DNA of 55,328 nt, taken from positions 1 to 55,328 of the IMG/VR virus record IMGVR_UViG_3300045303_000219. One strand, given 5' to 3'. A program made the position numbers and the translations under genes. The notes under the pieces were generated by a model. It was not told the DNA's origin. It saw nothing but the letters and a program-made list of their open reading frames with translations, and ran no database searches. Positions 1-55,328 of the stretch are shown here, piece by piece (the stretch's first letter is position 1; each line of letters opens with the position of its first letter). This DNA is from a virus.

Positions 1-1491
1 CGCCCGGTTGCCCTTTGTCAGCGTCCCGGCGCCCTTGATGAACGGTTTTCCCAGCCCGCCCTCGCCGCGCACGCTAATCGCCCGGGGCTGCCGGGGTTTC
101 GTGTAGGCGTAGACAAAGTCGCTGGCGTAGTTTGAATCGCAGCACATGCGCCGGACCCGCATTTTCTTTTTGTCCCGGGTGAGAAAAACGCGCCGGTAAA
201 CGGCCTCGTCCACGAGGTTCCACACCTCGGGCTCGCGCGGGTCGCCGTCCAAGATGCCATACTCGATGCCCCAGCTTTCGCGGCCCTTGCCCCAGCCGAT
301 CACCTCATAATTAATCTGCCGCTCGCCCACATCTATGCCCGCGGTGAGCACCAGCACCCCGTCGGGCACCTCTGCCTCGTAGAGTTCGCGCCGGAACCTG
401 AACAGGTCGATGTCTACTTTGTGCCCCTTTTCCTCATGTAGTAAACCGAGCCGGGTGTTCCGAAACGCCTTCAGCAGTTCGACGTCCCCTTCTTCATTCG
501 CCCGAGCGGCACGCACGAATTCATCGCGCAAGATGTCCCACTCGACCCACGGGTTGTAAAGGCCGCTCACGAAAAAGCCCCGGGTAAGAACCTTCTGGCC
601 CCGCTCGTCAAAGGGCCGGTGCGCCCGGAACTCCCCGCGCCCGGCGAGCCATTTGAATTTCGGCGACCGCGCCGGGCACACCATGCACGAGTGCGTCAGG
701 TCGTCGAAGGTGATCCGCTCAAACATGAGCTGCTGGTAGGCGCCGCACACCGGGCAGGGCAAATACCAATGTTCACAGGTGCTTTGCAGCATTTCGCCCT
801 CGATGTGCGACGTGCCCTTGATCCCGGGCGACGAAACGATGACCACCTTGCGGTTCCAAAATCCGCTGGTGCGCGCGACCGCCAGCTGCAGCGGGTTTCC
901 TTCGGTGCCCGCGCTTGCCGGGTAACGATCGACGTCGTCGAGTAGCACGACCCGCACGGGTCGACCCGACAGGCTCGCGCTACTGTTCGCGCCGCCCATC
1001 GCCACGTAGCCGCCCGGAAACGCCTTGCGCCGCAGAGTATTGCTACTGTCCCGGGACTGCGGTTCGGCGAACTTTTCACGCAGCCGCGGCGAGTCCCGAA
1101 TCATAGGCGCAAGCCGGTCCCGCGAAAACGCCTCGGCCATTTCGATCGTAGGCTGGACCACCAGAATCGGGCAGGGGTCTTGGTCGGCAAAGTAGCCGAT
1201 CGGATTTAGAATCGCCGCGTCGGTGATCCCGAGCTGGGCCGCCTTTTGCACCACGACCTTCGGCACTAGCGGGTCGCTGATCGCGTTCATGATGTCCCGC
1301 TCGTAGGGCGCCTTGTCGGTCACCCATGCACCGGGCTCGGCGCTGCTTTCGCTTGAGAGCACCCGGTAGGCGTCGGCCCATTCGCTCAGCGATAACTCAG
1401 CTGGCGGCGGCAGCACGCTGAGCCAGCGGCGACGCCGCTCAGTAAACTCATCGACGCGACCGGGTTTTTCTTTTTGCGCTGCCGCGATCAT
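1..1491 (-). CDS. terL: Terminase large subunit, lambda GpA family (3' end outside window)
   Basis: This is the ATPase-nuclease motor that packages DNA into the prohead. The frame is open from the ATG at 1491 to base 1 (497 codons), so roughly 100 or more C-terminal residues are missing. Visible signatures are a GpA-type P-loop region (KAAQLGIT, about residues 83-90), a Walker B-like VVLLDDVDRYP (181-191), the SSPG coupling motif (220-223), a CPVCG zinc knuckle (246-250) and a TAGIDVG nuclease-start motif. The residue after the Walker B Asp is Asp; many relatives have Glu there. It overlaps the small subunit by 44 nt. Assignment rests on motif order and on the adjacent Nu1-like gene. Confidence 0.93.
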   Translation of the reverse strand, partial: MIAAAQKEKPGRVDEFTERRRRWLSVLPPPAELSLSEWADAYRVLSSESSAEPGAWVTDKAPYERDIMNAISDPLVPKVVVQKAAQLGITDAAILNPIGYFADQDPCPILVVQPTIEMAEAFSRDRLAPMIRDSPRLREKFAEPQSRDSSNTLRRKAFPGGYVAMGGANSSASLSGRPVRVVLLDDVDRYPASAGTEGNPLQLAVARTSGFWNRKVVIVSSPGIKGTSHIEGEMLQSTCEHWYLPCPVCGAYQQLMFERITFDDLTHSCMVCPARSPKFKWLAGRGEFRAHRPFDERGQKVLTRGFFVSGLYNPWVEWDILRDEFVRAARANEEGDVELLKAFRNTRLGLLHEEKGHKVDIDLFRFRRELYEAEVPDGVLVLTAGIDVGERQINYEVIGWGKGRESWGIEYGILDGDPREPEVWNLVDEAVYRRVFLTRDKKKMRVRRMCCDSNYASDFVYAYTKPRQPRAISVRGEGGLGKPFIKGAGTLTKGNRA

Positions 1492-2035
1492 GGTTCCCGT
1501 TCCCGCCCGAAGGGCTCCTCAGCTGCATGGTGTCAAAGTCGCCTGCCTCCCGTAGCGTGAGGTCCACATACTTCTTAACGATCGCGTGTATTTCGGCCCG
1601 CGTTTTGCCTTCCAGTAGCGAGGCGATCCGGGAGGGAAGTGCGCGCATGTGATTTTTGATCGTGGTGAGCAAACTCATCACCTCGCGATCGACCCGGTTG
1701 CCGTCGATCATTTCCCCGCGTGCCCGGGCCAGCTCCAGCTCCTTTGATGCCCGGATGATTTGTTGCGTTAAACTTTTCTCCAGCAGGAATTGCCGCCGCG
1801 CTTCTTCACCCGGCGCCCGCAGGTGCCGGATGTATGCCGGAACGGTCTCGCGCCAATCGTAAACGACGAAACGCCTGCCAACCCGGTTTTCCGTTTTGCG
1901 CCTAACGACCCCGCCCTTCGTGAGATTCGACAAGTCTAGCTCGCTCAAGATCAATAGCGCCGCCATTTCCGCGGGCGGTAGTGTGCCGGGCGTAGGGGCG
2001 TCCGCCATCGAAGGCTTTTTTCGTTTGTTCGCCAC
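1448..2035 (-). CDS. terS: Terminase small subunit, Nu1-like
   Basis: The 195-aa protein should recognise the packaging site and hand DNA to TerL. The N-terminal half (about 30-75) reads like the Nu1 winged helix-turn-helix, with a GRRFVVYDWRETVPAYIRHL segment. Residues 80-160 form the long charged helix typical of Nu1 relatives (repeated E, R and K, then LPSRIASLLEGKTRAEIH). The tail is basic. It lies directly before terL and overlaps it. The 22-23 bp palindromic repeats at 2167-2303, just upstream, are a plausible binding site by analogy with lambda cosB. Confidence 0.85.
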   Translation of the reverse strand: MANKRKKPSMADAPTPGTLPPAEMAALLILSELDLSNLTKGGVVRRKTENRVGRRFVVYDWRETVPAYIRHLRAPGEEARRQFLLEKSLTQQIIRASKELELARARGEMIDGNRVDREVMSLLTTIKNHMRALPSRIASLLEGKTRAEIHAIVKKYVDLTLREAGDFDTMQLRSPSGGNGNHDRGSAKRKTRSRR

Positions 2036-2482
2036 AATCTAGTTGGATTCTGGGCGTCTCCGCACGCGCAGAAGAGAGGCAAAATAACAGAACCTATTTT
2101 TAATGGCGATTTTTATTTCGTGCACGCCCGGGGGGAGGGCGGGACTGGTTAGGCGAAGATCAGTTTCGACTGCGCGCATGCAGTCACGCGACTGCTTTTC
2201 GAATGAGTCACCGACTGGAAGGCGCACGAGTCGTCGACTGCAAGGCGCACCAGTCAGCGACTGCGAGGCGCACCAGTCACCGACTGCAAGGCACACCAGT
2301 GGGGGATGGGGCGGGGGGGTTGTGATTGATTTGGTTGTCGATTGATTCATCTGCGTCGGCGTGCACGCGGTGCACGTTTAAAGCCCTTCGTTGCTTTGTA
2401 TGCAGCGATCTGGCGTTGCGTCCATAGCTTGCCCGAAGGCGATCGGTATAGGGGCGCCCCCCTTGCGTTGCGCGCCCGCGTT
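2036..2482. other. Noncoding tract upstream of terS, possible cos region
   Basis: No convincing gene lies in these 447 bases. Open frames here are biased, are built from the tandem repeats, and have no overlap or ribosome-binding site linking them to neighbours. The tract holds six GACTG...CAGTC units, a G-run around 2309-2319 and a TGATTGATTTGG/CGATTGATTC near-repeat. In lambda, cos lies just before the Nu1 gene, which is the same position. The cut site itself cannot be recognised by eye. Confidence 0.5.
2167..2303. repeat. Six tandem 22-23 bp palindromic iterons
   Basis: Units begin at 2167, 2189, 2212, 2235, 2258 and 2281, so the period is 22 once and then 23. The last four match CGACTGCAAGGCGCACCAGT closely. 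The first two keep only the CGACTG and AGTCAC ends. Each unit has GACTG at its left and CAGTC or AGTC at its right, so each is an imperfect palindrome. A period near two helical turns fits cooperative binding of a dimeric protein on one DNA face. TerS is the obvious candidate partner. Confidence 0.85.
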
Positions 2483-2917
2483 TTAATCCACGGCATGGGT
2501 GCCCTCCTCCCCGGGGGCGGTGCATTGGCAATCGTGCAGCGGGTCGTTGCCCGGCACTATGTCCCCGCACCACGGGCATTGGTAGTGGGCGCAGATGCTA
2601 TAGTTGATCACCGGGTGTTTGCGGCCCGGGGCGATGAGTTCGGTGATCTTCGCCTGCACCTGCGACATCAGGTAGGCGCGGGCGGGCGCGAAGGCGACTT
2701 GTTGCTCGACCGCGGCGACTGCGCTTTTAATCGTCTTGCGGCACGTATCGACAATCTCGGCATCCACGCCGAGGTAGGCGGCCTCGATATCGTAATCAAT
2801 CAGGAGCGCGGTTTCGGGCACGCCGTGCGCCCGGGCAAAGTAAGCGTGGAAAAAAGTCCGCTCGATCAGGTCGATTAGGCGGTCGGCGAAAATGCGTTCT
2901 TCTTGAACCGTGCTCAC
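2483..2917 (-). CDS. Hypothetical protein with C-terminal zinc-binding cysteines
   Basis: The 144-aa product has ordinary amphipathic composition and looks genuine. Residues 1-100 are mostly helical and charged. The C-terminal 35 residues carry CPWC (114-117), a His at 128 and CQC (130-132), which could bind one zinc ion. No family was recognised. It stands alone between two repeat-rich noncoding tracts, reads toward the terminase genes, and has no overlap with another gene. Confidence 0.7.
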   Translation of the reverse strand: MSTVQEERIFADRLIDLIERTFFHAYFARAHGVPETALLIDYDIEAAYLGVDAEIVDTCRKTIKSAVAAVEQQVAFAPARAYLMSQVQAKITELIAPGRKHPVINYSICAHYQCPWCGDIVPGNDPLHDCQCTAPGEEGTHAVD

Positions 2918-3090
2918 CGCCGGGGAGCGTAGTGCCCGGCGCGCGGGAACTCAAGGCGAAGGTGCGCCGCCGCCCCTTTCGGAACGAACGGCGCACGTTT
3001 CGTCTCGCTTCATTCTCTCGGGGGCATATTTCGCACCGCCGGAAAGGCCGGTCAAGGGCCGGGTTGCAGCGGCTGCGACGCGTTCGACTG

Positions 3091-3170
3091 CTTTGACTGG
3101 TTTCGCGCGACTCAAACGACTGCGACCCGCGCGACTGGTTTGACTGGTTGCCGCGACTCAAACGGGTTGC
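3091..3170. repeat. Two imperfect 33-bp direct repeats with GACTG/GACTC boxes
   Basis: A block reading CTTTGACTGGTTTCGCGCGA then CTCAAACGACTGC (3091-3123) recurs as GTTTGACTGGTTGCCGCGAC then TCAAACGGGTTGC (3139-3171), spaced by about 48 bp. The GACTG core is shared with the iterons at 2167-2303, so both tracts may be read by the same protein. Confidence 0.6.
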
Positions 3171-3477
3171 AGTCAAAAAACCGGTTTGACGCGTTGCCCG
3201 GGGTTAAACCTACCAAATCGGTTTCAAATGGTAGCAATTTGGTCGGTGCAAGGCGGCCCCCGGGTGCGTGCATGCCCGAAAAAGGGCCTTTTGTCGGGCA
3301 AAAAGGCCGACTAATTGCGGCGATTGTTAAAAGATTGTTTGGCCCCGTGTCTTCCGCTTTTACCTAGCGTCGGGACAGTTCTGTAGATGGAAGATCATTG
3401 GGATTATTTGCCCGCCCGGCGTCGCGTGCCGGTTTCCGGGCATGAGGCACCCGGGTCGCAGGTGCTGAGGCGCGCGG

Positions 3478-4146
3478 CTCATGAGGCACGAGGGTCGGCC
3501 CTGCGGGCCGTGAGGTGCCGCCGAAACAATCCCGGCTGATGGAAAAACAATCGCCCGTAATGGTGCGTTTTCACCCGGTAGCACCGAAAAGGGGGGTTTT
3601 CGGTGCGCCACGATGCCCGTAGAAGGGCCGATCGCCCGGCCCGGGGGTGCTGGGTGCGGCGGCTCAGGGCACCTCGCAGGCGGGGCAGGTGGCGCCTCAG
3701 CAGGCGCACGAGTGGTCGACTCATGAGGCGCGACTCATGCGCCTGTTCAGGCGTGAGGTGAACACCGCGAACCGGGCATGAATCGCGATTCTGGTGATTC
3801 TCGGTATTTGGGGCCGGGCAATGTCTTTCCCGAGACCGGCCCGTCTCGGCGCAGACTTTGGTCAAACGTCTCGCGCAAGGTTGGCCCGTCTTCGGCAAGG
3901 TTTCGGCTCGCCCAAACCGGGCGAACACCGATTCTCGCGATCCGCGTGGTTCGCGTGGTGTTCGTGGTCCCGGGCGCCGCCCGGGTGCATGCGTGAATCA
4001 CGAGGATCATGATTCTCGACGATCCACGCGATTCTCGTGGTGCCCGGCACGGCGGGCCGGGGCATGCGTAAAGAAAAGACAGGAGCACGACTTACGCCGC
4101 GCCGCAGGCGCGCGACTGTCGGCTCATCAGGCGCGACTCATGTGCC
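3478..4146. repeat. Dispersed CTCATSAGGCRCGACTCATG repeats
   Basis: Near-identical blocks occur at 3719-3743 and 4121-4145 (CTCATSAGGCGCGACTCATG followed by YGCC), with a shorter copy at 3478-3491 and a core at 3441-3450. The two longer copies differ at only a few bases over 24 bp and are 402 bp apart. They are not tandem and encode no consistent peptide. Confidence 0.55.
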
Positions 4147-4196
4147 CTCGCCCGCCCGGGTGCGTGTGCCCGAACGGGCGGCGATGGCAGCAATTT

Positions 4197-4685
4197 TTAG
4201 CGTTTCGGCTGCGCGACCGTCACGACCGAGAACGTCCAACCGCTTTTCTCGGTGTAAACGGCGACAAGCGCGGAATCCGGCGGGAGCGGATTTCCTGCCG
4301 GGAGGTTCACCGCTGGCGGGAGGCCATTGCTGATTTCCGGCGGTGGCGGCTTCGTGCTGGCCCCCGGTGGCGGCGCTTGCGGCGGCCAGATTACGTTCGG
4401 CGGGACGTTCGGCGGTCGGTTCGCTGGATGCCCCGGCGAACTCGGTAAACCGTGGTCTGGATGCCCCGGCTGAATCGGTAAGCCCGCGCTCGGATGCCCC
4501 GGCGGGTAAACCGGCTTCCCATTTACATAGACGGGCGGGATCGGCAGCCCAGCGTCGGGGTGCCCCGGCGGGTGAACCGGCCATCCGGTGATGTGACCGG
4601 GTTGCGCGGGAATGCCGCCTCCGAAACCGGGAATGTCGGCGCCGCCGCCGACAGGAATAATAACGACTAATTGTGCGTTGTGCAT
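4197..4685 (-). CDS. Proline-rich PGHP-repeat protein
   Basis: The 162-aa product starts at the ATG at 4685, nine bases after an AAAGG ribosome site; a longer upstream frame is out of character and is rejected. After a short hydrophobic start (LVVIIPVGGGADIP) the middle is made of repeats of the type PPGHPxAGLPI (about residues 35-95), followed by a Pro-rich linker. A compact C-terminus (SALVAVYTEKSGWTFSVV) looks folded. Repeats like this suggest an extended surface or linker protein. The function is not known. Confidence 0.75.
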   Translation of the reverse strand: MHNAQLVVIIPVGGGADIPGFGGGIPAQPGHITGWPVHPPGHPDAGLPIPPVYVNGKPVYPPGHPSAGLPIQPGHPDHGLPSSPGHPANRPPNVPPNVIWPPQAPPPGASTKPPPPEISNGLPPAVNLPAGNPLPPDSALVAVYTEKSGWTFSVVTVAQPKR

Positions 4686-4794
4686 GTTTTGCCTTTCGTG
4701 TTTGAGGTTGAGATTGAGTGCCGGGCGGTGGGTGCCCGGGGTGCACACCCTAAGCATCGCATGCCGGGAAACGCAAGCGACGGTCGCGTGACGC

Positions 4795-4962
4795 CTAGAG
4801 GAGCTGGTGCCCCGGCCCGTATTTTCGCGGGCGGCCACGTTTCCGATTGCGGTTCGGGTCCAGCTTCGGATTCGGCGCGCCGCACATGACGCAGGCCGCC
4901 TCGACCTTGCGGAAGAGATGCCGCGTGCGCTCGCCGGTGCAGTGTTTGATTTGTGTTCGCAT
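4795..4962 (-). CDS. AT-hook microprotein with CxxC pair
   Basis: A 55-codon frame starts ATG at 4962 and ends TAG at 4795. The peptide has CVMC near residues 25-28 and the tail KRGRPRKYGPG, which contains the canonical AT-hook core GRPRK. AT-hooks bind the minor groove of A/T tracts, and the accessory promoters of this phage carry such tracts. That link is inference. No neighbour overlaps the gene and no clear ribosome-binding site was seen. Confidence 0.6.
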   Translation of the reverse strand: MRTQIKHCTGERTRHLFRKVEAACVMCGAPNPKLDPNRNRKRGRPRKYGPGHQLL

Positions 4963-5059
4963 GATTGCCGAAGACGACGGCGCGGGTGATCAATGACGAG
5001 GCCGAATCCCCGCCTATGCGGGCGGGGCAAAACCTGTCGCCCGGAGATCTCCTCCGGTT

Positions 5060-5275
5060 CTACATCCCGTCACCGTCGTCTTCGAAAATCATCCCGTTCA
5101 CTTTAAGCCGGGCACGAAGCTTGGTCGCCTCCTTTCTCAATTGCGCCGCGTATGCCGGGTCGGTGCCCGCGGCCTCCCATGCCTCGGCCAGCGCCAGCTT
5201 CGTCGTGTAGCGATCGAGCGTGCGCACGAAACCCCGGCTGCGCCGTTCATGCCGCTCCTCGGTCGATTCGCTCAT
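5060..5275 (-). CDS. Small charged helical protein (71 aa)
   Basis: The start at 5275 is chosen because its ATG overlaps the TGA of the preceding gene (ATGA). The peptide opens with a very charged stretch (STEERHERRSRG), then a predicted helix rich in Ala, Leu and Lys (about 15-60), and an acidic end (FEDDGDGM). It is the last gene of the operon that begins at 7399. No family was recognised. Confidence 0.65.
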   Translation of the reverse strand: MSESTEERHERRSRGFVRTLDRYTTKLALAEAWEAAGTDPAYAAQLRKEATKLRARLKVNGMIFEDDGDGM

Positions 5276-5412
5276 GGCATGTAAATCCGGGGCCGGTTGT
5301 AGGCCCGCAAATATTCCCGCAGCAGGTCCGGCGGGTGCACGGCCCGGCGGCGGTGATGAAAGCGCCGGACCACCAGCTCGGCGATCCGGCACAAATCATG
5401 GAGCAGTCTCAT
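5272..5412 (-). CDS. Arginine-rich microprotein (46 aa)
   Basis: The frame runs from ATG at 5412 to TGA at 5272. It shares ATGA overlaps with the genes on both sides, which is the main evidence that it is translated. The peptide is rich in Arg, His and Leu (RLLHDLCRIAELVVRRFHHR) and probably forms a basic amphipathic helix. It is too short for a confident family call. Confidence 0.55.
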   Translation of the reverse strand: MRLLHDLCRIAELVVRRFHHRRRAVHPPDLLREYLRAYNRPRIYMP

Positions 5413-5495
5413 AGGCCCAGCACCCGGCACGCTACCTCAAAGGCGATCCGCAGTAGCACGGCGATCGCGAGGCACCCGGCGGCCAGCTTAATCAT
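5409..5495 (-). CDS. 28-aa single-span membrane microprotein
   Basis: ATG at 5495 overlaps the TGA of the GHKL/protease gene, and its own TGA overlaps the next ATG. The peptide (MIKLAAGCLAIAVLLRIAFE and eight more residues) is almost entirely one hydrophobic helix. It could anchor or assist the neighbouring large protein at the membrane, but only the position suggests this. Confidence 0.5.
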   Translation of the reverse strand: MIKLAAGCLAIAVLLRIAFEVACRVLGL

Positions 5496-6928
5496 GCGGG
5501 CAGCCTCCCTTCACGCCCGAGGGCCATCGCCTTCGCGGCGAGCCGGGAAAGGGCGTCGTTGTATTTTTCGCTGAGGTGGTTGCTCTCGTAGTGATGCCCG
5601 AATTCGTGAATGATCAGGTCGTCGATTGCCAGACGATTTTCATCCAAGTCGAACCAGCGCTTCCCGCCGAGGTTGCGCACGTTAAAGGAGAGCACCCGGT
5701 GCCCCCAGCACGCCGCCTCGCGGCTCGGTTGTTCGCAGAACTCTACGGTGATCTCGCCGCCCAGCAGTAGCCGGGCCAGCTCTTGCGCGTAGGCCCGGAC
5801 CCGCTTCATGCCGGGCGTTTCTACGGCGACCTGATGCGGCACGCCGCCATCGGGGTGTGTAGGAAACACCTTGCCCGCGGGCTGGATCGCTTCCGCGGCC
5901 CGCACGTTTGCCCATGCCTCCCGGGTGAGCATCCCGCCCTTGACCACGGTGTAACCGCTGGCGACCGCTTTATTGTTCGCCTCGGGGTCGTTCATGTCGA
6001 AGGAAACCCGCAGCTCGCCGAATCGCTTGGCTACGTAATCGCGCACCGCCTCCGGTTTCGCGTCGCCGCTTTCGATGGCGATTTGCGCCCAGCTGTGATT
6101 CACGTCTTCGGTGGTGAGCTGGTTGTGCGTCGCATTAAAAACCGCGGTGCGCAGCACCCGTAGAAATTCGGGCGTCACGTTTTCGCGGTCGAGCGTTAGC
6201 GGCACCTTTTGCTGCACGTCGACATGGTAGGCGCACTCATGCTCGACGACCGGGATGCCCATCTCGTAGATGTGCGCCGGGCCGCCGCCGTTCACCGTGT
6301 AGCAGTGAACCTCGCATTGCCGCCGGGACCGGCGCAGGGCGCCTTCGGCGTCTGCGATCTCGGTCGGTAGCGTAGCCTTCAGCGTGTGCGCCCGCACCGG
6401 GGCCGTCAGCACCGTGCCGTTAAAGGTGGTGCGAATAGTGCCCGGCGGGACGAGCATCTTGATCGCTTCCGCGACCTGCGCCTGCTCCTCCTTCGTCATG
6501 CGGACCTTTGCCGTAAACACCGATCCGATTTCCGTTTTCGTGCCGGTTTCGATGCGGCCCTTCTCGCCGAACATCACGGTCCCTTTCGTGGTCGTGATTT
6601 CGGCCCATTTGCAAAGCGAGAGCACCAGCTTCTCGCCGAGGTTGAAACGCCCGCGCTGCTCGGCGTTCCCTTTTTTCGCGCTGTCCGCGAATAGCGTGTA
6701 GGCGTGCCGCAGGTCTTTGAAGCCCTCCGGTGCATCATCCTCCACGCGCAGCATCGCGTAGCCGCGCTCATCATCGGGGTCGAGGCCGACGTGCACATGG
6801 GAAACGCCCGCCTCGTCCCATGCATTTTGCACCAGCTCAAACACCGCGAACTCGACGCCTTTGCGGCGCAGAATTTTCGCGAGCCCTTGCCGGTCCACGT
6901 CGAACCAGTTTTGCTTTTGTTTTGCCAT
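5492..6928 (-). CDS. GHKL-type ATPase with C-terminal HExxH metalloprotease motif
   Basis: The 478-aa protein has two recognisable ends. Residues 25-130 carry the GHKL (HSP90/MutL/histidine-kinase) ATP-binding signatures: an N-box FELVQNAWDEA (30-40), a degenerate G1 box VEDDAPEGF (62-70) and a G2-like RGRFNLGEKL (92-101). The middle reads like the transducer region of that superfamily. Residues 438-450 contain IIHEFGHHYESN, a zincin HExxH motif (441-445) on a hydrophobic helix. The protein follows 6933-7172 by 4 bp and overlaps the next microprotein by ATGA. Phage T4 rIIA is also GHKL-like, but I know of no standard phage protein with this pairing. Substrate and role are unknown. Confidence 0.8.
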   Translation of the reverse strand: MAKQKQNWFDVDRQGLAKILRRKGVEFAVFELVQNAWDEAGVSHVHVGLDPDDERGYAMLRVEDDAPEGFKDLRHAYTLFADSAKKGNAEQRGRFNLGEKLVLSLCKWAEITTTKGTVMFGEKGRIETGTKTEIGSVFTAKVRMTKEEQAQVAEAIKMLVPPGTIRTTFNGTVLTAPVRAHTLKATLPTEIADAEGALRRSRRQCEVHCYTVNGGGPAHIYEMGIPVVEHECAYHVDVQQKVPLTLDRENVTPEFLRVLRTAVFNATHNQLTTEDVNHSWAQIAIESGDAKPEAVRDYVAKRFGELRVSFDMNDPEANNKAVASGYTVVKGGMLTREAWANVRAAEAIQPAGKVFPTHPDGGVPHQVAVETPGMKRVRAYAQELARLLLGGEITVEFCEQPSREAACWGHRVLSFNVRNLGGKRWFDLDENRLAIDDLIIHEFGHHYESNHLSEKYNDALSRLAAKAMALGREGRLPA

Positions 6929-6932
6929 AAAA

Positions 6933-7172
6933 TTACTTCAGCACGATCGCCGGGATCGCGGCCTCCTTGTCGGTTTCGCTTTCGTCTTCATCGTAGCGGT
7001 CGAGGGTGCGGTGGCAGTTCCCGTAGGCCCACTCCGTGACATCGAGCTGCTGCACTTGGCGCACCGGGTCGGCGGCCTCCGTGCGATTGTAATCGCCATA
7101 ATTGTAGGCGAAAAACACCGGCGTCTCGGGGTCCATGTTTTGCAGGGCCGCGATTAGTTCACCCGCCGTCAT
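6933..7172 (-). CDS. Small acidic protein (79 aa), MTAGELIAAL type
   Basis: The peptide begins with TAGELIAALQNMDPETPVFF, a pattern seen in small phage and bacterial proteins of unknown role that adopt a short helix plus beta fold. It is acidic overall (DEDESETDKE near the end). The start overlaps the TGA of the previous gene (ATGA at 7169-7172), and it lies 4 bp before the GHKL/protease gene. Confidence 0.7.
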   Translation of the reverse strand: MTAGELIAALQNMDPETPVFFAYNYGDYNRTEAADPVRQVQQLDVTEWAYGNCHRTLDRYDEDESETDKEAAIPAIVLK

Positions 7173-7399
7173 TTCGCACCTCCCAGCACTTCACTTGGGG
7201 TTGGGGCGCTTCCGGGTTGGCGCACGCAGCACTCGGGCGCGCGTGAGGCCCCGACCATGCTGTAAACTTTGCCGCTGCCATCACGGTTCCGCATGATGAG
7301 CGCGATGCGCTGTTTGAAATCCGCGACCGACTCCGGTTGCGGTAGTATGCCGCGGGGCGCTTTGCCCCCGCCCGTTTTGCTGCTTTTCGTTTTCGTCAT
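7169..7399 (-). CDS. First gene of operon; MTKTK-TGGGKAPR protein (76 aa)
   Basis: The start at 7399 is the first ATG after the conserved promoter module and begins Met-Thr-Lys. The N-terminus, with TGGGKAPR at residues 10-17, is shared with the first gene of the next operon (8419-8715), and the underlying DNA is nearly identical for 25 bp, so the two starts are related by duplication. The rest (VADFKQRIALIMRNRDGSGK) is a short helix and loop of unknown role. Confidence 0.7.
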   Translation of the reverse strand: MTKTKSSKTGGGKAPRGILPQPESVADFKQRIALIMRNRDGSGKVYSMVGASRAPECCVRQPGSAPTPSEVLGGAK

Positions 7400-7463
7400 G
7401 CCGGACCTTCGCATGGAGTAGAAAGGCGCACAAGTGGAATTTTGCACTTTTTTTGATTTATTT
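7400..7463 (-). promoter_or_regulatory. Conserved leaderless-promoter module (copy A)
   Basis: Read on the minus strand: AAAATAAATCAAAAAAA tract, TTCCAC, TTGTGC (7433-7428), 16 bp, CGAAGG in the second-box position, 6 bp, then ATG. The second box is the weakest of the nine copies, but the spacing is exact. Confidence 0.6.
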
Positions 7464-7703
7464 TTAGGGCCGGTTTCCCGCCCGGGCGAGCGTGTGATTA
7501 TGCGCATCGCAAAACTCCTGCGCCTCCATGTGCGTGCGGAAGTTGGCGAGCGGCGTGCCGCTCACGTTGCGCTCGCTTTCGGCCTTCACCGCGTAGCCTT
7601 CGCGCCGGGTGCGGCGCCGCCGCCCGGTGGTCCACCAGCATACGTGCCACGGTTCCCGGGCGAAGCGCTCGCGCGCTCGCGCCCGGTTTGATTCGGCCCT
7701 CAT
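7464..7703 (-). CDS. Basic hypothetical protein (79 aa)
   Basis: ATG at 7703 overlaps the TGA of the DUF6011-like gene (ATGA). The first 35 residues are very basic with a WHVCWW patch. The second half (TPLANFRTHMEAQEFCDAHN) resembles a short domain in which a position-defining DAH helix follows a strand. Its TAA lies in the AT tract of the next promoter. Family unknown. Confidence 0.65.
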   Translation of the reverse strand: MRAESNRARARERFAREPWHVCWWTTGRRRRTRREGYAVKAESERNVSGTPLANFRTHMEAQEFCDAHNHTLARAGNRP

Positions 7704-8419
7704 GACACGCCCGGCTCGGGGCCGGTGTGCGCACACCCGGAATCGTCGACCCAATAATTGTGGCGCCCGTTTTGCTCGCGATATTCTTCGATGTAGCGTT
7801 CGGCCTCGCGGTCCTCGGCGAGTTCGAGGGCGCGCTTGGCGGTGTTCTGCACCTCGCGTTTTACGACCGCCTCCGCGGCCCGGGCCACTTCGGCGATCTC
7901 CGCGAAGGGGGGCATGGCGGGCTTGTGCCCGCATGCCGCCGCGGTGTGCCGGTGCGCGAAGTATTTGGCGCACACCGGGCCGATTGCACCGGCGACCGAT
8001 TTGGCCGCCTTGAGGTGCCGCCCGCACACGATGCACCGGGCGAACTTCGTCAGGAAGTCGTGGGCATCGGCAAGGTCCCAGCGATCGGTTTCGGTGAGTT
8101 TGTAGATCACCCCGGGCCGGTAAACCGCCTCAAAATCTACGACCGCGCCCGCCTCGGTCATGCGCGCCGGGGATTCAACGATCTCCTTCGCGTAGAACCG
8201 GGTTTTTTCGCGGTTGGGTTTCACCACGTAGATTTTGCCGTCTTTGCGGAACACGCCCATCTGGACCGTGGCCGCGGGCGCCGCCGCCGCTTGCGCGGTC
8301 TTCGGGCACTCTCCGACATGGCGCACACCGGCGCCGCGTTCCCATTCGCACTTCATGCCCGCGGGAATCACCCCGCCGCACTTCGTGCATTTGCCGCTGA
8401 ATTTTGCCGTGAGCGTCAT
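7700..8419 (-). CDS. DUF6011-like zinc-binding protein
   Basis: The start at 8419 sits on a TAATG junction with the previous gene. The 239-aa product has two cysteine centres: CTKCGG near residue 11 with a partner Cys around 38, and CIVCGRHLKAAKSVAGAIGP followed by VC near 127-149, which matches the DUF6011 pattern (CxxCGRxL...S...GIGPVC). Between them lies a beta-rich segment (GKIYVVKPNREKTRFYAKEI). The C-terminal third is a charged helix. This family is common in phages and has no known role. Confidence 0.75.
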   Translation of the reverse strand: MTLTAKFSGKCTKCGGVIPAGMKCEWERGAGVRHVGECPKTAQAAAAPAATVQMGVFRKDGKIYVVKPNREKTRFYAKEIVESPARMTEAGAVVDFEAVYRPGVIYKLTETDRWDLADAHDFLTKFARCIVCGRHLKAAKSVAGAIGPVCAKYFAHRHTAAACGHKPAMPPFAEIAEVARAAEAVVKREVQNTAKRALELAEDREAERYIEEYREQNGRHNYWVDDSGCAHTGPEPGVS

Positions 8420-8715
8420 TATACGATCTCCGCGTTGATGCCGTAGGTGGCGAGGTTCATTGTGACCTGCAGGGCCTCCCCGGCGGTGTTTGCGCGCTCC
8501 AGCTCCAGCCGGAACCGGGCGCCGTCTTCGGCGATGTTGGCGAGGGCGTTCGGTGTTTCGCTTTTGCTCACGAAGTGAATCGTGCCCTTGCCGTATCGGT
8601 AAAGGTAGAAGCGATTTCCGAGCCGGTCGGTCAACGTGATCGTCCATGCGCGCTCGATGTCATTGCGGGGCGCTTTGCCCCCGCCCGTTACTGCTTCGTT
8701 TTTCGTTTTCGTCAT
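8419..8715 (-). CDS. First gene of operon; MTKTK-TGGGKAPR protein (98 aa)
   Basis: It begins at the ATG of promoter copy B. The N-terminus repeats the TGGGKAPR motif of the 7399 gene. After this, residues 20-98 look like a compact alpha/beta domain (WTITLTDRLGNRFYLYRYGK and an amphipathic helix at LANIAEDGARFRLELERANT). It joins the following DUF6011-like gene by a TAATG overlap. Confidence 0.7.
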   Translation of the reverse strand: MTKTKNEAVTGGGKAPRNDIERAWTITLTDRLGNRFYLYRYGKGTIHFVSKSETPNALANIAEDGARFRLELERANTAGEALQVTMNLATYGINAEIV

Positions 8716-8786
8716 GCCCCCACAATAGCACCAGTGGAAAGGTGCACAAGTGGAAAATCGCAGATTTTTGAAGATTTATTTCGGCC
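8716..8786 (-). promoter_or_regulatory. Conserved leaderless-promoter module (copy B)
   Basis: Minus-strand order: AAATAAATCTTCAAAAATC, TTCCAC, TTGTGC (8749-8744), 16 bp, TATTGT (8727-8722), 6 bp, ATG at 8715. The TTCCACTTGTGC block is followed at 14 bp by TTCCACTGGTGC, a direct repeat that could be an operator. Confidence 0.75.
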
Positions 8787-9227
8787 CTAATTCCGGGCCG
8801 GAAACCGGACGATTTCGATTTCGGCGAAGCCGCCGCGCACCTTCTCGTTCACGACCGCGACCCCGTCGTAGCCGAGCGCCTGCATGGCCGCCACGGCTTC
8901 TGCCGCCCGGGCCGCCCGCGGTGTGAAATCACCGGCGCCGCCGCCGGGCTCGTTTGCGATCCCGCTGATGGTGCCGAAGCGATCGGCGATTTGCATGTAG
9001 GCTTCCTCGACCGTTAACACCAGCGGATTTGAAAGGCGAAGGCACATCCGAAAGGGGACCCCGTATTGGTCCGCCCGGATGAAGGATGTCGAGTAATACG
9101 TGCCGCACCCGAAGTCGCCCGGGTCGCTGGGCCGCCCCTCGGCTTTGATCCCGCGCCAGACCGGCATGCCGTGGGCCAAGCGTGCCCGTAGGCGTGCGAT
9201 TGTTCCGGCGGGTAGGCAGGTCGTCAC
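8787..9227 (-). CDS. ADP-ribosyltransferase-like protein with R-S-E signature
   Basis: The GTG start at 9227 overlaps the TGA of the previous gene, giving 146 aa. The sequence carries the three marks of arginine-specific ARTs in order: VWRG with Arg 25, YYSTS (44-48, the S-T-S motif) and AEIEIV with Glu 136 and Glu 138 (ExE). A CLRLSNPLVL strand and GYDGV (119-123) resemble ART domains of phage and plasmid polyvalent proteins. ARTs transfer ADP-ribose from NAD to proteins or nucleic acids; T4 Alt and ModA/ModB are phage examples that modify host machinery. The target here is unknown. Confidence 0.72.
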   Translation of the reverse strand: MTTCLPAGTIARLRARLAHGMPVWRGIKAEGRPSDPGDFGCGTYYSTSFIRADQYGVPFRMCLRLSNPLVLTVEEAYMQIADRFGTISGIANEPGGGAGDFTPRAARAAEAVAAMQALGYDGVAVVNEKVRGGFAEIEIVRFPARN

Positions 9228-9424
9228 GGCGCTGCCTTCATTGCGACATAAAAGCAGCGTCCGCGGTAGCCGCCTTGGACCACCTCCCATTCGCTCCCAA
9301 GTTCTGCTTGTTTAGTTTGGGCCGCTGCCCGGTTGGCATAGGCGAGCGTGATCAATCCGTGCGTGCTTTTTTGCGCCAGAACCACTGCGCCGTTGTCGAG
9401 GTTGCATGTGAGGGGCGCGCTCAT
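9224..9424 (-). CDS. Small hypothetical protein (66 aa)
   Basis: ATG at 9424 overlaps the TGA of the leader gene (ATGA) and its own TGA overlaps the GTG of the ART gene (GTGA). The peptide has a beta-like start (CNLDNGAVVLAQKSTHG), an Ala-rich helix and a beta end (EWEVVQGGYRGRCFYVAM). No family was recognised; a role next to the ART is only suggested by coupling. Confidence 0.65.
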   Translation of the reverse strand: MSAPLTCNLDNGAVVLAQKSTHGLITLAYANRAAAQTKQAELGSEWEVVQGGYRGRCFYVAMKAAP

Positions 9425-9540
9425 TCGTCGTCCTGCTCGGAGGCCGTGGAGGTGTCTTCCGGGTAAAAGGTGATCGTGATGAAGCGCCCTTTTACGGGGC
9501 ACCACCGGGTCTCGGTTTTCAGTTCGGTTTCGTTCGTCAT
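9421..9540 (-). CDS. Leaderless first gene of ART operon (39 aa)
   Basis: The frame starts at the ATG of promoter copy C with Met-Thr-Asn-Glu and ends with a strongly acidic tail (EDTSTASEQDDE). A central RWCPVKGRFITITFYP looks like a beta hairpin. It overlaps the next gene by ATGA, so ribosomes starting here can feed the downstream cistrons. Confidence 0.6.
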   Translation of the reverse strand: MTNETELKTETRWCPVKGRFITITFYPEDTSTASEQDDE

Positions 9541-9599
9541 GCCGGACAATAGCACGCATGGAAAAGCGCACAAGTGGAAAAGTGAAGATTTCTGAAGAT
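9541..9599 (-). promoter_or_regulatory. Conserved leaderless-promoter module (copy C)
   Basis: Minus strand: AAATAAATCTTCAGAAATC, TTCCAC, TTGTGC (9573-9568), 16 bp, TATTGT (9551-9546), 5 bp, ATG at 9540. The stop codon of the preceding gene (TAA at 9602-9600) lies inside the AT tract. Confidence 0.75.
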
Positions 9600-9854
9600 T
9601 TATTTCGGGCCGGAAATTGCCCGGATTCCGAGCGCGGCCCGGACCAGCGGGTGCCCTAGTGCGTGCCCGGTGCTGCCGTAAGTGCCGAGGCAGCGCTTGT
9701 AGGTTTTCCCGCCGGACGTCCATTCCTGCCAAACGTAGAGGCGCCCGTTTTTCATTACTTTGGCCAGCACCCGGGCACCGCCCGGCGCCGTGCCGAGCAC
9801 GCGAGGCCCCGGCGCGTTTTGGGTTGTGTCCTGCCGGGGCCTCCTCGTGTTCAT
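9600..9854 (-). CDS. Basic hypothetical protein (84 aa)
   Basis: ATG at 9854 directly follows the TAA of the previous gene. Residues 25-65 read as antiparallel strands (ARVLAKVMKNGRLYVWQEWT, KTYKRCLGTYG), as in small DNA- or RNA-binding folds; the protein is basic. No family was recognised. Confidence 0.65.
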   Translation of the reverse strand: MNTRRPRQDTTQNAPGPRVLGTAPGGARVLAKVMKNGRLYVWQEWTSGGKTYKRCLGTYGSTGHALGHPLVRAALGIRAISGPK

Positions 9855-10262
9855 TTAAGCGTTCGCGGCCTTCGCGGCACGCTTAGCCTCGCGCTGTTCG
9901 CGCAGGTAGGTTTTGATGGCGTTCAGCCGGATGTGGCTGCCTTGCGGGCCGACCGCCTTCGCATCCTCAAGGGTAGCGTAGGTGGGGGCCGGGGCCGCGG
10001 GGGCTTTGAGGGCGTCGCGGTGCCGCTTGCAAAGTTGCTGGCCGGTGATTTTGCTGATGCGCGCACCGCAGGAGTGGCACCCTTCAGCTTCGCAATATGC
10101 CCTGCCGTCGCCGCTCTTCTTACTTACCGGGGCCGCCGGTGCCGGGGCATCTTCTGCCGGGCATGTGCACTCGCGCTCGGGTGCCCCGCAAACCGGGCAA
10201 AAATCCCAGTCGTTTTCGAGGTAATCCAGCGCGCCGTTTTCGGTGTCAATTTCGTTCGTCAT
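9855..10262 (-). CDS. Cysteine-rich zinc protein (135 aa)
   Basis: It starts at the ATG of promoter copy D with Met-Thr-Asn-Glu. Two zinc-like clusters are visible: CPVCG...CTC (about 22-34) and C...CHSCG...C (about 57-80). The C-terminal part is a Lys/Arg/Ala-rich helix (REQREAKRAAKAANA). It may bind nucleic acid. Family unknown. Confidence 0.65.
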   Translation of the reverse strand: MTNEIDTENGALDYLENDWDFCPVCGAPERECTCPAEDAPAPAAPVSKKSGDGRAYCEAEGCHSCGARISKITGQQLCKRHRDALKAPAAPAPTYATLEDAKAVGPQGSHIRLNAIKTYLREQREAKRAAKAANA

Positions 10263-10320
10263 GCCCGGACAATACACCCGGGGCACAAGTGCGCAAGTGG
10301 AATTTCACACTTTTTTTAAT
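10263..10320 (-). promoter_or_regulatory. Conserved leaderless-promoter module (copy D)
   Basis: Minus strand: AAAAATAAATTAAAAAAAG, TTCCAC, TTGCGC (10296-10291), 16 bp, TATTGT (10274-10269), 6 bp, ATG at 10262. Confidence 0.75.
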
Positions 10321-10566
10321 TTATTTTTGACCGCCATTCCGGGGCGCCCGGACCCGCCACACCCGGTAACTTCCGTTCCCGGCGGTGCGCGAGATCAGCT
10401 TGATCCGCATGGCCCGGCCCGCGACGAAGGCCGCGTTCCGCTGCTGTGTAGTGAGCACGATCGAATCCCCGGTTCGCATTTGCCGGAGGATGTGCGCCCA
10501 GCCGCCGCCGCGTCGCGTCGCCTTCGGTGTGACCGGGACGTTGTGTTCGATTTCGATTTGATTCAT
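10321..10566 (-). CDS. Small basic protein (81 aa)
   Basis: The ATG at 10566 gives a product opening MNQIEIEHNVPVTPKATRRG. The centre (MRTGDSIVLTTQQRNAAFVA then GRAMRIKLISRTAGNGSYRV) alternates strand and helix and resembles small single-domain proteins seen repeatedly in phage early regions. Its TAA lies in the AT tract of module D. Confidence 0.65.
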   Translation of the reverse strand: MNQIEIEHNVPVTPKATRRGGGWAHILRQMRTGDSIVLTTQQRNAAFVAGRAMRIKLISRTAGNGSYRVWRVRAPRNGGQK

Positions 10567-10605
10567 GCCCGCAGAAATACGGGAGACTTGCCGCATGTGA
10601 CAAGT
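10567..10605 (-). promoter_or_regulatory. Variant leaderless promoter
   Basis: The 39-bp gap holds TTGTCA, about 18 bp, TATTTC and then TGCGGGC before the ATG at 10566. It lacks the long AT tract of the nine main modules, but the ATG is again too close to the second box for a ribosome-binding site. Confidence 0.4.
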
Positions 10606-10857
10606 TTAATCTTTGACGTGTCTCGGCGCGCTTTCGTCGTCCGGGTCAAGGCCCACATCGATCATGGCGGCCCGGCGCCGGGTTTCGCGCCGTAGCCGGG
10701 CGACCCATGATTCAAAGGCCGCCAGCACCTCGGGCTCCAGCACGATCCGGTTTCGCGGGTCGTCCGGGTAGCCGTTCTCGGTCGTGAGCACGATGCGCCC
10801 GTCGACGTCGACGTCGGCATACACCGAATCGCCGAGGTAGATTTTCCGGGCGCTCAT
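10606..10857 (-). CDS. Hypothetical protein (83 aa)
   Basis: ATG at 10857 overlaps the TGA of the previous gene. The N-terminal half is beta (KIYLGDSVYADVDVDGRIVL) and the second half a charged helix (AAFESWVARLRRETRRRAAM). The alternating strand-helix layout and overall size are typical of small phage proteins of unknown role. Confidence 0.65.
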   Translation of the reverse strand: MSARKIYLGDSVYADVDVDGRIVLTTENGYPDDPRNRIVLEPEVLAAFESWVARLRRETRRRAAMIDVGLDPDDESAPRHVKD

Positions 10858-11033
10858 GTGCCGCCGCCCTTGTGTTTGATGTCGGCTTTTAGGGCGTCGA
10901 TTTTTGATTCGACGTCGCTTTGAATTTCCTCTAGCGCCTCCAGCGTGACCGCCGGGGAGACGCTCATGTCGCCGAATAGGTTATCGACCGCGTCCGTCAC
11001 GATCTTCTGTTTTGCCGCAATGCGTGGATTCAT
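10854..11033 (-). CDS. Small helical protein (59 aa)
   Basis: I take the ATG at 11033; an in-frame GTG at 11057 would add eight residues. The peptide is Lys/Asp/Glu-rich and probably one or two helices (SDVESKIDALKADIKHKG). It overlaps the next gene by ATGA. Confidence 0.55.
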   Translation of the reverse strand: MNPRIAAKQKIVTDAVDNLFGDMSVSPAVTLEALEEIQSDVESKIDALKADIKHKGGGT

Positions 11034-11096
11034 ATTTTTAATTCGAAATTTGCGCACCCGGGCGGGGGGTCCCGGGCGCGCCGTATTTCAAGCCGT

Positions 11097-12323
11097 TTAG
11101 CGCACCGCCGCCAGCACCATCGCTGGCTCCTTGATGATTTTGCCCGCCAGCGACTCAAGGTCCCCGGCATCATCCGGGTCGTCGGTGTCCTGCGCGAGGC
11201 GGCTCACCGCCTGCGCGAAACCGAAGCGCGTCGGATCGTAATCGCGGAGGTAGTAGGTCAGCAGGGCCTCCCGCTGTTCTTCATTCACCGCCCCGGAAGC
11301 GATCACATTGTCGATCGCGGCGCTCGGGCTTGTGAGCGTGTCGGCCTGCGCGGCCTTCGCCTTTGCGACCATCAGTTTGAACTTCTCGGGATCAAATGCG
11401 GCACGCACCGCATCCCGGGCTTTCAGCATGATGGCCTTCGATTCCGCAGAAATCGTCTCCTGCGAAAAGATGCCTTCATCCAGCCGATCGCCGAGGTGCA
11501 CCCGGCTCACGACCGTCTCCAGCGAGGCGACGTTGAAACACATCCCGAGCAAAAGCCCGATTCGGATGTGGAAGCCGCCGTGCCCGGTTTCGCTATTGAG
11601 CGCCGTGACGACCGGGTGAATCGTGCCCGGGCCGCCGGGCAGCTCCCCGCGTATGCGGGCGCCGAGGATCGTCTTGCCCATCAGCTCCTTGTTGCCTATA
11701 GCACCGGCAAACCAGCCGCCCTGCGGGCCGCTGCGCTGGGTGACGTCGATAACGTCCCACACCTGCTGCGTGGTGAATTTGATCCGCATTCGCTTGTCGC
11801 TCAGGTCGGCTTCGAAAACCTGCGCGTCCCGTTTCCGGGCTTCATCGAGGCAGGTGTAGGCGATGTCTTCATTATCGATCACCCGGTAGCCGTTCGACAG
11901 CCACGCGCGCACCTCATTGTCGAGGCACCGCACGAGGCGCTTTTTCGGATCGTCGGCATGCAGGCCGTTCACTAGGTCCGCGAGCCGCCCCGGGCGCTCG
12001 TTCATTAGTGCGTCGAAATACCTCGTCGGCATTGCCGGGGTGAGGCGTTCCGCGAGCTGGTGGTATGCCGAGCGCTTCAGCATCATCGGACCCTCGGGCA
12101 TCCACTCGAATGCTTGGGCCGTGGCCGGGATGATTTTAATCCCGCCGTTCGCTTCCACGGTGAGGTGCCGCACATCGGCGACAAAATCATTCCGTGATTC
12201 TCTTTGCCGGTCCAGTTCGGTCACGAGCTGCTCCAGCGTGCCGCGCCCCTTCCACGAATCGTTATGCTCGGCGATCGTCGTCGAGCCGTTTTCGTGTAGG
12301 GGGTTTCCGTCCATTATGTTCAT
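11097..12323 (-). CDS. DUF932-like protein
   Basis: The 408-aa product starts at 12323 behind a good AGGAG site 8-9 bases upstream, unlike the neighbouring leaderless starts. The N-terminal LEQLVTELDRQRESRNDFVA segment and the following YHQLAERLTPAMPTRYFDAL and WLSNGYRVIDNEDI segments fit the DUF932/phage-plasmid family of about 300-400 aa. The C-terminal third is helical. Members are abundant in phages and plasmids; their biochemical role is not settled. It lies alone between two operons. Confidence 0.65.
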   Translation of the reverse strand: MNIMDGNPLHENGSTTIAEHNDSWKGRGTLEQLVTELDRQRESRNDFVADVRHLTVEANGGIKIIPATAQAFEWMPEGPMMLKRSAYHQLAERLTPAMPTRYFDALMNERPGRLADLVNGLHADDPKKRLVRCLDNEVRAWLSNGYRVIDNEDIAYTCLDEARKRDAQVFEADLSDKRMRIKFTTQQVWDVIDVTQRSGPQGGWFAGAIGNKELMGKTILGARIRGELPGGPGTIHPVVTALNSETGHGGFHIRIGLLLGMCFNVASLETVVSRVHLGDRLDEGIFSQETISAESKAIMLKARDAVRAAFDPEKFKLMVAKAKAAQADTLTSPSAAIDNVIASGAVNEEQREALLTYYLRDYDPTRFGFAQAVSRLAQDTDDPDDAGDLESLAGKIIKEPAMVLAAVR

Positions 12324-12335
12324 TTTTTCTTACTC

Positions 12336-12593
12336 CTATTTTGCGCGGGTGTTTTCGCCGGTTCCCGCATCTCCGGTTTGGGCATTCCCGCGGCCCGGGC
12401 CGTGTGACCCGAAACCGCGAGCGCCCGAAATTGAGGGAGGCGGTCGGGTTGCGCCGTCGCGCACGGTGTCCCCACCGCCCCGCCGCCTCTGATGTTCTTG
12501 CCATCGCGCCCTGCATGCGGGCGCCGCGCACGTCACCTCGTCGGGCATGCGCAGCGCCGGGCAGTAAATGCAGAACCTTTTACGCCCCGACAT
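12336..12593 (-). CDS. Zinc-finger protein with disordered tail (85 aa)
   Basis: ATG at 12593 lies within the end of the previous gene (14-nt overlap). The first 35 residues hold CIYC...C...C (about 8-26), a compact zinc site resembling bacterial treble-clef motifs. The rest is rich in Gly, Arg, Pro and Thr and looks disordered. Confidence 0.55.
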   Translation of the reverse strand: MSGRKRFCIYCPALRMPDEVTCAAPACRARWQEHQRRRGGGDTVRDGATRPPPSISGARGFGSHGPGRGNAQTGDAGTGENTRAK

Positions 12594-12957
12594 AATTGTA
12601 ATAACCGAGGCTGCCGACTTCGATCTTGCCGCCGCGCACGTAGTGCACCTCGGACCCGCCACAGAAGAAATCCAGCGCTTCGCGGATCACCCGGGCCTCG
12701 TTGATCGTGCGCACCTGCACACGCTTGGTCGGCATCTTCCAGTTGGTCTTGTCGAATAGCGGGTTGGCGATCGCCATCTTCGCATCGCGCTCGGCGTTGT
12801 TGCGCTTCGCCATTTCGACGTGCGCTACGGCCTCGGCTTGCGACACACCCGAAAGGGCGGCGCCGTCGCCGATCACTTTGCCATCCCGAATCATCTGAAA
12901 GCAGGCGTTGAATGCCCCTTTCCCGTCGCTCATTATGAACCAGTTTTCGTTCGTCAT
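12580..12957 (-). CDS. Hypothetical protein (125 aa)
   Basis: It starts at the ATG of promoter copy E with Met-Thr-Asn-Glu. Mid-protein strands and helices (FIMSDGKGAFNACFQMIRDG then KVIGDGAALSGVSQAEAVAH) suggest a folded alpha/beta domain. The C-terminus ends in a beta motif (IEVGSLGYYNYVGA). Divergent from the methyltransferase gene. Confidence 0.65.
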   Translation of the reverse strand: MTNENWFIMSDGKGAFNACFQMIRDGKVIGDGAALSGVSQAEAVAHVEMAKRNNAERDAKMAIANPLFDKTNWKMPTKRVQVRTINEARVIREALDFFCGGSEVHYVRGGKIEVGSLGYYNYVGA

Positions 12958-13020
12958 GCGGGCACTTTCGCACATGTGGCAAATGGCACAAGTGATTTTT
13001 TAAACTATTTTTGCTGGCCT
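12958..13020 (-). promoter_or_regulatory. Conserved leaderless-promoter module (copy E), divergent
   Basis: Minus strand: AAAAATAGTTTAAAAAATC, TTGTGC (12991-12986), 16 bp, GAAAGT (12969-12964), 6 bp, ATG at 12957. The plus-strand methyltransferase begins 84 bp away, so this stretch may regulate both genes. Confidence 0.65.
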
Positions 13021-13041
13021 ATTTTGGCCCGGGGTGTTACG

Positions 13042-13869
13042 ATGCCGGGCGTGAAATACTATCCGGTGGACGAGCAGTTGGGCCTTGATTGGAACGGCAC
13101 CGCGGCACCGCCGGAAGCGCCCCCGGTGCCCGAGCCGGTGCTCGATATCGCCGCCGAAAACGCATGGCCGCCCGCCGGGGTGACGCCGTATTACATCGAC
13201 CCGTGGGTGTGCGTAGTGCACGGCGACTGCCGGGAAATCCTGCCGTTGATCCGGGGCGCCGATCTTGTGGCGACGGACCCGCCTTACGGCGTCGGCTACG
13301 ATGGCGGCAGCACCGTGCGCGAAAAACTGGCGGGCGACGAGACGCCGCTACTCTATGCGCAGGTCCTCGACCTGTGCCGCCGGGCCGCGAAGCCGAAGGC
13401 CGCGTTTTATTTATTTTATGCCGACTCACAAACGCTCGCGGTGCGGCAGGCCGTCGAGGAGGCCGGGCTGAAGGTGCGCAACAACCTGATCTGGAACAAA
13501 AACCACGCGCAGTTCGGCGCCATGTTCGCGCAATACAAACAGAAATTTGAGCCGATCCTCTACTGCCACGTCCGGGGCGAATCGCCGAAATGGCGCGGGC
13601 CGAATAACGAGGTGACGGTGTGGGAGGTTGACCGGGCGAGCGCCAACAATTTGCACCCGACGCAAAAGCCGATCGATCTGATGCTGCGGATCATTCGGAA
13701 CAATAGCGACCCGGGGGACCTTGTGCTCGACCCGTTTGCCGGTAGCGGCACGACCCTCCGGGCCGCAAAAGATATGGGGCGCCGCGCGATCGGGATCGAA
13801 ATCGACGAAGGCTACTGCGCGGTCATTGCCGGGCGCATGACGCAGGAAGTGCTGGCCCTCGACGCCTAA
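13042..13869 (+). CDS. DNA adenine/cytosine-N methyltransferase, beta class
   Basis: The 275-aa enzyme has the catalytic DPPY (79-82) before the AdoMet-binding DPFAGSG (230-236), the order of beta-class N6-adenine or N4-cytosine methyltransferases. A YYIDPWVCVVHGDCREIL lead-in and a HPTQKP-like segment (NLHPTQKPIDLMLR) are also typical. The ATG at 13042 fits the domain start; longer in-frame starts run through the divergent promoter. It is the only plus-strand gene in the accessory region and has no endonuclease nearby, so it is probably an orphan that protects or marks phage DNA. It ends 4 bp inside the convergent gene. Confidence 0.9.
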   Translation: MPGVKYYPVDEQLGLDWNGTAAPPEAPPVPEPVLDIAAENAWPPAGVTPYYIDPWVCVVHGDCREILPLIRGADLVATDPPYGVGYDGGSTVREKLAGDETPLLYAQVLDLCRRAAKPKAAFYLFYADSQTLAVRQAVEEAGLKVRNNLIWNKNHAQFGAMFAQYKQKFEPILYCHVRGESPKWRGPNNEVTVWEVDRASANNLHPTQKPIDLMLRIIRNNSDPGDLVLDPFAGSGTTLRAAKDMGRRAIGIEIDEGYCAVIAGRMTQEVLALDA

Positions 13870-14204
13870 TGCCGCCGCCGTTTCTCGCCCCGGTCAACCA
13901 CATCGGCCAGCGTCCCGCGCGGCTTCCCGTCTTTCAGCGTCCGGCGGACCTTTTCCGATAGCTCGCGGTGGGATTTTTTGCGCCGCATCGCAGCCTTGCA
14001 TTCCGGGCACGTAATGTCGCGATCGTCGAGCGTCAGGAGGCGCAGCGGTTTTTCGGTGCGGATGCCGGTCCTGCCCCAATAGTTCACCCGGCTGGAGAAC
14101 CGTCCGCCGGGGCCGTGCTGCTGCATAGCACGCCCGCACATCGACGTCACCCCGGCGAACACCGTAAACGGCCCGATCTTGTGGACGACCTGCTTCATCA
14201 TCAC
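13866..14204 (-). CDS. Basic zinc-binding hypothetical protein (112 aa)
   Basis: The GTG at 14204 overlaps the previous stop (GTGA); ATGs follow at 14201 and 14198. A Cys near residue 23 and CPEC near 66-69 suggest zinc binding. The C-terminal 45 residues are strongly basic (RRKKSHRELSEKVRRTLKDG). It is convergent with the methyltransferase. Confidence 0.6.
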   Translation of the reverse strand: MMMKQVVHKIGPFTVFAGVTSMCGRAMQQHGPGGRFSSRVNYWGRTGIRTEKPLRLLTLDDRDITCPECKAAMRRKKSHRELSEKVRRTLKDGKPRGTLADVVDRGEKRRRH

Positions 14205-14674
14205 GTGGTGCCGTTACCGTTCCCAAGCTGCTTTGTTTTCCGATAGCGTGCAATAATGCGCTTGAGCAGGTCCACCTTCGCGGTCGCGATTTCCTCGCGG
14301 GCTTCGGCGGATTCCAGATACGACTCCAGCGCGGCCATGTCGCGCTCGGTGTAGTGCTTCACCATGACGATCCCGAGCACCCGGTGATGGCCGTCGGGGT
14401 CATAGAACGGGTAAGCCGGAATCCCGGCGCCCAGCAGGAGGTTCACCGCCCGCCACGCTTGGCCCCGGCAGTAAACGACCAAATCGTCCGTGACCGCCTT
14501 CTCGCCGTATTGCACCGTGGCGATGGCCTCGATGCTAACCAGCTTGCCCGGGTGCTTCGTGACCAGCGCTATTGTCACCGCGTCCCGGTAGGTGCCCGGC
14601 TCGACGCTAACCCAGCGGCCCTTGCGCCGCACCAGCGCGGTCCCGGCGGCCTCGATGATTTCCTCGCCGGTCAT
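14201..14674 (-). CDS. Hypothetical protein (157 aa)
   Basis: ATG at 14674 overlaps the TGA of the J-domain gene (ATGA). Predicted fold is alpha/beta with a helical C-terminal third (MAALESYLESAEAREEIATA, then a basic helix). A WVSVEPGTYRDAVTIALVTK stretch may be a beta core. No family was recognised. Confidence 0.65.
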   Translation of the reverse strand: MTGEEIIEAAGTALVRRKGRWVSVEPGTYRDAVTIALVTKHPGKLVSIEAIATVQYGEKAVTDDLVVYCRGQAWRAVNLLLGAGIPAYPFYDPDGHHRVLGIVMVKHYTERDMAALESYLESAEAREEIATAKVDLLKRIIARYRKTKQLGNGNGTT

Positions 14675-15228
14675 GCGGCCTCCTTTAGGTGATCGCGCAC
14701 CTTATTGAGCCGCTGCATTCCTTCGGACGTGCCGCCCTTGTCGGGGTGCATTTGCACGACCAGCACCTTGTAGCCGATATCGATCAGCTTTAGGGCCAGC
14801 TCCTCCTCTAGCTTTTGCTCCTTATCGATCCCGGCGACGTGCCGGGTAAAGGCCGGGGTGTCGAAATCCCGCAGCGTTTCGCGCACGTCGTGGGTCCAGT
14901 CCGGTGCGTGCCCGAATTTGCGCCGGTCGCCGCGAACCTGATTCATCGTGCTGAAATGCTCACCGTTCGCGGCCTTGTTTGCGGCCTTCATATATTGCCG
15001 GGCGGTGTCTTGCGTGAGGTGAAAGTTTCTCCTCAGCCACTCGCCCCAGCTAATCGCGTTGAGCTGCGATTTCGCTTCCAGCAGTTTTTGACCTGCCGCG
15101 ATGTAGTGTTGCATCCCGGCGTTTCGTGCCGCTTCGGCGCCGTCATGCAGGTCCTGCTTGATGAGCGGGACCAGCACCTTCAGCGGGCGGGCGACTTCTT
15201 GCGTTTGTTTTTTTTCCATTGTTTGCAT
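14671..15228 (-). CDS. DUF3102-like protein with a J-domain HPD motif
   Basis: Starts are ATG at 15228 or 15219. The N-terminal part (GQKLLEAKSQLNAISWGEWL then TARQYMKAANKAA) matches the DUF3102 pattern found in phages and plasmids. The C-terminal 40 residues contain YKVLVVQMHPDKGGTSEGMQ with the HPD tripeptide that lets J-proteins stimulate DnaK-type chaperones. A helix lies on each side of HPD as in a J domain, though the preceding helix is short. The likely role is recruitment of host DnaK, by analogy with T-antigen-type J-proteins; that is inference. Confidence 0.7.
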   Translation of the reverse strand: MQTMEKKQTQEVARPLKVLVPLIKQDLHDGAEAARNAGMQHYIAAGQKLLEAKSQLNAISWGEWLRRNFHLTQDTARQYMKAANKAANGEHFSTMNQVRGDRRKFGHAPDWTHDVRETLRDFDTPAFTRHVAGIDKEQKLEEELALKLIDIGYKVLVVQMHPDKGGTSEGMQRLNKVRDHLKEAA

Positions 15229-15239
15229 AGTGTGAAAGT

Positions 15240-15275
15240 GGAGTTTGCCACCATTTCTACATTCGGGCAAACTCC
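15240..15275. repeat. 10-bp perfect inverted repeat upstream of the J-domain gene
   Basis: GGAGTTTGCC (15240-15249) pairs with GGCAAACTCC (15266-15275) across a 16-base loop. It lies between the stop of the secreted-protein gene and the J-domain gene start. On the plus strand it is followed by TTTTTGC, like a terminator, but no plus-strand gene ends here. An operator or mRNA hairpin is equally possible. Confidence 0.6.
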
Positions 15276-15281
15276 TTTTTG

Positions 15282-15566
15282 CTACTTTTTGCTGTAGCCG
15301 ACCAAGTTGTTTTTCTCGAACATCGAGCCGTCCCGGTAGATGTCGATTTCGCGGGACCCGATGATGCGGCGGCTAATCGGCACGCCGGAAACCTGCCCGG
15401 CCTGCTGCCGCTCGATGATGTAATTGTGGCTTTCGTGCCGGGCCGCCCGGGTGCCGCTGCCGTGCCGGTGCCCCCGGTCGGATGCGTTCCACGCGCTCGC
15501 CGGGTCCGCGCCCGCTGTGGCCAACGTCAGCGCAAGGAGCGCCGCCGCCAGCAGTTTGCTATTCAT
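15282..15566 (-). CDS. Small secreted protein with signal peptide
   Basis: The chosen ATG at 15566 gives 94 aa beginning MNSKLLAAALLALTLATAG and a signal-peptidase I site after DPASA. An earlier ATG at 15596 adds ten residues (DKRKHNPPT). The mature part is basic and His-rich (ASDRGHRHGSGTRAARHESH) followed by a beta-like end. A periplasmic phage protein could interfere with superinfection, but no family was recognised. No ribosome-binding site was found before either ATG. Confidence 0.6.
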   Translation of the reverse strand: MNSKLLAAALLALTLATAGADPASAWNASDRGHRHGSGTRAARHESHNYIIERQQAGQVSGVPISRRIIGSREIDIYRDGSMFEKNNLVGYSKK

Positions 15567-15715
15567 GGTTGGTGGGTTGTGTTTTCGTTTGTCCATATCG
15601 TGCCGCCGGGTAGCGACCGCCCCGTGGGGGCCGCGCCCGGCGGTATCGATAAAGAGTGCCCGCTCCCGGGGTCGTGCCCGCGCGGGCGGCGGTGCATGAC
15701 AAGAGGTGCCCCGGT

Positions 15716-15820
15716 TCACCATAAATTCAGCCATCGTTTACGTTCCGCGGCGGTCATGGGCCGCGTCCGTAGCACCCAGCCCCGGCGGGACCGGGCGAAA
15801 TAATGCCGGTAAAGTTTCAC
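15716..15820 (-). CDS. 34-aa basic microprotein
   Basis: GTG at 15820 overlaps the TGA of the preceding gene (GTGA). The peptide reads KLYRHYFARSRRGWVLRTRP then MTAAERKRWLNLW. The C-terminal MTAAERKRW pattern resembles the end of the 75-aa product at 17491-17718 (ALTAEECEHF), hinting at a shared small motif. Confidence 0.45.
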   Translation of the reverse strand: MKLYRHYFARSRRGWVLRTRPMTAAERKRWLNLW

Positions 15821-16305
15821 GCCTTGATCCCCCGTAGCACCGCGCCGTCGCGGATGAAATTGCGCTGGACCTTCGTGAAGGTGTCGAACACCGAGGCCAG
15901 CACGATCCGACCGTGCCATTTTTCGTCGAGGGGCGAGCACCATTTGGTTAGCACCCGGTCGGCCTCGTGAAGGTCGGCCTCCGTTTCGATCCACACCTGT
16001 GTGGAAACTGGCCGGGCCTCGGTCGTGATCGCGGTGATGTTCATGTAGCGCGGGTGGAAGCGCGGCTCGCGTGCGGGCGCCGGGGTCCGGCGCCGTTCGA
16101 TTTCGGTTTCGATTTCACGCACCGCACCCTCGTCGCCGCCTTCCTCACGGATCGCGTCCTGCTTGAACCGCAGCTCGGCGATGTTCAGATCGGCGTTTTC
16201 GAGTTCCGTTACGTGCCGCCCGTCCGGCATGTCGCCGTGGGCATTGCACCGGGGGCCGCTCCCCGCCGCGAGGCGGGCCATCATTTTGTCGGAGTTGCGC
16301 TTCAT
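15817..16305 (-). CDS. Hypothetical protein (162 aa)
   Basis: ATG at 16305 overlaps the TGA of the DUF6900-like gene (ATGA). Residues 25-75 form a charged helix (LENADLNIAELRFKQDAIRE). The C-terminal half (YMNITAITTEARPVSTQVWI and VLTKWCSPLDEKWHGRIVLA) looks alpha/beta. No family was recognised. Confidence 0.65.
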   Translation of the reverse strand: MKRNSDKMMARLAAGSGPRCNAHGDMPDGRHVTELENADLNIAELRFKQDAIREEGGDEGAVREIETEIERRRTPAPAREPRFHPRYMNITAITTEARPVSTQVWIETEADLHEADRVLTKWCSPLDEKWHGRIVLASVFDTFTKVQRNFIRDGAVLRGIKA

Positions 16306-16487
16306 CGGGCCTCCTGACCGGCTTTGTAGGCCGCATCGAGTGCGGCACGTATGCCCCACACCGCAAGGTCGTGGAAATCCAGCGAATCGCTGTTCCGGGT
16401 TTCTAGCGTCTCAAGGTCGAGGTGCTGCTGGGCGATGCGGGCGAGTTTTTCGGCCCGCGCCTTCGCTTGTTCGTGAATGTTTTTCAT
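16302..16487 (-). CDS. DUF6900-like small protein (61 aa)
   Basis: The sequence IAQQHLDLETLETRNSDSLD followed by FHDLAVWGIRAALDAAYKAG matches the short DUF6900 pattern common in phages and plasmids. The ATG at 16487 follows a GGGAGG ribosome site formed by the last codons of the previous gene. Function is unknown for the whole family. Confidence 0.75.
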   Translation of the reverse strand: MKNIHEQAKARAEKLARIAQQHLDLETLETRNSDSLDFHDLAVWGIRAALDAAYKAGQEAR

Positions 16488-16492
16488 CGGTA

Positions 16493-16714
16493 TTAAACCT
16501 CCCAGCGGTAGCCGCCGCCCAGTTCGATTGCGGTGCGCAGGTCGACGACCGCGAAGTTATCTTCCGGGCCGTCTACCACCGCGAAAATGTCGCGGTTGCC
16601 GACCGAGAGGCGGGCTTGGTTGCGCATGCGCATCCAGCTCGACGCTTCACCCTCGTCCGAGAAGAATTTGATGTAGGTTTCACTTTTCGCTGCTGCTTTA
16701 TTCGTTTTTGTCAT
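16493..16714 (-). CDS. WMR/DLRTAI-domain protein, paralogue of 18197-18580
   Basis: Starts at the ATG of module F (Met-Thr-Lys). The 73-aa product shares a domain with the protein at 18197-18580: EGEASSWMRMRN, then FAVVDLRTAIELGGGYRWEV against EGAAMSWMRSMN and WAVCDLRTAINAGAKYTWEV. The final TGGGAGGTTTAATA is identical in both genes and supplies the ribosome site of the next gene. Both are first genes of their operons. The domain is not known to me. Confidence 0.7.
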   Translation of the reverse strand: MTKTNKAAAKSETYIKFFSDEGEASSWMRMRNQARLSVGNRDIFAVVDGPEDNFAVVDLRTAIELGGGYRWEV

Positions 16715-16766
16715 GCCGGACAATAGCACCCGTGGAACCGTGCGCAAGTGGAAAAGTGAAAATAAA
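16715..16766 (-). promoter_or_regulatory. Conserved leaderless-promoter module (copy F)
   Basis: Minus strand: AAAAATATTTTGATTTATTT, TTCCAC variant, TTGCGC (16747-16742), 16 bp, TATTGT (16725-16720), 5 bp, ATG at 16714. Confidence 0.75.
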
Positions 16767-17099
16767 TCAAAATATTTTTCGGCCCCTTTTTCGGGGGTTT
16801 GGCCGGTCCTGCGGGATGCCCATTTCCCGGCACCGGGCGGTCCATGCCGCGTCGGTCGGTTCACGTAGGAAACCGATCCCGGCGAGAAACTTCAGCTGGG
16901 CGTCCCGGGCGCCGCGGCATAGGCGCTCCTTCTTGCCGGTCGGGCCAGTGAAGGGGCTCAGGCCGGTGTTATGGCAAATCCGGGATTCATGCCCGAGTGC
17001 CCGCTCCTCAAGGTAGCCGCGCAGGCCCGCGTGCGGGCTTCCCGGCCTCCACGGGCACGTAGCGCACATGGTGCGGTTTAACGGCCTCCTGTCGCTCAT
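16767..17099 (-). CDS. CATCPWRPG-type zinc protein (DUF6283-like)
   Basis: The 110-aa product has CATCPWRPG near residues 12-20 and further His and Cys at about 42-43, 61 and 89, as in the phage DUF6283 family (CxxCPWR then CH). The start overlaps the stop of the zinc-ribbon gene upstream (ATGA). The family has no assigned function. Confidence 0.7.
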   Translation of the reverse strand: MSDRRPLNRTMCATCPWRPGSPHAGLRGYLEERALGHESRICHNTGLSPFTGPTGKKERLCRGARDAQLKFLAGIGFLREPTDAAWTARCREMGIPQDRPNPRKRGRKIF

Positions 17100-17494
17100 G
17101 GCGCCGCCTCCCGGCGGGCCGCCCGATATTCATCGAGGGCGCGCCGCCAGCGTGCCCGGGCGCGCCGGATCGCCTCCTCTTGCCGGTCCCGTTCCAGCAC
17201 CCGAAGCTTCCATTCCTGATGCCAGCTTTCGGCGATGCCCCATAGGCGCTTCACCTCCTCGTTCTGCTTGCCCGCGTGTAGCCGCCGCAGCCAGCGGTCG
17301 GCCCGGCGGGTGTAGGCGCCCAGCGCCCGGGTCTTGAAATCCGGGGCCTCCTGCCCGCATGCCGGGCAGACCGCGTAGGCCCGGGCGCCGAACAATTTGG
17401 CCCGCACCGCGGTCTCCTGCCGCTCGGCGTCGTCGACGTGCTGCTTGCACACCGCGCACTCGAAAAGTTGCGCCTGCCGTAGCGCCAGCGTCAC
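17096..17494 (-). CDS. Zinc-ribbon protein with coiled tail (132 aa)
   Basis: GTG at 17494 overlaps the previous stop (GTGA). CAVC (about 14-17) and CPAC (about 43-46) form a zinc ribbon. Residues 55-130 are a long Arg/Glu/Trp-rich helix (YTRRADRWLRRLHAGKQNEE, VLERDRQEEAIRRARARWRR). This layout suits a nucleic-acid- or protein-binding adaptor. Confidence 0.65.
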   Translation of the reverse strand: MTLALRQAQLFECAVCKQHVDDAERQETAVRAKLFGARAYAVCPACGQEAPDFKTRALGAYTRRADRWLRRLHAGKQNEEVKRLWGIAESWHQEWKLRVLERDRQEEAIRRARARWRRALDEYRAARREAAP

Positions 17495-17718
17495 CGGGCC
17501 TCCAGTGAAAAGTGTTCGCACTCCTCGGCGGTAAGCGCCCGGTCGGTAGCGATTACGCCGTAGCGGTGCACGCTCGGCGGGATGTCGGGCCGCCGGTGCG
17601 CAAGGTCGGGCGGCGCTTCGCAATAGCGCCAGTCAATGCCCGGCGGTAGCGTGCACGCCGACGCGGGCCGCAGCAGCGGTTTGTAGCGGTGCAGGCCGAA
17701 TAGAAGGGCGTCGTTCAT
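17491..17718 (-). CDS. Hypothetical protein (75 aa)
   Basis: ATG at 17718 directly follows the TAA of the upstream gene; its TGA overlaps the next GTG. The C-terminal half (VHRYGVIATDRALTAEECEH) resembles the end of the microprotein at 15716-15820. No family was recognised. Confidence 0.6.
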   Translation of the reverse strand: MNDALLFGLHRYKPLLRPASACTLPPGIDWRYCEAPPDLAHRRPDIPPSVHRYGVIATDRALTAEECEHFSLEAR

Positions 17719-18024
17719 TTAGTCGTTCCAGATTTTGACGGTCATGCCGAAGGCACTTTTGTCGACGCGCCCGGTGCGCCGGTCGATCGACCGATACACC
17801 CAGCCCACGATTTCATCTTCCCGCATGATGTGCCCGCAGGCCACGAAGGTGACCAGCTCGCCGGTGCGCATGCTGACAAGGGTGAAGCCCTCATCGCATG
17901 CGTCGGGCCACACCTGATGAAGGCGTAGGCCCTCCGGGCCGAAGTCGCTGGCCTCGGCGGACCCGGTGTTGCCGATCCATGTTAACAAGTTGGCGAGGAT
18001 CGGTGTGCCGTGCATGAACCTCAT
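17719..18024 (-). CDS. Hypothetical protein (101 aa)
   Basis: ATG at 18024 overlaps the previous TGA (ATGA). The protein is beta-rich in its second half (FTLVSMRTGELVTFVACGHI, VGWVYRSIDRRTGRVDKSAF). Short frames of this size fill the whole operon; no family was recognised. Confidence 0.6.
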   Translation of the reverse strand: MRFMHGTPILANLLTWIGNTGSAEASDFGPEGLRLHQVWPDACDEGFTLVSMRTGELVTFVACGHIMREDEIVGWVYRSIDRRTGRVDKSAFGMTVKIWND

Positions 18025-18191
18025 CGGGCACCTCCCCCGCGGTAGCGGTTCAGATATTCGGCGAGGGTTTCGCCGGGCTTGCGTGCCGGGCCGAAAGGCG
18101 CCTGCACGTTGTAGTTTTTCGGCGCCGGGAGGTGCTGCTTGAGCACCGCGATCAGGTCGACCGTTTGCGTTTCGTTCGTGTCGTTCGTCAT
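18021..18191 (-). CDS. Small hypothetical protein (56 aa)
   Basis: Starts Met-Thr-Asn-Asp at 18191 and follows a GGGAGG site made by the end codons of the paralogue gene upstream. The peptide has a helix (TVDLIAVLKQHLPAP) and an NRYRGGGAR end. Overlaps the next gene by ATGA. Confidence 0.6.
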   Translation of the reverse strand: MTNDTNETQTVDLIAVLKQHLPAPKNYNVQAPFGPARKPGETLAEYLNRYRGGGAR

Positions 18192-18196
18192 GGCTA

Positions 18197-18580
18197 TTAA
18201 ACCTCCCAAGTGTATTTCGCCCCGGCGTTGATTGCGGTGCGCAGGTCGCACACCGCCCAGCGGTCACCGGCCTGCACTACGACGCGAAGGTCGGCGCGGC
18301 CCCGGCGGGTGTTAAAACTTTTCGTGCCGTTCATCGAGCGCATCCAGCTCATGGCCGCGCCCTCGGTCTTGTGATACGTGATCTTGGAGGTGATCGGTGC
18401 GACCGCCATGCGGGCGTTGAAATCCGCCGCGATTTTTTCGGCGTCGGCTTTGCTATCCATCCACTCGCTGGGCATGCCGCCCGGAAAAACGACGAGGTGT
18501 TTGTGCCAGTAGGGGTCGATCGAAGTATGAACGCGGGCAAGCGCCCCGTTCCCGTTGCTGCTATTATTTGCTTTTGTCAT
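18197..18580 (-). CDS. WMR/DLRTAI-domain protein with extra N-terminal domain
   Basis: Starts at the ATG of module G (Met-Thr-Lys). It is 127 aa; residues 1-75 carry an additional alpha/beta segment (HKHLVVFPGGMPSEWMDSKA) and residues 80-127 repeat the domain of the 73-aa product at 16493-16714. The repeated 3' end suggests duplication of a cassette including the downstream ribosome site. Confidence 0.7.
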   Translation of the reverse strand: MTKANNSSNGNGALARVHTSIDPYWHKHLVVFPGGMPSEWMDSKADAEKIAADFNARMAVAPITSKITYHKTEGAAMSWMRSMNGTKSFNTRRGRADLRVVVQAGDRWAVCDLRTAINAGAKYTWEV

Positions 18581-18637
18581 GCCCCACAATGCCACAGGTG
18601 TAATAGTGTGCAAGTCGAAAATCAAAGATTTTTTGAT
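18581..18637 (-). promoter_or_regulatory. Conserved leaderless-promoter module (copy G)
   Basis: Minus strand: AAAAATAAATCAAAAAATC, TTTGATTTTCGAC, TTGCAC (18613-18608), 16 bp, CATTGT (18591-18586), 5 bp, ATG at 18580. Confidence 0.7.
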
Positions 18638-18859
18638 TTATTTTTCGGCCCGGGTTTTGGCCCATGTTCCCGCCCGCACGTAGCCGCCCCGGACCCGGCA
18701 GTATTTGATCGCGCCCCGGGCCTTCAGCCGGTCGATGGCGTTGTGCTCGGCAATTGTGAGAACGCCGACCGGGTGCCACGCACCGAAGCGCGCAATGTTC
18801 CCGAGCACCCAATCCTCGTTTGCCCGCATGGCCGCCGCGATCCGTTCGTGCGCCTTCAT
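18638..18859 (-). CDS. Winged-helix-like small protein (73 aa)
   Basis: ATG at 18859 overlaps the TGA of the DUF3850-like gene. The pattern [40 protein letters not shown] and [11 protein letters not shown] suggests a winged-helix fold (helix, helix, beta wing), so DNA binding is plausible. Its TAA lies in the AT tract of module G. Confidence 0.6.
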
Positions 18860-19116
18860 GTAGCACCCCACTTTTTAGGCGGCACGAAATCCGGCTCGAT
18901 AGCCATGACCACGAAGCCGTCCTTTTGCTCAAAGTCGGTGATGTAAGTAATGCGCCGCGCAAGCCATCTGCCGGTGTAGCGCCCGCCCTCCCACTCGCGC
19001 AGCATGATCCGGTCCTTCACTTTGAAATCCCGGTCGTTGCGCCGTATCTCAAACGTCTTTCGGAACGCCGCCACGGCGGCAAAAAACTCCGGGGCCGACT
19101 TCAGCTCGTGGTTCAC
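18856..19116 (-). CDS. DUF3850-like (ASCH/PUA-fold) protein
   Basis: The 86-aa sequence follows the DUF3850 pattern: an [20 protein letters not shown] helix, then [18 protein letters not shown], a [15 protein letters not shown] strand and a final [15 protein letters not shown]-like domains usually bind RNA or modified nucleotides. Phages often carry them in early operons. Confidence 0.8.
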
Positions 19117-19352
19117 GTAGCCGCCTCCTTGCCCGCCGCGGTGATGCGGTAAACGCAGCCCCAGCTCGCGTGCTTTAAATACTCAACGAGGCCCCGACGC
19201 TCCAGCGCGATCGCGGTCGCCCGCGCGTGCACGGTGAATTTGCGCCCGTTGATGTTCCCGGTGTAGCCGTGCCGCCCGTAGCCGATCGCCAAGATCGTGC
19301 CGTCCGGGGACCGGGCCGCCTCGTGTAAAAGTGCCTCCTGTGCCGCGTTCAT
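19113..19352 (-). CDS. Winged-helix-like small protein (79 aa)
   Basis: ATG at 19352 overlaps the stop of the zinc protein before it. The sequence has a helix ([19 protein letters not shown]), then an [20 protein letters not shown] helix-and-strand unit typical of winged helices. A resemblance to the product at 18638-18859 (gene order helix, helix, wing) is weak but visible. Confidence 0.55.
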
Positions 19353-19507
19353 GTAGCCTTGCATTTGCCGCCATCGGGGCGTTTCACGCGGCGCGATACG
19401 CAGTGACCGCAAATGCGCTGCCCGTTTAGGAAATACCATCGCCGCTTTTTCCATTTGCCGCACAAGGGACAGGCGAGCGGCGGGCGCTGGGTGATGCCGG
19501 GCTTCAT
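19349..19507 (-). CDS. Zinc-ribbon microprotein (52 aa)
   Basis: CPLCG (13-17) and CGHC (33-36) bracket a basic WKKRRWYFLNGQRI loop, a classic small zinc ribbon. ATGA overlaps join it to both neighbours. Likely nucleic-acid-binding or adaptor. Confidence 0.65.
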   Translation of the reverse strand: MKPGITQRPPLACPLCGKWKKRRWYFLNGQRICGHCVSRRVKRPDGGKCKAT

Positions 19508-19740
19508 GTGGCGACCCCCGGGTGCACCATGATGGGCACGCACGCTTGGCAATACGCCTCCCGCTCCCCCCATTTGACCGGGGCGCCGCACCGCGGGCAC
19601 TCCCCGGTTCTGCACCACGCACCGGCGGCCACGGCATCGGTGCCGAATTCGACCACCTTCCGGCGGCCTTTGTAGCCGTTCCAATTGCCCCAAATATTCT
19701 GGTGGATGCGCCGGGTGTTGGGGATGCGGCGCCTTCTCAC
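19504..19740 (-). CDS. Zinc-ribbon protein (78 aa)
   Basis: GTG at 19740 overlaps the previous stop (GTGA). A C-terminal ribbon CPRCG...CQAC (about 49-68) follows a basic N-terminus. It overlaps the next zinc-ribbon gene by ATGA, so two different ribbons are translated in tandem. Confidence 0.6.
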   Translation of the reverse strand: MRRRRIPNTRRIHQNIWGNWNGYKGRRKVVEFGTDAVAAGAWCRTGECPRCGAPVKWGEREAYCQACVPIMVHPGVAT

Positions 19741-20093
19741 GAAAGGTCCTCCAGTAGGATGTAGCGGGCGCCCGCCTTCGCGGCCAGCTCGTAACCTTCG
19801 TGTTCCGAAAAATCCTCCCGGGGCCGGGCATAGTAGAAAATCCCGTTCGCCCGGCAGTAGGCTTTGAAGGCCTCGACCATGCTCACCGGGCTCACGTAGA
19901 AGTTGGCCGCTTGAAATTGCGGCGGCAGGTCCTCATCCCGGATCGGCGTGATCTGCGGTGCCGCATTCATGCGGGCCGCCATCTGGCGCGCCCGGGCCTC
20001 GGTGATGTTTTCGGCGATGGGCCGTGCGCCCTTGCGCACGACCGCCCATGCCGGGCCGTATTGAACCGCGATGTAATCGTAGGCGCCGCTCAT
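19737..20093 (-). CDS. Hypothetical protein (118 aa)
   Basis: ATG at 20093 overlaps the TGA of the upstream gene. The first 45 residues (YDYIAVQYGPAWAVVRKGAR, ITEARARQMAARMNAA) read as a strand-helix unit common in small phage proteins. The C-terminal part is alpha/beta with a FYYARPREDFSEHEGYELAA stretch. No family was recognised. Confidence 0.65.
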   Translation of the reverse strand: MSGAYDYIAVQYGPAWAVVRKGARPIAENITEARARQMAARMNAAPQITPIRDEDLPPQFQAANFYVSPVSMVEAFKAYCRANGIFYYARPREDFSEHEGYELAAKAGARYILLEDLS

Positions 20094-20506
20094 GCCGCAC
20101 CCCCGATCGGGACGAGGCGAATGATCCGGTCCCAGTTTCCGGCGGGCCGCGGGGCCGCATTGTGGAAGGTCACGAAGCCGCGGGGGTCGGGCATGTCGAA
20201 CTTCGAAACGACGCTGCGCTCGTGAATCGCCGCTACGGTGTAGGGCCGCGTGGCGACCGCGCGAAGCATCAGGGTCTCGCCGTTCGCCAGCGTGCCGACG
20301 AACTGAAAGCCCTTTTTGACCGCGGTGCGCTCGACGCTAATAAGGTCGGCGGCGAAGGCCGCGGACCCGGCGATTTGCGCTTGGCGCTCGGCCTCCAGCC
20401 GTGCCGCGTGCTCGATGCACGTTAGGCAGGGGTCGGCGGGATTCACCGTGCCGCAGATGTCGCACGCTACGAGGCCGTCGAGATTGATGTAGGTTTTGCC
20501 GCTCAT
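20090..20506 (-). CDS. Zinc-motif hypothetical protein (138 aa)
   Basis: ATG at 20506 overlaps the previous TGA. A CDICG...CLTC motif (about 14-30) forms a zinc ribbon at the N-terminus; the rest is alpha/beta with a VGTLANGETLMLRAVATRPY core. It may bind nucleic acid. Family unknown. Confidence 0.65.
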   Translation of the reverse strand: MSGKTYINLDGLVACDICGTVNPADPCLTCIEHAARLEAERQAQIAGSAAFAADLISVERTAVKKGFQFVGTLANGETLMLRAVATRPYTVAAIHERSVVSKFDMPDPRGFVTFHNAAPRPAGNWDRIIRLVPIGGAA

Positions 20507-20730
20507 TGCGCACCCCCTGCCATCTTGCGAAGGCGGCGGCGGATGTCGCGGCGCTCGTTGCGGCGGTGTCTCAAGCCGGTCGTGTAACTGCGGCGGGCCA
20601 TCCATCCTGCAGGCCAGTGATCCCAGCTTCCGGTCGGAGGTGCTACCGTGACCGTTTTTTCGTATGCCAAACTGGTCGCGAGTTTCTCGCGCAATTCGGC
20701 TTCATTCATGTCCCATATTGGTTTTGTCAT
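20503..20730 (-). CDS. First gene of operon H (75 aa)
   Basis: Starts Met-Thr-Lys at 20730. The N-terminal helix (MNEAELREKLATSLAYEKTV) is followed by a Trp/Arg-rich end (DHWPAGWMARRS then RHRRNERRDIRRRLRK), which is strongly basic. It overlaps the next gene by ATGA. Confidence 0.6.
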   Translation of the reverse strand: MTKPIWDMNEAELREKLATSLAYEKTVTVAPPTGSWDHWPAGWMARRSYTTGLRHRRNERRDIRRRLRKMAGGAQ

Positions 20731-20782
20731 GCCGTATAATCGCACAAGTAGAATAGTGCGCAAGTGGAATTTGTAAGATTTC
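20731..20782 (-). promoter_or_regulatory. Conserved leaderless-promoter module (copy H)
   Basis: Minus strand: AAAAATAGTTTGAGAAATC, TTCCAC, TTGCGC (20763-20758), 16 bp, GATTAT (20741-20736), 5 bp, ATG at 20730. GATTAT is a good sigma-70 -10 match. Confidence 0.75.
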
Positions 20783-21082
20783 TCAAACTATTTTTCGCGC
20801 CCTTTTCGGGGCCTCCAGCCGGGCATCGAATAGCACCTCGGCGTCGTCGCCACGGCAGTAGATTGTGATGGCGCGCCCGTCCGGTGCCCGGCCCTTCAGC
20901 CATGCCCGCAGGTCGCGCATGCCGACCAGCTCGCCCATCCATGCGCCGTGCCGGTCCTGATCCCACGGCTCGCCGAAATCCGAACAATCGTTCTGCACGT
21001 AGTGCCAGAACACTTCGCACGGCTCGCCGGGCTTGCGCACGTAGGCGACCGCATCCTTCAGCCGGTCATTGAGGCCGCTCAT
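20783..21082 (-). CDS. Hypothetical protein (99 aa)
   Basis: ATG at 21082 overlaps the previous TGA. The 99-aa alpha/beta product includes CEVFWHYVQNDCSDFGEPWD and MRDLRAWLKGRAPDGRAITI. The last residues enter the AT tract of module H. No family was recognised. Confidence 0.65.
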   Translation of the reverse strand: MSGLNDRLKDAVAYVRKPGEPCEVFWHYVQNDCSDFGEPWDQDRHGAWMGELVGMRDLRAWLKGRAPDGRAITIYCRGDDAEVLFDARLEAPKRARKIV

Positions 21083-21285
21083 TGCCCGGCCTCCACGTCG
21101 ATCGCCCAATCGTAGACCGCCCGGTAGTGCCGGAAATGCTCGACCGTGCACTCCCACCGGCGGCTTGCCGGGAGGCCGTAAATGTCCTGCACGCCGCCCT
21201 CGGCGCACCGATAAACCTCGCCGCGGATCAGCCAGAACTCCCACCCGGCGCCCTTTGCGATGATGCGTGCCGGTGCGGCGGTCAT
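21079..21285 (-). CDS. Hypothetical protein (68 aa)
   Basis: ATG at 21285 overlaps the previous TGA. Short beta-rich segments (GWEFWLIRGEVYRCAEGG then RRWECTVEHFRHYRAVYDWA) suggest a small folded domain. Both ends are coupled by ATGA overlaps. Confidence 0.6.
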   Translation of the reverse strand: MTAAPARIIAKGAGWEFWLIRGEVYRCAEGGVQDIYGLPASRRWECTVEHFRHYRAVYDWAIDVEAGQ

Positions 21286-21575
21286 GCCGCACCCCCGCCG
21301 TTAAGGTCCGCCGTGGTCAGCCATCCGACCGTCGCCGCGGTGCGCGGTGCGCACTTCGCCGGGTTGGCAAAGTAGCGCTGGCCCACACCGCCCTGCTGGA
21401 CCCACCGGGCGCCGTCCCACCGCTGCCACGGAATGATCCGCACTAGCAGGCCGCGCTCGGCGTCGATTTGCTCGACGCGAACGACCGCGCCGAAGTTTAA
21501 AACGATGTCGCCCACTTCGATGGGCCGGGCGACTTGGCCTTTATCAGCTCGCGCTGTCATTTGTGCGTTTTTCAT
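21282..21575 (-). CDS. Hypothetical protein (97 aa), PUA-like beta core
   Basis: ATG at 21575 follows an AAGAG site in the end of the previous gene; an in-frame ATG five codons on is an alternative. The VARPIEVGDIVLNFGAVVRV and VRIIPWQRWDGARW strands look like a small beta barrel. No family was recognised. Confidence 0.6.
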   Translation of the reverse strand: MKNAQMTARADKGQVARPIEVGDIVLNFGAVVRVEQIDAERGLLVRIIPWQRWDGARWVQQGGVGQRYFANPAKCAPRTAATVGWLTTADLNGGGAA

Positions 21576-21582
21576 TTTTCTC

Positions 21583-21702
21583 TTAGCCGTGCAGAAAGGT
21601 GTGCAGTAGGTGTAGGAAGTGAATCGCATCCTCGATCACATGGTGGTGGTGGTGCGCGTGTGCGATCGCCTTGTGGGCGGTTACTAGGATTCGGTTTGTC
21701 AT
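21583..21702 (-). CDS. Histidine-rich 39-aa microprotein, leaderless
   Basis: ATG at 21702 is the first codon after module I and begins Met-Thr-Asn. The peptide contains AHAHHHHHV and then IHFLHLLHTFLHG, giving ten His residues in 39, on what is probably one amphipathic helix. It could bind metal ions or act mainly as a translated leader for the next gene, whose start lies 7 bp beyond its TAA. Confidence 0.55.
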   Translation of the reverse strand: MTNRILVTAHKAIAHAHHHHHVIEDAIHFLHLLHTFLHG

Positions 21703-21770
21703 GCTCACACTTTCGCACGTTTCTACAAGTGCGCAAGTGGAAATCTAAAGATTTCTTAAAATAGTTTTTG
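21703..21770 (-). promoter_or_regulatory. Conserved leaderless-promoter module (copy I)
   Basis: Minus strand: AAAAACTATTTTAAGAAATC, TTTAGATTTCCAC, TTGCGC (21736-21731), 16 bp, GAAAGT (21714-21709), 6 bp, ATG at 21702. The second box matches copy E. Confidence 0.7.
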
Positions 21771-21814
21771 AGGCCGGTTTCGGCCCCCTTTTGCCCGGTG
21801 ACGCCCGGTGTTTG

Positions 21815-21916
21815 CTACACGCACCGGCACAGAAGGCCGATCAAGAGGAGAAAAAAGAAGGCCGCCAGTAGAAGGCACCCGCACCCGCAGCACCCGGTAT
21901 CGGCGGGATCGCTCAT
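21815..21916 (-). CDS. Cysteine-rich single-span membrane microprotein (33 aa)
   Basis: ATG at 21916 overlaps the previous TGA (ATGA). The peptide has TGCCGCGC (8-14) immediately before a hydrophobic LLLAAFFFLLLIGLL span and ends CRCV. Cys clusters flanking a membrane helix suggest palmitoylation-like modification, metal binding or disulphides; the role is unknown. Confidence 0.55.
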   Translation of the reverse strand: MSDPADTGCCGCGCLLLAAFFFLLLIGLLCRCV

Positions 21917-22257
21917 TGCCCGAAATCTTCCCAGCCGTTGAACCGGGGCTCGTCGAGCATGCGCCCGCGCCCGAAGCGCCTTTGTGCGGCGGCCACGTCC
22001 GAATAGGGCCGGGGATGTGCTGCCCGGTCCCGCCGTTTGAATTCCTCGATCACCCGATCCCGCTCCCGGTCGGCGGCGCCCGGGGCCGGTTCGGCGCCTA
22101 TGCCGAGATCGTAAAGCAGGTCGTGCACGTTCGGCCAGCTCACCCGGCGCCACACGCCGCGCTCGTCCGGCGCCCACCATTTGCCCGCCCGGTAATCGAG
22201 GGCATCGGTGAGGCGCACCCACACCGCGGTCAGGTCGTCGATCGCGCCTTCGTTCAT
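21913..22257 (-). CDS. Hypothetical protein (114 aa)
   Basis: ATG at 22257 overlaps the previous TGA. The first 60 residues (DDLTAVWVRLTDALDYRAGK and WRRVSWPNVHDLLYDLGIG) look folded; the rest is charged and Arg-rich. It is coupled on both sides. Confidence 0.6.
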   Translation of the reverse strand: MNEGAIDDLTAVWVRLTDALDYRAGKWWAPDERGVWRRVSWPNVHDLLYDLGIGAEPAPGAADRERDRVIEEFKRRDRAAHPRPYSDVAAAQRRFGRGRMLDEPRFNGWEDFGQ

Positions 22258-22589
22258 GCCGGGCGGCGCCATAGAAAGAGGGGCGTGTGCGGGCCTACGT
22301 ATGCCCCGAGGGTATTGAACCGGAAAAATTCGTCGGCCTCCTCCGGGGTCATGCCGTCCCGGGCCACGAGGATTTCGATGCACCGGCGGGCGTCGTAAAC
22401 GACCACCGTCGGCATCCCGCACCGTTCGGCGACGCCTACGATCGCCTCATCGAATCCGTCCGCGGTGAGCGCCTCCGGGTTTACCGAGGCGATCCACTCG
22501 TGCACCCGGGCGGCGGCGTGCCGGGCCTCCTCGGCGAACACCTCGACCAGCGGTTTGCCCGGCGGGCGGTGCTCGTAGCGGCGGCTCAT
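22254..22589 (-). CDS. Hypothetical protein (111 aa)
   Basis: ATG at 22589 overlaps the previous TGA. An alpha/beta segment (FDEAIVGVAERCGMPTVVVY) precedes a helical stretch (MTPEEADEFFRFNTLGAYVG). No family was recognised. Confidence 0.6.
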   Translation of the reverse strand: MSRRYEHRPPGKPLVEVFAEEARHAAARVHEWIASVNPEALTADGFDEAIVGVAERCGMPTVVVYDARRCIEILVARDGMTPEEADEFFRFNTLGAYVGPHTPLFLWRRPA

Positions 22590-22837
22590 TCGCGCAGCCT
22601 TTCCGCGCCCACTTCGAAAATGATGTCCGCTTCACCCCGGAAATCGTCGAGGATTTTTTCTGCGCAATGATCGCAGACCAAAAGCGGCGTCTCGGTTCCG
22701 TGTGCGAACATCAACGAGGCCGTCGCTTTTATCGCACAGCTGGGCAAATCGGCGCAGTGATCATCCCCGCAGACTTCGCAAAAATGCCCGGCGGTGCACG
22801 CCCCGACCGTAATAATCTCGATGCCGCCCGCGTTCAT
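22586..22837 (-). CDS. Cysteine-rich zinc protein (83 aa), first of its string
   Basis: Contains CEVCGDDHC (20-28) and C...CDHC downstream (about 54-58), a four-Cys/His zinc set on a small beta domain. ATG at 22837; the upstream gap has TTTACC, 18 bp, GGTTAC and 6 bp before the ATG, a possible leaderless promoter of a different type from the nine modules. It heads four coupled genes. Confidence 0.6.
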   Translation of the reverse strand: MNAGGIEIITVGACTAGHFCEVCGDDHCADLPSCAIKATASLMFAHGTETPLLVCDHCAEKILDDFRGEADIIFEVGAERLRE

Positions 22838-22902
22838 GGTCCAGTAACCGCCGGTTTTAACTGGTCCGGTAAAGTGTAGTTGCCGGACTTCCCCCTAGCG
22901 TA

Positions 22903-22961
22903 GCGCTGGTCCGAAAATAGGGTGGCCCTCAAGGCCGGGTCCCCTATTTTCGGATCAGCGC
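22903..22961. repeat. 19-bp inverted repeat, candidate replication or regulatory hairpin
   Basis: GCGCTGGTCCGAAAATAGG (22903-22921) and CCTATTTTCGGATCAGCGC (22943-22961) pair with one mismatch across a 21-base loop that itself holds GGCC...GGCC. Neither strand follows it with a T-run, so it is not a standard terminator. It sits beside two T8 tracts and downstream of the helicase genes. Confidence 0.8.
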
Positions 22962-22969
22962 GGCCTCGC

Positions 22970-23064
22970 GTTTGATTAAGAATTAATTTGCTGGTGATTT
23001 TTTTTGGCATTTTCTGCTTGACCCGCGATTTTTTTTCAGGTTTACTCTGTTTTGAAATAAAGGA
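22970..23064. other. AT-rich tract with duplicated GATTTTTTTT
   Basis: After the inverted repeat the DNA turns unusually AT-rich. GATTTTTTTT occurs at 22996-23005 and 23027-23036, with TTTGATTAAGAATTAATTTG before them. Such a tract could act as an unwinding element; with the inverted repeat and adjacent helicase it makes a candidate origin. No gene is present. Confidence 0.45.
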
Positions 23065-23091
23065 GGCACCCGTCGCTAGACGCTAGGTGCC
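23065..23091 (-). terminator. Possible weak terminator of the replication operon
   Basis: GGCACC (minus 23091-23086) and GGTGCC (23070-23065) can pair around the end codons of the wHTH gene, followed by CTCCTTTATTTC. The stem is only six base pairs and the T-run is broken. Confidence 0.3.
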
Positions 23092-23564
23092 CCTGATTGT
23101 CTTATGCGAACCCATCCGCCGCTTGCACCGCGTGCGATTTTTCCTTCGCTTAGGCCCTGATCGAGCGCTTTGAAAAATGTCCACTTGCTCATGTGCAGCT
23201 CGGTCCATAAATGTTTGTAAAGCGCACCGGCGGGAACGGGCACGTCGCTCATCCGCATCAGTAGGTCTCCGAGGCCCAAACCGCGCTGCCCCCCATGCGC
23301 CCATGCGGGTGACCAATTTGTATTGCCGCGCCAGCGCCGCGTCACCGGATCGAAAGTAATCACCGGCCCGCGAATTCCTCTCTGTGCGGTCTTAAATAAT
23401 GAAATTGCGCGTTCGAAAGGTTCACCCGGAATCAGGCGCTGAATGAATTGTAGCACCTCGCTCTCCCGCGGATTAAATGGCCGGGACCGATCCGGGTAGT
23501 GTGATAATTCCGGCATGTGCCTGAGCCGCACCCAAATGGCGTCGTCCTCCTTATTGTTCGGCAT
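23076..23564 (-). CDS. Replication-linked wHTH protein
   Basis: Start is the ATG at 23564, overlapping the helicase stop by 14 nt; an ATG at 23576 is also possible. The 162-aa product ends in LWTELHMSKWTFFKALDQGL then SEGKIARGASGGWVRIRQ, which copies the end of the helicase (MSRSTFFELWDQGKQAGRIV then PGGEGGWVRK). The shared part reads as a winged helix. I infer a partner or competitor of the helicase at the same DNA site. Confidence 0.75.
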   Translation of the reverse strand: MPNNKEDDAIWVRLRHMPELSHYPDRSRPFNPRESEVLQFIQRLIPGEPFERAISLFKTAQRGIRGPVITFDPVTRRWRGNTNWSPAWAHGGQRGLGLGDLLMRMSDVPVPAGALYKHLWTELHMSKWTFFKALDQGLSEGKIARGASGGWVRIRQSGAPSV

Positions 23565-25272
23565 TAATACCGCCATCCTTCCGCACCCATCCGCCTTCGC
23601 CGCCCGGCACGATCCGGCCTGCCTGTTTGCCTTGATCCCATAACTCAAAAAATGTGCTGCGGCTCATGTTCCGCTCCTCGCGCAATCGCTTGCAGAGCGT
23701 GCCGGTCTTTAGCGGGTGCATGACGCTCATTTCGGCCAGCACGTCCTCCAGTTTAAATGTCGCCGGGCGGCCCTTCCCGCCGCCCTCGCCGTCCGGCGCC
23801 GAGCACGGCAGCCAGCAGATGCCTTCCCGGGAATGCTCAAGGAAAAGGGTCTGCGTGAAATTGCCCTCGATGTCCTTCGCACCGGCCCGCTGGCCGCGCT
23901 TTGACAAGACCAGCTTGTAGACGCCCGAGTGCGCGATCGGCACCAGCACGTTCACCGCCCGGAAGGCGTTTTGAATCTCGCTGGTCCCGAAGCCGAGGTA
24001 TTGATAATCGATCTCGCTCATCGGCGTCACGCTTTCATCTTTGTCCCGAACCGGCTTACCGACGTGGTGCAGCACATGGCAGGCCACGTTCCGCTTCACT
24101 ATGATTGGGAAAAGGCCCTCGCGCAGAAAGCGCCCGGTCTTCTCGGGGTTGAGAAGGTCGCACCCGGCGAAGGCGAAAAGGGGATCGATCCAGAGCATGT
24201 CGCAGCGCGTTTGCTGAATGAGGCCGTCGGCCAGCGCCAGAAAGGCGGCGCCGGTTTTGCCGACGATTCGGTGAATGATCACGTTCTTCTCGATGAGCGC
24301 CTTGCACTCCTCAAGGTTGAAATCCTGTGTCGCGGCGATGCCCGCATACACGCCCTGAAATTGCTCGGCCATGTCGCCGAGATCGTTTTCGGCCTGCAAG
24401 ATGAGGCTGCGCATCGGGCGCCCCGGGTGCATGCCGAAACATTCCCGACCGCAGCCCCAATAGATTGCCAGCTGCATTTGCAGGGCGCTTTTGCCGTAAC
24501 CGCTGCCGCCCGCCCACAGAGACGTGCCGCCCCGGACGAGCCAGCGGCGCCCGATGAGGCTATTCGGGTCGCCCCGGGCATTGAATGCGTGTAGCACCTC
24601 GATCCGCTGCGGGTCGCTGCCGTTGAGGCCCGCGTTGTCGTATTTCACCCGGTCGAGCCAGCGCGAAAAATCGTCGAGGATGTCGCCGACTTCATCATCG
24701 ATCGCGCCGTAGGAAGCGCGAACCAGCTTCGTGCCCAGCGCGATGAGTTCGCGCAGCACGAACTTCTCCCGGAGAATTTGCGCATACCACGGGACGGAAG
24801 ATTGCGCGATGCCGGTCGTGAAGAGGGAGGTGATGTAGAAGGCGCCGCCCAGCGCGTCCAGCCGCTTGGCGTCGCGCAAATAAATCGTGAGCGGGATCAG
24901 CCACGGCTTTTCTACGGTGCCCGCATCGTAGCGGGCCAGCATGACGTCGAAAAGCTCGGCATTGATCGGGTTGTAGAAATGCGCCCGGGTGAGTTCCCGG
25001 CGGGCTTCGGGCACGCATTGGTCCGGGTATTGCATCATGGCGGCCAGCACGGCCTGCTCGGCCTCGTTGGCGTGCGGCGGCCCGGCATGAATGTCGACCG
25101 GGGCGCCGGTGCCGGTAGCGCGCTGGATCGCCTTCTGTTTGCGCCCGCGCGGCGCCGACAATTCCAGCGTTGGTGCCGGGGGCGGCGGGGCCGGGGTGCT
25201 GGGCCGGTCGGCTTCGAGTTTTGCTTTACTGGCGGCGATGCGGGCGCGGAAATCGTCGCTCGATAAAGGCAC
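23551..25272 (-). CDS. Replicative helicase: DnaB N-terminal domain, AAA ATPase, C-terminal wHTH
   Basis: The GTG at 25272 follows a GGGAG site. Residues 65-210 resemble the DnaB N-terminal domain (EAEQAVLAAMMQYPDQCVPE...). The ATPase has Walker A GGSGYGKS (255-262) and a Walker B-like MLWIDPLF (359-366), with ILQAENDLGDM and CHVLHHVGKPV as in RepA/AAA_25-type helicases. Residues 505-565 are a winged-helix domain repeated in the next gene. The DnaB-N plus RepA-like core plus wHTH layout is uncommon. It probably loads on and unwinds the phage origin. Confidence 0.85.
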   Translation of the reverse strand: MPLSSDDFRARIAASKAKLEADRPSTPAPPPPAPTLELSAPRGRKQKAIQRATGTGAPVDIHAGPPHANEAEQAVLAAMMQYPDQCVPEARRELTRAHFYNPINAELFDVMLARYDAGTVEKPWLIPLTIYLRDAKRLDALGGAFYITSLFTTGIAQSSVPWYAQILREKFVLRELIALGTKLVRASYGAIDDEVGDILDDFSRWLDRVKYDNAGLNGSDPQRIEVLHAFNARGDPNSLIGRRWLVRGGTSLWAGGSGYGKSALQMQLAIYWGCGRECFGMHPGRPMRSLILQAENDLGDMAEQFQGVYAGIAATQDFNLEECKALIEKNVIIHRIVGKTGAAFLALADGLIQQTRCDMLWIDPLFAFAGCDLLNPEKTGRFLREGLFPIIVKRNVACHVLHHVGKPVRDKDESVTPMSEIDYQYLGFGTSEIQNAFRAVNVLVPIAHSGVYKLVLSKRGQRAGAKDIEGNFTQTLFLEHSREGICWLPCSAPDGEGGGKGRPATFKLEDVLAEMSVMHPLKTGTLCKRLREERNMSRSTFFELWDQGKQAGRIVPGGEGGWVRKDGGINAEQ

Positions 25273-25310
25273 GCGAAAAGCTCCCGGCGGGCCTTAGTAG
25301 CCAACCCTCA

Positions 25311-25455
25311 AGTCTGCGGCTCGGCGGTTCAGCACCGGGCACATTTGAGAAAATGCGCCCGCGCCTCGCCGCAGACTGGAAGATTTCGGTGCGCTGAACA
25401 TTGAACGGCCTCACGATGTGCCCGCGCGCCCCGGTGCGGCAAGAGTTTTCTCAAA
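25311..25455. repeat. Three interleaved inverted repeats upstream of the helicase gene
   Basis: AGTCTGCGGC (25311-25320) pairs with GCCGCAGACT (25368-25377); GTTCAGCACCG (25327-25337) with CGGTGCGCTGAAC (25387-25399, two extra bases); TTTGAGAAAA (25344-25353) with TTTTCTCAAA (25446-25455). The order A B C A' B' C' is interleaved, not nested, so the three stems cannot form together as simple hairpins. The tract lies in the 192-bp gap before the helicase start. Confidence 0.75.
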
Positions 25456-25464
25456 GATTCTTAT

Positions 25465-25758
25465 TCACTCGTTATCCTCAAGGCCCAAAACGAGCTGCTC
25501 GCCGCCCTTTTTGCGCCGGATGCGGGCGGGCTTTTCCCGGCGCCCGCGCGGTGTAGGGAGCAGGTTGTTCGCAATGTAATCCTCCTCCAGAAAGAGGGCC
25601 TCGGGCTCGGCGATTTTTTCCTCGATGCCGCCGGGCTGGAGCCAGCGCCATTCGTTCGCCCATTTGCAATAGCCGACGAACATCACCGAACACCCGAAGC
25701 GCCCGGTGACCGTGTGCGCGGGCGGTTTGACGAGCCGGGTTTCGACCCACACCTTCAC
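25465..25758 (-). CDS. Hypothetical protein (97 aa)
   Basis: GTG at 25758 overlaps the TGA of the membrane microprotein. An alpha/beta N-terminus (KVWVETRLVKPPAHTVTGRF) precedes WANEWRWLQPGGIEEKIAEP and a basic KPARIRRKKGGE near the end. No family was recognised. Confidence 0.65.
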   Translation of the reverse strand: MKVWVETRLVKPPAHTVTGRFGCSVMFVGYCKWANEWRWLQPGGIEEKIAEPEALFLEEDYIANNLLPTPRGRREKPARIRRKKGGEQLVLGLEDNE

Positions 25759-25895
25759 CGCCGGAAAATGGCGAGAATGATTAGAATGATGCAGACCGCC
25801 GTGGCGGCAATCAAAATGTCCGCACGCAGCGTCGTTTCGAGGTGCGCGATCGCCTTTACTACGGCGTCGGTTTGCGCTTGTAGTTCGGGATTCAT
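25755..25895 (-). CDS. Single-span membrane microprotein (46 aa)
   Basis: ATG at 25895 overlaps the stop before it (ATGA) and its TGA overlaps the next GTG. A short helix (QTDAVVKAIAHLETTLRAD) leads into a clear transmembrane span (ILIAATAVCIILIILAIF) ending RR. Topology suggests the C-terminus inside. Confidence 0.6.
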   Translation of the reverse strand: MNPELQAQTDAVVKAIAHLETTLRADILIAATAVCIILIILAIFRR

Positions 25896-26209
25896 TTCAC
25901 GCACCGGGCCGCTTCCAGTTTCCAACAATTGCACATCCGGCGGCTGCCGTCCGGGAGAAGGTTGCCGTTCGCCAGAAACCGCGGGCAGTCCTTATCGTGC
26001 GGGCGCGCCTCGATCAGCTCGGCCAGCTTTTTGTTCGCATACATCAGGTCCCGGTTTGCGATCACGACCCGCTGCTTGATTCGGAACAGCTCGTCGTTCG
26101 CCCGCTGCAGGCGTTCGATTTCGAGTTGCGGGCAATCGGCGGCGTGCCCGTTCTGCTCGCCGCACCGGGTGCACCCCCGGCCCGAATGTTCCGGCGCGAC
26201 GTGGCTCAT
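25892..26209 (-). CDS. Cysteine-rich coiled-coil protein (105 aa)
   Basis: ATG at 26209 overlaps the previous TGA. CTRCGE...CPQ (about 14-27) is followed by a coiled helix (LQRANDELFRIKQRVVIANR) and a C-terminal CPRF...CNCW set. The arrangement fits a dimer with zinc-bound ends. No family was recognised. Confidence 0.65.
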   Translation of the reverse strand: MSHVAPEHSGRGCTRCGEQNGHAADCPQLEIERLQRANDELFRIKQRVVIANRDLMYANKKLAELIEARPHDKDCPRFLANGNLLPDGSRRMCNCWKLEAARCVK

Positions 26210-26430
26210 TTGATGTGCCGCATCCATTCCTCTTCGCCGCCCGCCTGAATCAGCCATTCCTTCAGCGCCGCGACTGCATCTTCGCGCCGCGCGTTGCTGG
26301 TGTAGAACAAGCGCCCGCCTTCGCCGAACGGAAACGCCAAGCAGATGAAGCCGTAGTTATCGGGCAGGCGCGCCTCGATCAAGCGCGCGGTTTCGCGCAG
26401 GTATTCGCGGTCGGGGATTTCGGCGCTCAT
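26206..26430 (-). CDS. Hypothetical protein (74 aa), SNARREDAV type
   Basis: ATG at 26430 is chosen because it overlaps the previous stop (ATGA). The alpha/beta fold (YGFICLAFPFGEGGRLFYTS, NARREDAVAALKEWLIQ) is common in phage genomes in small proteins of unknown role. Confidence 0.7.
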   Translation of the reverse strand: MSAEIPDREYLRETARLIEARLPDNYGFICLAFPFGEGGRLFYTSNARREDAVAALKEWLIQAGGEEEWMRHIK

Positions 26431-26678
26431 GTGCGCGACCGCCATTTGCCCGCCTGCGGGCACGTTGCGAAATGTGATTTGTAGAGCACCGGCGGCACCG
26501 GCTCGCCGGTCGGAATGTTCACCCGCACAATTGCCAGCGGGGTCAGGAATCCCTCGCGCTCCTCCAGCTCAATATTGCCGTCGGGCACCGGCACCGGGTC
26601 GATCGGCATGCGGCGGCCCTTCACCGTCACGGCCCAGCGGATTCGCTGGTTGCAGGAGCGGCATCGTTCGTGGCTCAT
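26427..26678 (-). CDS. Zinc-binding hypothetical protein (83 aa)
   Basis: ATG at 26678 overlaps the nuclease stop (ATGA). CRSCNQ (6-11) with H and C near 69-73 suggests zinc; between them is a beta-rich VKGRRMPIDPVPVP and LTPLAIVRVNIPTG segment. Small zinc proteins of this form often accompany phage nucleases. Confidence 0.65.
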   Translation of the reverse strand: MSHERCRSCNQRIRWAVTVKGRRMPIDPVPVPDGNIELEEREGFLTPLAIVRVNIPTGEPVPPVLYKSHFATCPQAGKWRSRT

Positions 26679-27814
26679 TTTTTCGGCAGGATTTTAGGCT
26701 TGCGTGGCTCGCGCGCCAGCACGGAATCGAGAACCTTGTTCACTTTGTCCCGGGCCTGCTGCCATGTGCCCCCATGTTGTTTACGGTAAATCTCCTCCAG
26801 CGGTTTCACCGGCACCTCGCAAACGTTGAGGATTTCGTCGCGCGTAGCGACCCGGGCCAGAATAAGCATGGCCATCGCCTTGCGGACATTCGTGATCGAG
26901 CGCACCTCGCTCGGCTTGCCGAGAACGAAGTTTTGGAACCGGCCCGCCTCGATGCGGGTGCGGGCCTCATCCCGGGCCGGGTTTTCGACAAAGCCCGCCA
27001 GCTTGCAGGCCGCGATCACGGTCTCCAGCTGCTCGTCCGTGCACGCTTTCACCCGGGCCTCGATGAAGGCCTCCCGGGCCGTCTTTGAAAGGTCCAGCTC
27101 GCTTTTGAAGGCCGCCACGGGTAGCGCCAGCGCCGCCCGGAAGGCCGGGCACGTAAGCTTGGCCCGGCAGTAGCGGCACTGCTCCTCGCCCGCGTGTAGG
27201 GGCGCGTCGGGGGCCTCGGAGGCCGCGATGATGCCGTAGACCTGCTCCCGGGCCAGATTTATGTCGCCCGGCACGTAGTGCGCCATCGTGATGCGGTCGC
27301 TGGGCGCCCACAAACGGGGCTGCAAAACGGAAACGTAAACGTGCTCCACGGGCCATGACACAATCTGGTCGGCGACCAGCACCGCGTAGCCGCGCAGTTG
27401 CAGGTTCAGTTCGGCCCGCTCGACCACGCCGAAGCCGCTTTTCAGGTCATTTACGAGGGCCGTCCGGCGCTGCTTCCACACGTAAACTTGGTCCGGCGTG
27501 CCGGTGAATTTGCCGTCCCGGGTTTCGATCGTGTGTTCGGTGAACACGTCGTCTTCGTTTTCGAAGGCGAGCTGGTTCAGCACATCCCGCAGCAGGCGGT
27601 CGGACAGGTCGAGCAGGTCGCGCTCGGCATCAGTGAGGAAGGCGCGGTCGTAATTCGGGTTGGTCCAGTAGCGGTGAAACAAGCGCCCGACCCGGGCATC
27701 CTCGGAATCCTCGTCGGGCATGTTCGCCTCCATGCGGGCACTCCCGGGGCATAGCATGCGCCGCAGGAGGTTCGATGGCGTTGTAACCGGGCGGCCTACA
27801 GTAATCGGGACCAT
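26675..27814 (-). CDS. Cas4/RecB-like PD-(D/E)XK exonuclease
   Basis: ATG at 27814 overlaps the previous gene by 19 nt and gives 379 aa. The nuclease core has GTPDQVYVW (about 106-114), a NDLKSGFG D-x-K motif (121-128) and NLQLRGYAVL, the QxxxY motif. CPGSA near residue 22 and CRYCRAKLTCPAF (about 216-228) supply the four-cysteine set seen in Fe-S Cas4-like nucleases. With RecT close by, it likely resects DNA ends for annealing. The DUF2800 family is the closest named group I can suggest. Confidence 0.8.
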   Translation of the reverse strand: MVPITVGRPVTTPSNLLRRMLCPGSARMEANMPDEDSEDARVGRLFHRYWTNPNYDRAFLTDAERDLLDLSDRLLRDVLNQLAFENEDDVFTEHTIETRDGKFTGTPDQVYVWKQRRTALVNDLKSGFGVVERAELNLQLRGYAVLVADQIVSWPVEHVYVSVLQPRLWAPSDRITMAHYVPGDINLAREQVYGIIAASEAPDAPLHAGEEQCRYCRAKLTCPAFRAALALPVAAFKSELDLSKTAREAFIEARVKACTDEQLETVIAACKLAGFVENPARDEARTRIEAGRFQNFVLGKPSEVRSITNVRKAMAMLILARVATRDEILNVCEVPVKPLEEIYRKQHGGTWQQARDKVNKVLDSVLAREPRKPKILPKK

Positions 27815-28281
27815 GTTTTGTTTTCGGCGCGTTGGTGCATTTGGAAATCGAACCACTCCTTCCACTCGGCCCGGCATCCTTTAAAGCGCACGATGTCCCG
27901 GTCCCATATTTGCGGCCCCTTCACCTCGATCACGACGATCCCGCCATCGGTGCGGCGCACGGTGAAATCGGCTTTGTAGTTCATGCCCCCGCCCCACCGG
28001 AGGCGCAGGCCCTGAAACACGAAATCGAGAATCTGGCCGTGCACCTTTTGCGCCAGCAGTAGCACCGAGAACTCGCGCTCGGTCTGGTTCATTTTCGGCG
28101 GCTCGACGCCGCGCAGCTTTTTCGGCTTTCGATCGTTCAGGTCGACGGCGCCGTGCACCCGGTCGAGCTGCCTTTCCCGGGCCGAGATGATTGCCGGGAA
28201 GCCATGCTTTCGCTGGTGCGCATCGGCCTCCTCCAGCGTCTTGATCTGCGGGATCGCGATCGCCTTGGGATTTTTTCGCAC
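27796..28281 (-). CDS. DUF1064-like endonuclease
   Basis: GTG at 28281 gives 161 aa. NQTEREFSVLLLAQKVHGQI, a GLRLRWGGGMNYKADF segment and the VVIEVKGPQIWDRDIVRFKG core match DUF1064, a PD-(D/E)XK-type nuclease domain in phages (catalytic D of YKADF and E-x-K of EVKG). It forms a divergent pair with the RHH operon. A Holliday-junction or flap role is possible; the family is otherwise uncharacterised. Confidence 0.8.
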   Translation of the reverse strand: MRKNPKAIAIPQIKTLEEADAHQRKHGFPAIISARERQLDRVHGAVDLNDRKPKKLRGVEPPKMNQTEREFSVLLLAQKVHGQILDFVFQGLRLRWGGGMNYKADFTVRRTDGGIVVIEVKGPQIWDRDIVRFKGCRAEWKEWFDFQMHQRAENKTWSRLL

Positions 28282-28332
28282 TTTTCCACTTGACCCTTTG
28301 TGCGGAGAGTGTCAAGCTCCCCATTGTGAAAA
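28282..28332. promoter_or_regulatory. Divergent promoter-operator between nuclease and RHH/RecT operons
   Basis: Plus strand: TTGTGC (28298-28303), 18 bp, CATTGT (28322-28327), 5 bp, ATG at 28333. Minus strand: TTGACA (28315-28310), 17 bp, weak second box, 5 bp, GTG at 28281. CTTGAC (28289-28294) and GTCAAG (28311-28316) form an inverted repeat between the two -35 boxes, a natural binding site for the RHH protein encoded next. Confidence 0.55.
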
Positions 28333-28380
28333 ATGCACGAAAACCCAAAACCACTCCGGTGGCGCACCCGCGCCCGTTGA
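28333..28380 (+). CDS. Candidate 15-aa leader peptide
   Basis: ATG at 28333 lies 5 bp after a CATTGT box and is followed by CACGAAAAC, like the first codons of the minus-strand module genes. The peptide is MHENPKPLRWRTRAR. Its TGA overlaps the ATG at 28380 (TGATG), so it could pass ribosomes to the RHH gene. An alternative reading starts the RHH protein at GTG 28326, which would remove the leader. Confidence 0.35.
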   Translation: MHENPKPLRWRTRAR

Positions 28381-28553
28381 TGACCCGCACGGTAAAGATC
28401 GCCGATGTGCTGCATCACCGCATCCGGGTCTTGAGCGTCCAAAGGAGGATGCCCATGCAGGAATTAATCGAGGGCCTGCTCACCGCCGGGCTGAAGGATA
28501 AGGTCTACGACAAGTTTGCCGATGCCGACGCCGGGCGCACTGTGCCCGCATGA
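28380..28553 (+). CDS. RHH (Arc/MetJ-type) regulator
   Basis: From the ATG at 28380 the 57-aa product opens MTRTVKIADVLHHRIRVLSV then QRRMPMQELIEGLLTAGL, the beta strand plus helix-helix of ribbon-helix-helix proteins. An in-frame GTG at 28326 would add 18 residues. It precedes RecT and faces the palindrome at 28289-28316, so autoregulation is likely. Confidence 0.7.
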   Translation: MTRTVKIADVLHHRIRVLSVQRRMPMQELIEGLLTAGLKDKVYDKFADADAGRTVPA

Positions 28554-28879
28554 GCTTCTCTATGTCTGAAACACCGACGAATGGCCGGGGCGAACTCCCG
28601 GGCCTCACCGGGCCGGGCGTTGCGCAGGTGCGTGTGCCCGAGGTTGACGTGCTCGTCGACCGCTACGTGACGGCCCGCGATACGCGAATGGAACACACGA
28701 AAAGGGAAGTCGAAGCGAAGGGGAATCTGGTCGCCGCGCTTCATGCGAACGCCGACGCCATAGGCCGGACCCCCGGCGGCGATATCGTTTACCATTACGA
28801 CGATCTCGTGGTCACGCTGGCGACCGGCAAAGAGAAATTAAAAGTCCGCACCGCGGGCAACGAGGAGGAGGAGGAATGA
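28550..28879 (+). CDS. RecT-operon partner protein (109 aa)
   Basis: ATG at 28550 overlaps the RHH stop; its TGA overlaps the RecT start (ATGA). The middle is a charged helix (RMEHTKREVEAKGNLVAALH) followed by a beta stretch (DIVYHYDDLVVTLATGKEKL) and an acidic end. Small proteins like this often precede phage RecT genes; function unproven. Confidence 0.7.
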   Translation: MSFSMSETPTNGRGELPGLTGPGVAQVRVPEVDVLVDRYVTARDTRMEHTKREVEAKGNLVAALHANADAIGRTPGGDIVYHYDDLVVTLATGKEKLKVRTAGNEEEEE

Positions 28880-29904
28880 GCGAGGAAAAAGGAAAGCAAA
28901 TAATCGAGTTTGTGCCCTTCGGCACGAAAGACAAAATCCAGCTCTCGATCGAGCTGGTAAAGCGGATGATCGCGGTCAAAACGAAGACCGGCAAAACGTG
29001 CACCGATGAGGATGCCTTTCGCTTTATGCTCATGTGTCAGGCCCGGAAGCTTAATCCCTTTGAGGGCGACGCATTTTTGATCGGCTACGATGGCCAGCAC
29101 GGCGCGTCCTTCTCGCTAATCACCGCCCACCAAGCTTTTCTCAAGCGGGCCGAGCTGCACCCGGAATTTGATGGCATGGATAGCGGCACGATCGTTTTGC
29201 GCGAGGGAAACATCCACGATCTCATAGGCGACTGGCACATGCCGAACGACCGGGTGCTTGGCGGTTGGGCCACGGTGTTTTTCAAGAACCGGGCGCACCC
29301 GATGAAAAAGCGGGTCCGGCTGGAGCGCTTTAACAAAGGCTACGGCATCTGGAAAGACGATCCCGCCGGGATGATCGTAAAGTGCGCCGAGGCCGACGCC
29401 CTACGCAGCTCCTTCCCGACCATGCTGGGCGGCATGTTTATCACCGAGGAGATTGAGGCCGCCGGGGCCGCCGACATCGCGCGCCCGGTGTTTCCGGGTA
29501 ACACCGGCCCAGCCGCCGCGAATGGCGGCACCGTCGTCGACGTGGAGCCCACGCCGGTGCCTCCCGCGCCCGAGCGCAAGGTCGAGGAGCCGAAAAAAAA
29601 AGCGCCGACGCTGACCCGGAAAAGCCCGGCGGCCCCGGCGGCCCGTTCGATTGAGAAGAAGGCCGAAACCCCGCACCAGAAGTTTGCCGCCCTGCTGGCG
29701 GTTGGGAATTGCACGCCGGACGATTTCATCGCAATGGCCCTCGACGAGGGCTGGATCGATTTGGAGCAAACCTTCGACAAAATCCCCACCGACCGGGTCG
29801 CCGAGTTCATGCGGGACGAGAACTGGGCCGTGATAATGGAATTGCTCGATCAGCGTGCCGCGAAGCGGGCTTCGGAGGCCGCCGCGAAAGGTGACCTGCT
29901 GTAG
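28876..29904 (+). CDS. RecT/Bet-family single-strand annealing protein
   Basis: The 342-aa protein matches the Bet/RecT core: KTCTDEDAFRFMLMCQARKL, NPFEGDAFLIGYDG, then SLITAHQAFLKRAELHPEFD and MPNDRVLGGWATVFFKN, with MIVKCAEADALRSSFP near 165-180. These annealases pair complementary single strands. Residues 210-260 are a Pro/Lys-rich linker and the C-terminus is a helical domain. The Cas4-like and DUF1064-like nucleases across the divergent promoter are probable partners. Confidence 0.88.
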   Translation: MSEEKGKQIIEFVPFGTKDKIQLSIELVKRMIAVKTKTGKTCTDEDAFRFMLMCQARKLNPFEGDAFLIGYDGQHGASFSLITAHQAFLKRAELHPEFDGMDSGTIVLREGNIHDLIGDWHMPNDRVLGGWATVFFKNRAHPMKKRVRLERFNKGYGIWKDDPAGMIVKCAEADALRSSFPTMLGGMFITEEIEAAGAADIARPVFPGNTGPAAANGGTVVDVEPTPVPPAPERKVEEPKKKAPTLTRKSPAAPAARSIEKKAETPHQKFAALLAVGNCTPDDFIAMALDEGWIDLEQTFDKIPTDRVAEFMRDENWAVIMELLDQRAAKRASEAAAKGDLL

Positions 29905-29905
29905 C

Positions 29906-30238
29906 ATGCCCATCGACCCCTTCTTCACCGCGGCACCCCAGCGCCGGGTTTACACCGAGGCCGACAAGGCCGAGCGCGACCGCCTCCGGGCGCTTCCGTT
30001 TGAAGAGCGCCGGGCTGAATATCAGCGCCTCAAAGGCATCATGCGCACGCACGTCCAGATCGACCGGGGCGCCTTTTTATTCGTGCGCGATATGGACCAG
30101 CGGCTCAATTGGCGTAAGCGCCGGGACTGGCACGAAAATTATCGGAAGTATTGCACCGCCGGGAACGTGGTCCCCGGCGGCGCCTATTCATGCCCGGAAG
30201 CGCACCGAAGCATCTCACACCGTGCCCCGGGCGCTTAG
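29906..30238 (+). CDS. Hypothetical protein (110 aa), convergent with tail fibre
   Basis: ATG at 29906 lies one base after the RecT stop. The N-terminus (YTEADKAERDRLRALPFEER) is charged and helical; the end holds WRKRRDWHENYRKYCTAGNV. It overlaps the tail-fibre gene end by 4 bp. No family was recognised. Confidence 0.6.
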   Translation: MPIDPFFTAAPQRRVYTEADKAERDRLRALPFEERRAEYQRLKGIMRTHVQIDRGAFLFVRDMDQRLNWRKRRDWHENYRKYCTAGNVVPGGAYSCPEAHRSISHRAPGA

Positions 30239-31995
30239 GGGACGACCGAAATATAGGAGCCATAATTCCCGCCGCTAAGGCCCGCGGCGGGGTTGCAGGT
30301 TGGCGCGCCGCCGGTGCCCTGCTTGTAGGTGATGAAGCTCGTTCCAAACGCCTTCAGGTCCACGCCGTTGTTGCCGCGGAAATTCGAAAAGGGGCCGAAG
30401 ATAAAAATGCCGCCGTAATCGGCCTCAAGGCCGACGTCGCAATTCACGAAATAAACATTGCCTAACTCAATGGTTGCGCCCCAGTTTCGCGCCCCCTGAT
30501 AGCAGTGATTCAAATACACTTTGCCCGAGATCGCGGGGACGCCGGGGATCGCACCGTAGCCACTCCCGTCGCCGGTCGAGATGCCCGCGCCACATGCGTT
30601 CGCGCACAGGTTCACGTTTTGGTTGTGCCCGACCAGCGTGCCCCCGCCGCCGAAACCGAAATCGCTGTCGGTGCACACGACATCGGAGGGCCAACCGACC
30701 ACGCAGTAGCCTGCGATCGAAAGGGCGACGCCGCAGCCGGTGATGTAGACATCCTTAACCGTCGACCGGGTGCCGCCCAGCGAGAGGCCGTGAAAGCCGC
30801 CGATGACGCAAACGTTCTGGACGTTGAGGCCGTTGGGCGCCGCGACGTTGACGTGCGTAGCGGGCCACGGCTGCCCGGGATTCGGGTTGGCGACGTAAAT
30901 GATCGAGGGCATCCACGTCAACCGGCGCGCCGCGCCGAACTGCCCGGTGTCGCTCAGATTGTAGACAGCCTGCGTGTCGCGCTTGAGCGTGCTACAGGTG
31001 ACGAACGCAGCTGCCACATTCTGCGCCACGCACCCGCCCGCCCAGCCCGCGTCCACGTTCATCAGGTAGCACGGCACCCCGTTGGTTAGGCCCGTCGCGG
31101 CGGCATTCGCGCAGGCCACGTTCTTTTGCGTGGGTGAAACGTAATTGATGGCGGTGACCGGGATGTCGATCCGCGGTTGGCCGACGAGGAAAATTTGCTG
31201 GCTGTCGGGGTGCCCGAGCGTGACCCGCCCGTCGAAGAGGCCTTTCCACAAATGAATCGTGGCGAGCTTGTCCGGCGGGATGTGAAACTGCAAAAGGTAA
31301 TCGTGCGCCGCCTGAATCGTCGGGAAGAGCACGTTCGGGTCGGTGATGCCCGGGTAGGTTTCCGGCACGTAAAGGTCGAGGTTATTGTGCAGGACCGATG
31401 TGCCGATGTAGATCGTGTCGCCGCCCGGTTCATCGTGAATCTCCATCGCGGTGCCCTGCACGATCCGCTTAAAGCGCAGCACGTTGCCGGTGGTCTCTTT
31501 GTAGGGGCCGGGGCCGGTCGTGTCCGAGCCAATGTTTTCGCCCATCACCGCTTCGCTCGGCCCGATCGAGACCGTGATGTTCCCGGTAGGAATCCGGTCG
31601 ACGATCATTTTGATTTTGAAGACCTGCACCGTAGGCGCCGCCGGGTCGATATGATCGGGGGTCTCGGCCAAAACGTTGGAGACCGAGTAAAGCCGGTCGG
31701 CCTCCGCGGCGATGTGCGCCATGACGCCAACCTCCCGCAAATCGAAAGCATGCGGCGCTTGGTCGCTGCGGAAATTTCCCTCGACCAGCATGATGCCGTT
31801 CCCGAGATCGCGCTTCGACGAAATCACGACGTCCATGACGTAGGCTTTCAGCGCGGTGAGCGGCCATAGTTCGCTCGGCGCCGATGCCACGCCGCTACCG
31901 ACCACGATTTTCGTGACGCGAAGTAACTCCGCATTTTGCGCCCGGCCCAGCATGCTGCGGCCCGCGTCTGTGAATTCTTGTTTGGCTAGTGACAT
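30235..31995 (-). CDS. Tail fibre with DUF3751-like N-terminus and beta-helix body
   Basis: ATG at 31995 follows an AGGAG site. The first 150 residues (QEFTDAGRSMLGRAQNAELL, LREVGVMAHIAAEADRLYSV) match the phage tail-collar/fibre attachment domain found in gpH-like fibres. Residues 200-586 are Gly/Asn/Val-rich with a parallel beta-helix look (GLSLGGTRSTVKDVYITGCG), suited to a host-surface binder. It follows gpI in the P2 order. Confidence 0.8.
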   Translation of the reverse strand: MSLAKQEFTDAGRSMLGRAQNAELLRVTKIVVGSGVASAPSELWPLTALKAYVMDVVISSKRDLGNGIMLVEGNFRSDQAPHAFDLREVGVMAHIAAEADRLYSVSNVLAETPDHIDPAAPTVQVFKIKMIVDRIPTGNITVSIGPSEAVMGENIGSDTTGPGPYKETTGNVLRFKRIVQGTAMEIHDEPGGDTIYIGTSVLHNNLDLYVPETYPGITDPNVLFPTIQAAHDYLLQFHIPPDKLATIHLWKGLFDGRVTLGHPDSQQIFLVGQPRIDIPVTAINYVSPTQKNVACANAAATGLTNGVPCYLMNVDAGWAGGCVAQNVAAAFVTCSTLKRDTQAVYNLSDTGQFGAARRLTWMPSIIYVANPNPGQPWPATHVNVAAPNGLNVQNVCVIGGFHGLSLGGTRSTVKDVYITGCGVALSIAGYCVVGWPSDVVCTDSDFGFGGGGTLVGHNQNVNLCANACGAGISTGDGSGYGAIPGVPAISGKVYLNHCYQGARNWGATIELGNVYFVNCDVGLEADYGGIFIFGPFSNFRGNNGVDLKAFGTSFITYKQGTGGAPTCNPAAGLSGGNYGSYISVVP

Positions 31996-32022
31996 GGGTT
32001 TCTCCTTTTACTTTTTAACATT

Positions 32023-32931
32023 TTAAGGGCCGCTGACCACCGTGATCGCTGCTGGGTTGGCCAGCCCGCCGTTATTCGTGACGCCGATCTGCACCGTGCC
32101 CGCGGCGCGGGCAGTGTAGGTGAAGGTCCCGGTTCGGGTTTCCGTTGTGAGCGTGAGGTTTCGGGGCGTGAACGTGCCCCGCGCGGTGCCATCGTTCGGC
32201 GTAAGAATAACCGGGTCTGGCAGCGTGTCGCCTACGCGCAGCGCCACGGTGAACGGCGCCGATGCTACGTTCGGGACGCAGGTTGATGGCCCGGATAGCA
32301 GGTAGCCGTGCGCGATAAGATCGGGCGCGTCGATTTCGCGGTAAATGAAGCGCAGCAGCATGGCGCACCAGCCGATCGTGCAATCGCTGGCGATGGCCCT
32401 GAAAACTCCTTCGCACCACCGGGAGACCGGCTTATAACGGTCGATCAATTCCAGCACCGCCTGCTCGGTGTCCGGGTCGACGATGATGTTCTCGTCGACG
32501 TAAACGCGGAAGCGATAACGGTCATGCCAACCCGGTGCGGTCGGGTAATTAGGCGGCAGCGGGTCCATGTAATCGAACCACTCGACGAGCGTAGCGCCCC
32601 CGGGCCAATACGTGTCGAGCACCTCCTGCACGAGTGCCACGGTGCCCTTGCGCATGTGCCAAGTGATCGACTTCTGGACGAGGTTTTTTCGGAACTCAAG
32701 GGGCCGGTTCGCGTCGTAGAAATCGACGTGGAATTGCCACGCCAGAATATCGATGAGCGCCGGGTCATTGATGCCCATAATATTCGGGATCATGATCACG
32801 ACGCCGGTCTCGTCGATGATCTGATACATCTGCCGGTCAAAGGCCGCGCAGGCCGATTTCACCTGCGCATCGTAGGAAATCGACGACGTGCACAGGTCGA
32901 TCAATTTGGACGTGCGCAGCGTGGTGCTCAT
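32023..32931 (-). CDS. Tail protein I (P2 gpI-like) with C-terminal Ig-like extension
   Basis: ATG at 32931 follows AGGAGG. LAWQFHVDFYDANRPLEFRK, HMRKGTVALVQEVLDTYWPG, and LIDRYKPVSRWCEG are gpI signatures. After about residue 210 a beta-rich domain (TPNDGTARGTFTPRNLTLTT then TYTARAAGTVQIGVTNNG) looks like an immunoglobulin-like add-on not found in P2 gpI. It overlaps the preceding zinc microprotein by ATGA. Confidence 0.85.
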   Translation of the reverse strand: MSTTLRTSKLIDLCTSSISYDAQVKSACAAFDRQMYQIIDETGVVIMIPNIMGINDPALIDILAWQFHVDFYDANRPLEFRKNLVQKSITWHMRKGTVALVQEVLDTYWPGGATLVEWFDYMDPLPPNYPTAPGWHDRYRFRVYVDENIIVDPDTEQAVLELIDRYKPVSRWCEGVFRAIASDCTIGWCAMLLRFIYREIDAPDLIAHGYLLSGPSTCVPNVASAPFTVALRVGDTLPDPVILTPNDGTARGTFTPRNLTLTTETRTGTFTYTARAAGTVQIGVTNNGGLANPAAITVVSGP

Positions 32932-33182
32932 GCCCCGGGCCTCCTGAAAAGCGAACACGGGCACCGATGCCGCGCCCACGCCTTCATGTAGCACCTGCCG
33001 CGCTTCGCTTCATGCCCGCGCCGTTGATGCCCGCAGCGGCAGAGATCGGTATCGCAAAGCGACGGGTCGGGAAGGAAAAGCGACGACGTAGTAAATGTGG
33101 CGCGGGATGCCGCGGGGCTTTCCCTCCCGCTTGGCAGCAGCCCGCGCCGTGTTTCGCGTGTGGTGTTGATGAGAGAAATCAT
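32928..33182 (-). CDS. Zinc-binding protein CxCGHxxxGH type (84 aa)
   Basis: ATG at 33182 overlaps the HNH stop and its TGA overlaps the gpI start, both ATGA. The C-terminal half contains CDTDLCRCGHQRRGHEAKRG then RCYMKAWARHRCPCSLFRRP, a Cys/His pattern (CRCGH...GH...RC...CPC) that recurs in small bacterial and phage proteins. The N-terminal 40 residues are low-complexity. Confidence 0.6.
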   Translation of the reverse strand: MISLINTTRETRRGLLPSGRESPAASRATFTTSSLFLPDPSLCDTDLCRCGHQRRGHEAKRGRCYMKAWARHRCPCSLFRRPGA

Positions 33183-33652
33183 GCCCGGAGCCTCCTGATG
33201 TAATGTTCAAGCCCGGCAACCGGATCGCGGCCCTTCTGGTAAATCCACCATTGTAGACTGGGTTTTTTGACGCCCCATTTTCGGCATTGCGCCAGCAGCG
33301 GCAAAGTTTCGCCGCGAAACGTAATCATCCGGCATCGCCGGGAGTTATTCGATTGTTCGGCCCGCGTCGCCCATCGCACGTTCCCGGGCACGTAGCCCCG
33401 GTCGTTATTTATGCGGTCAATGGTGTGCAGCGGCGAAGGCCGCTTGCCGATATGTGCGAGGAAAGACGGAAAGTCGTTGACCCACTCCTTCGCCATCGTA
33501 ATACCCCGCCCGCCGTAGTATCTAAAGTCGGGCAGTCGGGTATTAAAGCAGCGACCCTTAATGCGTTTCCAAGTGTGATATTCTGGCGTCGCCCCGCGTC
33601 CGTCGATGAAGTTGTGGTTTCGCCCGGTGCGTTTTGATATTCCTGATGGCAC
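33179..33652 (-). CDS. HNH homing-type endonuclease
   Basis: GTG at 33652 follows GAGGAGG in the end of gene J. The 157-aa product shows the AP2/HNH phage pattern: YHTWKRIKGRCFN, YYGGRGITMAKEW, then HTIDRINNDRGYVPGNVRWA and EQSNNSRR. The C-terminal part (FRGETLPLLAQCRKWGVKKP) is a NUMOD-like helix-turn-helix. It sits between J and I, where P2-like phages normally have none, so it is probably a mobile insert. Confidence 0.85.
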   Translation of the reverse strand: MPSGISKRTGRNHNFIDGRGATPEYHTWKRIKGRCFNTRLPDFRYYGGRGITMAKEWVNDFPSFLAHIGKRPSPLHTIDRINNDRGYVPGNVRWATRAEQSNNSRRCRMITFRGETLPLLAQCRKWGVKKPSLQWWIYQKGRDPVAGLEHYIRRLRA

Positions 33653-33654
33653 GG

Positions 33655-34911
33655 TTACGCCTCCTCTAAAGCAACAAAGTTTACGATCGGCTCGCTACCG
33701 ACGGCCTCATTGTGCACCGCCAGCTGGTTGTAATTCATCACCTGAAAGGTCGGCGTCGGCGTATGGACCAAGATGCGCTTCGCACCGGCCTGCAAACACC
33801 GTTTGCGCAGCTCGTCGCAATTCAGGTCCCGGGACACATAGGACCGCTGCCATAAAATCCAGTCCGCCGCCGCGGCCTCGACGTTGCTTTTTATCGTTTC
33901 AAGCAGCACCTCGTTGTCCTTTTCGATCCAGTAATCCATGTTGAGCCGGTAAGTGAAAACGACCGGCGCAAAAACGCTCACGTAATCGGTCACCGGGCGC
34001 CGGGTATCGGCCCGGCACACCGCCAAAACTAGATCCAAAATTGGCTGCGTAGGAATCTGCCCGCCCTTCAGTAGCGGGTAAATCCAGACCTCGCCCGCGA
34101 TTTCCGGCGCCGAATGAATCACGGCCTGCATGATGTCCGGGTGCGCCGTGAGCGTCCAGAACTCGTATGCGTCCCGGGGGCCGCACGTTGAGAAACTTTC
34201 GATCGCCAACCAGACCCGGTAGCGATACTGCTCATCGTTTTCTTTTTCGCTGCCGCCCGCCGTGATGACGGTGTTTTCTACGTTCATCCCGTAGGACTGA
34301 TTCCAGTTGATGATGCTGTTTATTTGCCCCGGGGCAAAGCCGTTCCCGACCTCGCCATCCGAGAGCGCCTGCGCGTTCACTTCTACGGTCAGGTCGCCTG
34401 CCGAAATGATGCCATCCTTGAGCGTTTTGAACACGACCGCGGTCGGCGCTTGGCACATGGTGCCCTTCGGAATTGTCACCGTGAATGCAAGTGGCCCGGC
34501 CAGCGAAAAACGCAGCGTGGTCAGCGCCGCGGATGCCGGAAGGCGCATCGCGCGCGCGCCGTAAAGTGCCGCGAGGTTGTCGAGGTAATCGTCCCGGGCA
34601 TACTTCAGCAGGTTCTGTTTGCCGGTGAAATCGATCAGCGTGCGCTGGTGCGAAAGCCAGTGGCACACGACGAGCAGGTGTAGCCGCACCGGGTCCCCGG
34701 GCGCCAGCGATTTTGCGATGCCGGTGAGGGCCAGAAACGCGGCCTCATAATCGACGATAACCTCGCTCGCGATCACCGTGGGGTCTTTGACCGCGAAGTC
34801 GATGTCGGGCACGTAGGGCAGCCCATAAACGGGCGCACCGGGTAGCGCGGAAACCGGGCTGTCCGGGGACCCGGGCTCGGGCGGTGTGGGCGGCTGAATT
34901 ACAAGGGCCAT
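33655..34911 (-). CDS. Baseplate protein J
   Basis: ATG at 34911 removes a false upstream extension and gives 418 aa. The features FSLAGPLAFTVTIPKGTMCQ, VFKTLKDGIISAGDLTVEVN, and GSEKENDEQYRYRVWLAIES match the baseplate J family. J links the wedge to the tail-tip plug. No good ribosome site was seen; it lies 5 bp after the lysin gene stop. Confidence 0.88.
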   Translation of the reverse strand: MALVIQPPTPPEPGSPDSPVSALPGAPVYGLPYVPDIDFAVKDPTVIASEVIVDYEAAFLALTGIAKSLAPGDPVRLHLLVVCHWLSHQRTLIDFTGKQNLLKYARDDYLDNLAALYGARAMRLPASAALTTLRFSLAGPLAFTVTIPKGTMCQAPTAVVFKTLKDGIISAGDLTVEVNAQALSDGEVGNGFAPGQINSIINWNQSYGMNVENTVITAGGSEKENDEQYRYRVWLAIESFSTCGPRDAYEFWTLTAHPDIMQAVIHSAPEIAGEVWIYPLLKGGQIPTQPILDLVLAVCRADTRRPVTDYVSVFAPVVFTYRLNMDYWIEKDNEVLLETIKSNVEAAAADWILWQRSYVSRDLNCDELRKRCLQAGAKRILVHTPTPTFQVMNYNQLAVHNEAVGSEPIVNFVALEEA

Positions 34912-34916
34912 ATTTT

Positions 34917-35402
34917 TTAAGCGGGTTGGAGTTTGTAAGTGAAGTTGTTGACGACCGCCGGGATGTCCGGCCACAGCTCGTAAAGGTAAATCCGGCGTTC
35001 ATCGCCGCTGTTGTAGGAGATCGCCGGGTTTGCCTTTTTCGCCAAGCAGTAGGCGGCCTCCCCGGTCTTATCGTCCGGGCCGATCTCGCCGGTCACCGCG
35101 GGAAACGATTTGCCGGTGTTCTTATTCGTGAGGCGCCCGAGGCAGCCCATCACTATGCCGGGCACCTGTGCACGCACCTGCGGCGGGACGACGATGTAGC
35201 GGTCCTTGTCGGCGTTGAGGTATTTGCCGCCTTCGATGCCGCCGGAATAGTAGGCGGTCTGCGACTGGTGATAATCGTCGCCGTGTGCCGGGCCGCAGCC
35301 GTCGTTGCAAATGTCGAGATCGGAAACGAACCAAATGTATGCGCCCCCGTCCTCGTAGTAGATCGTCACCGGCGAGATCGTGAGCAGTTTTTCGGCCTTC
35401 AT
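34917..35402 (-). CDS. GH75-like (chitosanase-type) endolysin candidate
   Basis: The 161-aa protein shares the layout of glycoside hydrolase family 75: SQTAYYSGGIEGGKYLNADK, then YIVVPP and, after a loop, SFPAVTGEIGPDDKTGEAAY CLAKKA. Family 75 has Asp in a GDxGP motif and Glu in GE; here the first is EIGP, with Asp changed to Glu, and the second GE is kept. GH75 is best known from fungi. It lies next to a lipoprotein and a membrane protein, which fits a lysis cassette. Confidence 0.65.
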   Translation of the reverse strand: MKAEKLLTISPVTIYYEDGGAYIWFVSDLDICNDGCGPAHGDDYHQSQTAYYSGGIEGGKYLNADKDRYIVVPPQVRAQVPGIVMGCLGRLTNKNTGKSFPAVTGEIGPDDKTGEAAYCLAKKANPAISYNSGDERRIYLYELWPDIPAVVNNFTYKLQPA

Positions 35403-35404
35403 TT

Positions 35405-35755
35405 TTATTCGTTGGGTTTCGGCTCGGCGGGCCGAACCGGCGCGCGGCTCAGGTCGTTAAAATGCTTAACGACCGTGTGCGGCACTTTGATTTTTCCGTC
35501 GTTCTGGACCTGAATTCGGCTGTCGTCCGGGATCACGTAACCGCCGTGATCGGCCTCCAGCGAATGATATTCGTTCAGCCATTGCGGGGTGACGTAGGCG
35601 GCGCCCTCTGCTGCCGCGCGCCGGTGCGCGGTGTGATGCTTCTTCCCGTGCCGGTGCACCACCACCGGCTTCGGTTTTGCCAGCGGTTCGATCTTGATCG
35701 TGCACGCGGTAAGGCCGAGCACGCATAGCAGGAGAACGATGATTGTGTAGGTCAT
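35405..35755 (-). CDS. Small lipoprotein, outer-membrane spanin candidate
   Basis: ATG at 35755 overlaps the previous TGA (ATGA). MTYTIIVLLLCVLGLTAC is a lipoprotein signal with a lipobox Cys at residue 18. The mature part is His/Lys-rich (VVVHRHGKKHHTAHRR) and Pro-rich at the end. With the membrane/coiled-coil gene before it and the lysin after it, it resembles an o-spanin, but longer than the usual Rz1 type. Confidence 0.65.
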   Translation of the reverse strand: MTYTIIVLLLCVLGLTACTIKIEPLAKPKPVVVHRHGKKHHTAHRRAAAEGAAYVTPQWLNEYHSLEADHGGYVIPDDSRIQVQNDGKIKVPHTVVKHFNDLSRAPVRPAEPKPNE

Positions 35756-36117
35756 GGCTTCGCCGGGCGCGGCCTGTCGATCAGGATCGCCCGCTCCAGT
35801 CCTTCGATTTTTAACTTCATCGCTTCGATCGACCGCGAGTCCTTTTCCACTTCCTTCATGCGCTCATCCAAGCGGCCCAGCTCCTTTGCCTGTTCCAGTG
35901 AAAACCGTTCGCCCGCCGCGGTGCCTTTGCTGTCCATGCGTTGAATCTGCGGCGCGACTTCGGCCTTCCAGAGTAGGATTTCCGTCTGCGTGCTGGCGAG
36001 CTTCTGCGACCGCACACCGAACCAGAACGCAGCGGCGATAACGCCACCAATGAATGGTGCGGCGATCTTCCCGACAGCCGCCCAGAGGCCGGTGTGGTTG
36101 CCTTTGTCATCAGCCAC
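35752..36117 (-). CDS. Membrane protein with coiled coil, i-spanin or holin candidate
   Basis: GTG at 36117 follows a GGAG site at about nine bases. IAAPFIGGVIAAAFWFGV is a transmembrane helix (about 18-35); residues 38-115 are a long coiled coil (MDSKGTAAGERFSLEQAKEL, ERMKEVEKDSRSIEAMKLKI). One span plus periplasmic coil is spanin-like; the gene's first place in the lysis group also fits a holin. Confidence 0.6.
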   Translation of the reverse strand: MADDKGNHTGLWAAVGKIAAPFIGGVIAAAFWFGVRSQKLASTQTEILLWKAEVAPQIQRMDSKGTAAGERFSLEQAKELGRLDERMKEVEKDSRSIEAMKLKIEGLERAILIDRPRPAKP

Positions 36118-36143
36118 ATGATCTCCATTTCATTGTCGCTGTT

Positions 36144-37220
36144 TCATGGTAGTTCGGTGATCGTAAACCAGCAGTTTGTTATATTCAGCTGGGCTGCGGC
36201 ATTGCTGCCTTGCCCAACAAGATCGAACCAGTATGCCGTTCCAACGGTTAATCCGGTAACTACGACTGTCGCGGTCATTGGACTGGTTACAGGAACGGCG
36301 GCTTGAGTTGCCGTCTGCATGCTGGCACCGATGGGCGTTCCGGCAGATGCCGCGCCATTGGTTGGTGGCGTCCCTGTCCCATAACGTATCCCGGCAAGAC
36401 TGAAGAAATTTCCGCCCGTCGTCCAGAACGCGCTCGCCGTGATCGTGACTAGCAGCTTGCCGCTGCATGTCGGCGTAATTTGCGCGGTGCTGCCCATGCC
36501 GAGCATCTTTGCCGTAACTCCAACTGTTGGCGTAGGCGCAACCGCAGTCTGCTGGAGACTAGCGAGCGGCTTCCATTCCGTATCGAAGTCGGTCGCGCTT
36601 TTCTTGCGCAGGATCGCGGCCAGCGCACCGCCCACGGGCACGCCTTGTCCGGTTGGTCCTTGTGCGCCCGTTGTGCCCTGTGGTCCTTGAATTCCCTGTG
36701 GCCCCTGAGTTCCTTGCGATCCGGTCGCGCCTGTGTTGCCCTGCGGCCCTTGTGATCCGGTCGGGCCTTTTATGTTCCCGCGGAGCGTCCATGTCGACGT
36801 GGCCGTTTTCTCGTAAACGTCGCCGAGCGAAATGTTCAAATACCAATCGTTGACTGCCCCCAGCCCGGTAGCCGGTGCACCCGCGCCAGAATACCAAGCC
36901 TCAGCTTGTCCGGTCGGCCCCTGCGGCCCCTCAATTCCCTGAATGCCCTGCGAGCCCTGCGTGCCGGTGTCGCCTTTCGGGCCTTTGATACTCGCTACTT
37001 GCGTCCAAATTGAGGCGCTGGTTTTCTCGTAAACGATGCCGCTATTGGTGTCCAAATACCAGTCGCCAACCTGCGTGCCGGGCGCGGTCCCGATCGGCGG
37101 CCCCGCACCGCTCCACCATGCTTCGCCGGGTGTGCCCGGAGGGCCTTGCGCGCCGGTCGCGCCCTGTGCACCGGGTGCACCCTGCGGCCCTTTGATGTTG
37201 CCTTTGGGTTGCCACGCCAT
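36144..37220 (-). CDS. Collagen-like tail protein with receptor-binding-like end
   Basis: ATG at 37220 follows GAGGG. The 358-aa protein has GxY triplets (GAPGAQGATGAQGPPGTPGE and others) in three blocks alternating with GDWYLDTNSGIVYEKT-like units. From residue 195 the C-terminus is a beta-rich domain (TVGVTAKMLGMGSTAQITPT, AYWFDLVGQGSNAAAQLN) that could bind the host. The start MAWQPKGNIKGP is shared with the next gene. Confidence 0.75.
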   Translation of the reverse strand: MAWQPKGNIKGPQGAPGAQGATGAQGPPGTPGEAWWSGAGPPIGTAPGTQVGDWYLDTNSGIVYEKTSASIWTQVASIKGPKGDTGTQGSQGIQGIEGPQGPTGQAEAWYSGAGAPATGLGAVNDWYLNISLGDVYEKTATSTWTLRGNIKGPTGSQGPQGNTGATGSQGTQGPQGIQGPQGTTGAQGPTGQGVPVGGALAAILRKKSATDFDTEWKPLASLQQTAVAPTPTVGVTAKMLGMGSTAQITPTCSGKLLVTITASAFWTTGGNFFSLAGIRYGTGTPPTNGAASAGTPIGASMQTATQAAVPVTSPMTATVVVTGLTVGTAYWFDLVGQGSNAAAQLNITNCWFTITELP

Positions 37221-37224
37221 GTTT

Positions 37225-37584
37225 TTAACCCTCGGGATCGGGATCGCCCATTACCTTGCGCCAGTGAACCTTCTCGCCCCTCGCCGCTTCACGCCCGGTC
37301 GGCGCGTCGGCCTGATAAATGTCGCCGGTCGCACTATTCAGAAACATGTCACCGGGAAGCGAGCCCGGGATCGTGCCCGGCGCATTCGGCTGGACCGTCC
37401 AAGTGCTGCCCCGGGTGCCCTGCGGCCCGGTTGCGCCGGTCGGCCCTGCCGGGCCTTGCGCCCCGGGTGGCCCCTGCGCGCCGTCCGCGCCTGCTGGCCC
37501 TTGCGCCCCGGTTGCGCCTACATTTCCCTGCGGGCCTGCTGGCCCCGCCGGGCCTTTGATGTTGCCTTTAGGTTGCCACGCCAT
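37225..37584 (-). CDS. Short collagen-like protein (119 aa)
   Basis: The start MAWQPKGNIKGP is identical to that of the 358-aa protein and lies in the last 17 bases of the gp25-like gene, read in another frame. GxY repeats (GPAGPAGPQGNVGATGAQGP) are followed by one MFLNSATGDIYQADAPTG unit. It looks like a duplicated shorter form. Confidence 0.7.
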   Translation of the reverse strand: MAWQPKGNIKGPAGPAGPQGNVGATGAQGPAGADGAQGPPGAQGPAGPTGATGPQGTRGSTWTVQPNAPGTIPGSLPGDMFLNSATGDIYQADAPTGREAARGEKVHWRKVMGDPDPEG

Positions 37585-38338
37585 TGAATATCATCCTCCA
37601 TTGTGTGCCGTCGAACTGGAAAATCGCGGCGGTTGTTGTGTTCAGATACATGTCCTGCGCTTGCACGTTTGCCATCGTCCCGATCGGGTCGGCGGCCCCG
37701 GTGAACCAGAGGCTGCCCCGGGTGCCTTTCGATCCGGTTGCCCCGGTAGGCCCCGGCGGTCCTTCCGGCCCCGGCGGCCCCTCGACGTAGATCACATCCC
37801 CGCCCCCGGGTGCGGGCGGCGTGGGCGGCGGTAGCGCCTGCACCACCGGCGGCGTTTTGAAAATGCTGTTCCGATCGTAAGGCGTGTCCGTGCCGAAAAT
37901 GACGTTTCTGATTTTCAGCTGGACGTCGCAGATGAGGTGCCCGGCTACCACGTCGGCATCGAAGAGCACGTTCACGAGTTCGGCGCGCGGTTCCCAATAG
38001 TAAATCGCGTCCAGAATCGCGATCGTAGCCTCCGAGGCATTATCAATTGGGCGGTCTACGATCGAGGCATCGACGCCGAGTAGGCGCTCCAGCGCGGCGC
38101 TGAAAACCGGCGTTGCCAGAATCGTTTTCACGTTTTGAAAAATCTCCTTGTAGGCAATGGCCCCGAAATCGATCGTTTCAAACGAGAGCATGTTCAGCGG
38201 GATGCCGTCGGCGTCGGCAAATTTGATCCGCCAGTTCACGCCGAGATCTCCGACCGTCCCGTGCCCGGGAAAGGCATCCTTGATCATCGGCGGGACCCCG
38301 GTGCCGGTGCCGGGAGGTGTAGTGAGGCTGCCTGCCAT
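37568..38338 (-). CDS. Baseplate wedge gp25/W-like domain fused to collagen repeats
   Basis: ATG at 38338 gives 256 aa. Residues 30-150 match gp25/gpW wedge proteins (DGIPLNMLSFETIDFGAIAY, LLGVDASIVDRPIDNASEAT, AELVNVLFDADVVAGHLICD). After a Pro-rich linker come collagen triplets (GPPGPEGPPGPTGATGSKGT) and a QAQDMYLNTTTAAIFQFDG unit shared with the next two genes. A gp25-collagen fusion in one frame is not something I know from standard phages. Confidence 0.75.
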   Translation of the reverse strand: MAGSLTTPPGTGTGVPPMIKDAFPGHGTVGDLGVNWRIKFADADGIPLNMLSFETIDFGAIAYKEIFQNVKTILATPVFSAALERLLGVDASIVDRPIDNASEATIAILDAIYYWEPRAELVNVLFDADVVAGHLICDVQLKIRNVIFGTDTPYDRNSIFKTPPVVQALPPPTPPAPGGGDVIYVEGPPGPEGPPGPTGATGSKGTRGSLWFTGAADPIGTMANVQAQDMYLNTTTAAIFQFDGTQWRMIFNGVAT

Positions 38339-38339
38339 T

Positions 38340-38813
38340 TTATAGTCCTCCTGAACCGATAAAACTGCCGAAGCCCGGAATGCCCAGCTGCGAAAGTAGG
38401 CCCTCACTGAACGCGATATATTCTTGGAACGTCGCCTGCAGCTCGACCGCGATTAGTTTGCCCCCGGGCAACCAGTGTTTGTGCGTTTCCTGCAGCTCGG
38501 TGATCACGAAAAGGGAAAGGCCCGGCCCCATAGGTTTGCCGCCGATCACGAGCGGCGCCGCCAGCGCGTTTTCGTGGAACAGATGCCACTCCGCAAGGAT
38601 CGGATTCGGGTCCCCGCACCAGCTCGCGTCGAGGTTCACGTTCATCGTTATTTTAACGAGATCGTTCCCGGCCCACTCCAGCAGCGGTTTGCGCATGTGC
38701 ACCATGTGCGCATTAAAGCGCCCGGTGTAGTGCCGGGTCACCTCCTGAAAGGTGTGGATGCGCCCGCGGGCACGCCCGAAAACCACCGCGCCGTAAATGC
38801 CCTCAACCGCCAT
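38340..38813 (-). CDS. Tail protein U-like (P2 gpU family)
   Basis: ATG at 38813 overlaps the end of gene V. KPLLEWAGNDLVKITMNVNL, CGDPNPILAEWHLF, LVIGGKPMGPGLSLFVITEL and GGKLIAVELQATFQEY follow the P2 gpU pattern (tail-end completion). The order V, U, W on this strand is as in Mu/P2-like relatives with rearranged baseplate genes. Confidence 0.7.
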   Translation of the reverse strand: MAVEGIYGAVVFGRARGRIHTFQEVTRHYTGRFNAHMVHMRKPLLEWAGNDLVKITMNVNLDASWCGDPNPILAEWHLFHENALAAPLVIGGKPMGPGLSLFVITELQETHKHWLPGGKLIAVELQATFQEYIAFSEGLLSQLGIPGFGSFIGSGGL

Positions 38814-39606
38814 AACGAGCCTCCAATTGCGAGAACCGGATTTCAAGCGCCCGGACCTGCGCTTCCAGCTTCGCTATTCGTTCATCGCGCTGCGTGCCCG
38901 CGGTGTGGTAGCCGATATTGTCGTGGTGCACGCCGTGCGTTTCCATGTTCCCGGTGTGATCGATGGCGCCGGTGATTTTGACCGCGCCTTTCAGCTCGAT
39001 GTTTGTCGCCTCCAGCACGATCTTCTGCTGCTTGATGTTCACCGTGCCGGTCGGGCTTTCGACGTTGATATTCCCGGTCGCCGATTTCACCAGCACGTCG
39101 CCGTCGGCTTCCAGATTCATTTTGGCGCCGTCGGTGGTCTTGAGGTTCACGTCCTTTTTGATCGTGGCATCCCAGCCGCCTTTGAAATCCTGCTTCAGAA
39201 ATACCTCGGCGTCCTCGTTCGCGTCGCGCGTTTCGGTGTGCCCGCCTTCCCATTCGGTGTAATCGAGAAGCGGGTCGGTGACCGGCGGCGGGGATTTGCT
39301 GGTGTAAAAGGAGCCGATCGCCACGTAGTTGCTGGTCCCGTTCGCCAGCTTCACCATGAGCACGTTGTCGTCACACCGGGGCACGGCGAAGCTCTTTTTC
39401 GCCTGCGACGCTATTTGTAGCACCGGGACCGGCTTCGTGATGAGCGGCTGCCCTTCGTGATCGACCCGGTCGGGCATGCTCACCCGCACGTTTGCCCCCT
39501 TTTCGCTGCACTCGATTTTTTGCACCTTGCCGATTACTACGGCCACGCCGAAGCGGTTGTCCCAGCCCTTCGTGTAGTCGGTGTCCGAAAGGATGTTTTT
39601 AGCCAT
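38803..39606 (-). CDS. Baseplate spike protein V
   Basis: ATG at 39606 after GGGGGG gives 267 aa. An OB-like N-terminal domain (WDNRFGVAVVIGKVQKIECS, RVSMPDRVDHEG) precedes beta-helix repeats (KMNLEADGDVLVKSATGNIN, VNIKQQKIVLEATNIELKG) and the HGVHHDNIGYHTAGTQ tip, where His pairs normally bind iron. A C-terminal coiled coil (RIAKLEAQVRALEIRFSQLE) ends it. It is the membrane-piercing tip. Confidence 0.9.
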   Translation of the reverse strand: MAKNILSDTDYTKGWDNRFGVAVVIGKVQKIECSEKGANVRVSMPDRVDHEGQPLITKPVPVLQIASQAKKSFAVPRCDDNVLMVKLANGTSNYVAIGSFYTSKSPPPVTDPLLDYTEWEGGHTETRDANEDAEVFLKQDFKGGWDATIKKDVNLKTTDGAKMNLEADGDVLVKSATGNINVESPTGTVNIKQQKIVLEATNIELKGAVKITGAIDHTGNMETHGVHHDNIGYHTAGTQRDERIAKLEAQVRALEIRFSQLEARYGG

Positions 39607-39725
39607 AGGCCCCCCTGTGCGCCCGGGCGCCCCCGGCGGTATGACCGCCCGGGATCGGGCAAATGAGCCCCGTGGCGGGCAGCGTGGCGCGGCGCCGGGG
39701 CGGTTTATGCGGTGATCGTGCCATG

Positions 39726-40883
39726 TCAGTAGCCGGTGAGGCACTTCCGCACGGTCAGCTCGGTGTTATATTCCGGGCCGACTTCGTGGTGTGCCGATTC
39801 GATGAACCAAGTCCCGTCGTATTGCCCGACCCCTTTCAGGGTGAAAGTTTGCCCGGCGGCAATGAGCGGGTTGCCGAGCGAGAGGGCGATCTTGCCGGTG
39901 AATTTGTGTTTGTTTTTGTCGCGCAGGACGGCCTTCGCTTTCACGCTATCGGAGGCGTTCCACTGCGAGGCGCTGCCCTCGCTCACCGGCACCTCGCGCG
40001 AACCGTTCCCGCCGCCGTTGCCGCCGTTGCCGCCGTCCTCCTGCTCCTCGTCGGTGTCTTCGTTCACGTTGTGATCGACGTCGCTATCGGCGGCATCATC
40101 GTCCTCCTCGGTCGATTCAGCTTCGCCCTCCGAGGTTTCGCCGCTCTCGACCACCGTGTGTTTCACCTTCGCCTTTTTCGCGGTGTCGGCGATCGTCGAG
40201 GTGAAGGTGCCGCCCGCCATGCGGTAAAATGAACCGAAGCCGGTCCCCGGGACGTTGCCGTAGACGATGGCAAATTTGGGCGCCTCCGACTCGAGTTTCT
40301 CCTCGTCGAAAATAACGATCTTGTTGCGGTGCACCTTGATCGCCAGCTTGGCGTTTGCGCAGCGCTTCATGAGGAAGCCCAGCGCGCTTTCATCGTGCTG
40401 CTCGGTGCGCGTGTAGCGCGGGTTATTTTCGGCCTGAAAGTCGACGCTCATTTTGTTCTCCCCGGCGATCTGGTCGGCGATATCTTTCAGGTTCGCATCG
40501 TCCCATCCCCGGCTTTCGTTCGCCGATTTGAGGCGCACATTTGTCGGGATCGAGTTTGCCTTTATGTGCACCTTTTGATCCGGCAATTCGAATTCTACGG
40601 AGTCGATCCAGAAGGTGCCGCAGTCGAGCGAAAGGTCCGACCCGATCGGCGTGAACCAGCGCTCGGTGATAATGCCGACGTCGAGGGTCGCGCCCTTTTG
40701 CGGCGCCCATGTGCTGATAAACTTCATGTCGCGATCCGAAAGCTCGATCGAAAGGTCGTCGGCCTTTTTCCCGTCGCAGTTGTCGGTGTAACTGAGGCTG
40801 ATGAAGTAGGGCGCCAGCTTACTGAAAAAATCCTCGCCGCCCATACTGATCGACGGATGTGCTGCGCGAACTTGGCCGATCAT
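39726..40883 (-). CDS. Late control gene D protein / tail hub (gpD-like)
   Basis: ATG at 40883; the 385-aa product has PYFISLSYTDNCDGKKADDL, GTFWIDSVEFELPDQKVHIK and the TEQHDESALGFLMKRCANAK signature of gpD hub proteins. Between residues about 250 and 320 an acidic, Gly-rich insertion (EGEAESTEEDDDAADSDVDH then GGNGGNGGGNG) is disordered and unlike P2 gpD. It overlaps gpX by ATGA. Confidence 0.88.
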   Translation of the reverse strand: MIGQVRAAHPSISMGGEDFFSKLAPYFISLSYTDNCDGKKADDLSIELSDRDMKFISTWAPQKGATLDVGIITERWFTPIGSDLSLDCGTFWIDSVEFELPDQKVHIKANSIPTNVRLKSANESRGWDDANLKDIADQIAGENKMSVDFQAENNPRYTRTEQHDESALGFLMKRCANAKLAIKVHRNKIVIFDEEKLESEAPKFAIVYGNVPGTGFGSFYRMAGGTFTSTIADTAKKAKVKHTVVESGETSEGEAESTEEDDDAADSDVDHNVNEDTDEEQEDGGNGGNGGGNGSREVPVSEGSASQWNASDSVKAKAVLRDKNKHKFTGKIALSLGNPLIAAGQTFTLKGVGQYDGTWFIESAHHEVGPEYNTELTVRKCLTGY

Positions 40884-41221
40884 TTTGCGGGACCCACGGC
40901 GGCGCTTTTCCACGGCACCAGCGGAATTTCGATTTCGATTTCTCGATCGGGCACGATCACCGCGAGGCCCGCCGGAAAATTTGAGACCTCCCGTAGCGGG
41001 TAGTTTGCCTCAAGGAGCCGATACATGAGGCGCTCATTGCCGCGCTTCATGCCGTAGGCCCGCATGGCGATCGTGTCCCACCAGTCGCCCTGCGTAGAAA
41101 TGATCACCCGCGGCGTGGCCGGTTTCCCGAGCGCGATCCAGATCGGGTCGGTGATCGTCACGCCGGGCGGCGCCTCGAATTCCGGCGGCATCGGCGGCTG
41201 AATGTCGAGCGCCTTATCCAT
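40880..41221 (-). CDS. Tail protein X-like (LysM-type)
   Basis: The 113-aa protein contains QGDWWDTIAMRAYGMKRGNE then RLMYRLLEANYPLREVSNFP, the LysM-like pattern of gpX, which links the tube and the hub. It overlaps the tape-measure stop by 8 nt and gpD by ATGA, so translation is coupled. Confidence 0.85.
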   Translation of the reverse strand: MDKALDIQPPMPPEFEAPPGVTITDPIWIALGKPATPRVIISTQGDWWDTIAMRAYGMKRGNERLMYRLLEANYPLREVSNFPAGLAVIVPDREIEIEIPLVPWKSAAVGPAK

Positions 41222-43622
41222 AGCCGCCCTCGTAACTCAATCGCCGTTCGTGTGTTTGCGCCCGTTTGAAATGCGAAACGAAGTCCCGGGCGAGATCGCG
41301 CAGGCGCGCGTCCAGCGCCCGCTGCTCCTCTTCGCCCATGTTCCCGTTCACCGTGATCACCGGCGCGAAATGGACCGCGGTGTGCGCCGCACCGGGTGCA
41401 CCCCCGGCGGCGCCGCGGGACAAAGGCACCACGGCCTCCGGTCCCCTCTCGCCGATAGCGGCAAGGATCGGCTTTGTGACGATGCCCCCGTCCGCCAGCC
41501 CGGCTACGCTTGCCCCCGCCTCTGCCGCCCTCTTCGATTCAAGATAGGCCGCGGTTTTGTATTGCTCGCCAAATCCGTGCCCATAGGAATAGCCTTCGCC
41601 GCGGATGTATTCCCGGTTCCCGACGTTCACGCCCTGATCGGTCATGCCCCGCATCACATTGCGGCCCGCGGCCACTTCGTCGATCATGGCCTTCACCTGT
41701 TCGGAGCGCTGGTCGGAAAGGCCCTTCGCCATCGTCGCCTGCGTTTCGCCCCGGTTATACGGGCCATAAAAGCCGCCCTTGATCATCTGCTCGATGCCCC
41801 CGTATTTGCCCGCGCGTTTGTAGGCGACCGAGCGGTTGACCAAATTTTCGAGCACGTCCTTCTGGCCTTCGGCACCGCTCATCTCGCGCGTCAGCGTCGC
41901 CGAGACGAGGTTGCGCAGCTCGGGCCGTTCCAAATCCTTAATGATGTCGGCCCGCTCGGCGGCGATCGATTTCGTCGCTTCAGCCGAGAGCGGCACCGCG
42001 GGGATGGCTTTCTCTGCACCCGCTACACCGGCGGCGCTGGCGTAGTGCGACGCGATCGCTTCCTGCTCGCCCCCGCCCATCTGCTGGCCGTAGGCGGTCG
42101 CGGCTTCCTTGCCCTCGGAAAACATCTTTTTGATGCCCTCCCACGAAAAACCCTTCATCCACGTCCAGATGCTTTTGATGTCTTCGAACACCCGGAGAAA
42201 ATAATCTTTGAACGCCTGCCCGACCGCCTTCGCTACCTCGATCAGCGTCGTTTTCCACCACTCGGCGATCGCACCCATGTCGGCCCACACCTTTGCCCAC
42301 GCGGTGCCTACGCCCTCCCAGTCGCCGGTGAAGATCGCAATGACCGATTTGAAAATTGCGATCACGAAATCGAAACCGGCTTTAAAGGAAACTTTGAAGC
42401 CCTCGATGAAGTGCTCGATGACCGCCGCGGTGCCCGGGAACATTTGTTTTATGGCGTCCCACTTCGCCCACATGAGTGCGATCGCGGCTACCACGGCCAG
42501 CACCGCGATCACGATGAGGCCGATCGGATTTGCGACCGCGACGATGATCGGGATGATGGTGCCGAGCACGCTTAGGCCCGCGAGGGCCGCGACTATAACC
42601 CCGACCGTAATCGCGATCGCGCCGAAATGATCTTGGCACCATTTCAGAATGTTTTTCATCTGCTGAAAGCGCTCGGTCTTTTGGAATTCGTGCCACCACG
42701 GAATGAGCTGGGTGCGAACGACGTTGCCCAATTTCGTGACCAGCTTGAGCAGCAGCTTCATGCCCGCAATGAGCAGCGGCCCGACTTCCGGCAGCGCCGC
42801 CTTCCACGCATCGGCCAGCTCGGCCTGCGCCGGTAGCAGCTGCTCGCCGATGTCTTGCGCCATGTTTTTGATGGCGTTGCGGAAAAGTTGAATCCGGCCT
42901 TCGGGCGTGTTCCGGGCCTGCTTGTTCACGTCCTTGTAATTGTCCCCGAGGATTTTCATCAGCGCGTGGTAGCGCGCCACTTTGCCGGTCACCTTTGAAA
43001 ACTCCTTGGCCTGCTCCTTCGTGATATCGACGCCCTGCTTTTGTAGCGAGAGCACCTTGCCGCTGGAGACCGCCTTTTTAAACGCGTTGGCCATCGCAAC
43101 CGCATCCTGCTGCGTAGCCGTGACGCCGACCGTAGCGACCAGCAGGTCCGCCATTTTGTCGGTGGTCTCCTGAATATATTTTGACGGGATTTTCGCCCGG
43201 GCGAGAACCACGGCCATATCGTCGAGCAGGTCCTTTTGTAGCACGCCCTGCTCCTCAAGCGCTTGGTTGTGCGCGTAGATGCGCTTGAGTTCCTCTTCCG
43301 CGCCGCCCTTGCCCCGCTTTCGGATCTCGTCCATTTGCCGCAGCGAAACGAGAAGGGACCGGGTGCGCTGGTGCGCCTCGACGGCCTCCTCGGTCGCGGT
43401 GCCGAAAATCTGCTGAAAGATCTTGCCCGCTAGAAATCCGCCGAACACCGCGAACAAGCCGCCGAAGGCGAGCGTCAGCTTTTTAATCACCCCGCCGACG
43501 CGCGACGCTGCCGCCTGTAGGCCCCGGAGGCGTGCGTTCGCGGCTGTCATTGCCCCGCGGAACGTGCCGAGCAGCTTGGCGCCTATAGCGAAGACCGCCG
43601 TGTATTGGCGCTTCGGACCCAC
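41214..43622 (-). CDS. Tape-measure protein with internal hydrolase-like domain
   Basis: The 802-aa product starts GTG at 43622 behind a near-perfect AAGGAGGTGAT. It has two hydrophobic clusters (VIKKLTLAFGGLFAVFGGFL; AIAITVGVIVAALAGLSVLG) and long Ala-rich helices, as tape measures do. Around residues 590-715 (SATLTREMSGAEGQKDVLEN, FYGPYNRGETQATMAKGL) is a segment like SleB-type cell-wall hydrolases. A hydrolase-like part would help DNA cross the wall. Length predicts a tail of about 120 nm if the usual 0.15 nm per residue applies. Confidence 0.9.
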   Translation of the reverse strand: MGPKRQYTAVFAIGAKLLGTFRGAMTAANARLRGLQAAASRVGGVIKKLTLAFGGLFAVFGGFLAGKIFQQIFGTATEEAVEAHQRTRSLLVSLRQMDEIRKRGKGGAEEELKRIYAHNQALEEQGVLQKDLLDDMAVVLARAKIPSKYIQETTDKMADLLVATVGVTATQQDAVAMANAFKKAVSSGKVLSLQKQGVDITKEQAKEFSKVTGKVARYHALMKILGDNYKDVNKQARNTPEGRIQLFRNAIKNMAQDIGEQLLPAQAELADAWKAALPEVGPLLIAGMKLLLKLVTKLGNVVRTQLIPWWHEFQKTERFQQMKNILKWCQDHFGAIAITVGVIVAALAGLSVLGTIIPIIVAVANPIGLIVIAVLAVVAAIALMWAKWDAIKQMFPGTAAVIEHFIEGFKVSFKAGFDFVIAIFKSVIAIFTGDWEGVGTAWAKVWADMGAIAEWWKTTLIEVAKAVGQAFKDYFLRVFEDIKSIWTWMKGFSWEGIKKMFSEGKEAATAYGQQMGGGEQEAIASHYASAAGVAGAEKAIPAVPLSAEATKSIAAERADIIKDLERPELRNLVSATLTREMSGAEGQKDVLENLVNRSVAYKRAGKYGGIEQMIKGGFYGPYNRGETQATMAKGLSDQRSEQVKAMIDEVAAGRNVMRGMTDQGVNVGNREYIRGEGYSYGHGFGEQYKTAAYLESKRAAEAGASVAGLADGGIVTKPILAAIGERGPEAVVPLSRGAAGGAPGAAHTAVHFAPVITVNGNMGEEEQRALDARLRDLARDFVSHFKRAQTHERRLSYEGGYG

Positions 43623-43629
43623 TAGTGAA

Positions 43630-43773
43630 TCACCTCCTTTTTGCCGCCTGCTCGGCGGCTTCGTTTTCCTCGGCCAGCTGGTCGCTCAAGACCAGCAGGT
43701 ATTTTAGCACCTCGGGAATCGGCAGCCCCATCCAGTAATCGACGCTGCCGCAACCGGCCCGCGCCAAACGCAT
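43630..43773 (-). CDS. Downstream tail-assembly chaperone (E'-like), possibly made by -1 frameshift
   Basis: A 47-codon frame (ATG 43773, TGA 43630) encodes MRLARAGCGSVDYWMGLPIP then EVLKYLLVLSDQLAEENE. The frame is -1 relative to the chaperone upstream and stays open back past its stop to beyond CTAAAAG (minus, about 43840), where it reads KSLWQLAGRGESITDLLRSL. P2-like phages make E+E' by such a shift. No canonical slippery heptamer was found. Its last codons form the strong ribosome site of the tape measure. Confidence 0.6.
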   Translation of the reverse strand: MRLARAGCGSVDYWMGLPIPEVLKYLLVLSDQLAEENEAAEQAAKRR

Positions 43774-43796
43774 CGTTAGCGAGCGCAGGAGATCGG

Positions 43797-44249
43797 TTAT
43801 TGATTCTCCTCTTCCGGCGAGCTGCCACAGGCTTTTAGGACTTCTGTCCGCAGCGGTGTGTAAACCCGCCGCGGCAATTTTAGAATTACGCCGAGTGGGA
43901 CGTTCGCCAGATGCGAGGCAATGATGCAGTGATACAGGTGCTTCAGTTCCGGCAGGGGCATCTCGTTTTTTTCGGCCTTGTAGAGGTGCTGAAACTCCCG
44001 CTCCGCACGCTGAAAATCTTTGCCGATCATCGCGTCGAAGTCCAAAATGAGTTCGCGGTATGTCCGCCCGTCGAATTCGACCGGCGGATCGAGCTTCACC
44101 CGTAGCGGGGGCTGCGGTTTCTCAAACGCAAGGTCCCGGTATTGCGGCACGTCGTCCGGCTCGGGGGGCACCGGGTGCGGGCCGGTTTCGTCGTTGTCGG
44201 TGTGCGGGCGTGCGGGTAGTGCTTCCTCTTGTAGTAATGTTCTGTCCAT
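43797..44249 (-). CDS. Tail-assembly chaperone (E-like)
   Basis: ATG at 44249 follows AGAGG. The 150-aa product (VEFDGRTYRELILDFDAMIG, LPELKHLYHCIIASHLANVP) has the gene position, between tail tube and tape measure, and the helical C-terminus of E-like chaperones. These coat the tape measure before tube assembly. The end VLKACGSSPEEENQ overlaps the -1 frame. Confidence 0.78.
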   Translation of the reverse strand: MDRTLLQEEALPARPHTDNDETGPHPVPPEPDDVPQYRDLAFEKPQPPLRVKLDPPVEFDGRTYRELILDFDAMIGKDFQRAEREFQHLYKAEKNEMPLPELKHLYHCIIASHLANVPLGVILKLPRRVYTPLRTEVLKACGSSPEEENQ

Positions 44250-44288
44250 AGGTTCTACCTCTTACGGCACGCGCGCACTGGCACGCAA

Positions 44289-44816
44289 TTACAATCCGAT
44301 CAGCTGCCGAATGCGCCGGGCACTATCGACCAGCTGGATGCCGTTAAACCACCGGCACACCGCGTTCTCCTTGTCGATTTCAAACATGATCCGGTCATTG
44401 CGCAGCACCCGGAGGCTGATCAGCTCATATTCGCTCTCGCCTTCGCCCTTCGTGCCGACCTCCAGCTTGCCCAAGTTAAAACTTTTTGGCGCGGTGCCCA
44501 TGATGTAGCGCCAGCCCGCGTGAATGATTCGGTTGGTGCCGGAATCGTGCAGCTGGATCGCGGACCACGCGTCGAGCTGGGCACCGTCTTGGATCGTAGC
44601 GAACACGGCATCGTCGTCGATCGTGAGCCATTTAAGTTTCACACTATACGGCTGGAAGTGCGCCTGAACGGGCATGTCGATCTCACCGAAAATCCCGCTG
44701 CCCTTCAGGGAATCGGTGAGGTTCTGTAGGTTCGGCAATTCTACATCGGCCAGACCGATAAGGCGCCGCCCCTGCAGGAAGATTGAGTAATTCGTGACGT
44801 GATTTGGTATTTGCAT
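44289..44816 (-). CDS. Tail tube protein (P2 FII-like)
   Basis: ATG at 44816 follows AGGAG. IPNHVTNYSIFLQGRRLIGL ADVELPNLQNLTDSLKGSGI and GEIDMPVQAHFQPYSVKLKW are FII-type sequences; the 175-aa length is right. It lies downstream of the sheath gene as in P2. Confidence 0.92.
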   Translation of the reverse strand: MQIPNHVTNYSIFLQGRRLIGLADVELPNLQNLTDSLKGSGIFGEIDMPVQAHFQPYSVKLKWLTIDDDAVFATIQDGAQLDAWSAIQLHDSGTNRIIHAGWRYIMGTAPKSFNLGKLEVGTKGEGESEYELISLRVLRNDRIMFEIDKENAVCRWFNGIQLVDSARRIRQLIGL

Positions 44817-44849
44817 TGGGGTCTCCTGTTGGGTGTTTTCGGGTTGGGT

Positions 44850-46352
44850 TTATGCCGCCGCCGTGGTCTCCTGCCCGGCCCACAAATCCTCCACATACGG
44901 CAGCCAATATTCTATGCGGAAATCGATCCACTCCGCGGGGGTCGGGACCGCGATGTAGACGTGGAAAACGTAATGGCCGTTGAGTAGCTCGGTCGCCGGG
45001 TTTTCATCATGCCGGAATTCACACCGGGCACCGAGTAGCGCTTCGGAATTGCTGAGGCCGTCGAGCCAGAGTTGGATGCTATTCACCACGGCATCGATTA
45101 GGCGCCGGTTCCCGGGCTCGTCTACCTTTTGCCAGATCGTCAGGACGAGGGTGTTGCCGATGAAATCGAACATCCGGCGAACCGAGATGAACATATCTTT
45201 GACGTCGGTGTTGCTCGGGTAGGAGGCCGTCCGGTTGCCCCACGAGCGCCAGCCCCCGATGAAATTGAGGGCCGTGATTACGCCCTGCGAGTTGAGCATG
45301 TTCGCGTCGAGCAGGTGCATCGGCAGCTCGCTACCGTCGGCCAGCAGCAGCGCATTCATGCGCAGCGATTTGTTGCTGGGCGAGTGATACGGCAGGCCGT
45401 TCCCGCGGTAGGCGTCGGTCCACTGCATGAGCGGCCCCTGTTGCGATGCGAAATTATAAACATTCTGCCCGGTCGATCCGACCAGCGCGGGCTTCCCGAA
45501 AAGGCACTGCTGCCGCGGAAAGACGATATTGTTTCCGTTTTTCCACGCGTTCACGGCCTGCGCCGTAGTGACCGCCTCGGTGTCGACATCGATGAGGCAC
45601 GTAGCCACGAAGCAGCCGTTGATGTTTTCGCACTTCGCCTCCATGACCGCGGCGACCATCGGGTCGGACGAGAACTTCGGGCAGATCACGATGCCGGGCA
45701 CTTTGCCGGTCGCCTGAAACACGTCCTCGATCACCTCCAGCCCGGTGCGTGCCCCGGTGCTTTGTTCGATGCCGCCGATGATGTCGGTAGCCGTGAGCGG
45801 CGTCGCACTCGGGATTTTACCCTCAAGCGTCAGCACCGAATCGGGCGCGGCGATCGCGCCGGTAGCGATGCGGGTGATGACCACCTTGTTCGCTTTGGAA
45901 AGCGAGAGCAGGTAATCGGTGCCCTCCACGTAGGTGATCGTCGCCGCTTCATCTTTCACGGCGACCGTCCACATGATCAGCTCTTCAGCCGTGTCGACCT
46001 GCCCGGCGGCGAGCGTGACCTGTTTCGGCGCGAGCGTAGTGGCCCCGGTCTCCGGGTCGTTGACCGCCACGTAGATCACCGGGAACACGCCGAACAAAAC
46101 GAAGGCGGCGTTCATGTGCTCACAGATGTCGTAGGTGTCCCAGTCGGTGGAGTAGCCGAGCACCTGCACGGCGTCCTCGTAGCGGTTAAAAATGAGCGGC
46201 TTGTTGATTGCGTCCTTGCCGCCTTTCGATAGGTGCAGCGGGGCGGCGCCGAAGACGACATTTACGCCGACGTCGGCTTGAACGGGTGCGATGACGCTAG
46301 TGGGCACGTCGGCCCAGCTGACGCCGTGTTTAAATGGTCCGAGGTTTGGCAT
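44850..46352 (-). CDS. Tail sheath protein (P2 FI-like)
   Basis: ATG at 46352 gives 500 aa, starting MPNLGPFKHGVSWADVPTSV. The core (INKPLIFNRYEDAVQVLGYS, VRRMFDFIGNTLVLTIWQKV, ALLGARCEFRHDENPATELL) matches contractile sheaths. Sheath plus tube proves a contractile tail. It overlaps the previous gene by 23 nt. Confidence 0.93.
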   Translation of the reverse strand: MPNLGPFKHGVSWADVPTSVIAPVQADVGVNVVFGAAPLHLSKGGKDAINKPLIFNRYEDAVQVLGYSTDWDTYDICEHMNAAFVLFGVFPVIYVAVNDPETGATTLAPKQVTLAAGQVDTAEELIMWTVAVKDEAATITYVEGTDYLLSLSKANKVVITRIATGAIAAPDSVLTLEGKIPSATPLTATDIIGGIEQSTGARTGLEVIEDVFQATGKVPGIVICPKFSSDPMVAAVMEAKCENINGCFVATCLIDVDTEAVTTAQAVNAWKNGNNIVFPRQQCLFGKPALVGSTGQNVYNFASQQGPLMQWTDAYRGNGLPYHSPSNKSLRMNALLLADGSELPMHLLDANMLNSQGVITALNFIGGWRSWGNRTASYPSNTDVKDMFISVRRMFDFIGNTLVLTIWQKVDEPGNRRLIDAVVNSIQLWLDGLSNSEALLGARCEFRHDENPATELLNGHYVFHVYIAVPTPAEWIDFRIEYWLPYVEDLWAGQETTAAA

Positions 46353-46689
46353 GATGTGATTCCAGTTGTATGCCCGAGGAGGGCGTTGGGGTTTGTTTTT
46401 GCGTGTGCGCGAGCCATTGCTGGACCGCGCGGTAAAATTCAACGTGTGAGCCGGTCGTGCCCTTCATATTGTGAGCGTAATCAAAGTTGAGTTCCCGGCG
46501 CACCTTCGCGCATTCGGCGACCGGCACAAAGAGCGCACCGAGTGCCGGGCATGCCGCGATCGAATCGTAGAGGTGCGGATGAATCCCGTCGCGGAAGAGC
46601 GCCGCGTAGCCGAGGCCGAGGTGCCGGATGTGCGGCCCCATGTAGATTACGTGGCCCTTGATTCTGTAAGGCTCGTCCTTGTTTTTCAT
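46330..46689 (-). CDS. Hypothetical protein (119 aa) in tail gene cluster
   Basis: ATG at 46689 overlaps the previous TGA (ATGA) and the end overlaps the sheath gene. The sequence (IKGHVIYMGPHIRHLGLGYA, VPVAECAKVRRELNFDYAHN) looks folded, with several His and aromatic residues. No family was recognised; its place suggests a tail accessory or moron gene. Confidence 0.6.
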   Translation of the reverse strand: MKNKDEPYRIKGHVIYMGPHIRHLGLGYAALFRDGIHPHLYDSIAACPALGALFVPVAECAKVRRELNFDYAHNMKGTTGSHVEFYRAVQQWLAHTQKQTPTPSSGIQLESHHAKPRTI

Positions 46690-47324
46690 GGCGTGGCGTA
46701 GAGGTAAAAGGTCAAATCGGCGCCGCCGTTGGGATTCCAAATTGCCGGGATGGGGCTGCGCTCGGCGTAGTTGCCAGCATGAACGCTGCCCTCGCGAGCC
46801 AAGCTGATATTCGCACCGAAACTGATGCGGCCCATCGTGAGAGCACCCGCAAGGTTCTCGGCGCCGATGCAATAATTTGTCCCGGCTACAAGCTCGAACG
46901 TATCGTCAAAAAGAAACTCAAACAATGCACCGGCGGGGGCTTCGGGAATAAGCTCGGAGTCCATCGGCGCGGACGTGGCAAGGGGTGCGCCTGTCGGGCT
47001 GGAGTTTTGGCCGATGGTGCCGGTCATGTTCCACAGCTGCGCGACGATCTGGACCGGGTCGGTGCCGGTGTTCCGCTTGAGGTAAAATTTCACCGAGTGC
47101 AGCTTGCCGCCCGTAGCCGTGAATGATTGCGCCACCGCCGCGTAACTGCCGCGCATCGCGCACTCTTGATCGTTGTTTTGATTTTCGATCGGGCATGAAT
47201 CGGCCAGCACCGGCTCGCCCGTTCCTTCTTCTTCGTCTGCTGCGGCGCCCCGGTTCACCCAGTCCCAAGCGGGATTAAGTTTTACTAGATGGCTGCCTTT
47301 GGCGTGAAAGATCGGGTCGCTCAT
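46686..47324 (-). CDS. Beta-sandwich, lectin-like hypothetical protein (212 aa)
   Basis: ATG at 47324 overlaps the previous TGA. Residues 60-205 (QSFTATGGKLHSVKFYLKRN, AQLWNMTG, EFLFDDTFELVAGTNYCIGA) have the jelly-roll pattern of carbohydrate-binding or choice-of-anchor domains. It may decorate the tail. Family not certain. Confidence 0.6.
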   Translation of the reverse strand: MSDPIFHAKGSHLVKLNPAWDWVNRGAAADEEEGTGEPVLADSCPIENQNNDQECAMRGSYAAVAQSFTATGGKLHSVKFYLKRNTGTDPVQIVAQLWNMTGTIGQNSSPTGAPLATSAPMDSELIPEAPAGALFEFLFDDTFELVAGTNYCIGAENLAGALTMGRISFGANISLAREGSVHAGNYAERSPIPAIWNPNGGADLTFYLYATP

Positions 47325-48031
47325 ATTTGTGGCACCGCGTAGGGCGGCGCGCCCGGATAATCGTAATGCGCCCGCAGGTCGATGTGCTCGGCGGGCACGA
47401 TGCCGAACGTTTCGGAATCGGGGAGGGGGCGCCCGCTGGGCAGCTCCCACTGCGTCGTCATTTCGGCGATGAAATGCGGAAAGGTGTCGGCCTCGACCAG
47501 CTTCCACTCGATGGGCATGATGATCGGGTAGGCTTTGTCGATCGCGGCTTGCCCGAAACTTGTCAGCGCGATCCCGATCGCCTCGACCATATTCAGGACG
47601 TCTTGATAGCCGCCGCTCGCCGGGTTTTCATCGTAGGCGCTGACCAGAATGCGCACCGTCACGATCGTGGACGGCGTTTCGACTTTCGCCGCTACGGCCT
47701 GCACGATGATGGCCGGGCAATCCGGCAGCCGATCGACCGCGATCTCCCCGGTCACGGTGCGGGGCACCCGGCCCCGCTCGATCCGGGGCGGCACCTTCAG
47801 GTCGAGCGTTTGTGCGCGCTCGGTGTAATCGAACGGGATCAGCGGCGGGTCCGGCGGTTGCACCGGGTGCGTCGCCTGCGTCGCCTGCCCGAGGTTAAGG
47901 GTCGGGTTGTCGAGGCGGTAGGCGGTGAACAGGCGAAAAAGGAAGCGCTGCAGCGTCACCTCCAAATCGTAAAGCGACTGGGCGCGAATGCCGAAGTCGC
48001 TCGCGGCGGGTGTGACGGGTTCAGGGATCAT
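47321..48031 (-). CDS. Tail-completion or terminator candidate (236 aa)
   Basis: ATG at 48031 overlaps the DUF3309-like stop. The C-terminal half (VRILVSAYDENPASGGYQDV, MVEAIGIALTSFGQ, WKLVEADTFPHFIAEMTTQW) resembles Mu gp37/DUF1834-type tail terminators. It lies between head-tail joining genes and the sheath, the right place for one. Confidence 0.55.
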   Translation of the reverse strand: MIPEPVTPAASDFGIRAQSLYDLEVTLQRFLFRLFTAYRLDNPTLNLGQATQATHPVQPPDPPLIPFDYTERAQTLDLKVPPRIERGRVPRTVTGEIAVDRLPDCPAIIVQAVAAKVETPSTIVTVRILVSAYDENPASGGYQDVLNMVEAIGIALTSFGQAAIDKAYPIIMPIEWKLVEADTFPHFIAEMTTQWELPSGRPLPDSETFGIVPAEHIDLRAHYDYPGAPPYAVPQI

Positions 48032-48180
48032 AGTTTGCCCAGCAGTAGCAGAATAATAATAACCACGAGAATGACCCCGAGCACGCCGCTCGGCCCGTAG
48101 CCCCAGCTGGAACTGTAGCCCCAGCGGGGCACCGCACCGACCAGAAGCAGGATCAAAATGATGACCAGAATCGTGCCCAT
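48028..48180 (-). CDS. DUF3309 small membrane protein (50 aa)
   Basis: The peptide begins MGTILVIILILLLVGAVPRW, then GYSSSWGYGPSGVLGVILVV and a second span IIILLLLG. This is the exact DUF3309 layout known from bacterial chromosomes. ATGA overlaps the next gene. In a structural cluster it is unexpected; a holin-like or membrane-attachment role is conceivable. Confidence 0.75.
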   Translation of the reverse strand: MGTILVIILILLLVGAVPRWGYSSSWGYGPSGVLGVILVVIIILLLLGKL

Positions 48181-48184
48181 AACG

Positions 48185-48346
48185 TCACCACGTCGGCTTT
48201 AAAATTTTGAGGCCGATGATGATGAACAAAATCAAAATCACCAGCTGGTTTGCCCGCGGTGCGTATTGCCACGTGGCCGGTGAAACGAAGGCGCCGATCG
48301 CGACGAGTAGCAGCAGCACCCAATAGAAAATAACCAGCATTGTCAT
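48185..48346 (-). CDS. Two-span membrane microprotein (53 aa)
   Basis: ATG at 48346 shares a base with the previous TAA (TAATG); an ATG two codons later is also possible. Two hydrophobic helices (LVIFYWVLLLLVAIGAFV and LVILILFIIIGLKIL) flank a short WQYAPRANQ loop. It lies next to the DUF3309 gene, so the pair may work together. Confidence 0.6.
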   Translation of the reverse strand: MTMLVIFYWVLLLLVAIGAFVSPATWQYAPRANQLVILILFIIIGLKILKPTW

Positions 48347-48906
48347 TACGTATGCCCTCCCGCGCTTGCCATGACCCGTTTCATCTCGTGATCGAGACGC
48401 TTGGCAAGCGCATCTCCCATCGCCTTATTGGCCGCAGGCCCGACCGCGGGCTGCGTAGCCATTATCGGCGCGCCGATCGTGAGGATTCTCCGAATAGGCA
48501 GGCGCGGTGCCGCACTCCTGCGCTGAAAGGGACCGAGCCCGGAAACGAATCCGCGCTGCACTATGCCGCCGCCGCTACGCTTCACCTGCACGAACAGGGG
48601 CTTTTTGTTTTTGCGGCGCTGCACGCCTTTGGGCCGGTATTTAAACTTGGTGATGTCGAGCATGCCGTCCTTCACCCGGATCGAGCCGTTCAGATTGCCG
48701 AAGGTTGCGCGGTGCACCGTGAGCGGGATGTCCTTCGCCTTGATCAAATATTCCTTCCGAATTTCGCGCTTGACCGTAGTGCGCCCGGTCGCAAGGGCGC
48801 GGTTGATCGCGGGCGCGAGCGCCTTCGGCACGCCCTGCACGATCCCGTCCAGCGCGCGGTGCAGGTTTTTTAACTCCCGGGTGTCGATGTGTAGGGCGAC
48901 CGGCAT
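48346..48906 (-). CDS. Minor tail protein Z-like
   Basis: ATG at 48906 overlaps the previous stop (TAATG). AINRALATGRTTVKREIRKE then YLIKAKDIPLTVHRATFGNL is the gpZ signature of lambda-type minor tail proteins (also GPZ/gpS-like connectors). The second half is Arg/Lys-rich. It probably completes the tail end. Confidence 0.8.
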   Translation of the reverse strand: MPVALHIDTRELKNLHRALDGIVQGVPKALAPAINRALATGRTTVKREIRKEYLIKAKDIPLTVHRATFGNLNGSIRVKDGMLDITKFKYRPKGVQRRKNKKPLFVQVKRSGGGIVQRGFVSGLGPFQRRSAAPRLPIRRILTIGAPIMATQPAVGPAANKAMGDALAKRLDHEMKRVMASAGGHT

Positions 48907-49274
48907 TAGTTCCTCCCGTATGCCCCGGGCTGCGACCGGGTAGCCGATAGCGCCATCTTGTAGCAGCTCTCCTCGTCGGTGACGTCGAGCACCTCCCACG
49001 GTTGGTTGGCGGGCGAATAAATCAGTTCGCCCGCCACGGGCATGCGCGGGAGGTATTTGTGCTCGATGTAGCAAATCACGTCCCCGAGATACACGCCGTG
49101 GATTTTCACCATCGGCATTTGCTTAACCGCCTCGGTGTCCCAAACCACCTCGGCCATAAACAGCTTAAAGCCCCCGTGCCCGTCGGCGATGCGGAACTCC
49201 CGGGTCGTAGCAAACTCGCTCGTGTTGACGAACACGTTTGCCAGATCGGGCGCAAACTGGTCACGGAGGCTCAT
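48906..49274 (-). CDS. Head-tail joining protein, lambda FII/phage-attachment type
   Basis: The 122-aa product lies directly after the capsid gene. DLANVFVNTSEFATTREFRI and the VLDVTDEESCYKMALSATRS end fit the phage_attach (lambda gpFII) family of beta-barrel connectors. ATG at 49274; joined to gpZ by TAATG. Confidence 0.65.
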   Translation of the reverse strand: MSLRDQFAPDLANVFVNTSEFATTREFRIADGHGGFKLFMAEVVWDTEAVKQMPMVKIHGVYLGDVICYIEHKYLPRMPVAGELIYSPANQPWEVLDVTDEESCYKMALSATRSQPGAYGRN

Positions 49275-49277
49275 GCG

Positions 49278-50654
49278 TTATTTTTTGTCGGCTTTGTCGG
49301 CTGCTTTGTCGGCCTTTTTCAGGGCGCTGATGATTTCGTCTTTCCGGGCATCGGAGGCGACATCGACGTTGCGATCGCGCGCAAGGTCGCGCAGTTCCGG
49401 CACGGTGAGGGCGTCGTAATCCGCCTTCACGCTTTCACCGGCGCCGCCGCCGGTCACCTTCGCGCTTTCTTTTGCCGCGGCTTTGCTGGCCTCCTGACCT
49501 TTCTCGGCCAGTTGCGGTTGCACTTCCGGCTCTTCGCTCTCGAAATACGGCTGCGGCGGCGGTGCGTCCTCGCCTTCGCGTGCGAAAGGTCCGACGCCGC
49601 CCGGGAGCGCTTCGATGATGCAGATGGCCAGAATGTCCATCGGCATCGGCAGCGGGCATGATGTGAGCCGGTAGAAAAGCGCGCCGCCTTCTTCGTCACC
49701 GTAGACGAACGGAATCCGGGACGTTTGATACGTCACGAATCGCTTGGCTTTCGCGTCCTCCAGCTGGGTAAAGGCCCCATAAACGATTTTGTTTTGCACG
49801 CTGGTCGAGATCAGCATGACCAAGTCCGGCGGTAGCATCGGGAACAAGGTCCCGGCGTCGTCTTCGAAATATTCCGCGTAGGAATAAAGCTCCAGCCCGG
49901 GCACGGACCCGAACCGCACGACCGAGTCGCTTTGAATCGTCGGCGCGACGAGCCCCAGCTCAAAGCGCCGGTTATCGAGCAGCTCTTTCACCGTAGCGTT
50001 ACGGGTGAACACTGCGGCGGCATTCGTTCCGAAGAGCGCGACGTTCGGGGCGATGCCCGAGCGCTTGATTGTCTCAAGGCGCGCGTTCTGCAGATCGAGT
50101 AGCGGGTCGCTTGCGGCCTGATCCCACTTCGTCGTGATCGGGAAGTGGTTGCTCACGTTTGCCGCGGGCAAACCATACTCCAAGAAGTTGATGACCTGCT
50201 GGTAGCCGTTCTCGGCGGTCACGGTTATTTTTCCGTTGATGAGCACCTCGCGGCACATCCACTCCTCGCGCCGGGTGATCGAATCATCGAGGAAAATGCT
50301 GTCTTCGGCGATAAGGTCCGCGGCCCGGTCGGCCTCCGTGCGCCCGGAATAAACCGTTTCGCCGATGAGACGGGGCTCAAGGTCCGGCGTGCGCAGGGCG
50401 CGCACCGGGGCGATCCGCGGCGCTTTGAAGAAGCGGGTTTCGAAGCCCTGCCGTTCCATTACCTTGCCGCCGACAAGGGGGGCGACGAAGGGCGCCATCT
50501 TCCGGCGGCCACGCCGAAAATCGAATTCGATTGTCGAAGTCGGTGGATAGTCGCGGCCCTTAAAAAAGGTGTCGCGCAGAAATGTGCTGACGATCGGGCC
50601 GGTTTCAAAGGCCTCAAGGAGCGTCCGCGTGCTGTAGTTGGGGTCGGTGATCAT
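49278..50654 (-). CDS. Major capsid protein, lambda gpE-like, with C-terminal Rho-N/HeH domain
   Basis: The 458-aa protein starts ATG 50654 behind AAGGA. Residues 1-350 match gpE capsid proteins (STRTLLEAFETGPIVSTFLR, RTEADRAADLIAEDSIFLDD, DLVMLISTSVQNKIVYGAFT). Residues 360-458 are an extension: a Pro/Glu/Ala linker, then YDALTVPELRDLARDRNVDV then ASDARKDEIISALKKADK, a Rho-N/HeH (SAP-like) fold that binds nucleic acids or proteins. Such an addition to gpE is not standard. Confidence 0.9.
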   Translation of the reverse strand: MITDPNYSTRTLLEAFETGPIVSTFLRDTFFKGRDYPPTSTIEFDFRRGRRKMAPFVAPLVGGKVMERQGFETRFFKAPRIAPVRALRTPDLEPRLIGETVYSGRTEADRAADLIAEDSIFLDDSITRREEWMCREVLINGKITVTAENGYQQVINFLEYGLPAANVSNHFPITTKWDQAASDPLLDLQNARLETIKRSGIAPNVALFGTNAAAVFTRNATVKELLDNRRFELGLVAPTIQSDSVVRFGSVPGLELYSYAEYFEDDAGTLFPMLPPDLVMLISTSVQNKIVYGAFTQLEDAKAKRFVTYQTSRIPFVYGDEEGGALFYRLTSCPLPMPMDILAICIIEALPGGVGPFAREGEDAPPPQPYFESEEPEVQPQLAEKGQEASKAAAKESAKVTGGGAGESVKADYDALTVPELRDLARDRNVDVASDARKDEIISALKKADKAADKADKK

Positions 50655-50695
50655 GGGATGATTTTCCTTTTTTGTCTGGTTTTGGTTGGTTGCGG

Positions 50696-51109
50696 TTAGG
50701 GTGAGAAAGCGCCGGTGGGCACGGATGGGTCGAGGTAGATTTCAAGATCGCGCAGGCGCGTGATAGCGGCGGGGCTCAGCGGTGTAGGCGAGCTGCCTTG
50801 CGACCATGCGTTCGCGTAGTGAATTTGGCGCTGGTTGAAACTCCCGCGTAGTGCCACGCCGACCGTTAGATCGCCGGGGTTAACTGCCGTGTCCGGCAGA
50901 TCAACAATGATCCCGCCGAGCGCCGCATCATCGGCGGCGAGGGCGGGTAGCACCGCAGTCAGCCCGGCGTTAAATTTCACCAGATAGCCGGGCATCATCT
51001 TGGCGATTACCTCCGGGGCCGCATCCGTGAACGGATAGCGAACGACCTTCCAGTTCGGCGTGTCGTCGTGGCTTTGAAGGTTTATGGGGAAGAGTTGGCT
51101 TTTGATCAT
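50696..51109 (-). CDS. Head decoration protein D-like
   Basis: The 137-aa product lies between protease/scaffold and major capsid genes as lambda gpD does. Sequences such as GYLVKFNAGLTAVLPALAAD and LGGIIVDLPDTAVNPGDLTV, then GVALRGSFNQRQI are typical of D. It stabilises the expanded capsid. Confidence 0.85.
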   Translation of the reverse strand: MIKSQLFPINLQSHDDTPNWKVVRYPFTDAAPEVIAKMMPGYLVKFNAGLTAVLPALAADDAALGGIIVDLPDTAVNPGDLTVGVALRGSFNQRQIHYANAWSQGSSPTPLSPAAITRLRDLEIYLDPSVPTGAFSP

Positions 51110-51149
51110 GACGTTTTTGTCTTTCTTTTGGGTTTTGGGTTTTGGGTTT

Positions 51150-52334
51150 TCAGTTGCGGCTATTGCTAAGGCGCGGGTGCCCGCTCGTCTTCCGGCGAGC
51201 GTCCACCGCGGCTTTGATTCTGCCGCCGAAAGATGCCGTTTCGTGTTCGCTGCCCGCCTCGCTTCCGGGGATGCCGTTGAGTGAGGAGGCGTCGGTGCGC
51301 CGGGCGGTTTGCGTGCCCGCCTTATCCATTGCGGTCATGCAATCGGCGACAATGTCGGCGGGTTGCTTCCCGTCTTTGATGGCGGCGGTAATGATGTCGT
51401 GCGTGGCCGGGCGGTCCATCGCCTGTAGGGCCGTCACACGCTCACGTTCGGCCTGCATGCCCCGATCGTAATCGGTAGCGGCGGCTGCCGCCGGGGCGGG
51501 CGGCTTCGGCGGGTTTGAAGGCGCCGGGGGCGGCACTGGTGTGGCGGTTTCCGTCGCCGGGGGCGTCGGTGTTTCGGTTGCGGGCGGCGTTGGCGTCTCT
51601 TCCTCTTCGGCGGGCGCCGGTGCCGTTCCTGCTGCAGTTGGTTTTGTAGGTTTGGGCATAGTGTTGGGTTGGGTTGTGGCGCTGAACGCCGGGACGTTGT
51701 GAAATCTGGACAGGTCGTGCTCGATGCCGTTTATGATGACCCGCTTTTCGGCGACCGGCACGATAGCAGCGGCCTTTACTACACCGCGCATCTCATCGGC
51801 AAATCCTTTCTCGACCGCCTGCTGCGGTGAAAACCACGTTTCGGCGGCCATGAGTGCACGCACCTCCTCGCGCTCCATGCCGGTGCGCTTTGAGTAAACA
51901 TTCAGCATCGACTCGGTCACCGAATCGAGCGCGGCGGCAACCGTGCGCATATCGTCGGCGTTGCCCATCGCAAAACCGCTGGGCAGGTGAATCATCATGT
52001 TGGCGTTCGCCCGGATGTAGATTTTATGGCCGACCATCGCCACGATGCTGGCCGCGCTGGCGGCAAGGCCGTCAACGTAGACCACCTTTTTGCTACGGTG
52101 ATCGGCGAGCCGGGAATAAATGGCCTGCGCCTCAAATACGCTGCCGCCCGGCGAATTAATGTGGATGTCGAGCTGCTTCACCGAGGAAGGCAGCTTCGCC
52201 AGATCTTTTGCAAACGCCTTCGCGCTCACTTCACCCAGCTCCTCCCAATCGCCGATCGCGGCGAAAATAAGCAGCTCGGCGCTTGCCGGTTCATCACCGG
52301 CCTCGGCCCGGAATCGGTAAAAGGGATCGTTCAT
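51150..52334 (-). CDS. ClpP-like prohead protease with C-terminal scaffold
   Basis: ATG at 52334 overlaps the portal stop (ATGA). Residues 20-210 form a ClpP/SppA-like domain with HINSPGGSVFEAQAIYSRLA, GLAASAASIVA containing the catalytic Ser (SAAS), and MIHLPSGFAM carrying the His. After a Pro/Thr-rich linker (about 245-290) the C-terminus is helical scaffold. This fusion is the lambda gpC layout. Confidence 0.9.
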   Translation of the reverse strand: MNDPFYRFRAEAGDEPASAELLIFAAIGDWEELGEVSAKAFAKDLAKLPSSVKQLDIHINSPGGSVFEAQAIYSRLADHRSKKVVYVDGLAASAASIVAMVGHKIYIRANANMMIHLPSGFAMGNADDMRTVAAALDSVTESMLNVYSKRTGMEREEVRALMAAETWFSPQQAVEKGFADEMRGVVKAAAIVPVAEKRVIINGIEHDLSRFHNVPAFSATTQPNTMPKPTKPTAAGTAPAPAEEEETPTPPATETPTPPATETATPVPPPAPSNPPKPPAPAAAAATDYDRGMQAERERVTALQAMDRPATHDIITAAIKDGKQPADIVADCMTAMDKAGTQTARRTDASSLNGIPGSEAGSEHETASFGGRIKAAVDARRKTSGHPRLSNSRN

Positions 52335-54106
52335 CGCGTGAAAACTCCGCTTGTGCCGCTTGCCAGCTCGACCGGGCGTAGGTTTCGCCTGCGTGCCCGG
52401 GCCTTCGGCGGCGTTTGTTTCGGTGCACCCGGCGGCTGGACAGGCGGGACCGGCGCGCCGGGTGCTTTCCCGGTGGGCGCCACGGTGATTTGAGTGGGCC
52501 GTAGCGGCGGGAAAATCAGATCGGCGTCTTCAAATTCGCTTTGTTCGCTCGACTGCTGGCGGATGTTGTCGCGGTAGTTTGAGCCGTTCAGCTCCATGCT
52601 TTCGCGCTCGATCGTGCTGAAGCCGCACTTCACCTTTAAATCCGCCGCGGAAACCTCCTTTTGCGGGTCCAGCGACCCGGCGCTCGCGCCCGTCCAGATG
52701 CACCGTAGCATTGCCCGGCGCACGTAGGGGTCGTCAAAGCCGCCTTTGAAATTCTCGATCCGGCCCAGCGCAATCGCGTCGGCGAGCCACTCCTCGTAAA
52801 CCGGTTGGCACAGCTGGTCGATCATGAGCGCCCGGTATTTGCGCACCCGGCGCCAGAAATCCAGAAGCGCGGCCCGGCTCGCCGAGTAACTCGCGTTAAA
52901 TTGTTTCAGCAGCACCTCGTAGGGGATGCCCAGCGCGGCGCCGATAAACTTGCAAACCGAAATCGTGAACTCGCCGAAGGTCGCCTGCGGCATGGTCGGG
53001 TTTGCGAAATTCACCGAGTGCCCGGGGCGCATGAAGTTAACGATCCCCGGCCCGAGCTGCACGTTGTAGGAATTGAGGTTTGTGATCTCGGCCTTCTGCT
53101 CCTCGGTCAAAAGCGAATCAAAAATCGTCGGGTCGGGAAACTCGCTCGTGACGAAGGCGGTAAAGTAACTTTGAATCACGGCGCCGACCACGGTGCTGTC
53201 GATGTAGCGCCCCATCTGCTTCAGAATCTCCAGACAAACGGAAAGGATCGGCACGCCCCGGCGTTGCTCGGGCCGCTCCGGGCGCATGATCAGGATCATG
53301 TTCCGGCGCCCGGTGAGCGCACCGAAAGGTTCCACGCGGAACGTTTTGTCGTTCACGAGAAACTGGAACTGCTGGCGTATGGCCAGCGGGTGCGTTTCGG
53401 CGATGTGATAGGCGGCCAGCTCGCCCTCCGCTGTCAGCTCGACGCCATTAAAAATATTGATGCCTTGCATGAATGCCGAACCGAGGGGCGGGTTGCGCAC
53501 CCGATCGGCCTCAAGGATTCGGAGGCGCAATTCAAACAAGGTCCCGGGCCGCGGTGTGAGCGGGAACAGGACCGGGCAGTCGCCCGAAAGCAGCATCGAC
53601 TGGAACGCGACGTGTTGGAGCGTCGGGAACGAATGCTTCGATTCATAATCGCACTCGCGCGGATCGCAGGCCCACCAGTCGAACTTCACCGCCAGCTCCT
53701 TGTTTAGATCGGCGGTTTGTTTTTCATCCATGCCCAGCGCTTCGCCGTCGACGTTCGGTGCCGGGTAAAGGCCCTCGCCAATAACGTTCGTGTCGAGCGT
53801 TTCGATCGCGGCGCTCGCCAGCGGGATGCCCATGAAGGCGTCCCGGCTACGTTCGCGCAGCACCTGCACGTTGAGCCCGATGTCCCGGTCGGCGTCACCG
53901 CCGCGCCATAGCCAACCGGCCAGCGAGTTTTTCGTCAGGTTCGCGCCATAATTCCCGTAACCAGTCCCGCCGCCGAATGGGCCGCCGGTGAACACCGGCC
54001 CGCCCGCCATCGATGCCTTGATGTCGGGGCGCAACAACCTGCCGTTCGCGTCCAGCAGCGTGCCCCGGGGGAGGCGTGTGCCGTTGCCGTTGAGGGTCCC
54101 GATCAT
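52331..54106 (-). CDS. Portal protein, lambda gpB-like
   Basis: ATG at 54106 gives 591 aa and overlaps the gpW-like stop (ATGA). CEYESKHSFPTLQ-type and LLSGDCPVLFPLTPRPGTLF segments, IGAALGIPYEVLLKQFNASY then SASRAALLDFWRRVRKYRAL, and the RRGVPILSVCLEILKQMGRY region match lambda-type portals. It forms the 12-fold DNA entry ring. Confidence 0.92.
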   Translation of the reverse strand: MIGTLNGNGTRLPRGTLLDANGRLLRPDIKASMAGGPVFTGGPFGGGTGYGNYGANLTKNSLAGWLWRGGDADRDIGLNVQVLRERSRDAFMGIPLASAAIETLDTNVIGEGLYPAPNVDGEALGMDEKQTADLNKELAVKFDWWACDPRECDYESKHSFPTLQHVAFQSMLLSGDCPVLFPLTPRPGTLFELRLRILEADRVRNPPLGSAFMQGINIFNGVELTAEGELAAYHIAETHPLAIRQQFQFLVNDKTFRVEPFGALTGRRNMILIMRPERPEQRRGVPILSVCLEILKQMGRYIDSTVVGAVIQSYFTAFVTSEFPDPTIFDSLLTEEQKAEITNLNSYNVQLGPGIVNFMRPGHSVNFANPTMPQATFGEFTISVCKFIGAALGIPYEVLLKQFNASYSASRAALLDFWRRVRKYRALMIDQLCQPVYEEWLADAIALGRIENFKGGFDDPYVRRAMLRCIWTGASAGSLDPQKEVSAADLKVKCGFSTIERESMELNGSNYRDNIRQQSSEQSEFEDADLIFPPLRPTQITVAPTGKAPGAPVPPVQPPGAPKQTPPKARARRRNLRPVELASGTSGVFTR

Positions 54107-54408
54107 ACGTCGCGCGGAATTACTCTGAACGCGGTGTCGCGCCCGCTGAGTGCTGGCGGTAGGATTTCGACGCCGCAAAATTGCCGGACCATTTCGTTCC
54201 ACCAACCGACTGAGCCGATTTGCTTCGCCGGGTCGGCATACTTCAGGCCCCGGGTGCCGATGTGATATTCGCTCACGCCCGCGGTTGCGTGCCCCATGCC
54301 CTCCAGTGCACGTAACAAACCGTCCTTTGCCCACGGACAGGTGAAAGGTTCCAGAACTATAGGGGGCGGTTCAGCGACTTCTTGTGCCGGTGCGGCGGGT
54401 GCTGGCAT
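54103..54408 (-). CDS. gpW-like head-tail joining protein candidate
   Basis: The 101-aa product lies before the portal as W does in lambda. Its second half (VSEYHIGTRGLKYADPAKQI then GSVGWWNEMVRQFCG) matches the gpW pattern of a strand pair then a helix. The N-terminal 30 residues are Pro/Ala-rich and extra. ATG at 54408; the gap upstream is divergent. Confidence 0.55.
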   Translation of the reverse strand: MPAPAAPAQEVAEPPPIVLEPFTCPWAKDGLLRALEGMGHATAGVSEYHIGTRGLKYADPAKQIGSVGWWNEMVRQFCGVEILPPALSGRDTAFRVIPRDV

Positions 54409-54485
54409 TCCGGGCGAGGCTGCGGGCCAACGGTTTTCTAGTCAATAGTGGTTGGAAAGATGAGCATTTCTTACGCAGAAAAGGT

Positions 54486-54521
54486 TTGCACCGGGCGCGG
54501 CGCCAAGTTATTGATCCGAGC
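54486..54521 (+). promoter_or_regulatory. Leaderless-type promoter, plus strand
   Basis: TTGCAC (54486-54491), 17 bp, TATTGA (54509-54514) and 7 bp lead to the ATG at 54522. The spacing and TATTG core mirror the nine accessory modules, but the AT tract is missing. Confidence 0.55.
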
Positions 54522-54728
54522 ATGCCCAAACCGACGCCGCAACCGGCTCACAAATGCGGGCGCCCGCGCCTCGGCACGTTTCGTCTTGAGTGCATGCTGC
54601 CCGCCGCGGTGCATGAGGCACTCGTGCAACAAGAACTTGAGAGCGGAATCTACCGGACCCGGGTAGCCGCGCAGGTCCTTTGTGAATGGGCGAAGAGCGC
54701 CCGGCACCCACGGCCCCCGGCATCGTGA
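54522..54728 (+). CDS. Small RHH-like protein coupled to a methyltransferase
   Basis: ATG at 54522 gives 68 aa. RLGTFRLECMLPAAVHEALV then QQELESGIYRTRVAAQVLCE WA reads like a ribbon-helix-helix strand and two helices. Its TGA (54726-54728) overlaps the GTG of the methyltransferase, so the two are made together. It may repress its own promoter. Confidence 0.55.
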   Translation: MPKPTPQPAHKCGRPRLGTFRLECMLPAAVHEALVQQELESGIYRTRVAAQVLCEWAKSARHPRPPAS

Positions 54729-55328
54729 CGACGGACGCCTTGCCCGGTTCATGGCCGCCCGCAGGAATTAAGCCGTATTATTGCGACGGATCGGTTTGCA
54801 TCGTGCATGGCGACTGCCGTGAGATTTTGCCCTCCCTTTCGCCGGTCGATCTCGTGCTCACGGACCCGCCTTACGGCGTGAACAAGGCCGAGTGGGATCA
54901 TTCGTTCCCGACCGAGTGGATGCACGCCGCCGCCCGGCTTGCACCGGCGATGGGCCTCATGCCCGGAATCTGGAACATCACCCGCTGCCCACACCGCATC
55001 GGGGACCTGACCTACGTCTGGACGCTCGCCGCTCACCTCGTGAACGGCATGGCCCGCGGCGCCATCGGTTTTGGCAATTGGATTCCATGCCTCGTTTACA
55101 CCCGGGAAGGGCACTCGATGTTTGTAAAAGACGGCGACTGCCGCTCGATCGTGATCGGTGATAGCGTGAAACCGGATCACCCCTCGCCGAAACCTTATCG
55201 CGTAATGCTCTGGTTTGTGCGCCGCCTTCCGGGCACGCTCATCCTCGACCCCTTCATGGGTAGCGGCACCACGCTCCGGGCCGCGAAAGATCACGGCAAA
55301 AAAGCGATCGGCATCGAGATCGAGGAAT
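54725..55328 (+). CDS. Second DNA methyltransferase, beta class (3' end outside window)
   Basis: The GTG at 54725 gives 201 codons inside the window. DPPY at 47-50 precedes DPFMGSG (about 179-185), as in beta-class enzymes, and the lead-in IKPYYCDGSVCIVHGDCREI parallels the methyltransferase at 13042. The AdoMet motif is followed by TLRAAKDHGKKAIGIEIEE, matching the end of the first enzyme. Its own stop is outside. No restriction enzyme is near. Confidence 0.85.
   Translation, partial: MTTDALPGSWPPAGIKPYYCDGSVCIVHGDCREILPSLSPVDLVLTDPPYGVNKAEWDHSFPTEWMHAAARLAPAMGLMPGIWNITRCPHRIGDLTYVWTLAAHLVNGMARGAIGFGNWIPCLVYTREGHSMFVKDGDCRSIVIGDSVKPDHPSPKPYRVMLWFVRRLPGTLILDPFMGSGTTLRAAKDHGKKAIGIEIEE

Follow-up and report, generated by a model that had tools for sequence, protein, structure and literature searches.

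An uncultured tailed phage, represented by the 55,328-bp IMG/VR record IMGVR_UViG_3300045303_000219 that was analysed over its whole length (the window), very probably carries a lineage-specific family of extended -10 promoters, which would be read by a host sigma factor and give mRNAs that begin, without a leader, at the first gene of early or accessory operons. The recognised genes of the window encode a portal, head protease, major head protein, tape measure, DnaB-like helicase, RecT-like protein and exonuclease. The promoter-like modules lie on the minus strand (7397-21770) among small genes, mostly without assigned function; the label "accessory operons" is drawn from gene content only, and early timing is presumed on the same basis. 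A near-identity search against isolate phages gave no match. The portal found only relatives at 35-45% in a search of genomes for the host (Firmicutes, Proteobacteria and others), which points to no host, and matches to isolate-phage proteins were likewise uninformative about it.

We read and aligned the nine gaps named in an initial annotation of this DNA, and each holds a minus-strand copy of a common layout: an A-rich tract followed by TTGYRC, a spacer of 16 bp (17 bp for the copy at 7400), an extended -10-like box, 5-6 bp and the start ATGACRAAM. The copies are as follows.

Module 1, 7397..7467, minus strand: A-rich tract, TTGTGC (7433-7428), 17 bp, GAAGGT (7410-7405), 5 bp, ATG 7399; ORF 7169-7399 (MTKTKSS)
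Module 2, 8713..8783, minus strand: TTGTGC (8749), 16 bp, TATTGT, 6 bp, ATG 8715; ORF 8419-8715 (MTKTKNE)
Module 3, 9538..9607, minus strand: TTGTGC (9573), 16 bp, TATTGT, 5 bp, ATG 9540; ORF 9421-9540 (MTNETE)
Module 4, 10260..10330, minus strand: TTGCGC (10296), 16 bp, TATTGT (TG shifted by one base), 6 bp, ATG 10262; ORF 9855-10262 (MTNEID)
Module 5, 12955..13025, minus strand: TTGTGC (12991), 16 bp, GAAAGT, 6 bp, ATG 12957; ORF 12580-12957 (MTNENW)
Module 6, 16712..16781, minus strand: TTGCGC (16747), 16 bp, TATTGT, 5 bp, ATG 16714; ORF 16493-16714 (MTKTNK)
Module 7, 18578..18647, minus strand: TTGCAC (18613), 16 bp, CATTGT, 5 bp, ATG 18580; ORF 18197-18580 (MTKANN)
Module 8, 20728..20797, minus strand: TTGCGC (20763), 16 bp, GATTAT, 5 bp, ATG 20730; 75-aa ORF 20503-20730 (MTKPIW)
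Module 9, 21700..21770, minus strand: TTGCGC (21736), 16 bp, GAAAGT, 6 bp, ATG 21702; ORF 21583-21702 (MTNRIL)

The first box is TTGTGC in four copies, TTGCGC in four and TTGCAC in one. TATTGT is the second box in four copies and GAAAGT in two, the others being GATTAT, CATTGT and, in the realigned 7400 copy, GAAGGT; position 2 is A and position 6 is T in all nine. A TG stands in the extended -10 position (TGn) before nearly all of them, shifted by one base in the 10263 copy. The near-invariant columns are AA near -32, TTG, the final C of the first box, the A and T of the second, and ATGAC. The alignment bears out the earlier description of an AT tract, two boxes and 5-6 bp to the ATG in all nine gaps, and all nine headed ORFs start Met-Thr-Lys or Met-Thr-Asn, as had been claimed. 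A spacer of exactly 16 bp and the second hexamers first proposed hold for eight copies; the 7400 copy, previously read with CGAAGG, fits better as TTGTGC-17 bp-GAAGGT-5 bp-ATG, a change that raises the number of A2/T6 boxes in the window from 8/9 to 9/9. Two of the first genes (7169-7399 and 8419-8715) have an N-terminal stretch in common and two others (16493-16714 and 18197-18580) are about 41% alike over 70 amino acids, while no similarity was detected for the remaining first genes of the nine. Since most of them are without detected similarity, the repeated unit is the module and not the gene.

Such an arrangement is rarely expected by chance. The relaxed expression TTGYRC-N16/17-NANNNT-N5/6-ATG has 10 matches in the window, overlapping readings included, against a mean of 0.31 and a maximum of 2 in 200 dinucleotide shuffles, and with TGn added there are 7 matches against 0.01. 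A scan requiring 9/12 matches to the E. coli consensus TTGACA/TATAAT recovered 0/9 modules, so the hexamers are individually weak, 9/12 being a criterion of strength and not of promoter class. Strict sigma-70 and terminator scans gave nothing above shuffles. Hairpin-like GC-rich repeats before the A-tract were considered as an intrinsic terminator and dropped, because A, not T, comes after them.

Relatives were fetched by portal (63-99% identity), and more module-bearing contigs were obtained with the pattern and the GHKL-like protein. The contigs read whole or nearly so were G005, G006, G007, G008, G013, G014, G016, G018-G020, G023, G025-G029 and others, of which G005 is near-identical to the window. 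Searching them for the motif gave about 50 modules outside G005, in which the architecture is kept and the sequence has diverged, as in a G020 copy with identical geometry (aaaaaaagttgaaaaatctttcatttttgcacTTGCACACTTTTCTACCTGTGCGATCTTctacacATGACAACGACA). A position matrix (PWM) that did not include the ATG found modules in G005 (7), G006 (4), G008 (3), G013, G020, G025, G026, G027 and G029; over 1.14 Mb it gave 44 sites at a score of at least 22 and 1 in reversed sequence. The first ATG lay 5-7 bp away in 33/37 of the PWM sites outside G005 compared with 3.8% at random positions, a figure biased by the choice of training sites with a nearby ATG, which affects the held-out test less. In this test, on four genomes each originally recovered through one site or one gene (G025, G026, G027 and G029), 17/20 modules had an ATG 5-7 bp past the -10 box where none was required. 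With a retrained model at a score of at least 17, an ATG with an ORF followed at 4-8 bp in 58/78 sites and in 0/15 controls.

Module-bearing phages fall on both main branches of the portal tree, and G007, G014, G016, G018 and G019 are without modules; some contigs are fragments, in which absence carries no weight. Such a spread would fit early regions having been gained, lost or exchanged. Among de novo 8-mers before the ATGs of module-lacking relatives there were Shine-Dalgarno-like words, in G007 (GAAAGGAA); the module did not appear. Numerous lake contigs, L123 among them, matched the pattern at one repeated locus with a tiny ORF or none; these matches were set aside as chance.

The class of promoter is suggested by the bases that are kept. 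Over 51 modules, for which all proportions are descriptive as most of them served to train the models, position 6 of the second box is T in 51/51 and position 2 is A in 42/51. GTG precedes the box in at least 49/51, and the -35 to -10 spacing is 16 in 42 and 17 in 9. Sigma region 2 reads A2 and T6 of the -10 element most strictly. The usual first box agrees with TTGACA in TTG alone, which is present in all modules because the scan required it, and position 1 of the -10 is T in only 14/51. Eight modules carry TTGACA or TTGACT in this slot, still with 16-bp spacing (in G008, G013, G027, G029 and L019), and since relatives have these hexamers at the same spacing the first box can be taken as a -35 of sigma-70 type. 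We infer that the module is an extended -10 promoter read by a sigma-70/sigma-A type factor.

The position of the start codon points to leaderless expression. A discriminator of 5-6 bp would place the start of transcription at the A of the ATG or beside it. This A is preceded by a pyrimidine (base -1) in 48/51 modules compared with 40/70 other window genes, so that the step into the A resembles a YR initiator. Shine-Dalgarno cores occur in 1/51 modules versus 28/70 other window genes (Fisher p 2e-7). Codons 2-5 are 60% A in the window modules versus 31% in other genes, and the first 40 nt of module-headed genes are less structured (mean -3.4 vs -6.8 kcal/mol, p 0.02). In several relatives codons 2-5 read ACAACGACA or ACAACAACA, and the first amino acids vary by genome (MTK/MTN, MTT, MN/MK), which suggests that what is constrained in the first codons is an A-rich nucleotide sequence rather than a peptide signal. 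Leaderless translation is enhanced by CA repeats that follow the start codon (PMC9031893). The fixed distance to the ATG, A2/T6, TGn, the pyrimidine-A step and the absence of a Shine-Dalgarno sequence all favour the leaderless promoters that the initial annotation had proposed, with transcription predicted to start at the ATG and the headed genes to be translated without a leader.

Natural exchanges of start type are also seen, in that orthologues of module-headed genes that have no module lie inside operons or after Shine-Dalgarno-like sequences. The window gene 20090-20506 is internal to its operon, begins MSGKTY and has GGGGGT upstream; in its orthologue (G005:29945) the preceding gene is missing, module 8 is joined directly and the protein begins MTKTY. 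The DUF6011 gene (7700-8419), which follows the ORF of module 2, is preceded by GGAG in the window and by the Shine-Dalgarno-like gaaaggaaac in G016; in G020, G025, G026, G013 and G027 it is module-headed. A module also heads the GHKL-like gene (5492-6928 in the window) in both G026 and G027.

In the mechanism that we favour, host RNA polymerase with its primary (sigma-70/sigma-A type) factor would read each module, the A-rich tract acting as a curved or UP-element-like upstream region (the latter role is putative), TTGYRC (TTGACA/TTGACT in some relatives) as the -35 and (G)TGn plus NAnnnT as the extended -10. Translation of the operon's first gene would then begin on an A-rich mRNA that has no leader, and later genes would use Shine-Dalgarno or coupled starts. 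Module, start codon and first codons recur together before different early or accessory operons across a group of environmental phages. A further-reaching version, in which the unit is a transplantable promoter-plus-start-codon cassette that brings its ATG and A/CA-rich first codons to whichever gene it lands before, turns a Shine-Dalgarno-led gene leaderless, makes the whole early regulon leaderless and possibly has a phage co-regulator in the conserved spacer, we hold as tentative and somewhat doubtful.

Among other readings, the module may be mainly a stoperator-like site for a phage repressor or activator at gene starts, with promoter activity secondary or elsewhere, which we consider improbable. 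The conserved CGCAC, TTTTCTAC and TTGTGC of the spacer and first box exceed the needs of a sigma-70 promoter, and another binding protein may take part; a phage regulator bound in the conserved spacer is possible. The consensus also contains an imperfect inverted repeat (GCGCAC-N-GTGCG) and a 16-bp direct repeat (TTCCACTTGYGC), either of which could be the operator, and many module-bearing relatives have a small ribbon-helix-helix-like gene, recognised by a weak Pfam match under the cut-off. However, covariation of the dyad arms within sites does not exceed that of shuffled sites (p 0.18) and covariation of the direct repeat does so weakly (p 0.024), while the TTGACA/TTGACT variants have no left arm yet keep the spacing and the distance to the ATG. 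An operator would need neither that fixed distance from the -10 nor the Y-1/A+1 step.

The weakness of the -10 boxes by E. coli standards would also suit ordinary short or long leaders, in which either the box is not a -10 or transcription begins at another place, and translation uses a weak or non-Shine-Dalgarno leader. We regard this as very unlikely, given the near absence of a Shine-Dalgarno core noted above, the conserved boxes that occupy the bases just upstream of the ATG, and an ATG distance that is constant across diverged modules. Just as remote is a non-promoter element, either a paralogous duplication of gene starts, against which the mostly unrelated first genes argue, or a translational element like the start-associated SAS of cluster K mycobacteriophages. 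SAS and ESAS are likewise multi-copy, lie 3-7 bp before the ATG of non-structural genes, with conserved first codons for SAS, and are conserved by gene family (PMC3203893, PMC12699233). SAS is however a 13-bp sequence (GGGATAGGAGCCC) with a Shine-Dalgarno-like AGGAG core, which the module does not have, and ESAS is a 17-bp inverted repeat; neither is described with -35/-10 spacing, and a 13-mer like that of SAS is absent from all nine gaps.

To our knowledge leaderless translation is common in some bacteria and rarely seen as an organised phage strategy. Middle and late promoters of the Thermus phage phiYS40 are of the extended -10 kind, and the middle and late transcripts of both phiYS40 and the Thermus phage P23-45 are leaderless. 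P23-45 also resembles the present phage in having an extended -10 promoter family read by host sigma-A (PMC7403470), but its promoters depend less on the -35, as gp39 displaces sigma region 4, whereas the -35 slot is strongly kept here; no phage sigma-remodeller was identified in this phage. Leaderless genes of Deinococcus-Thermus, Actinobacteria and other groups similarly have a -10-like A/T box (TANNNT) a few bp before the start and no Shine-Dalgarno sequence (PMC3160421, PMC12340547), with the start codon at or near the end of the transcript, as predicted here. In Deinococcus-Thermus, leaderless genes are driven by a -10 motif adjoining the ORF, whose effect is strengthened by a -35 box located 17 bp upstream (PMC12340547). 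Most Deinococcus leaderless genes are without a classical -35, which the phage module has, and the module further differs from these leaderless genes in its fixed 16-17 spacer, TG, A-tract, A-rich codons, multiple copies and Shine-Dalgarno-led downstream genes. The lambda cI mRNA is a natural leaderless phage mRNA (PMC9031893) from a single regulated promoter, in contrast to the repeated family described here. No description of such a phage module family was found within the open-licence literature, and while leaderless genes with an adjacent -10 are known, the combination in a multi-copy, mobile-looking phage module appears undescribed.

Roughly 4-9 leaderless promoters per genome are predicted in this lineage of environmental phages from soil. 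Orthologues that are leaderless in one phage and Shine-Dalgarno-led or operon-internal in another provide natural pairs for testing leaderless starts. Gene callers based on Shine-Dalgarno sequences can mis-start or miss such genes, for which an extended -10 box 5-7 bp before an ATG provides a search rule.

Outside 7400-21770, two overlapping divergent promoters at 28281-28328 are probably leaderless with GTG starts; the minus-strand start was read from the sequence at a site that the PWM missed.

28279..28315, minus strand: probable leaderless start, TTGACA (28315-28310), 16 bp, TCAAGT (28293-28288), 6 bp, GTG 28281; ORF 27796-28281
28290..28328, plus strand: overlapping divergent partner, TTGACC (28290-28295), 17 bp, CAAGCT (28313-28318), 7 bp, GTG 28326; ribbon-helix-helix-like ORF before recT

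Relatives of this ribbon-helix-helix-like gene before recT keep GTGTCAAGCT, with its TCAAGCT box, 8-10 bp before the ATG.

Two divergent promoters overlap in the window at 28281-28328, with a GTG start 6-7 bp from each, and the inverted repeat CTTGAC...GTCAAG lies within the pair, which looks like a control point for the left versus the right operons. A gap upstream of the module operons, the minus-strand gene clusters headed by nine repeated promoter modules, holds a strong inverted repeat, CGCTGGTCCGAAAATAGGG ... CCCTATTTTCGGATCAGCG (22895-22970). Ahead of the gene at 14671-15219 there is a 10-bp inverted repeat, GGAGTTTGCC...GGCAAACTCC (15240-15275, minus strand), that overlaps a TTGCCC-17-CAAACT promoter-like pair and is possibly an operator.

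Three further coding regions lie on the minus strand. The 478-aa protein encoded at 5492-6928 has a weak GHKL ATPase match, below the cut-off, and contains an HEFGHH motif; its relatives are found in the group of phages with the promoter module and in the 485-kb metagenomic phage LR745208. The region 36144-37584 encodes two collagen-like proteins with G-x-y repeats that have the N-terminus MAWQPKGNIKGP in common. In the major head protein (49278-50654) the last ~70 aa, possibly an appended domain, give matches to families whose annotation is either endonuclease VII or unknown.
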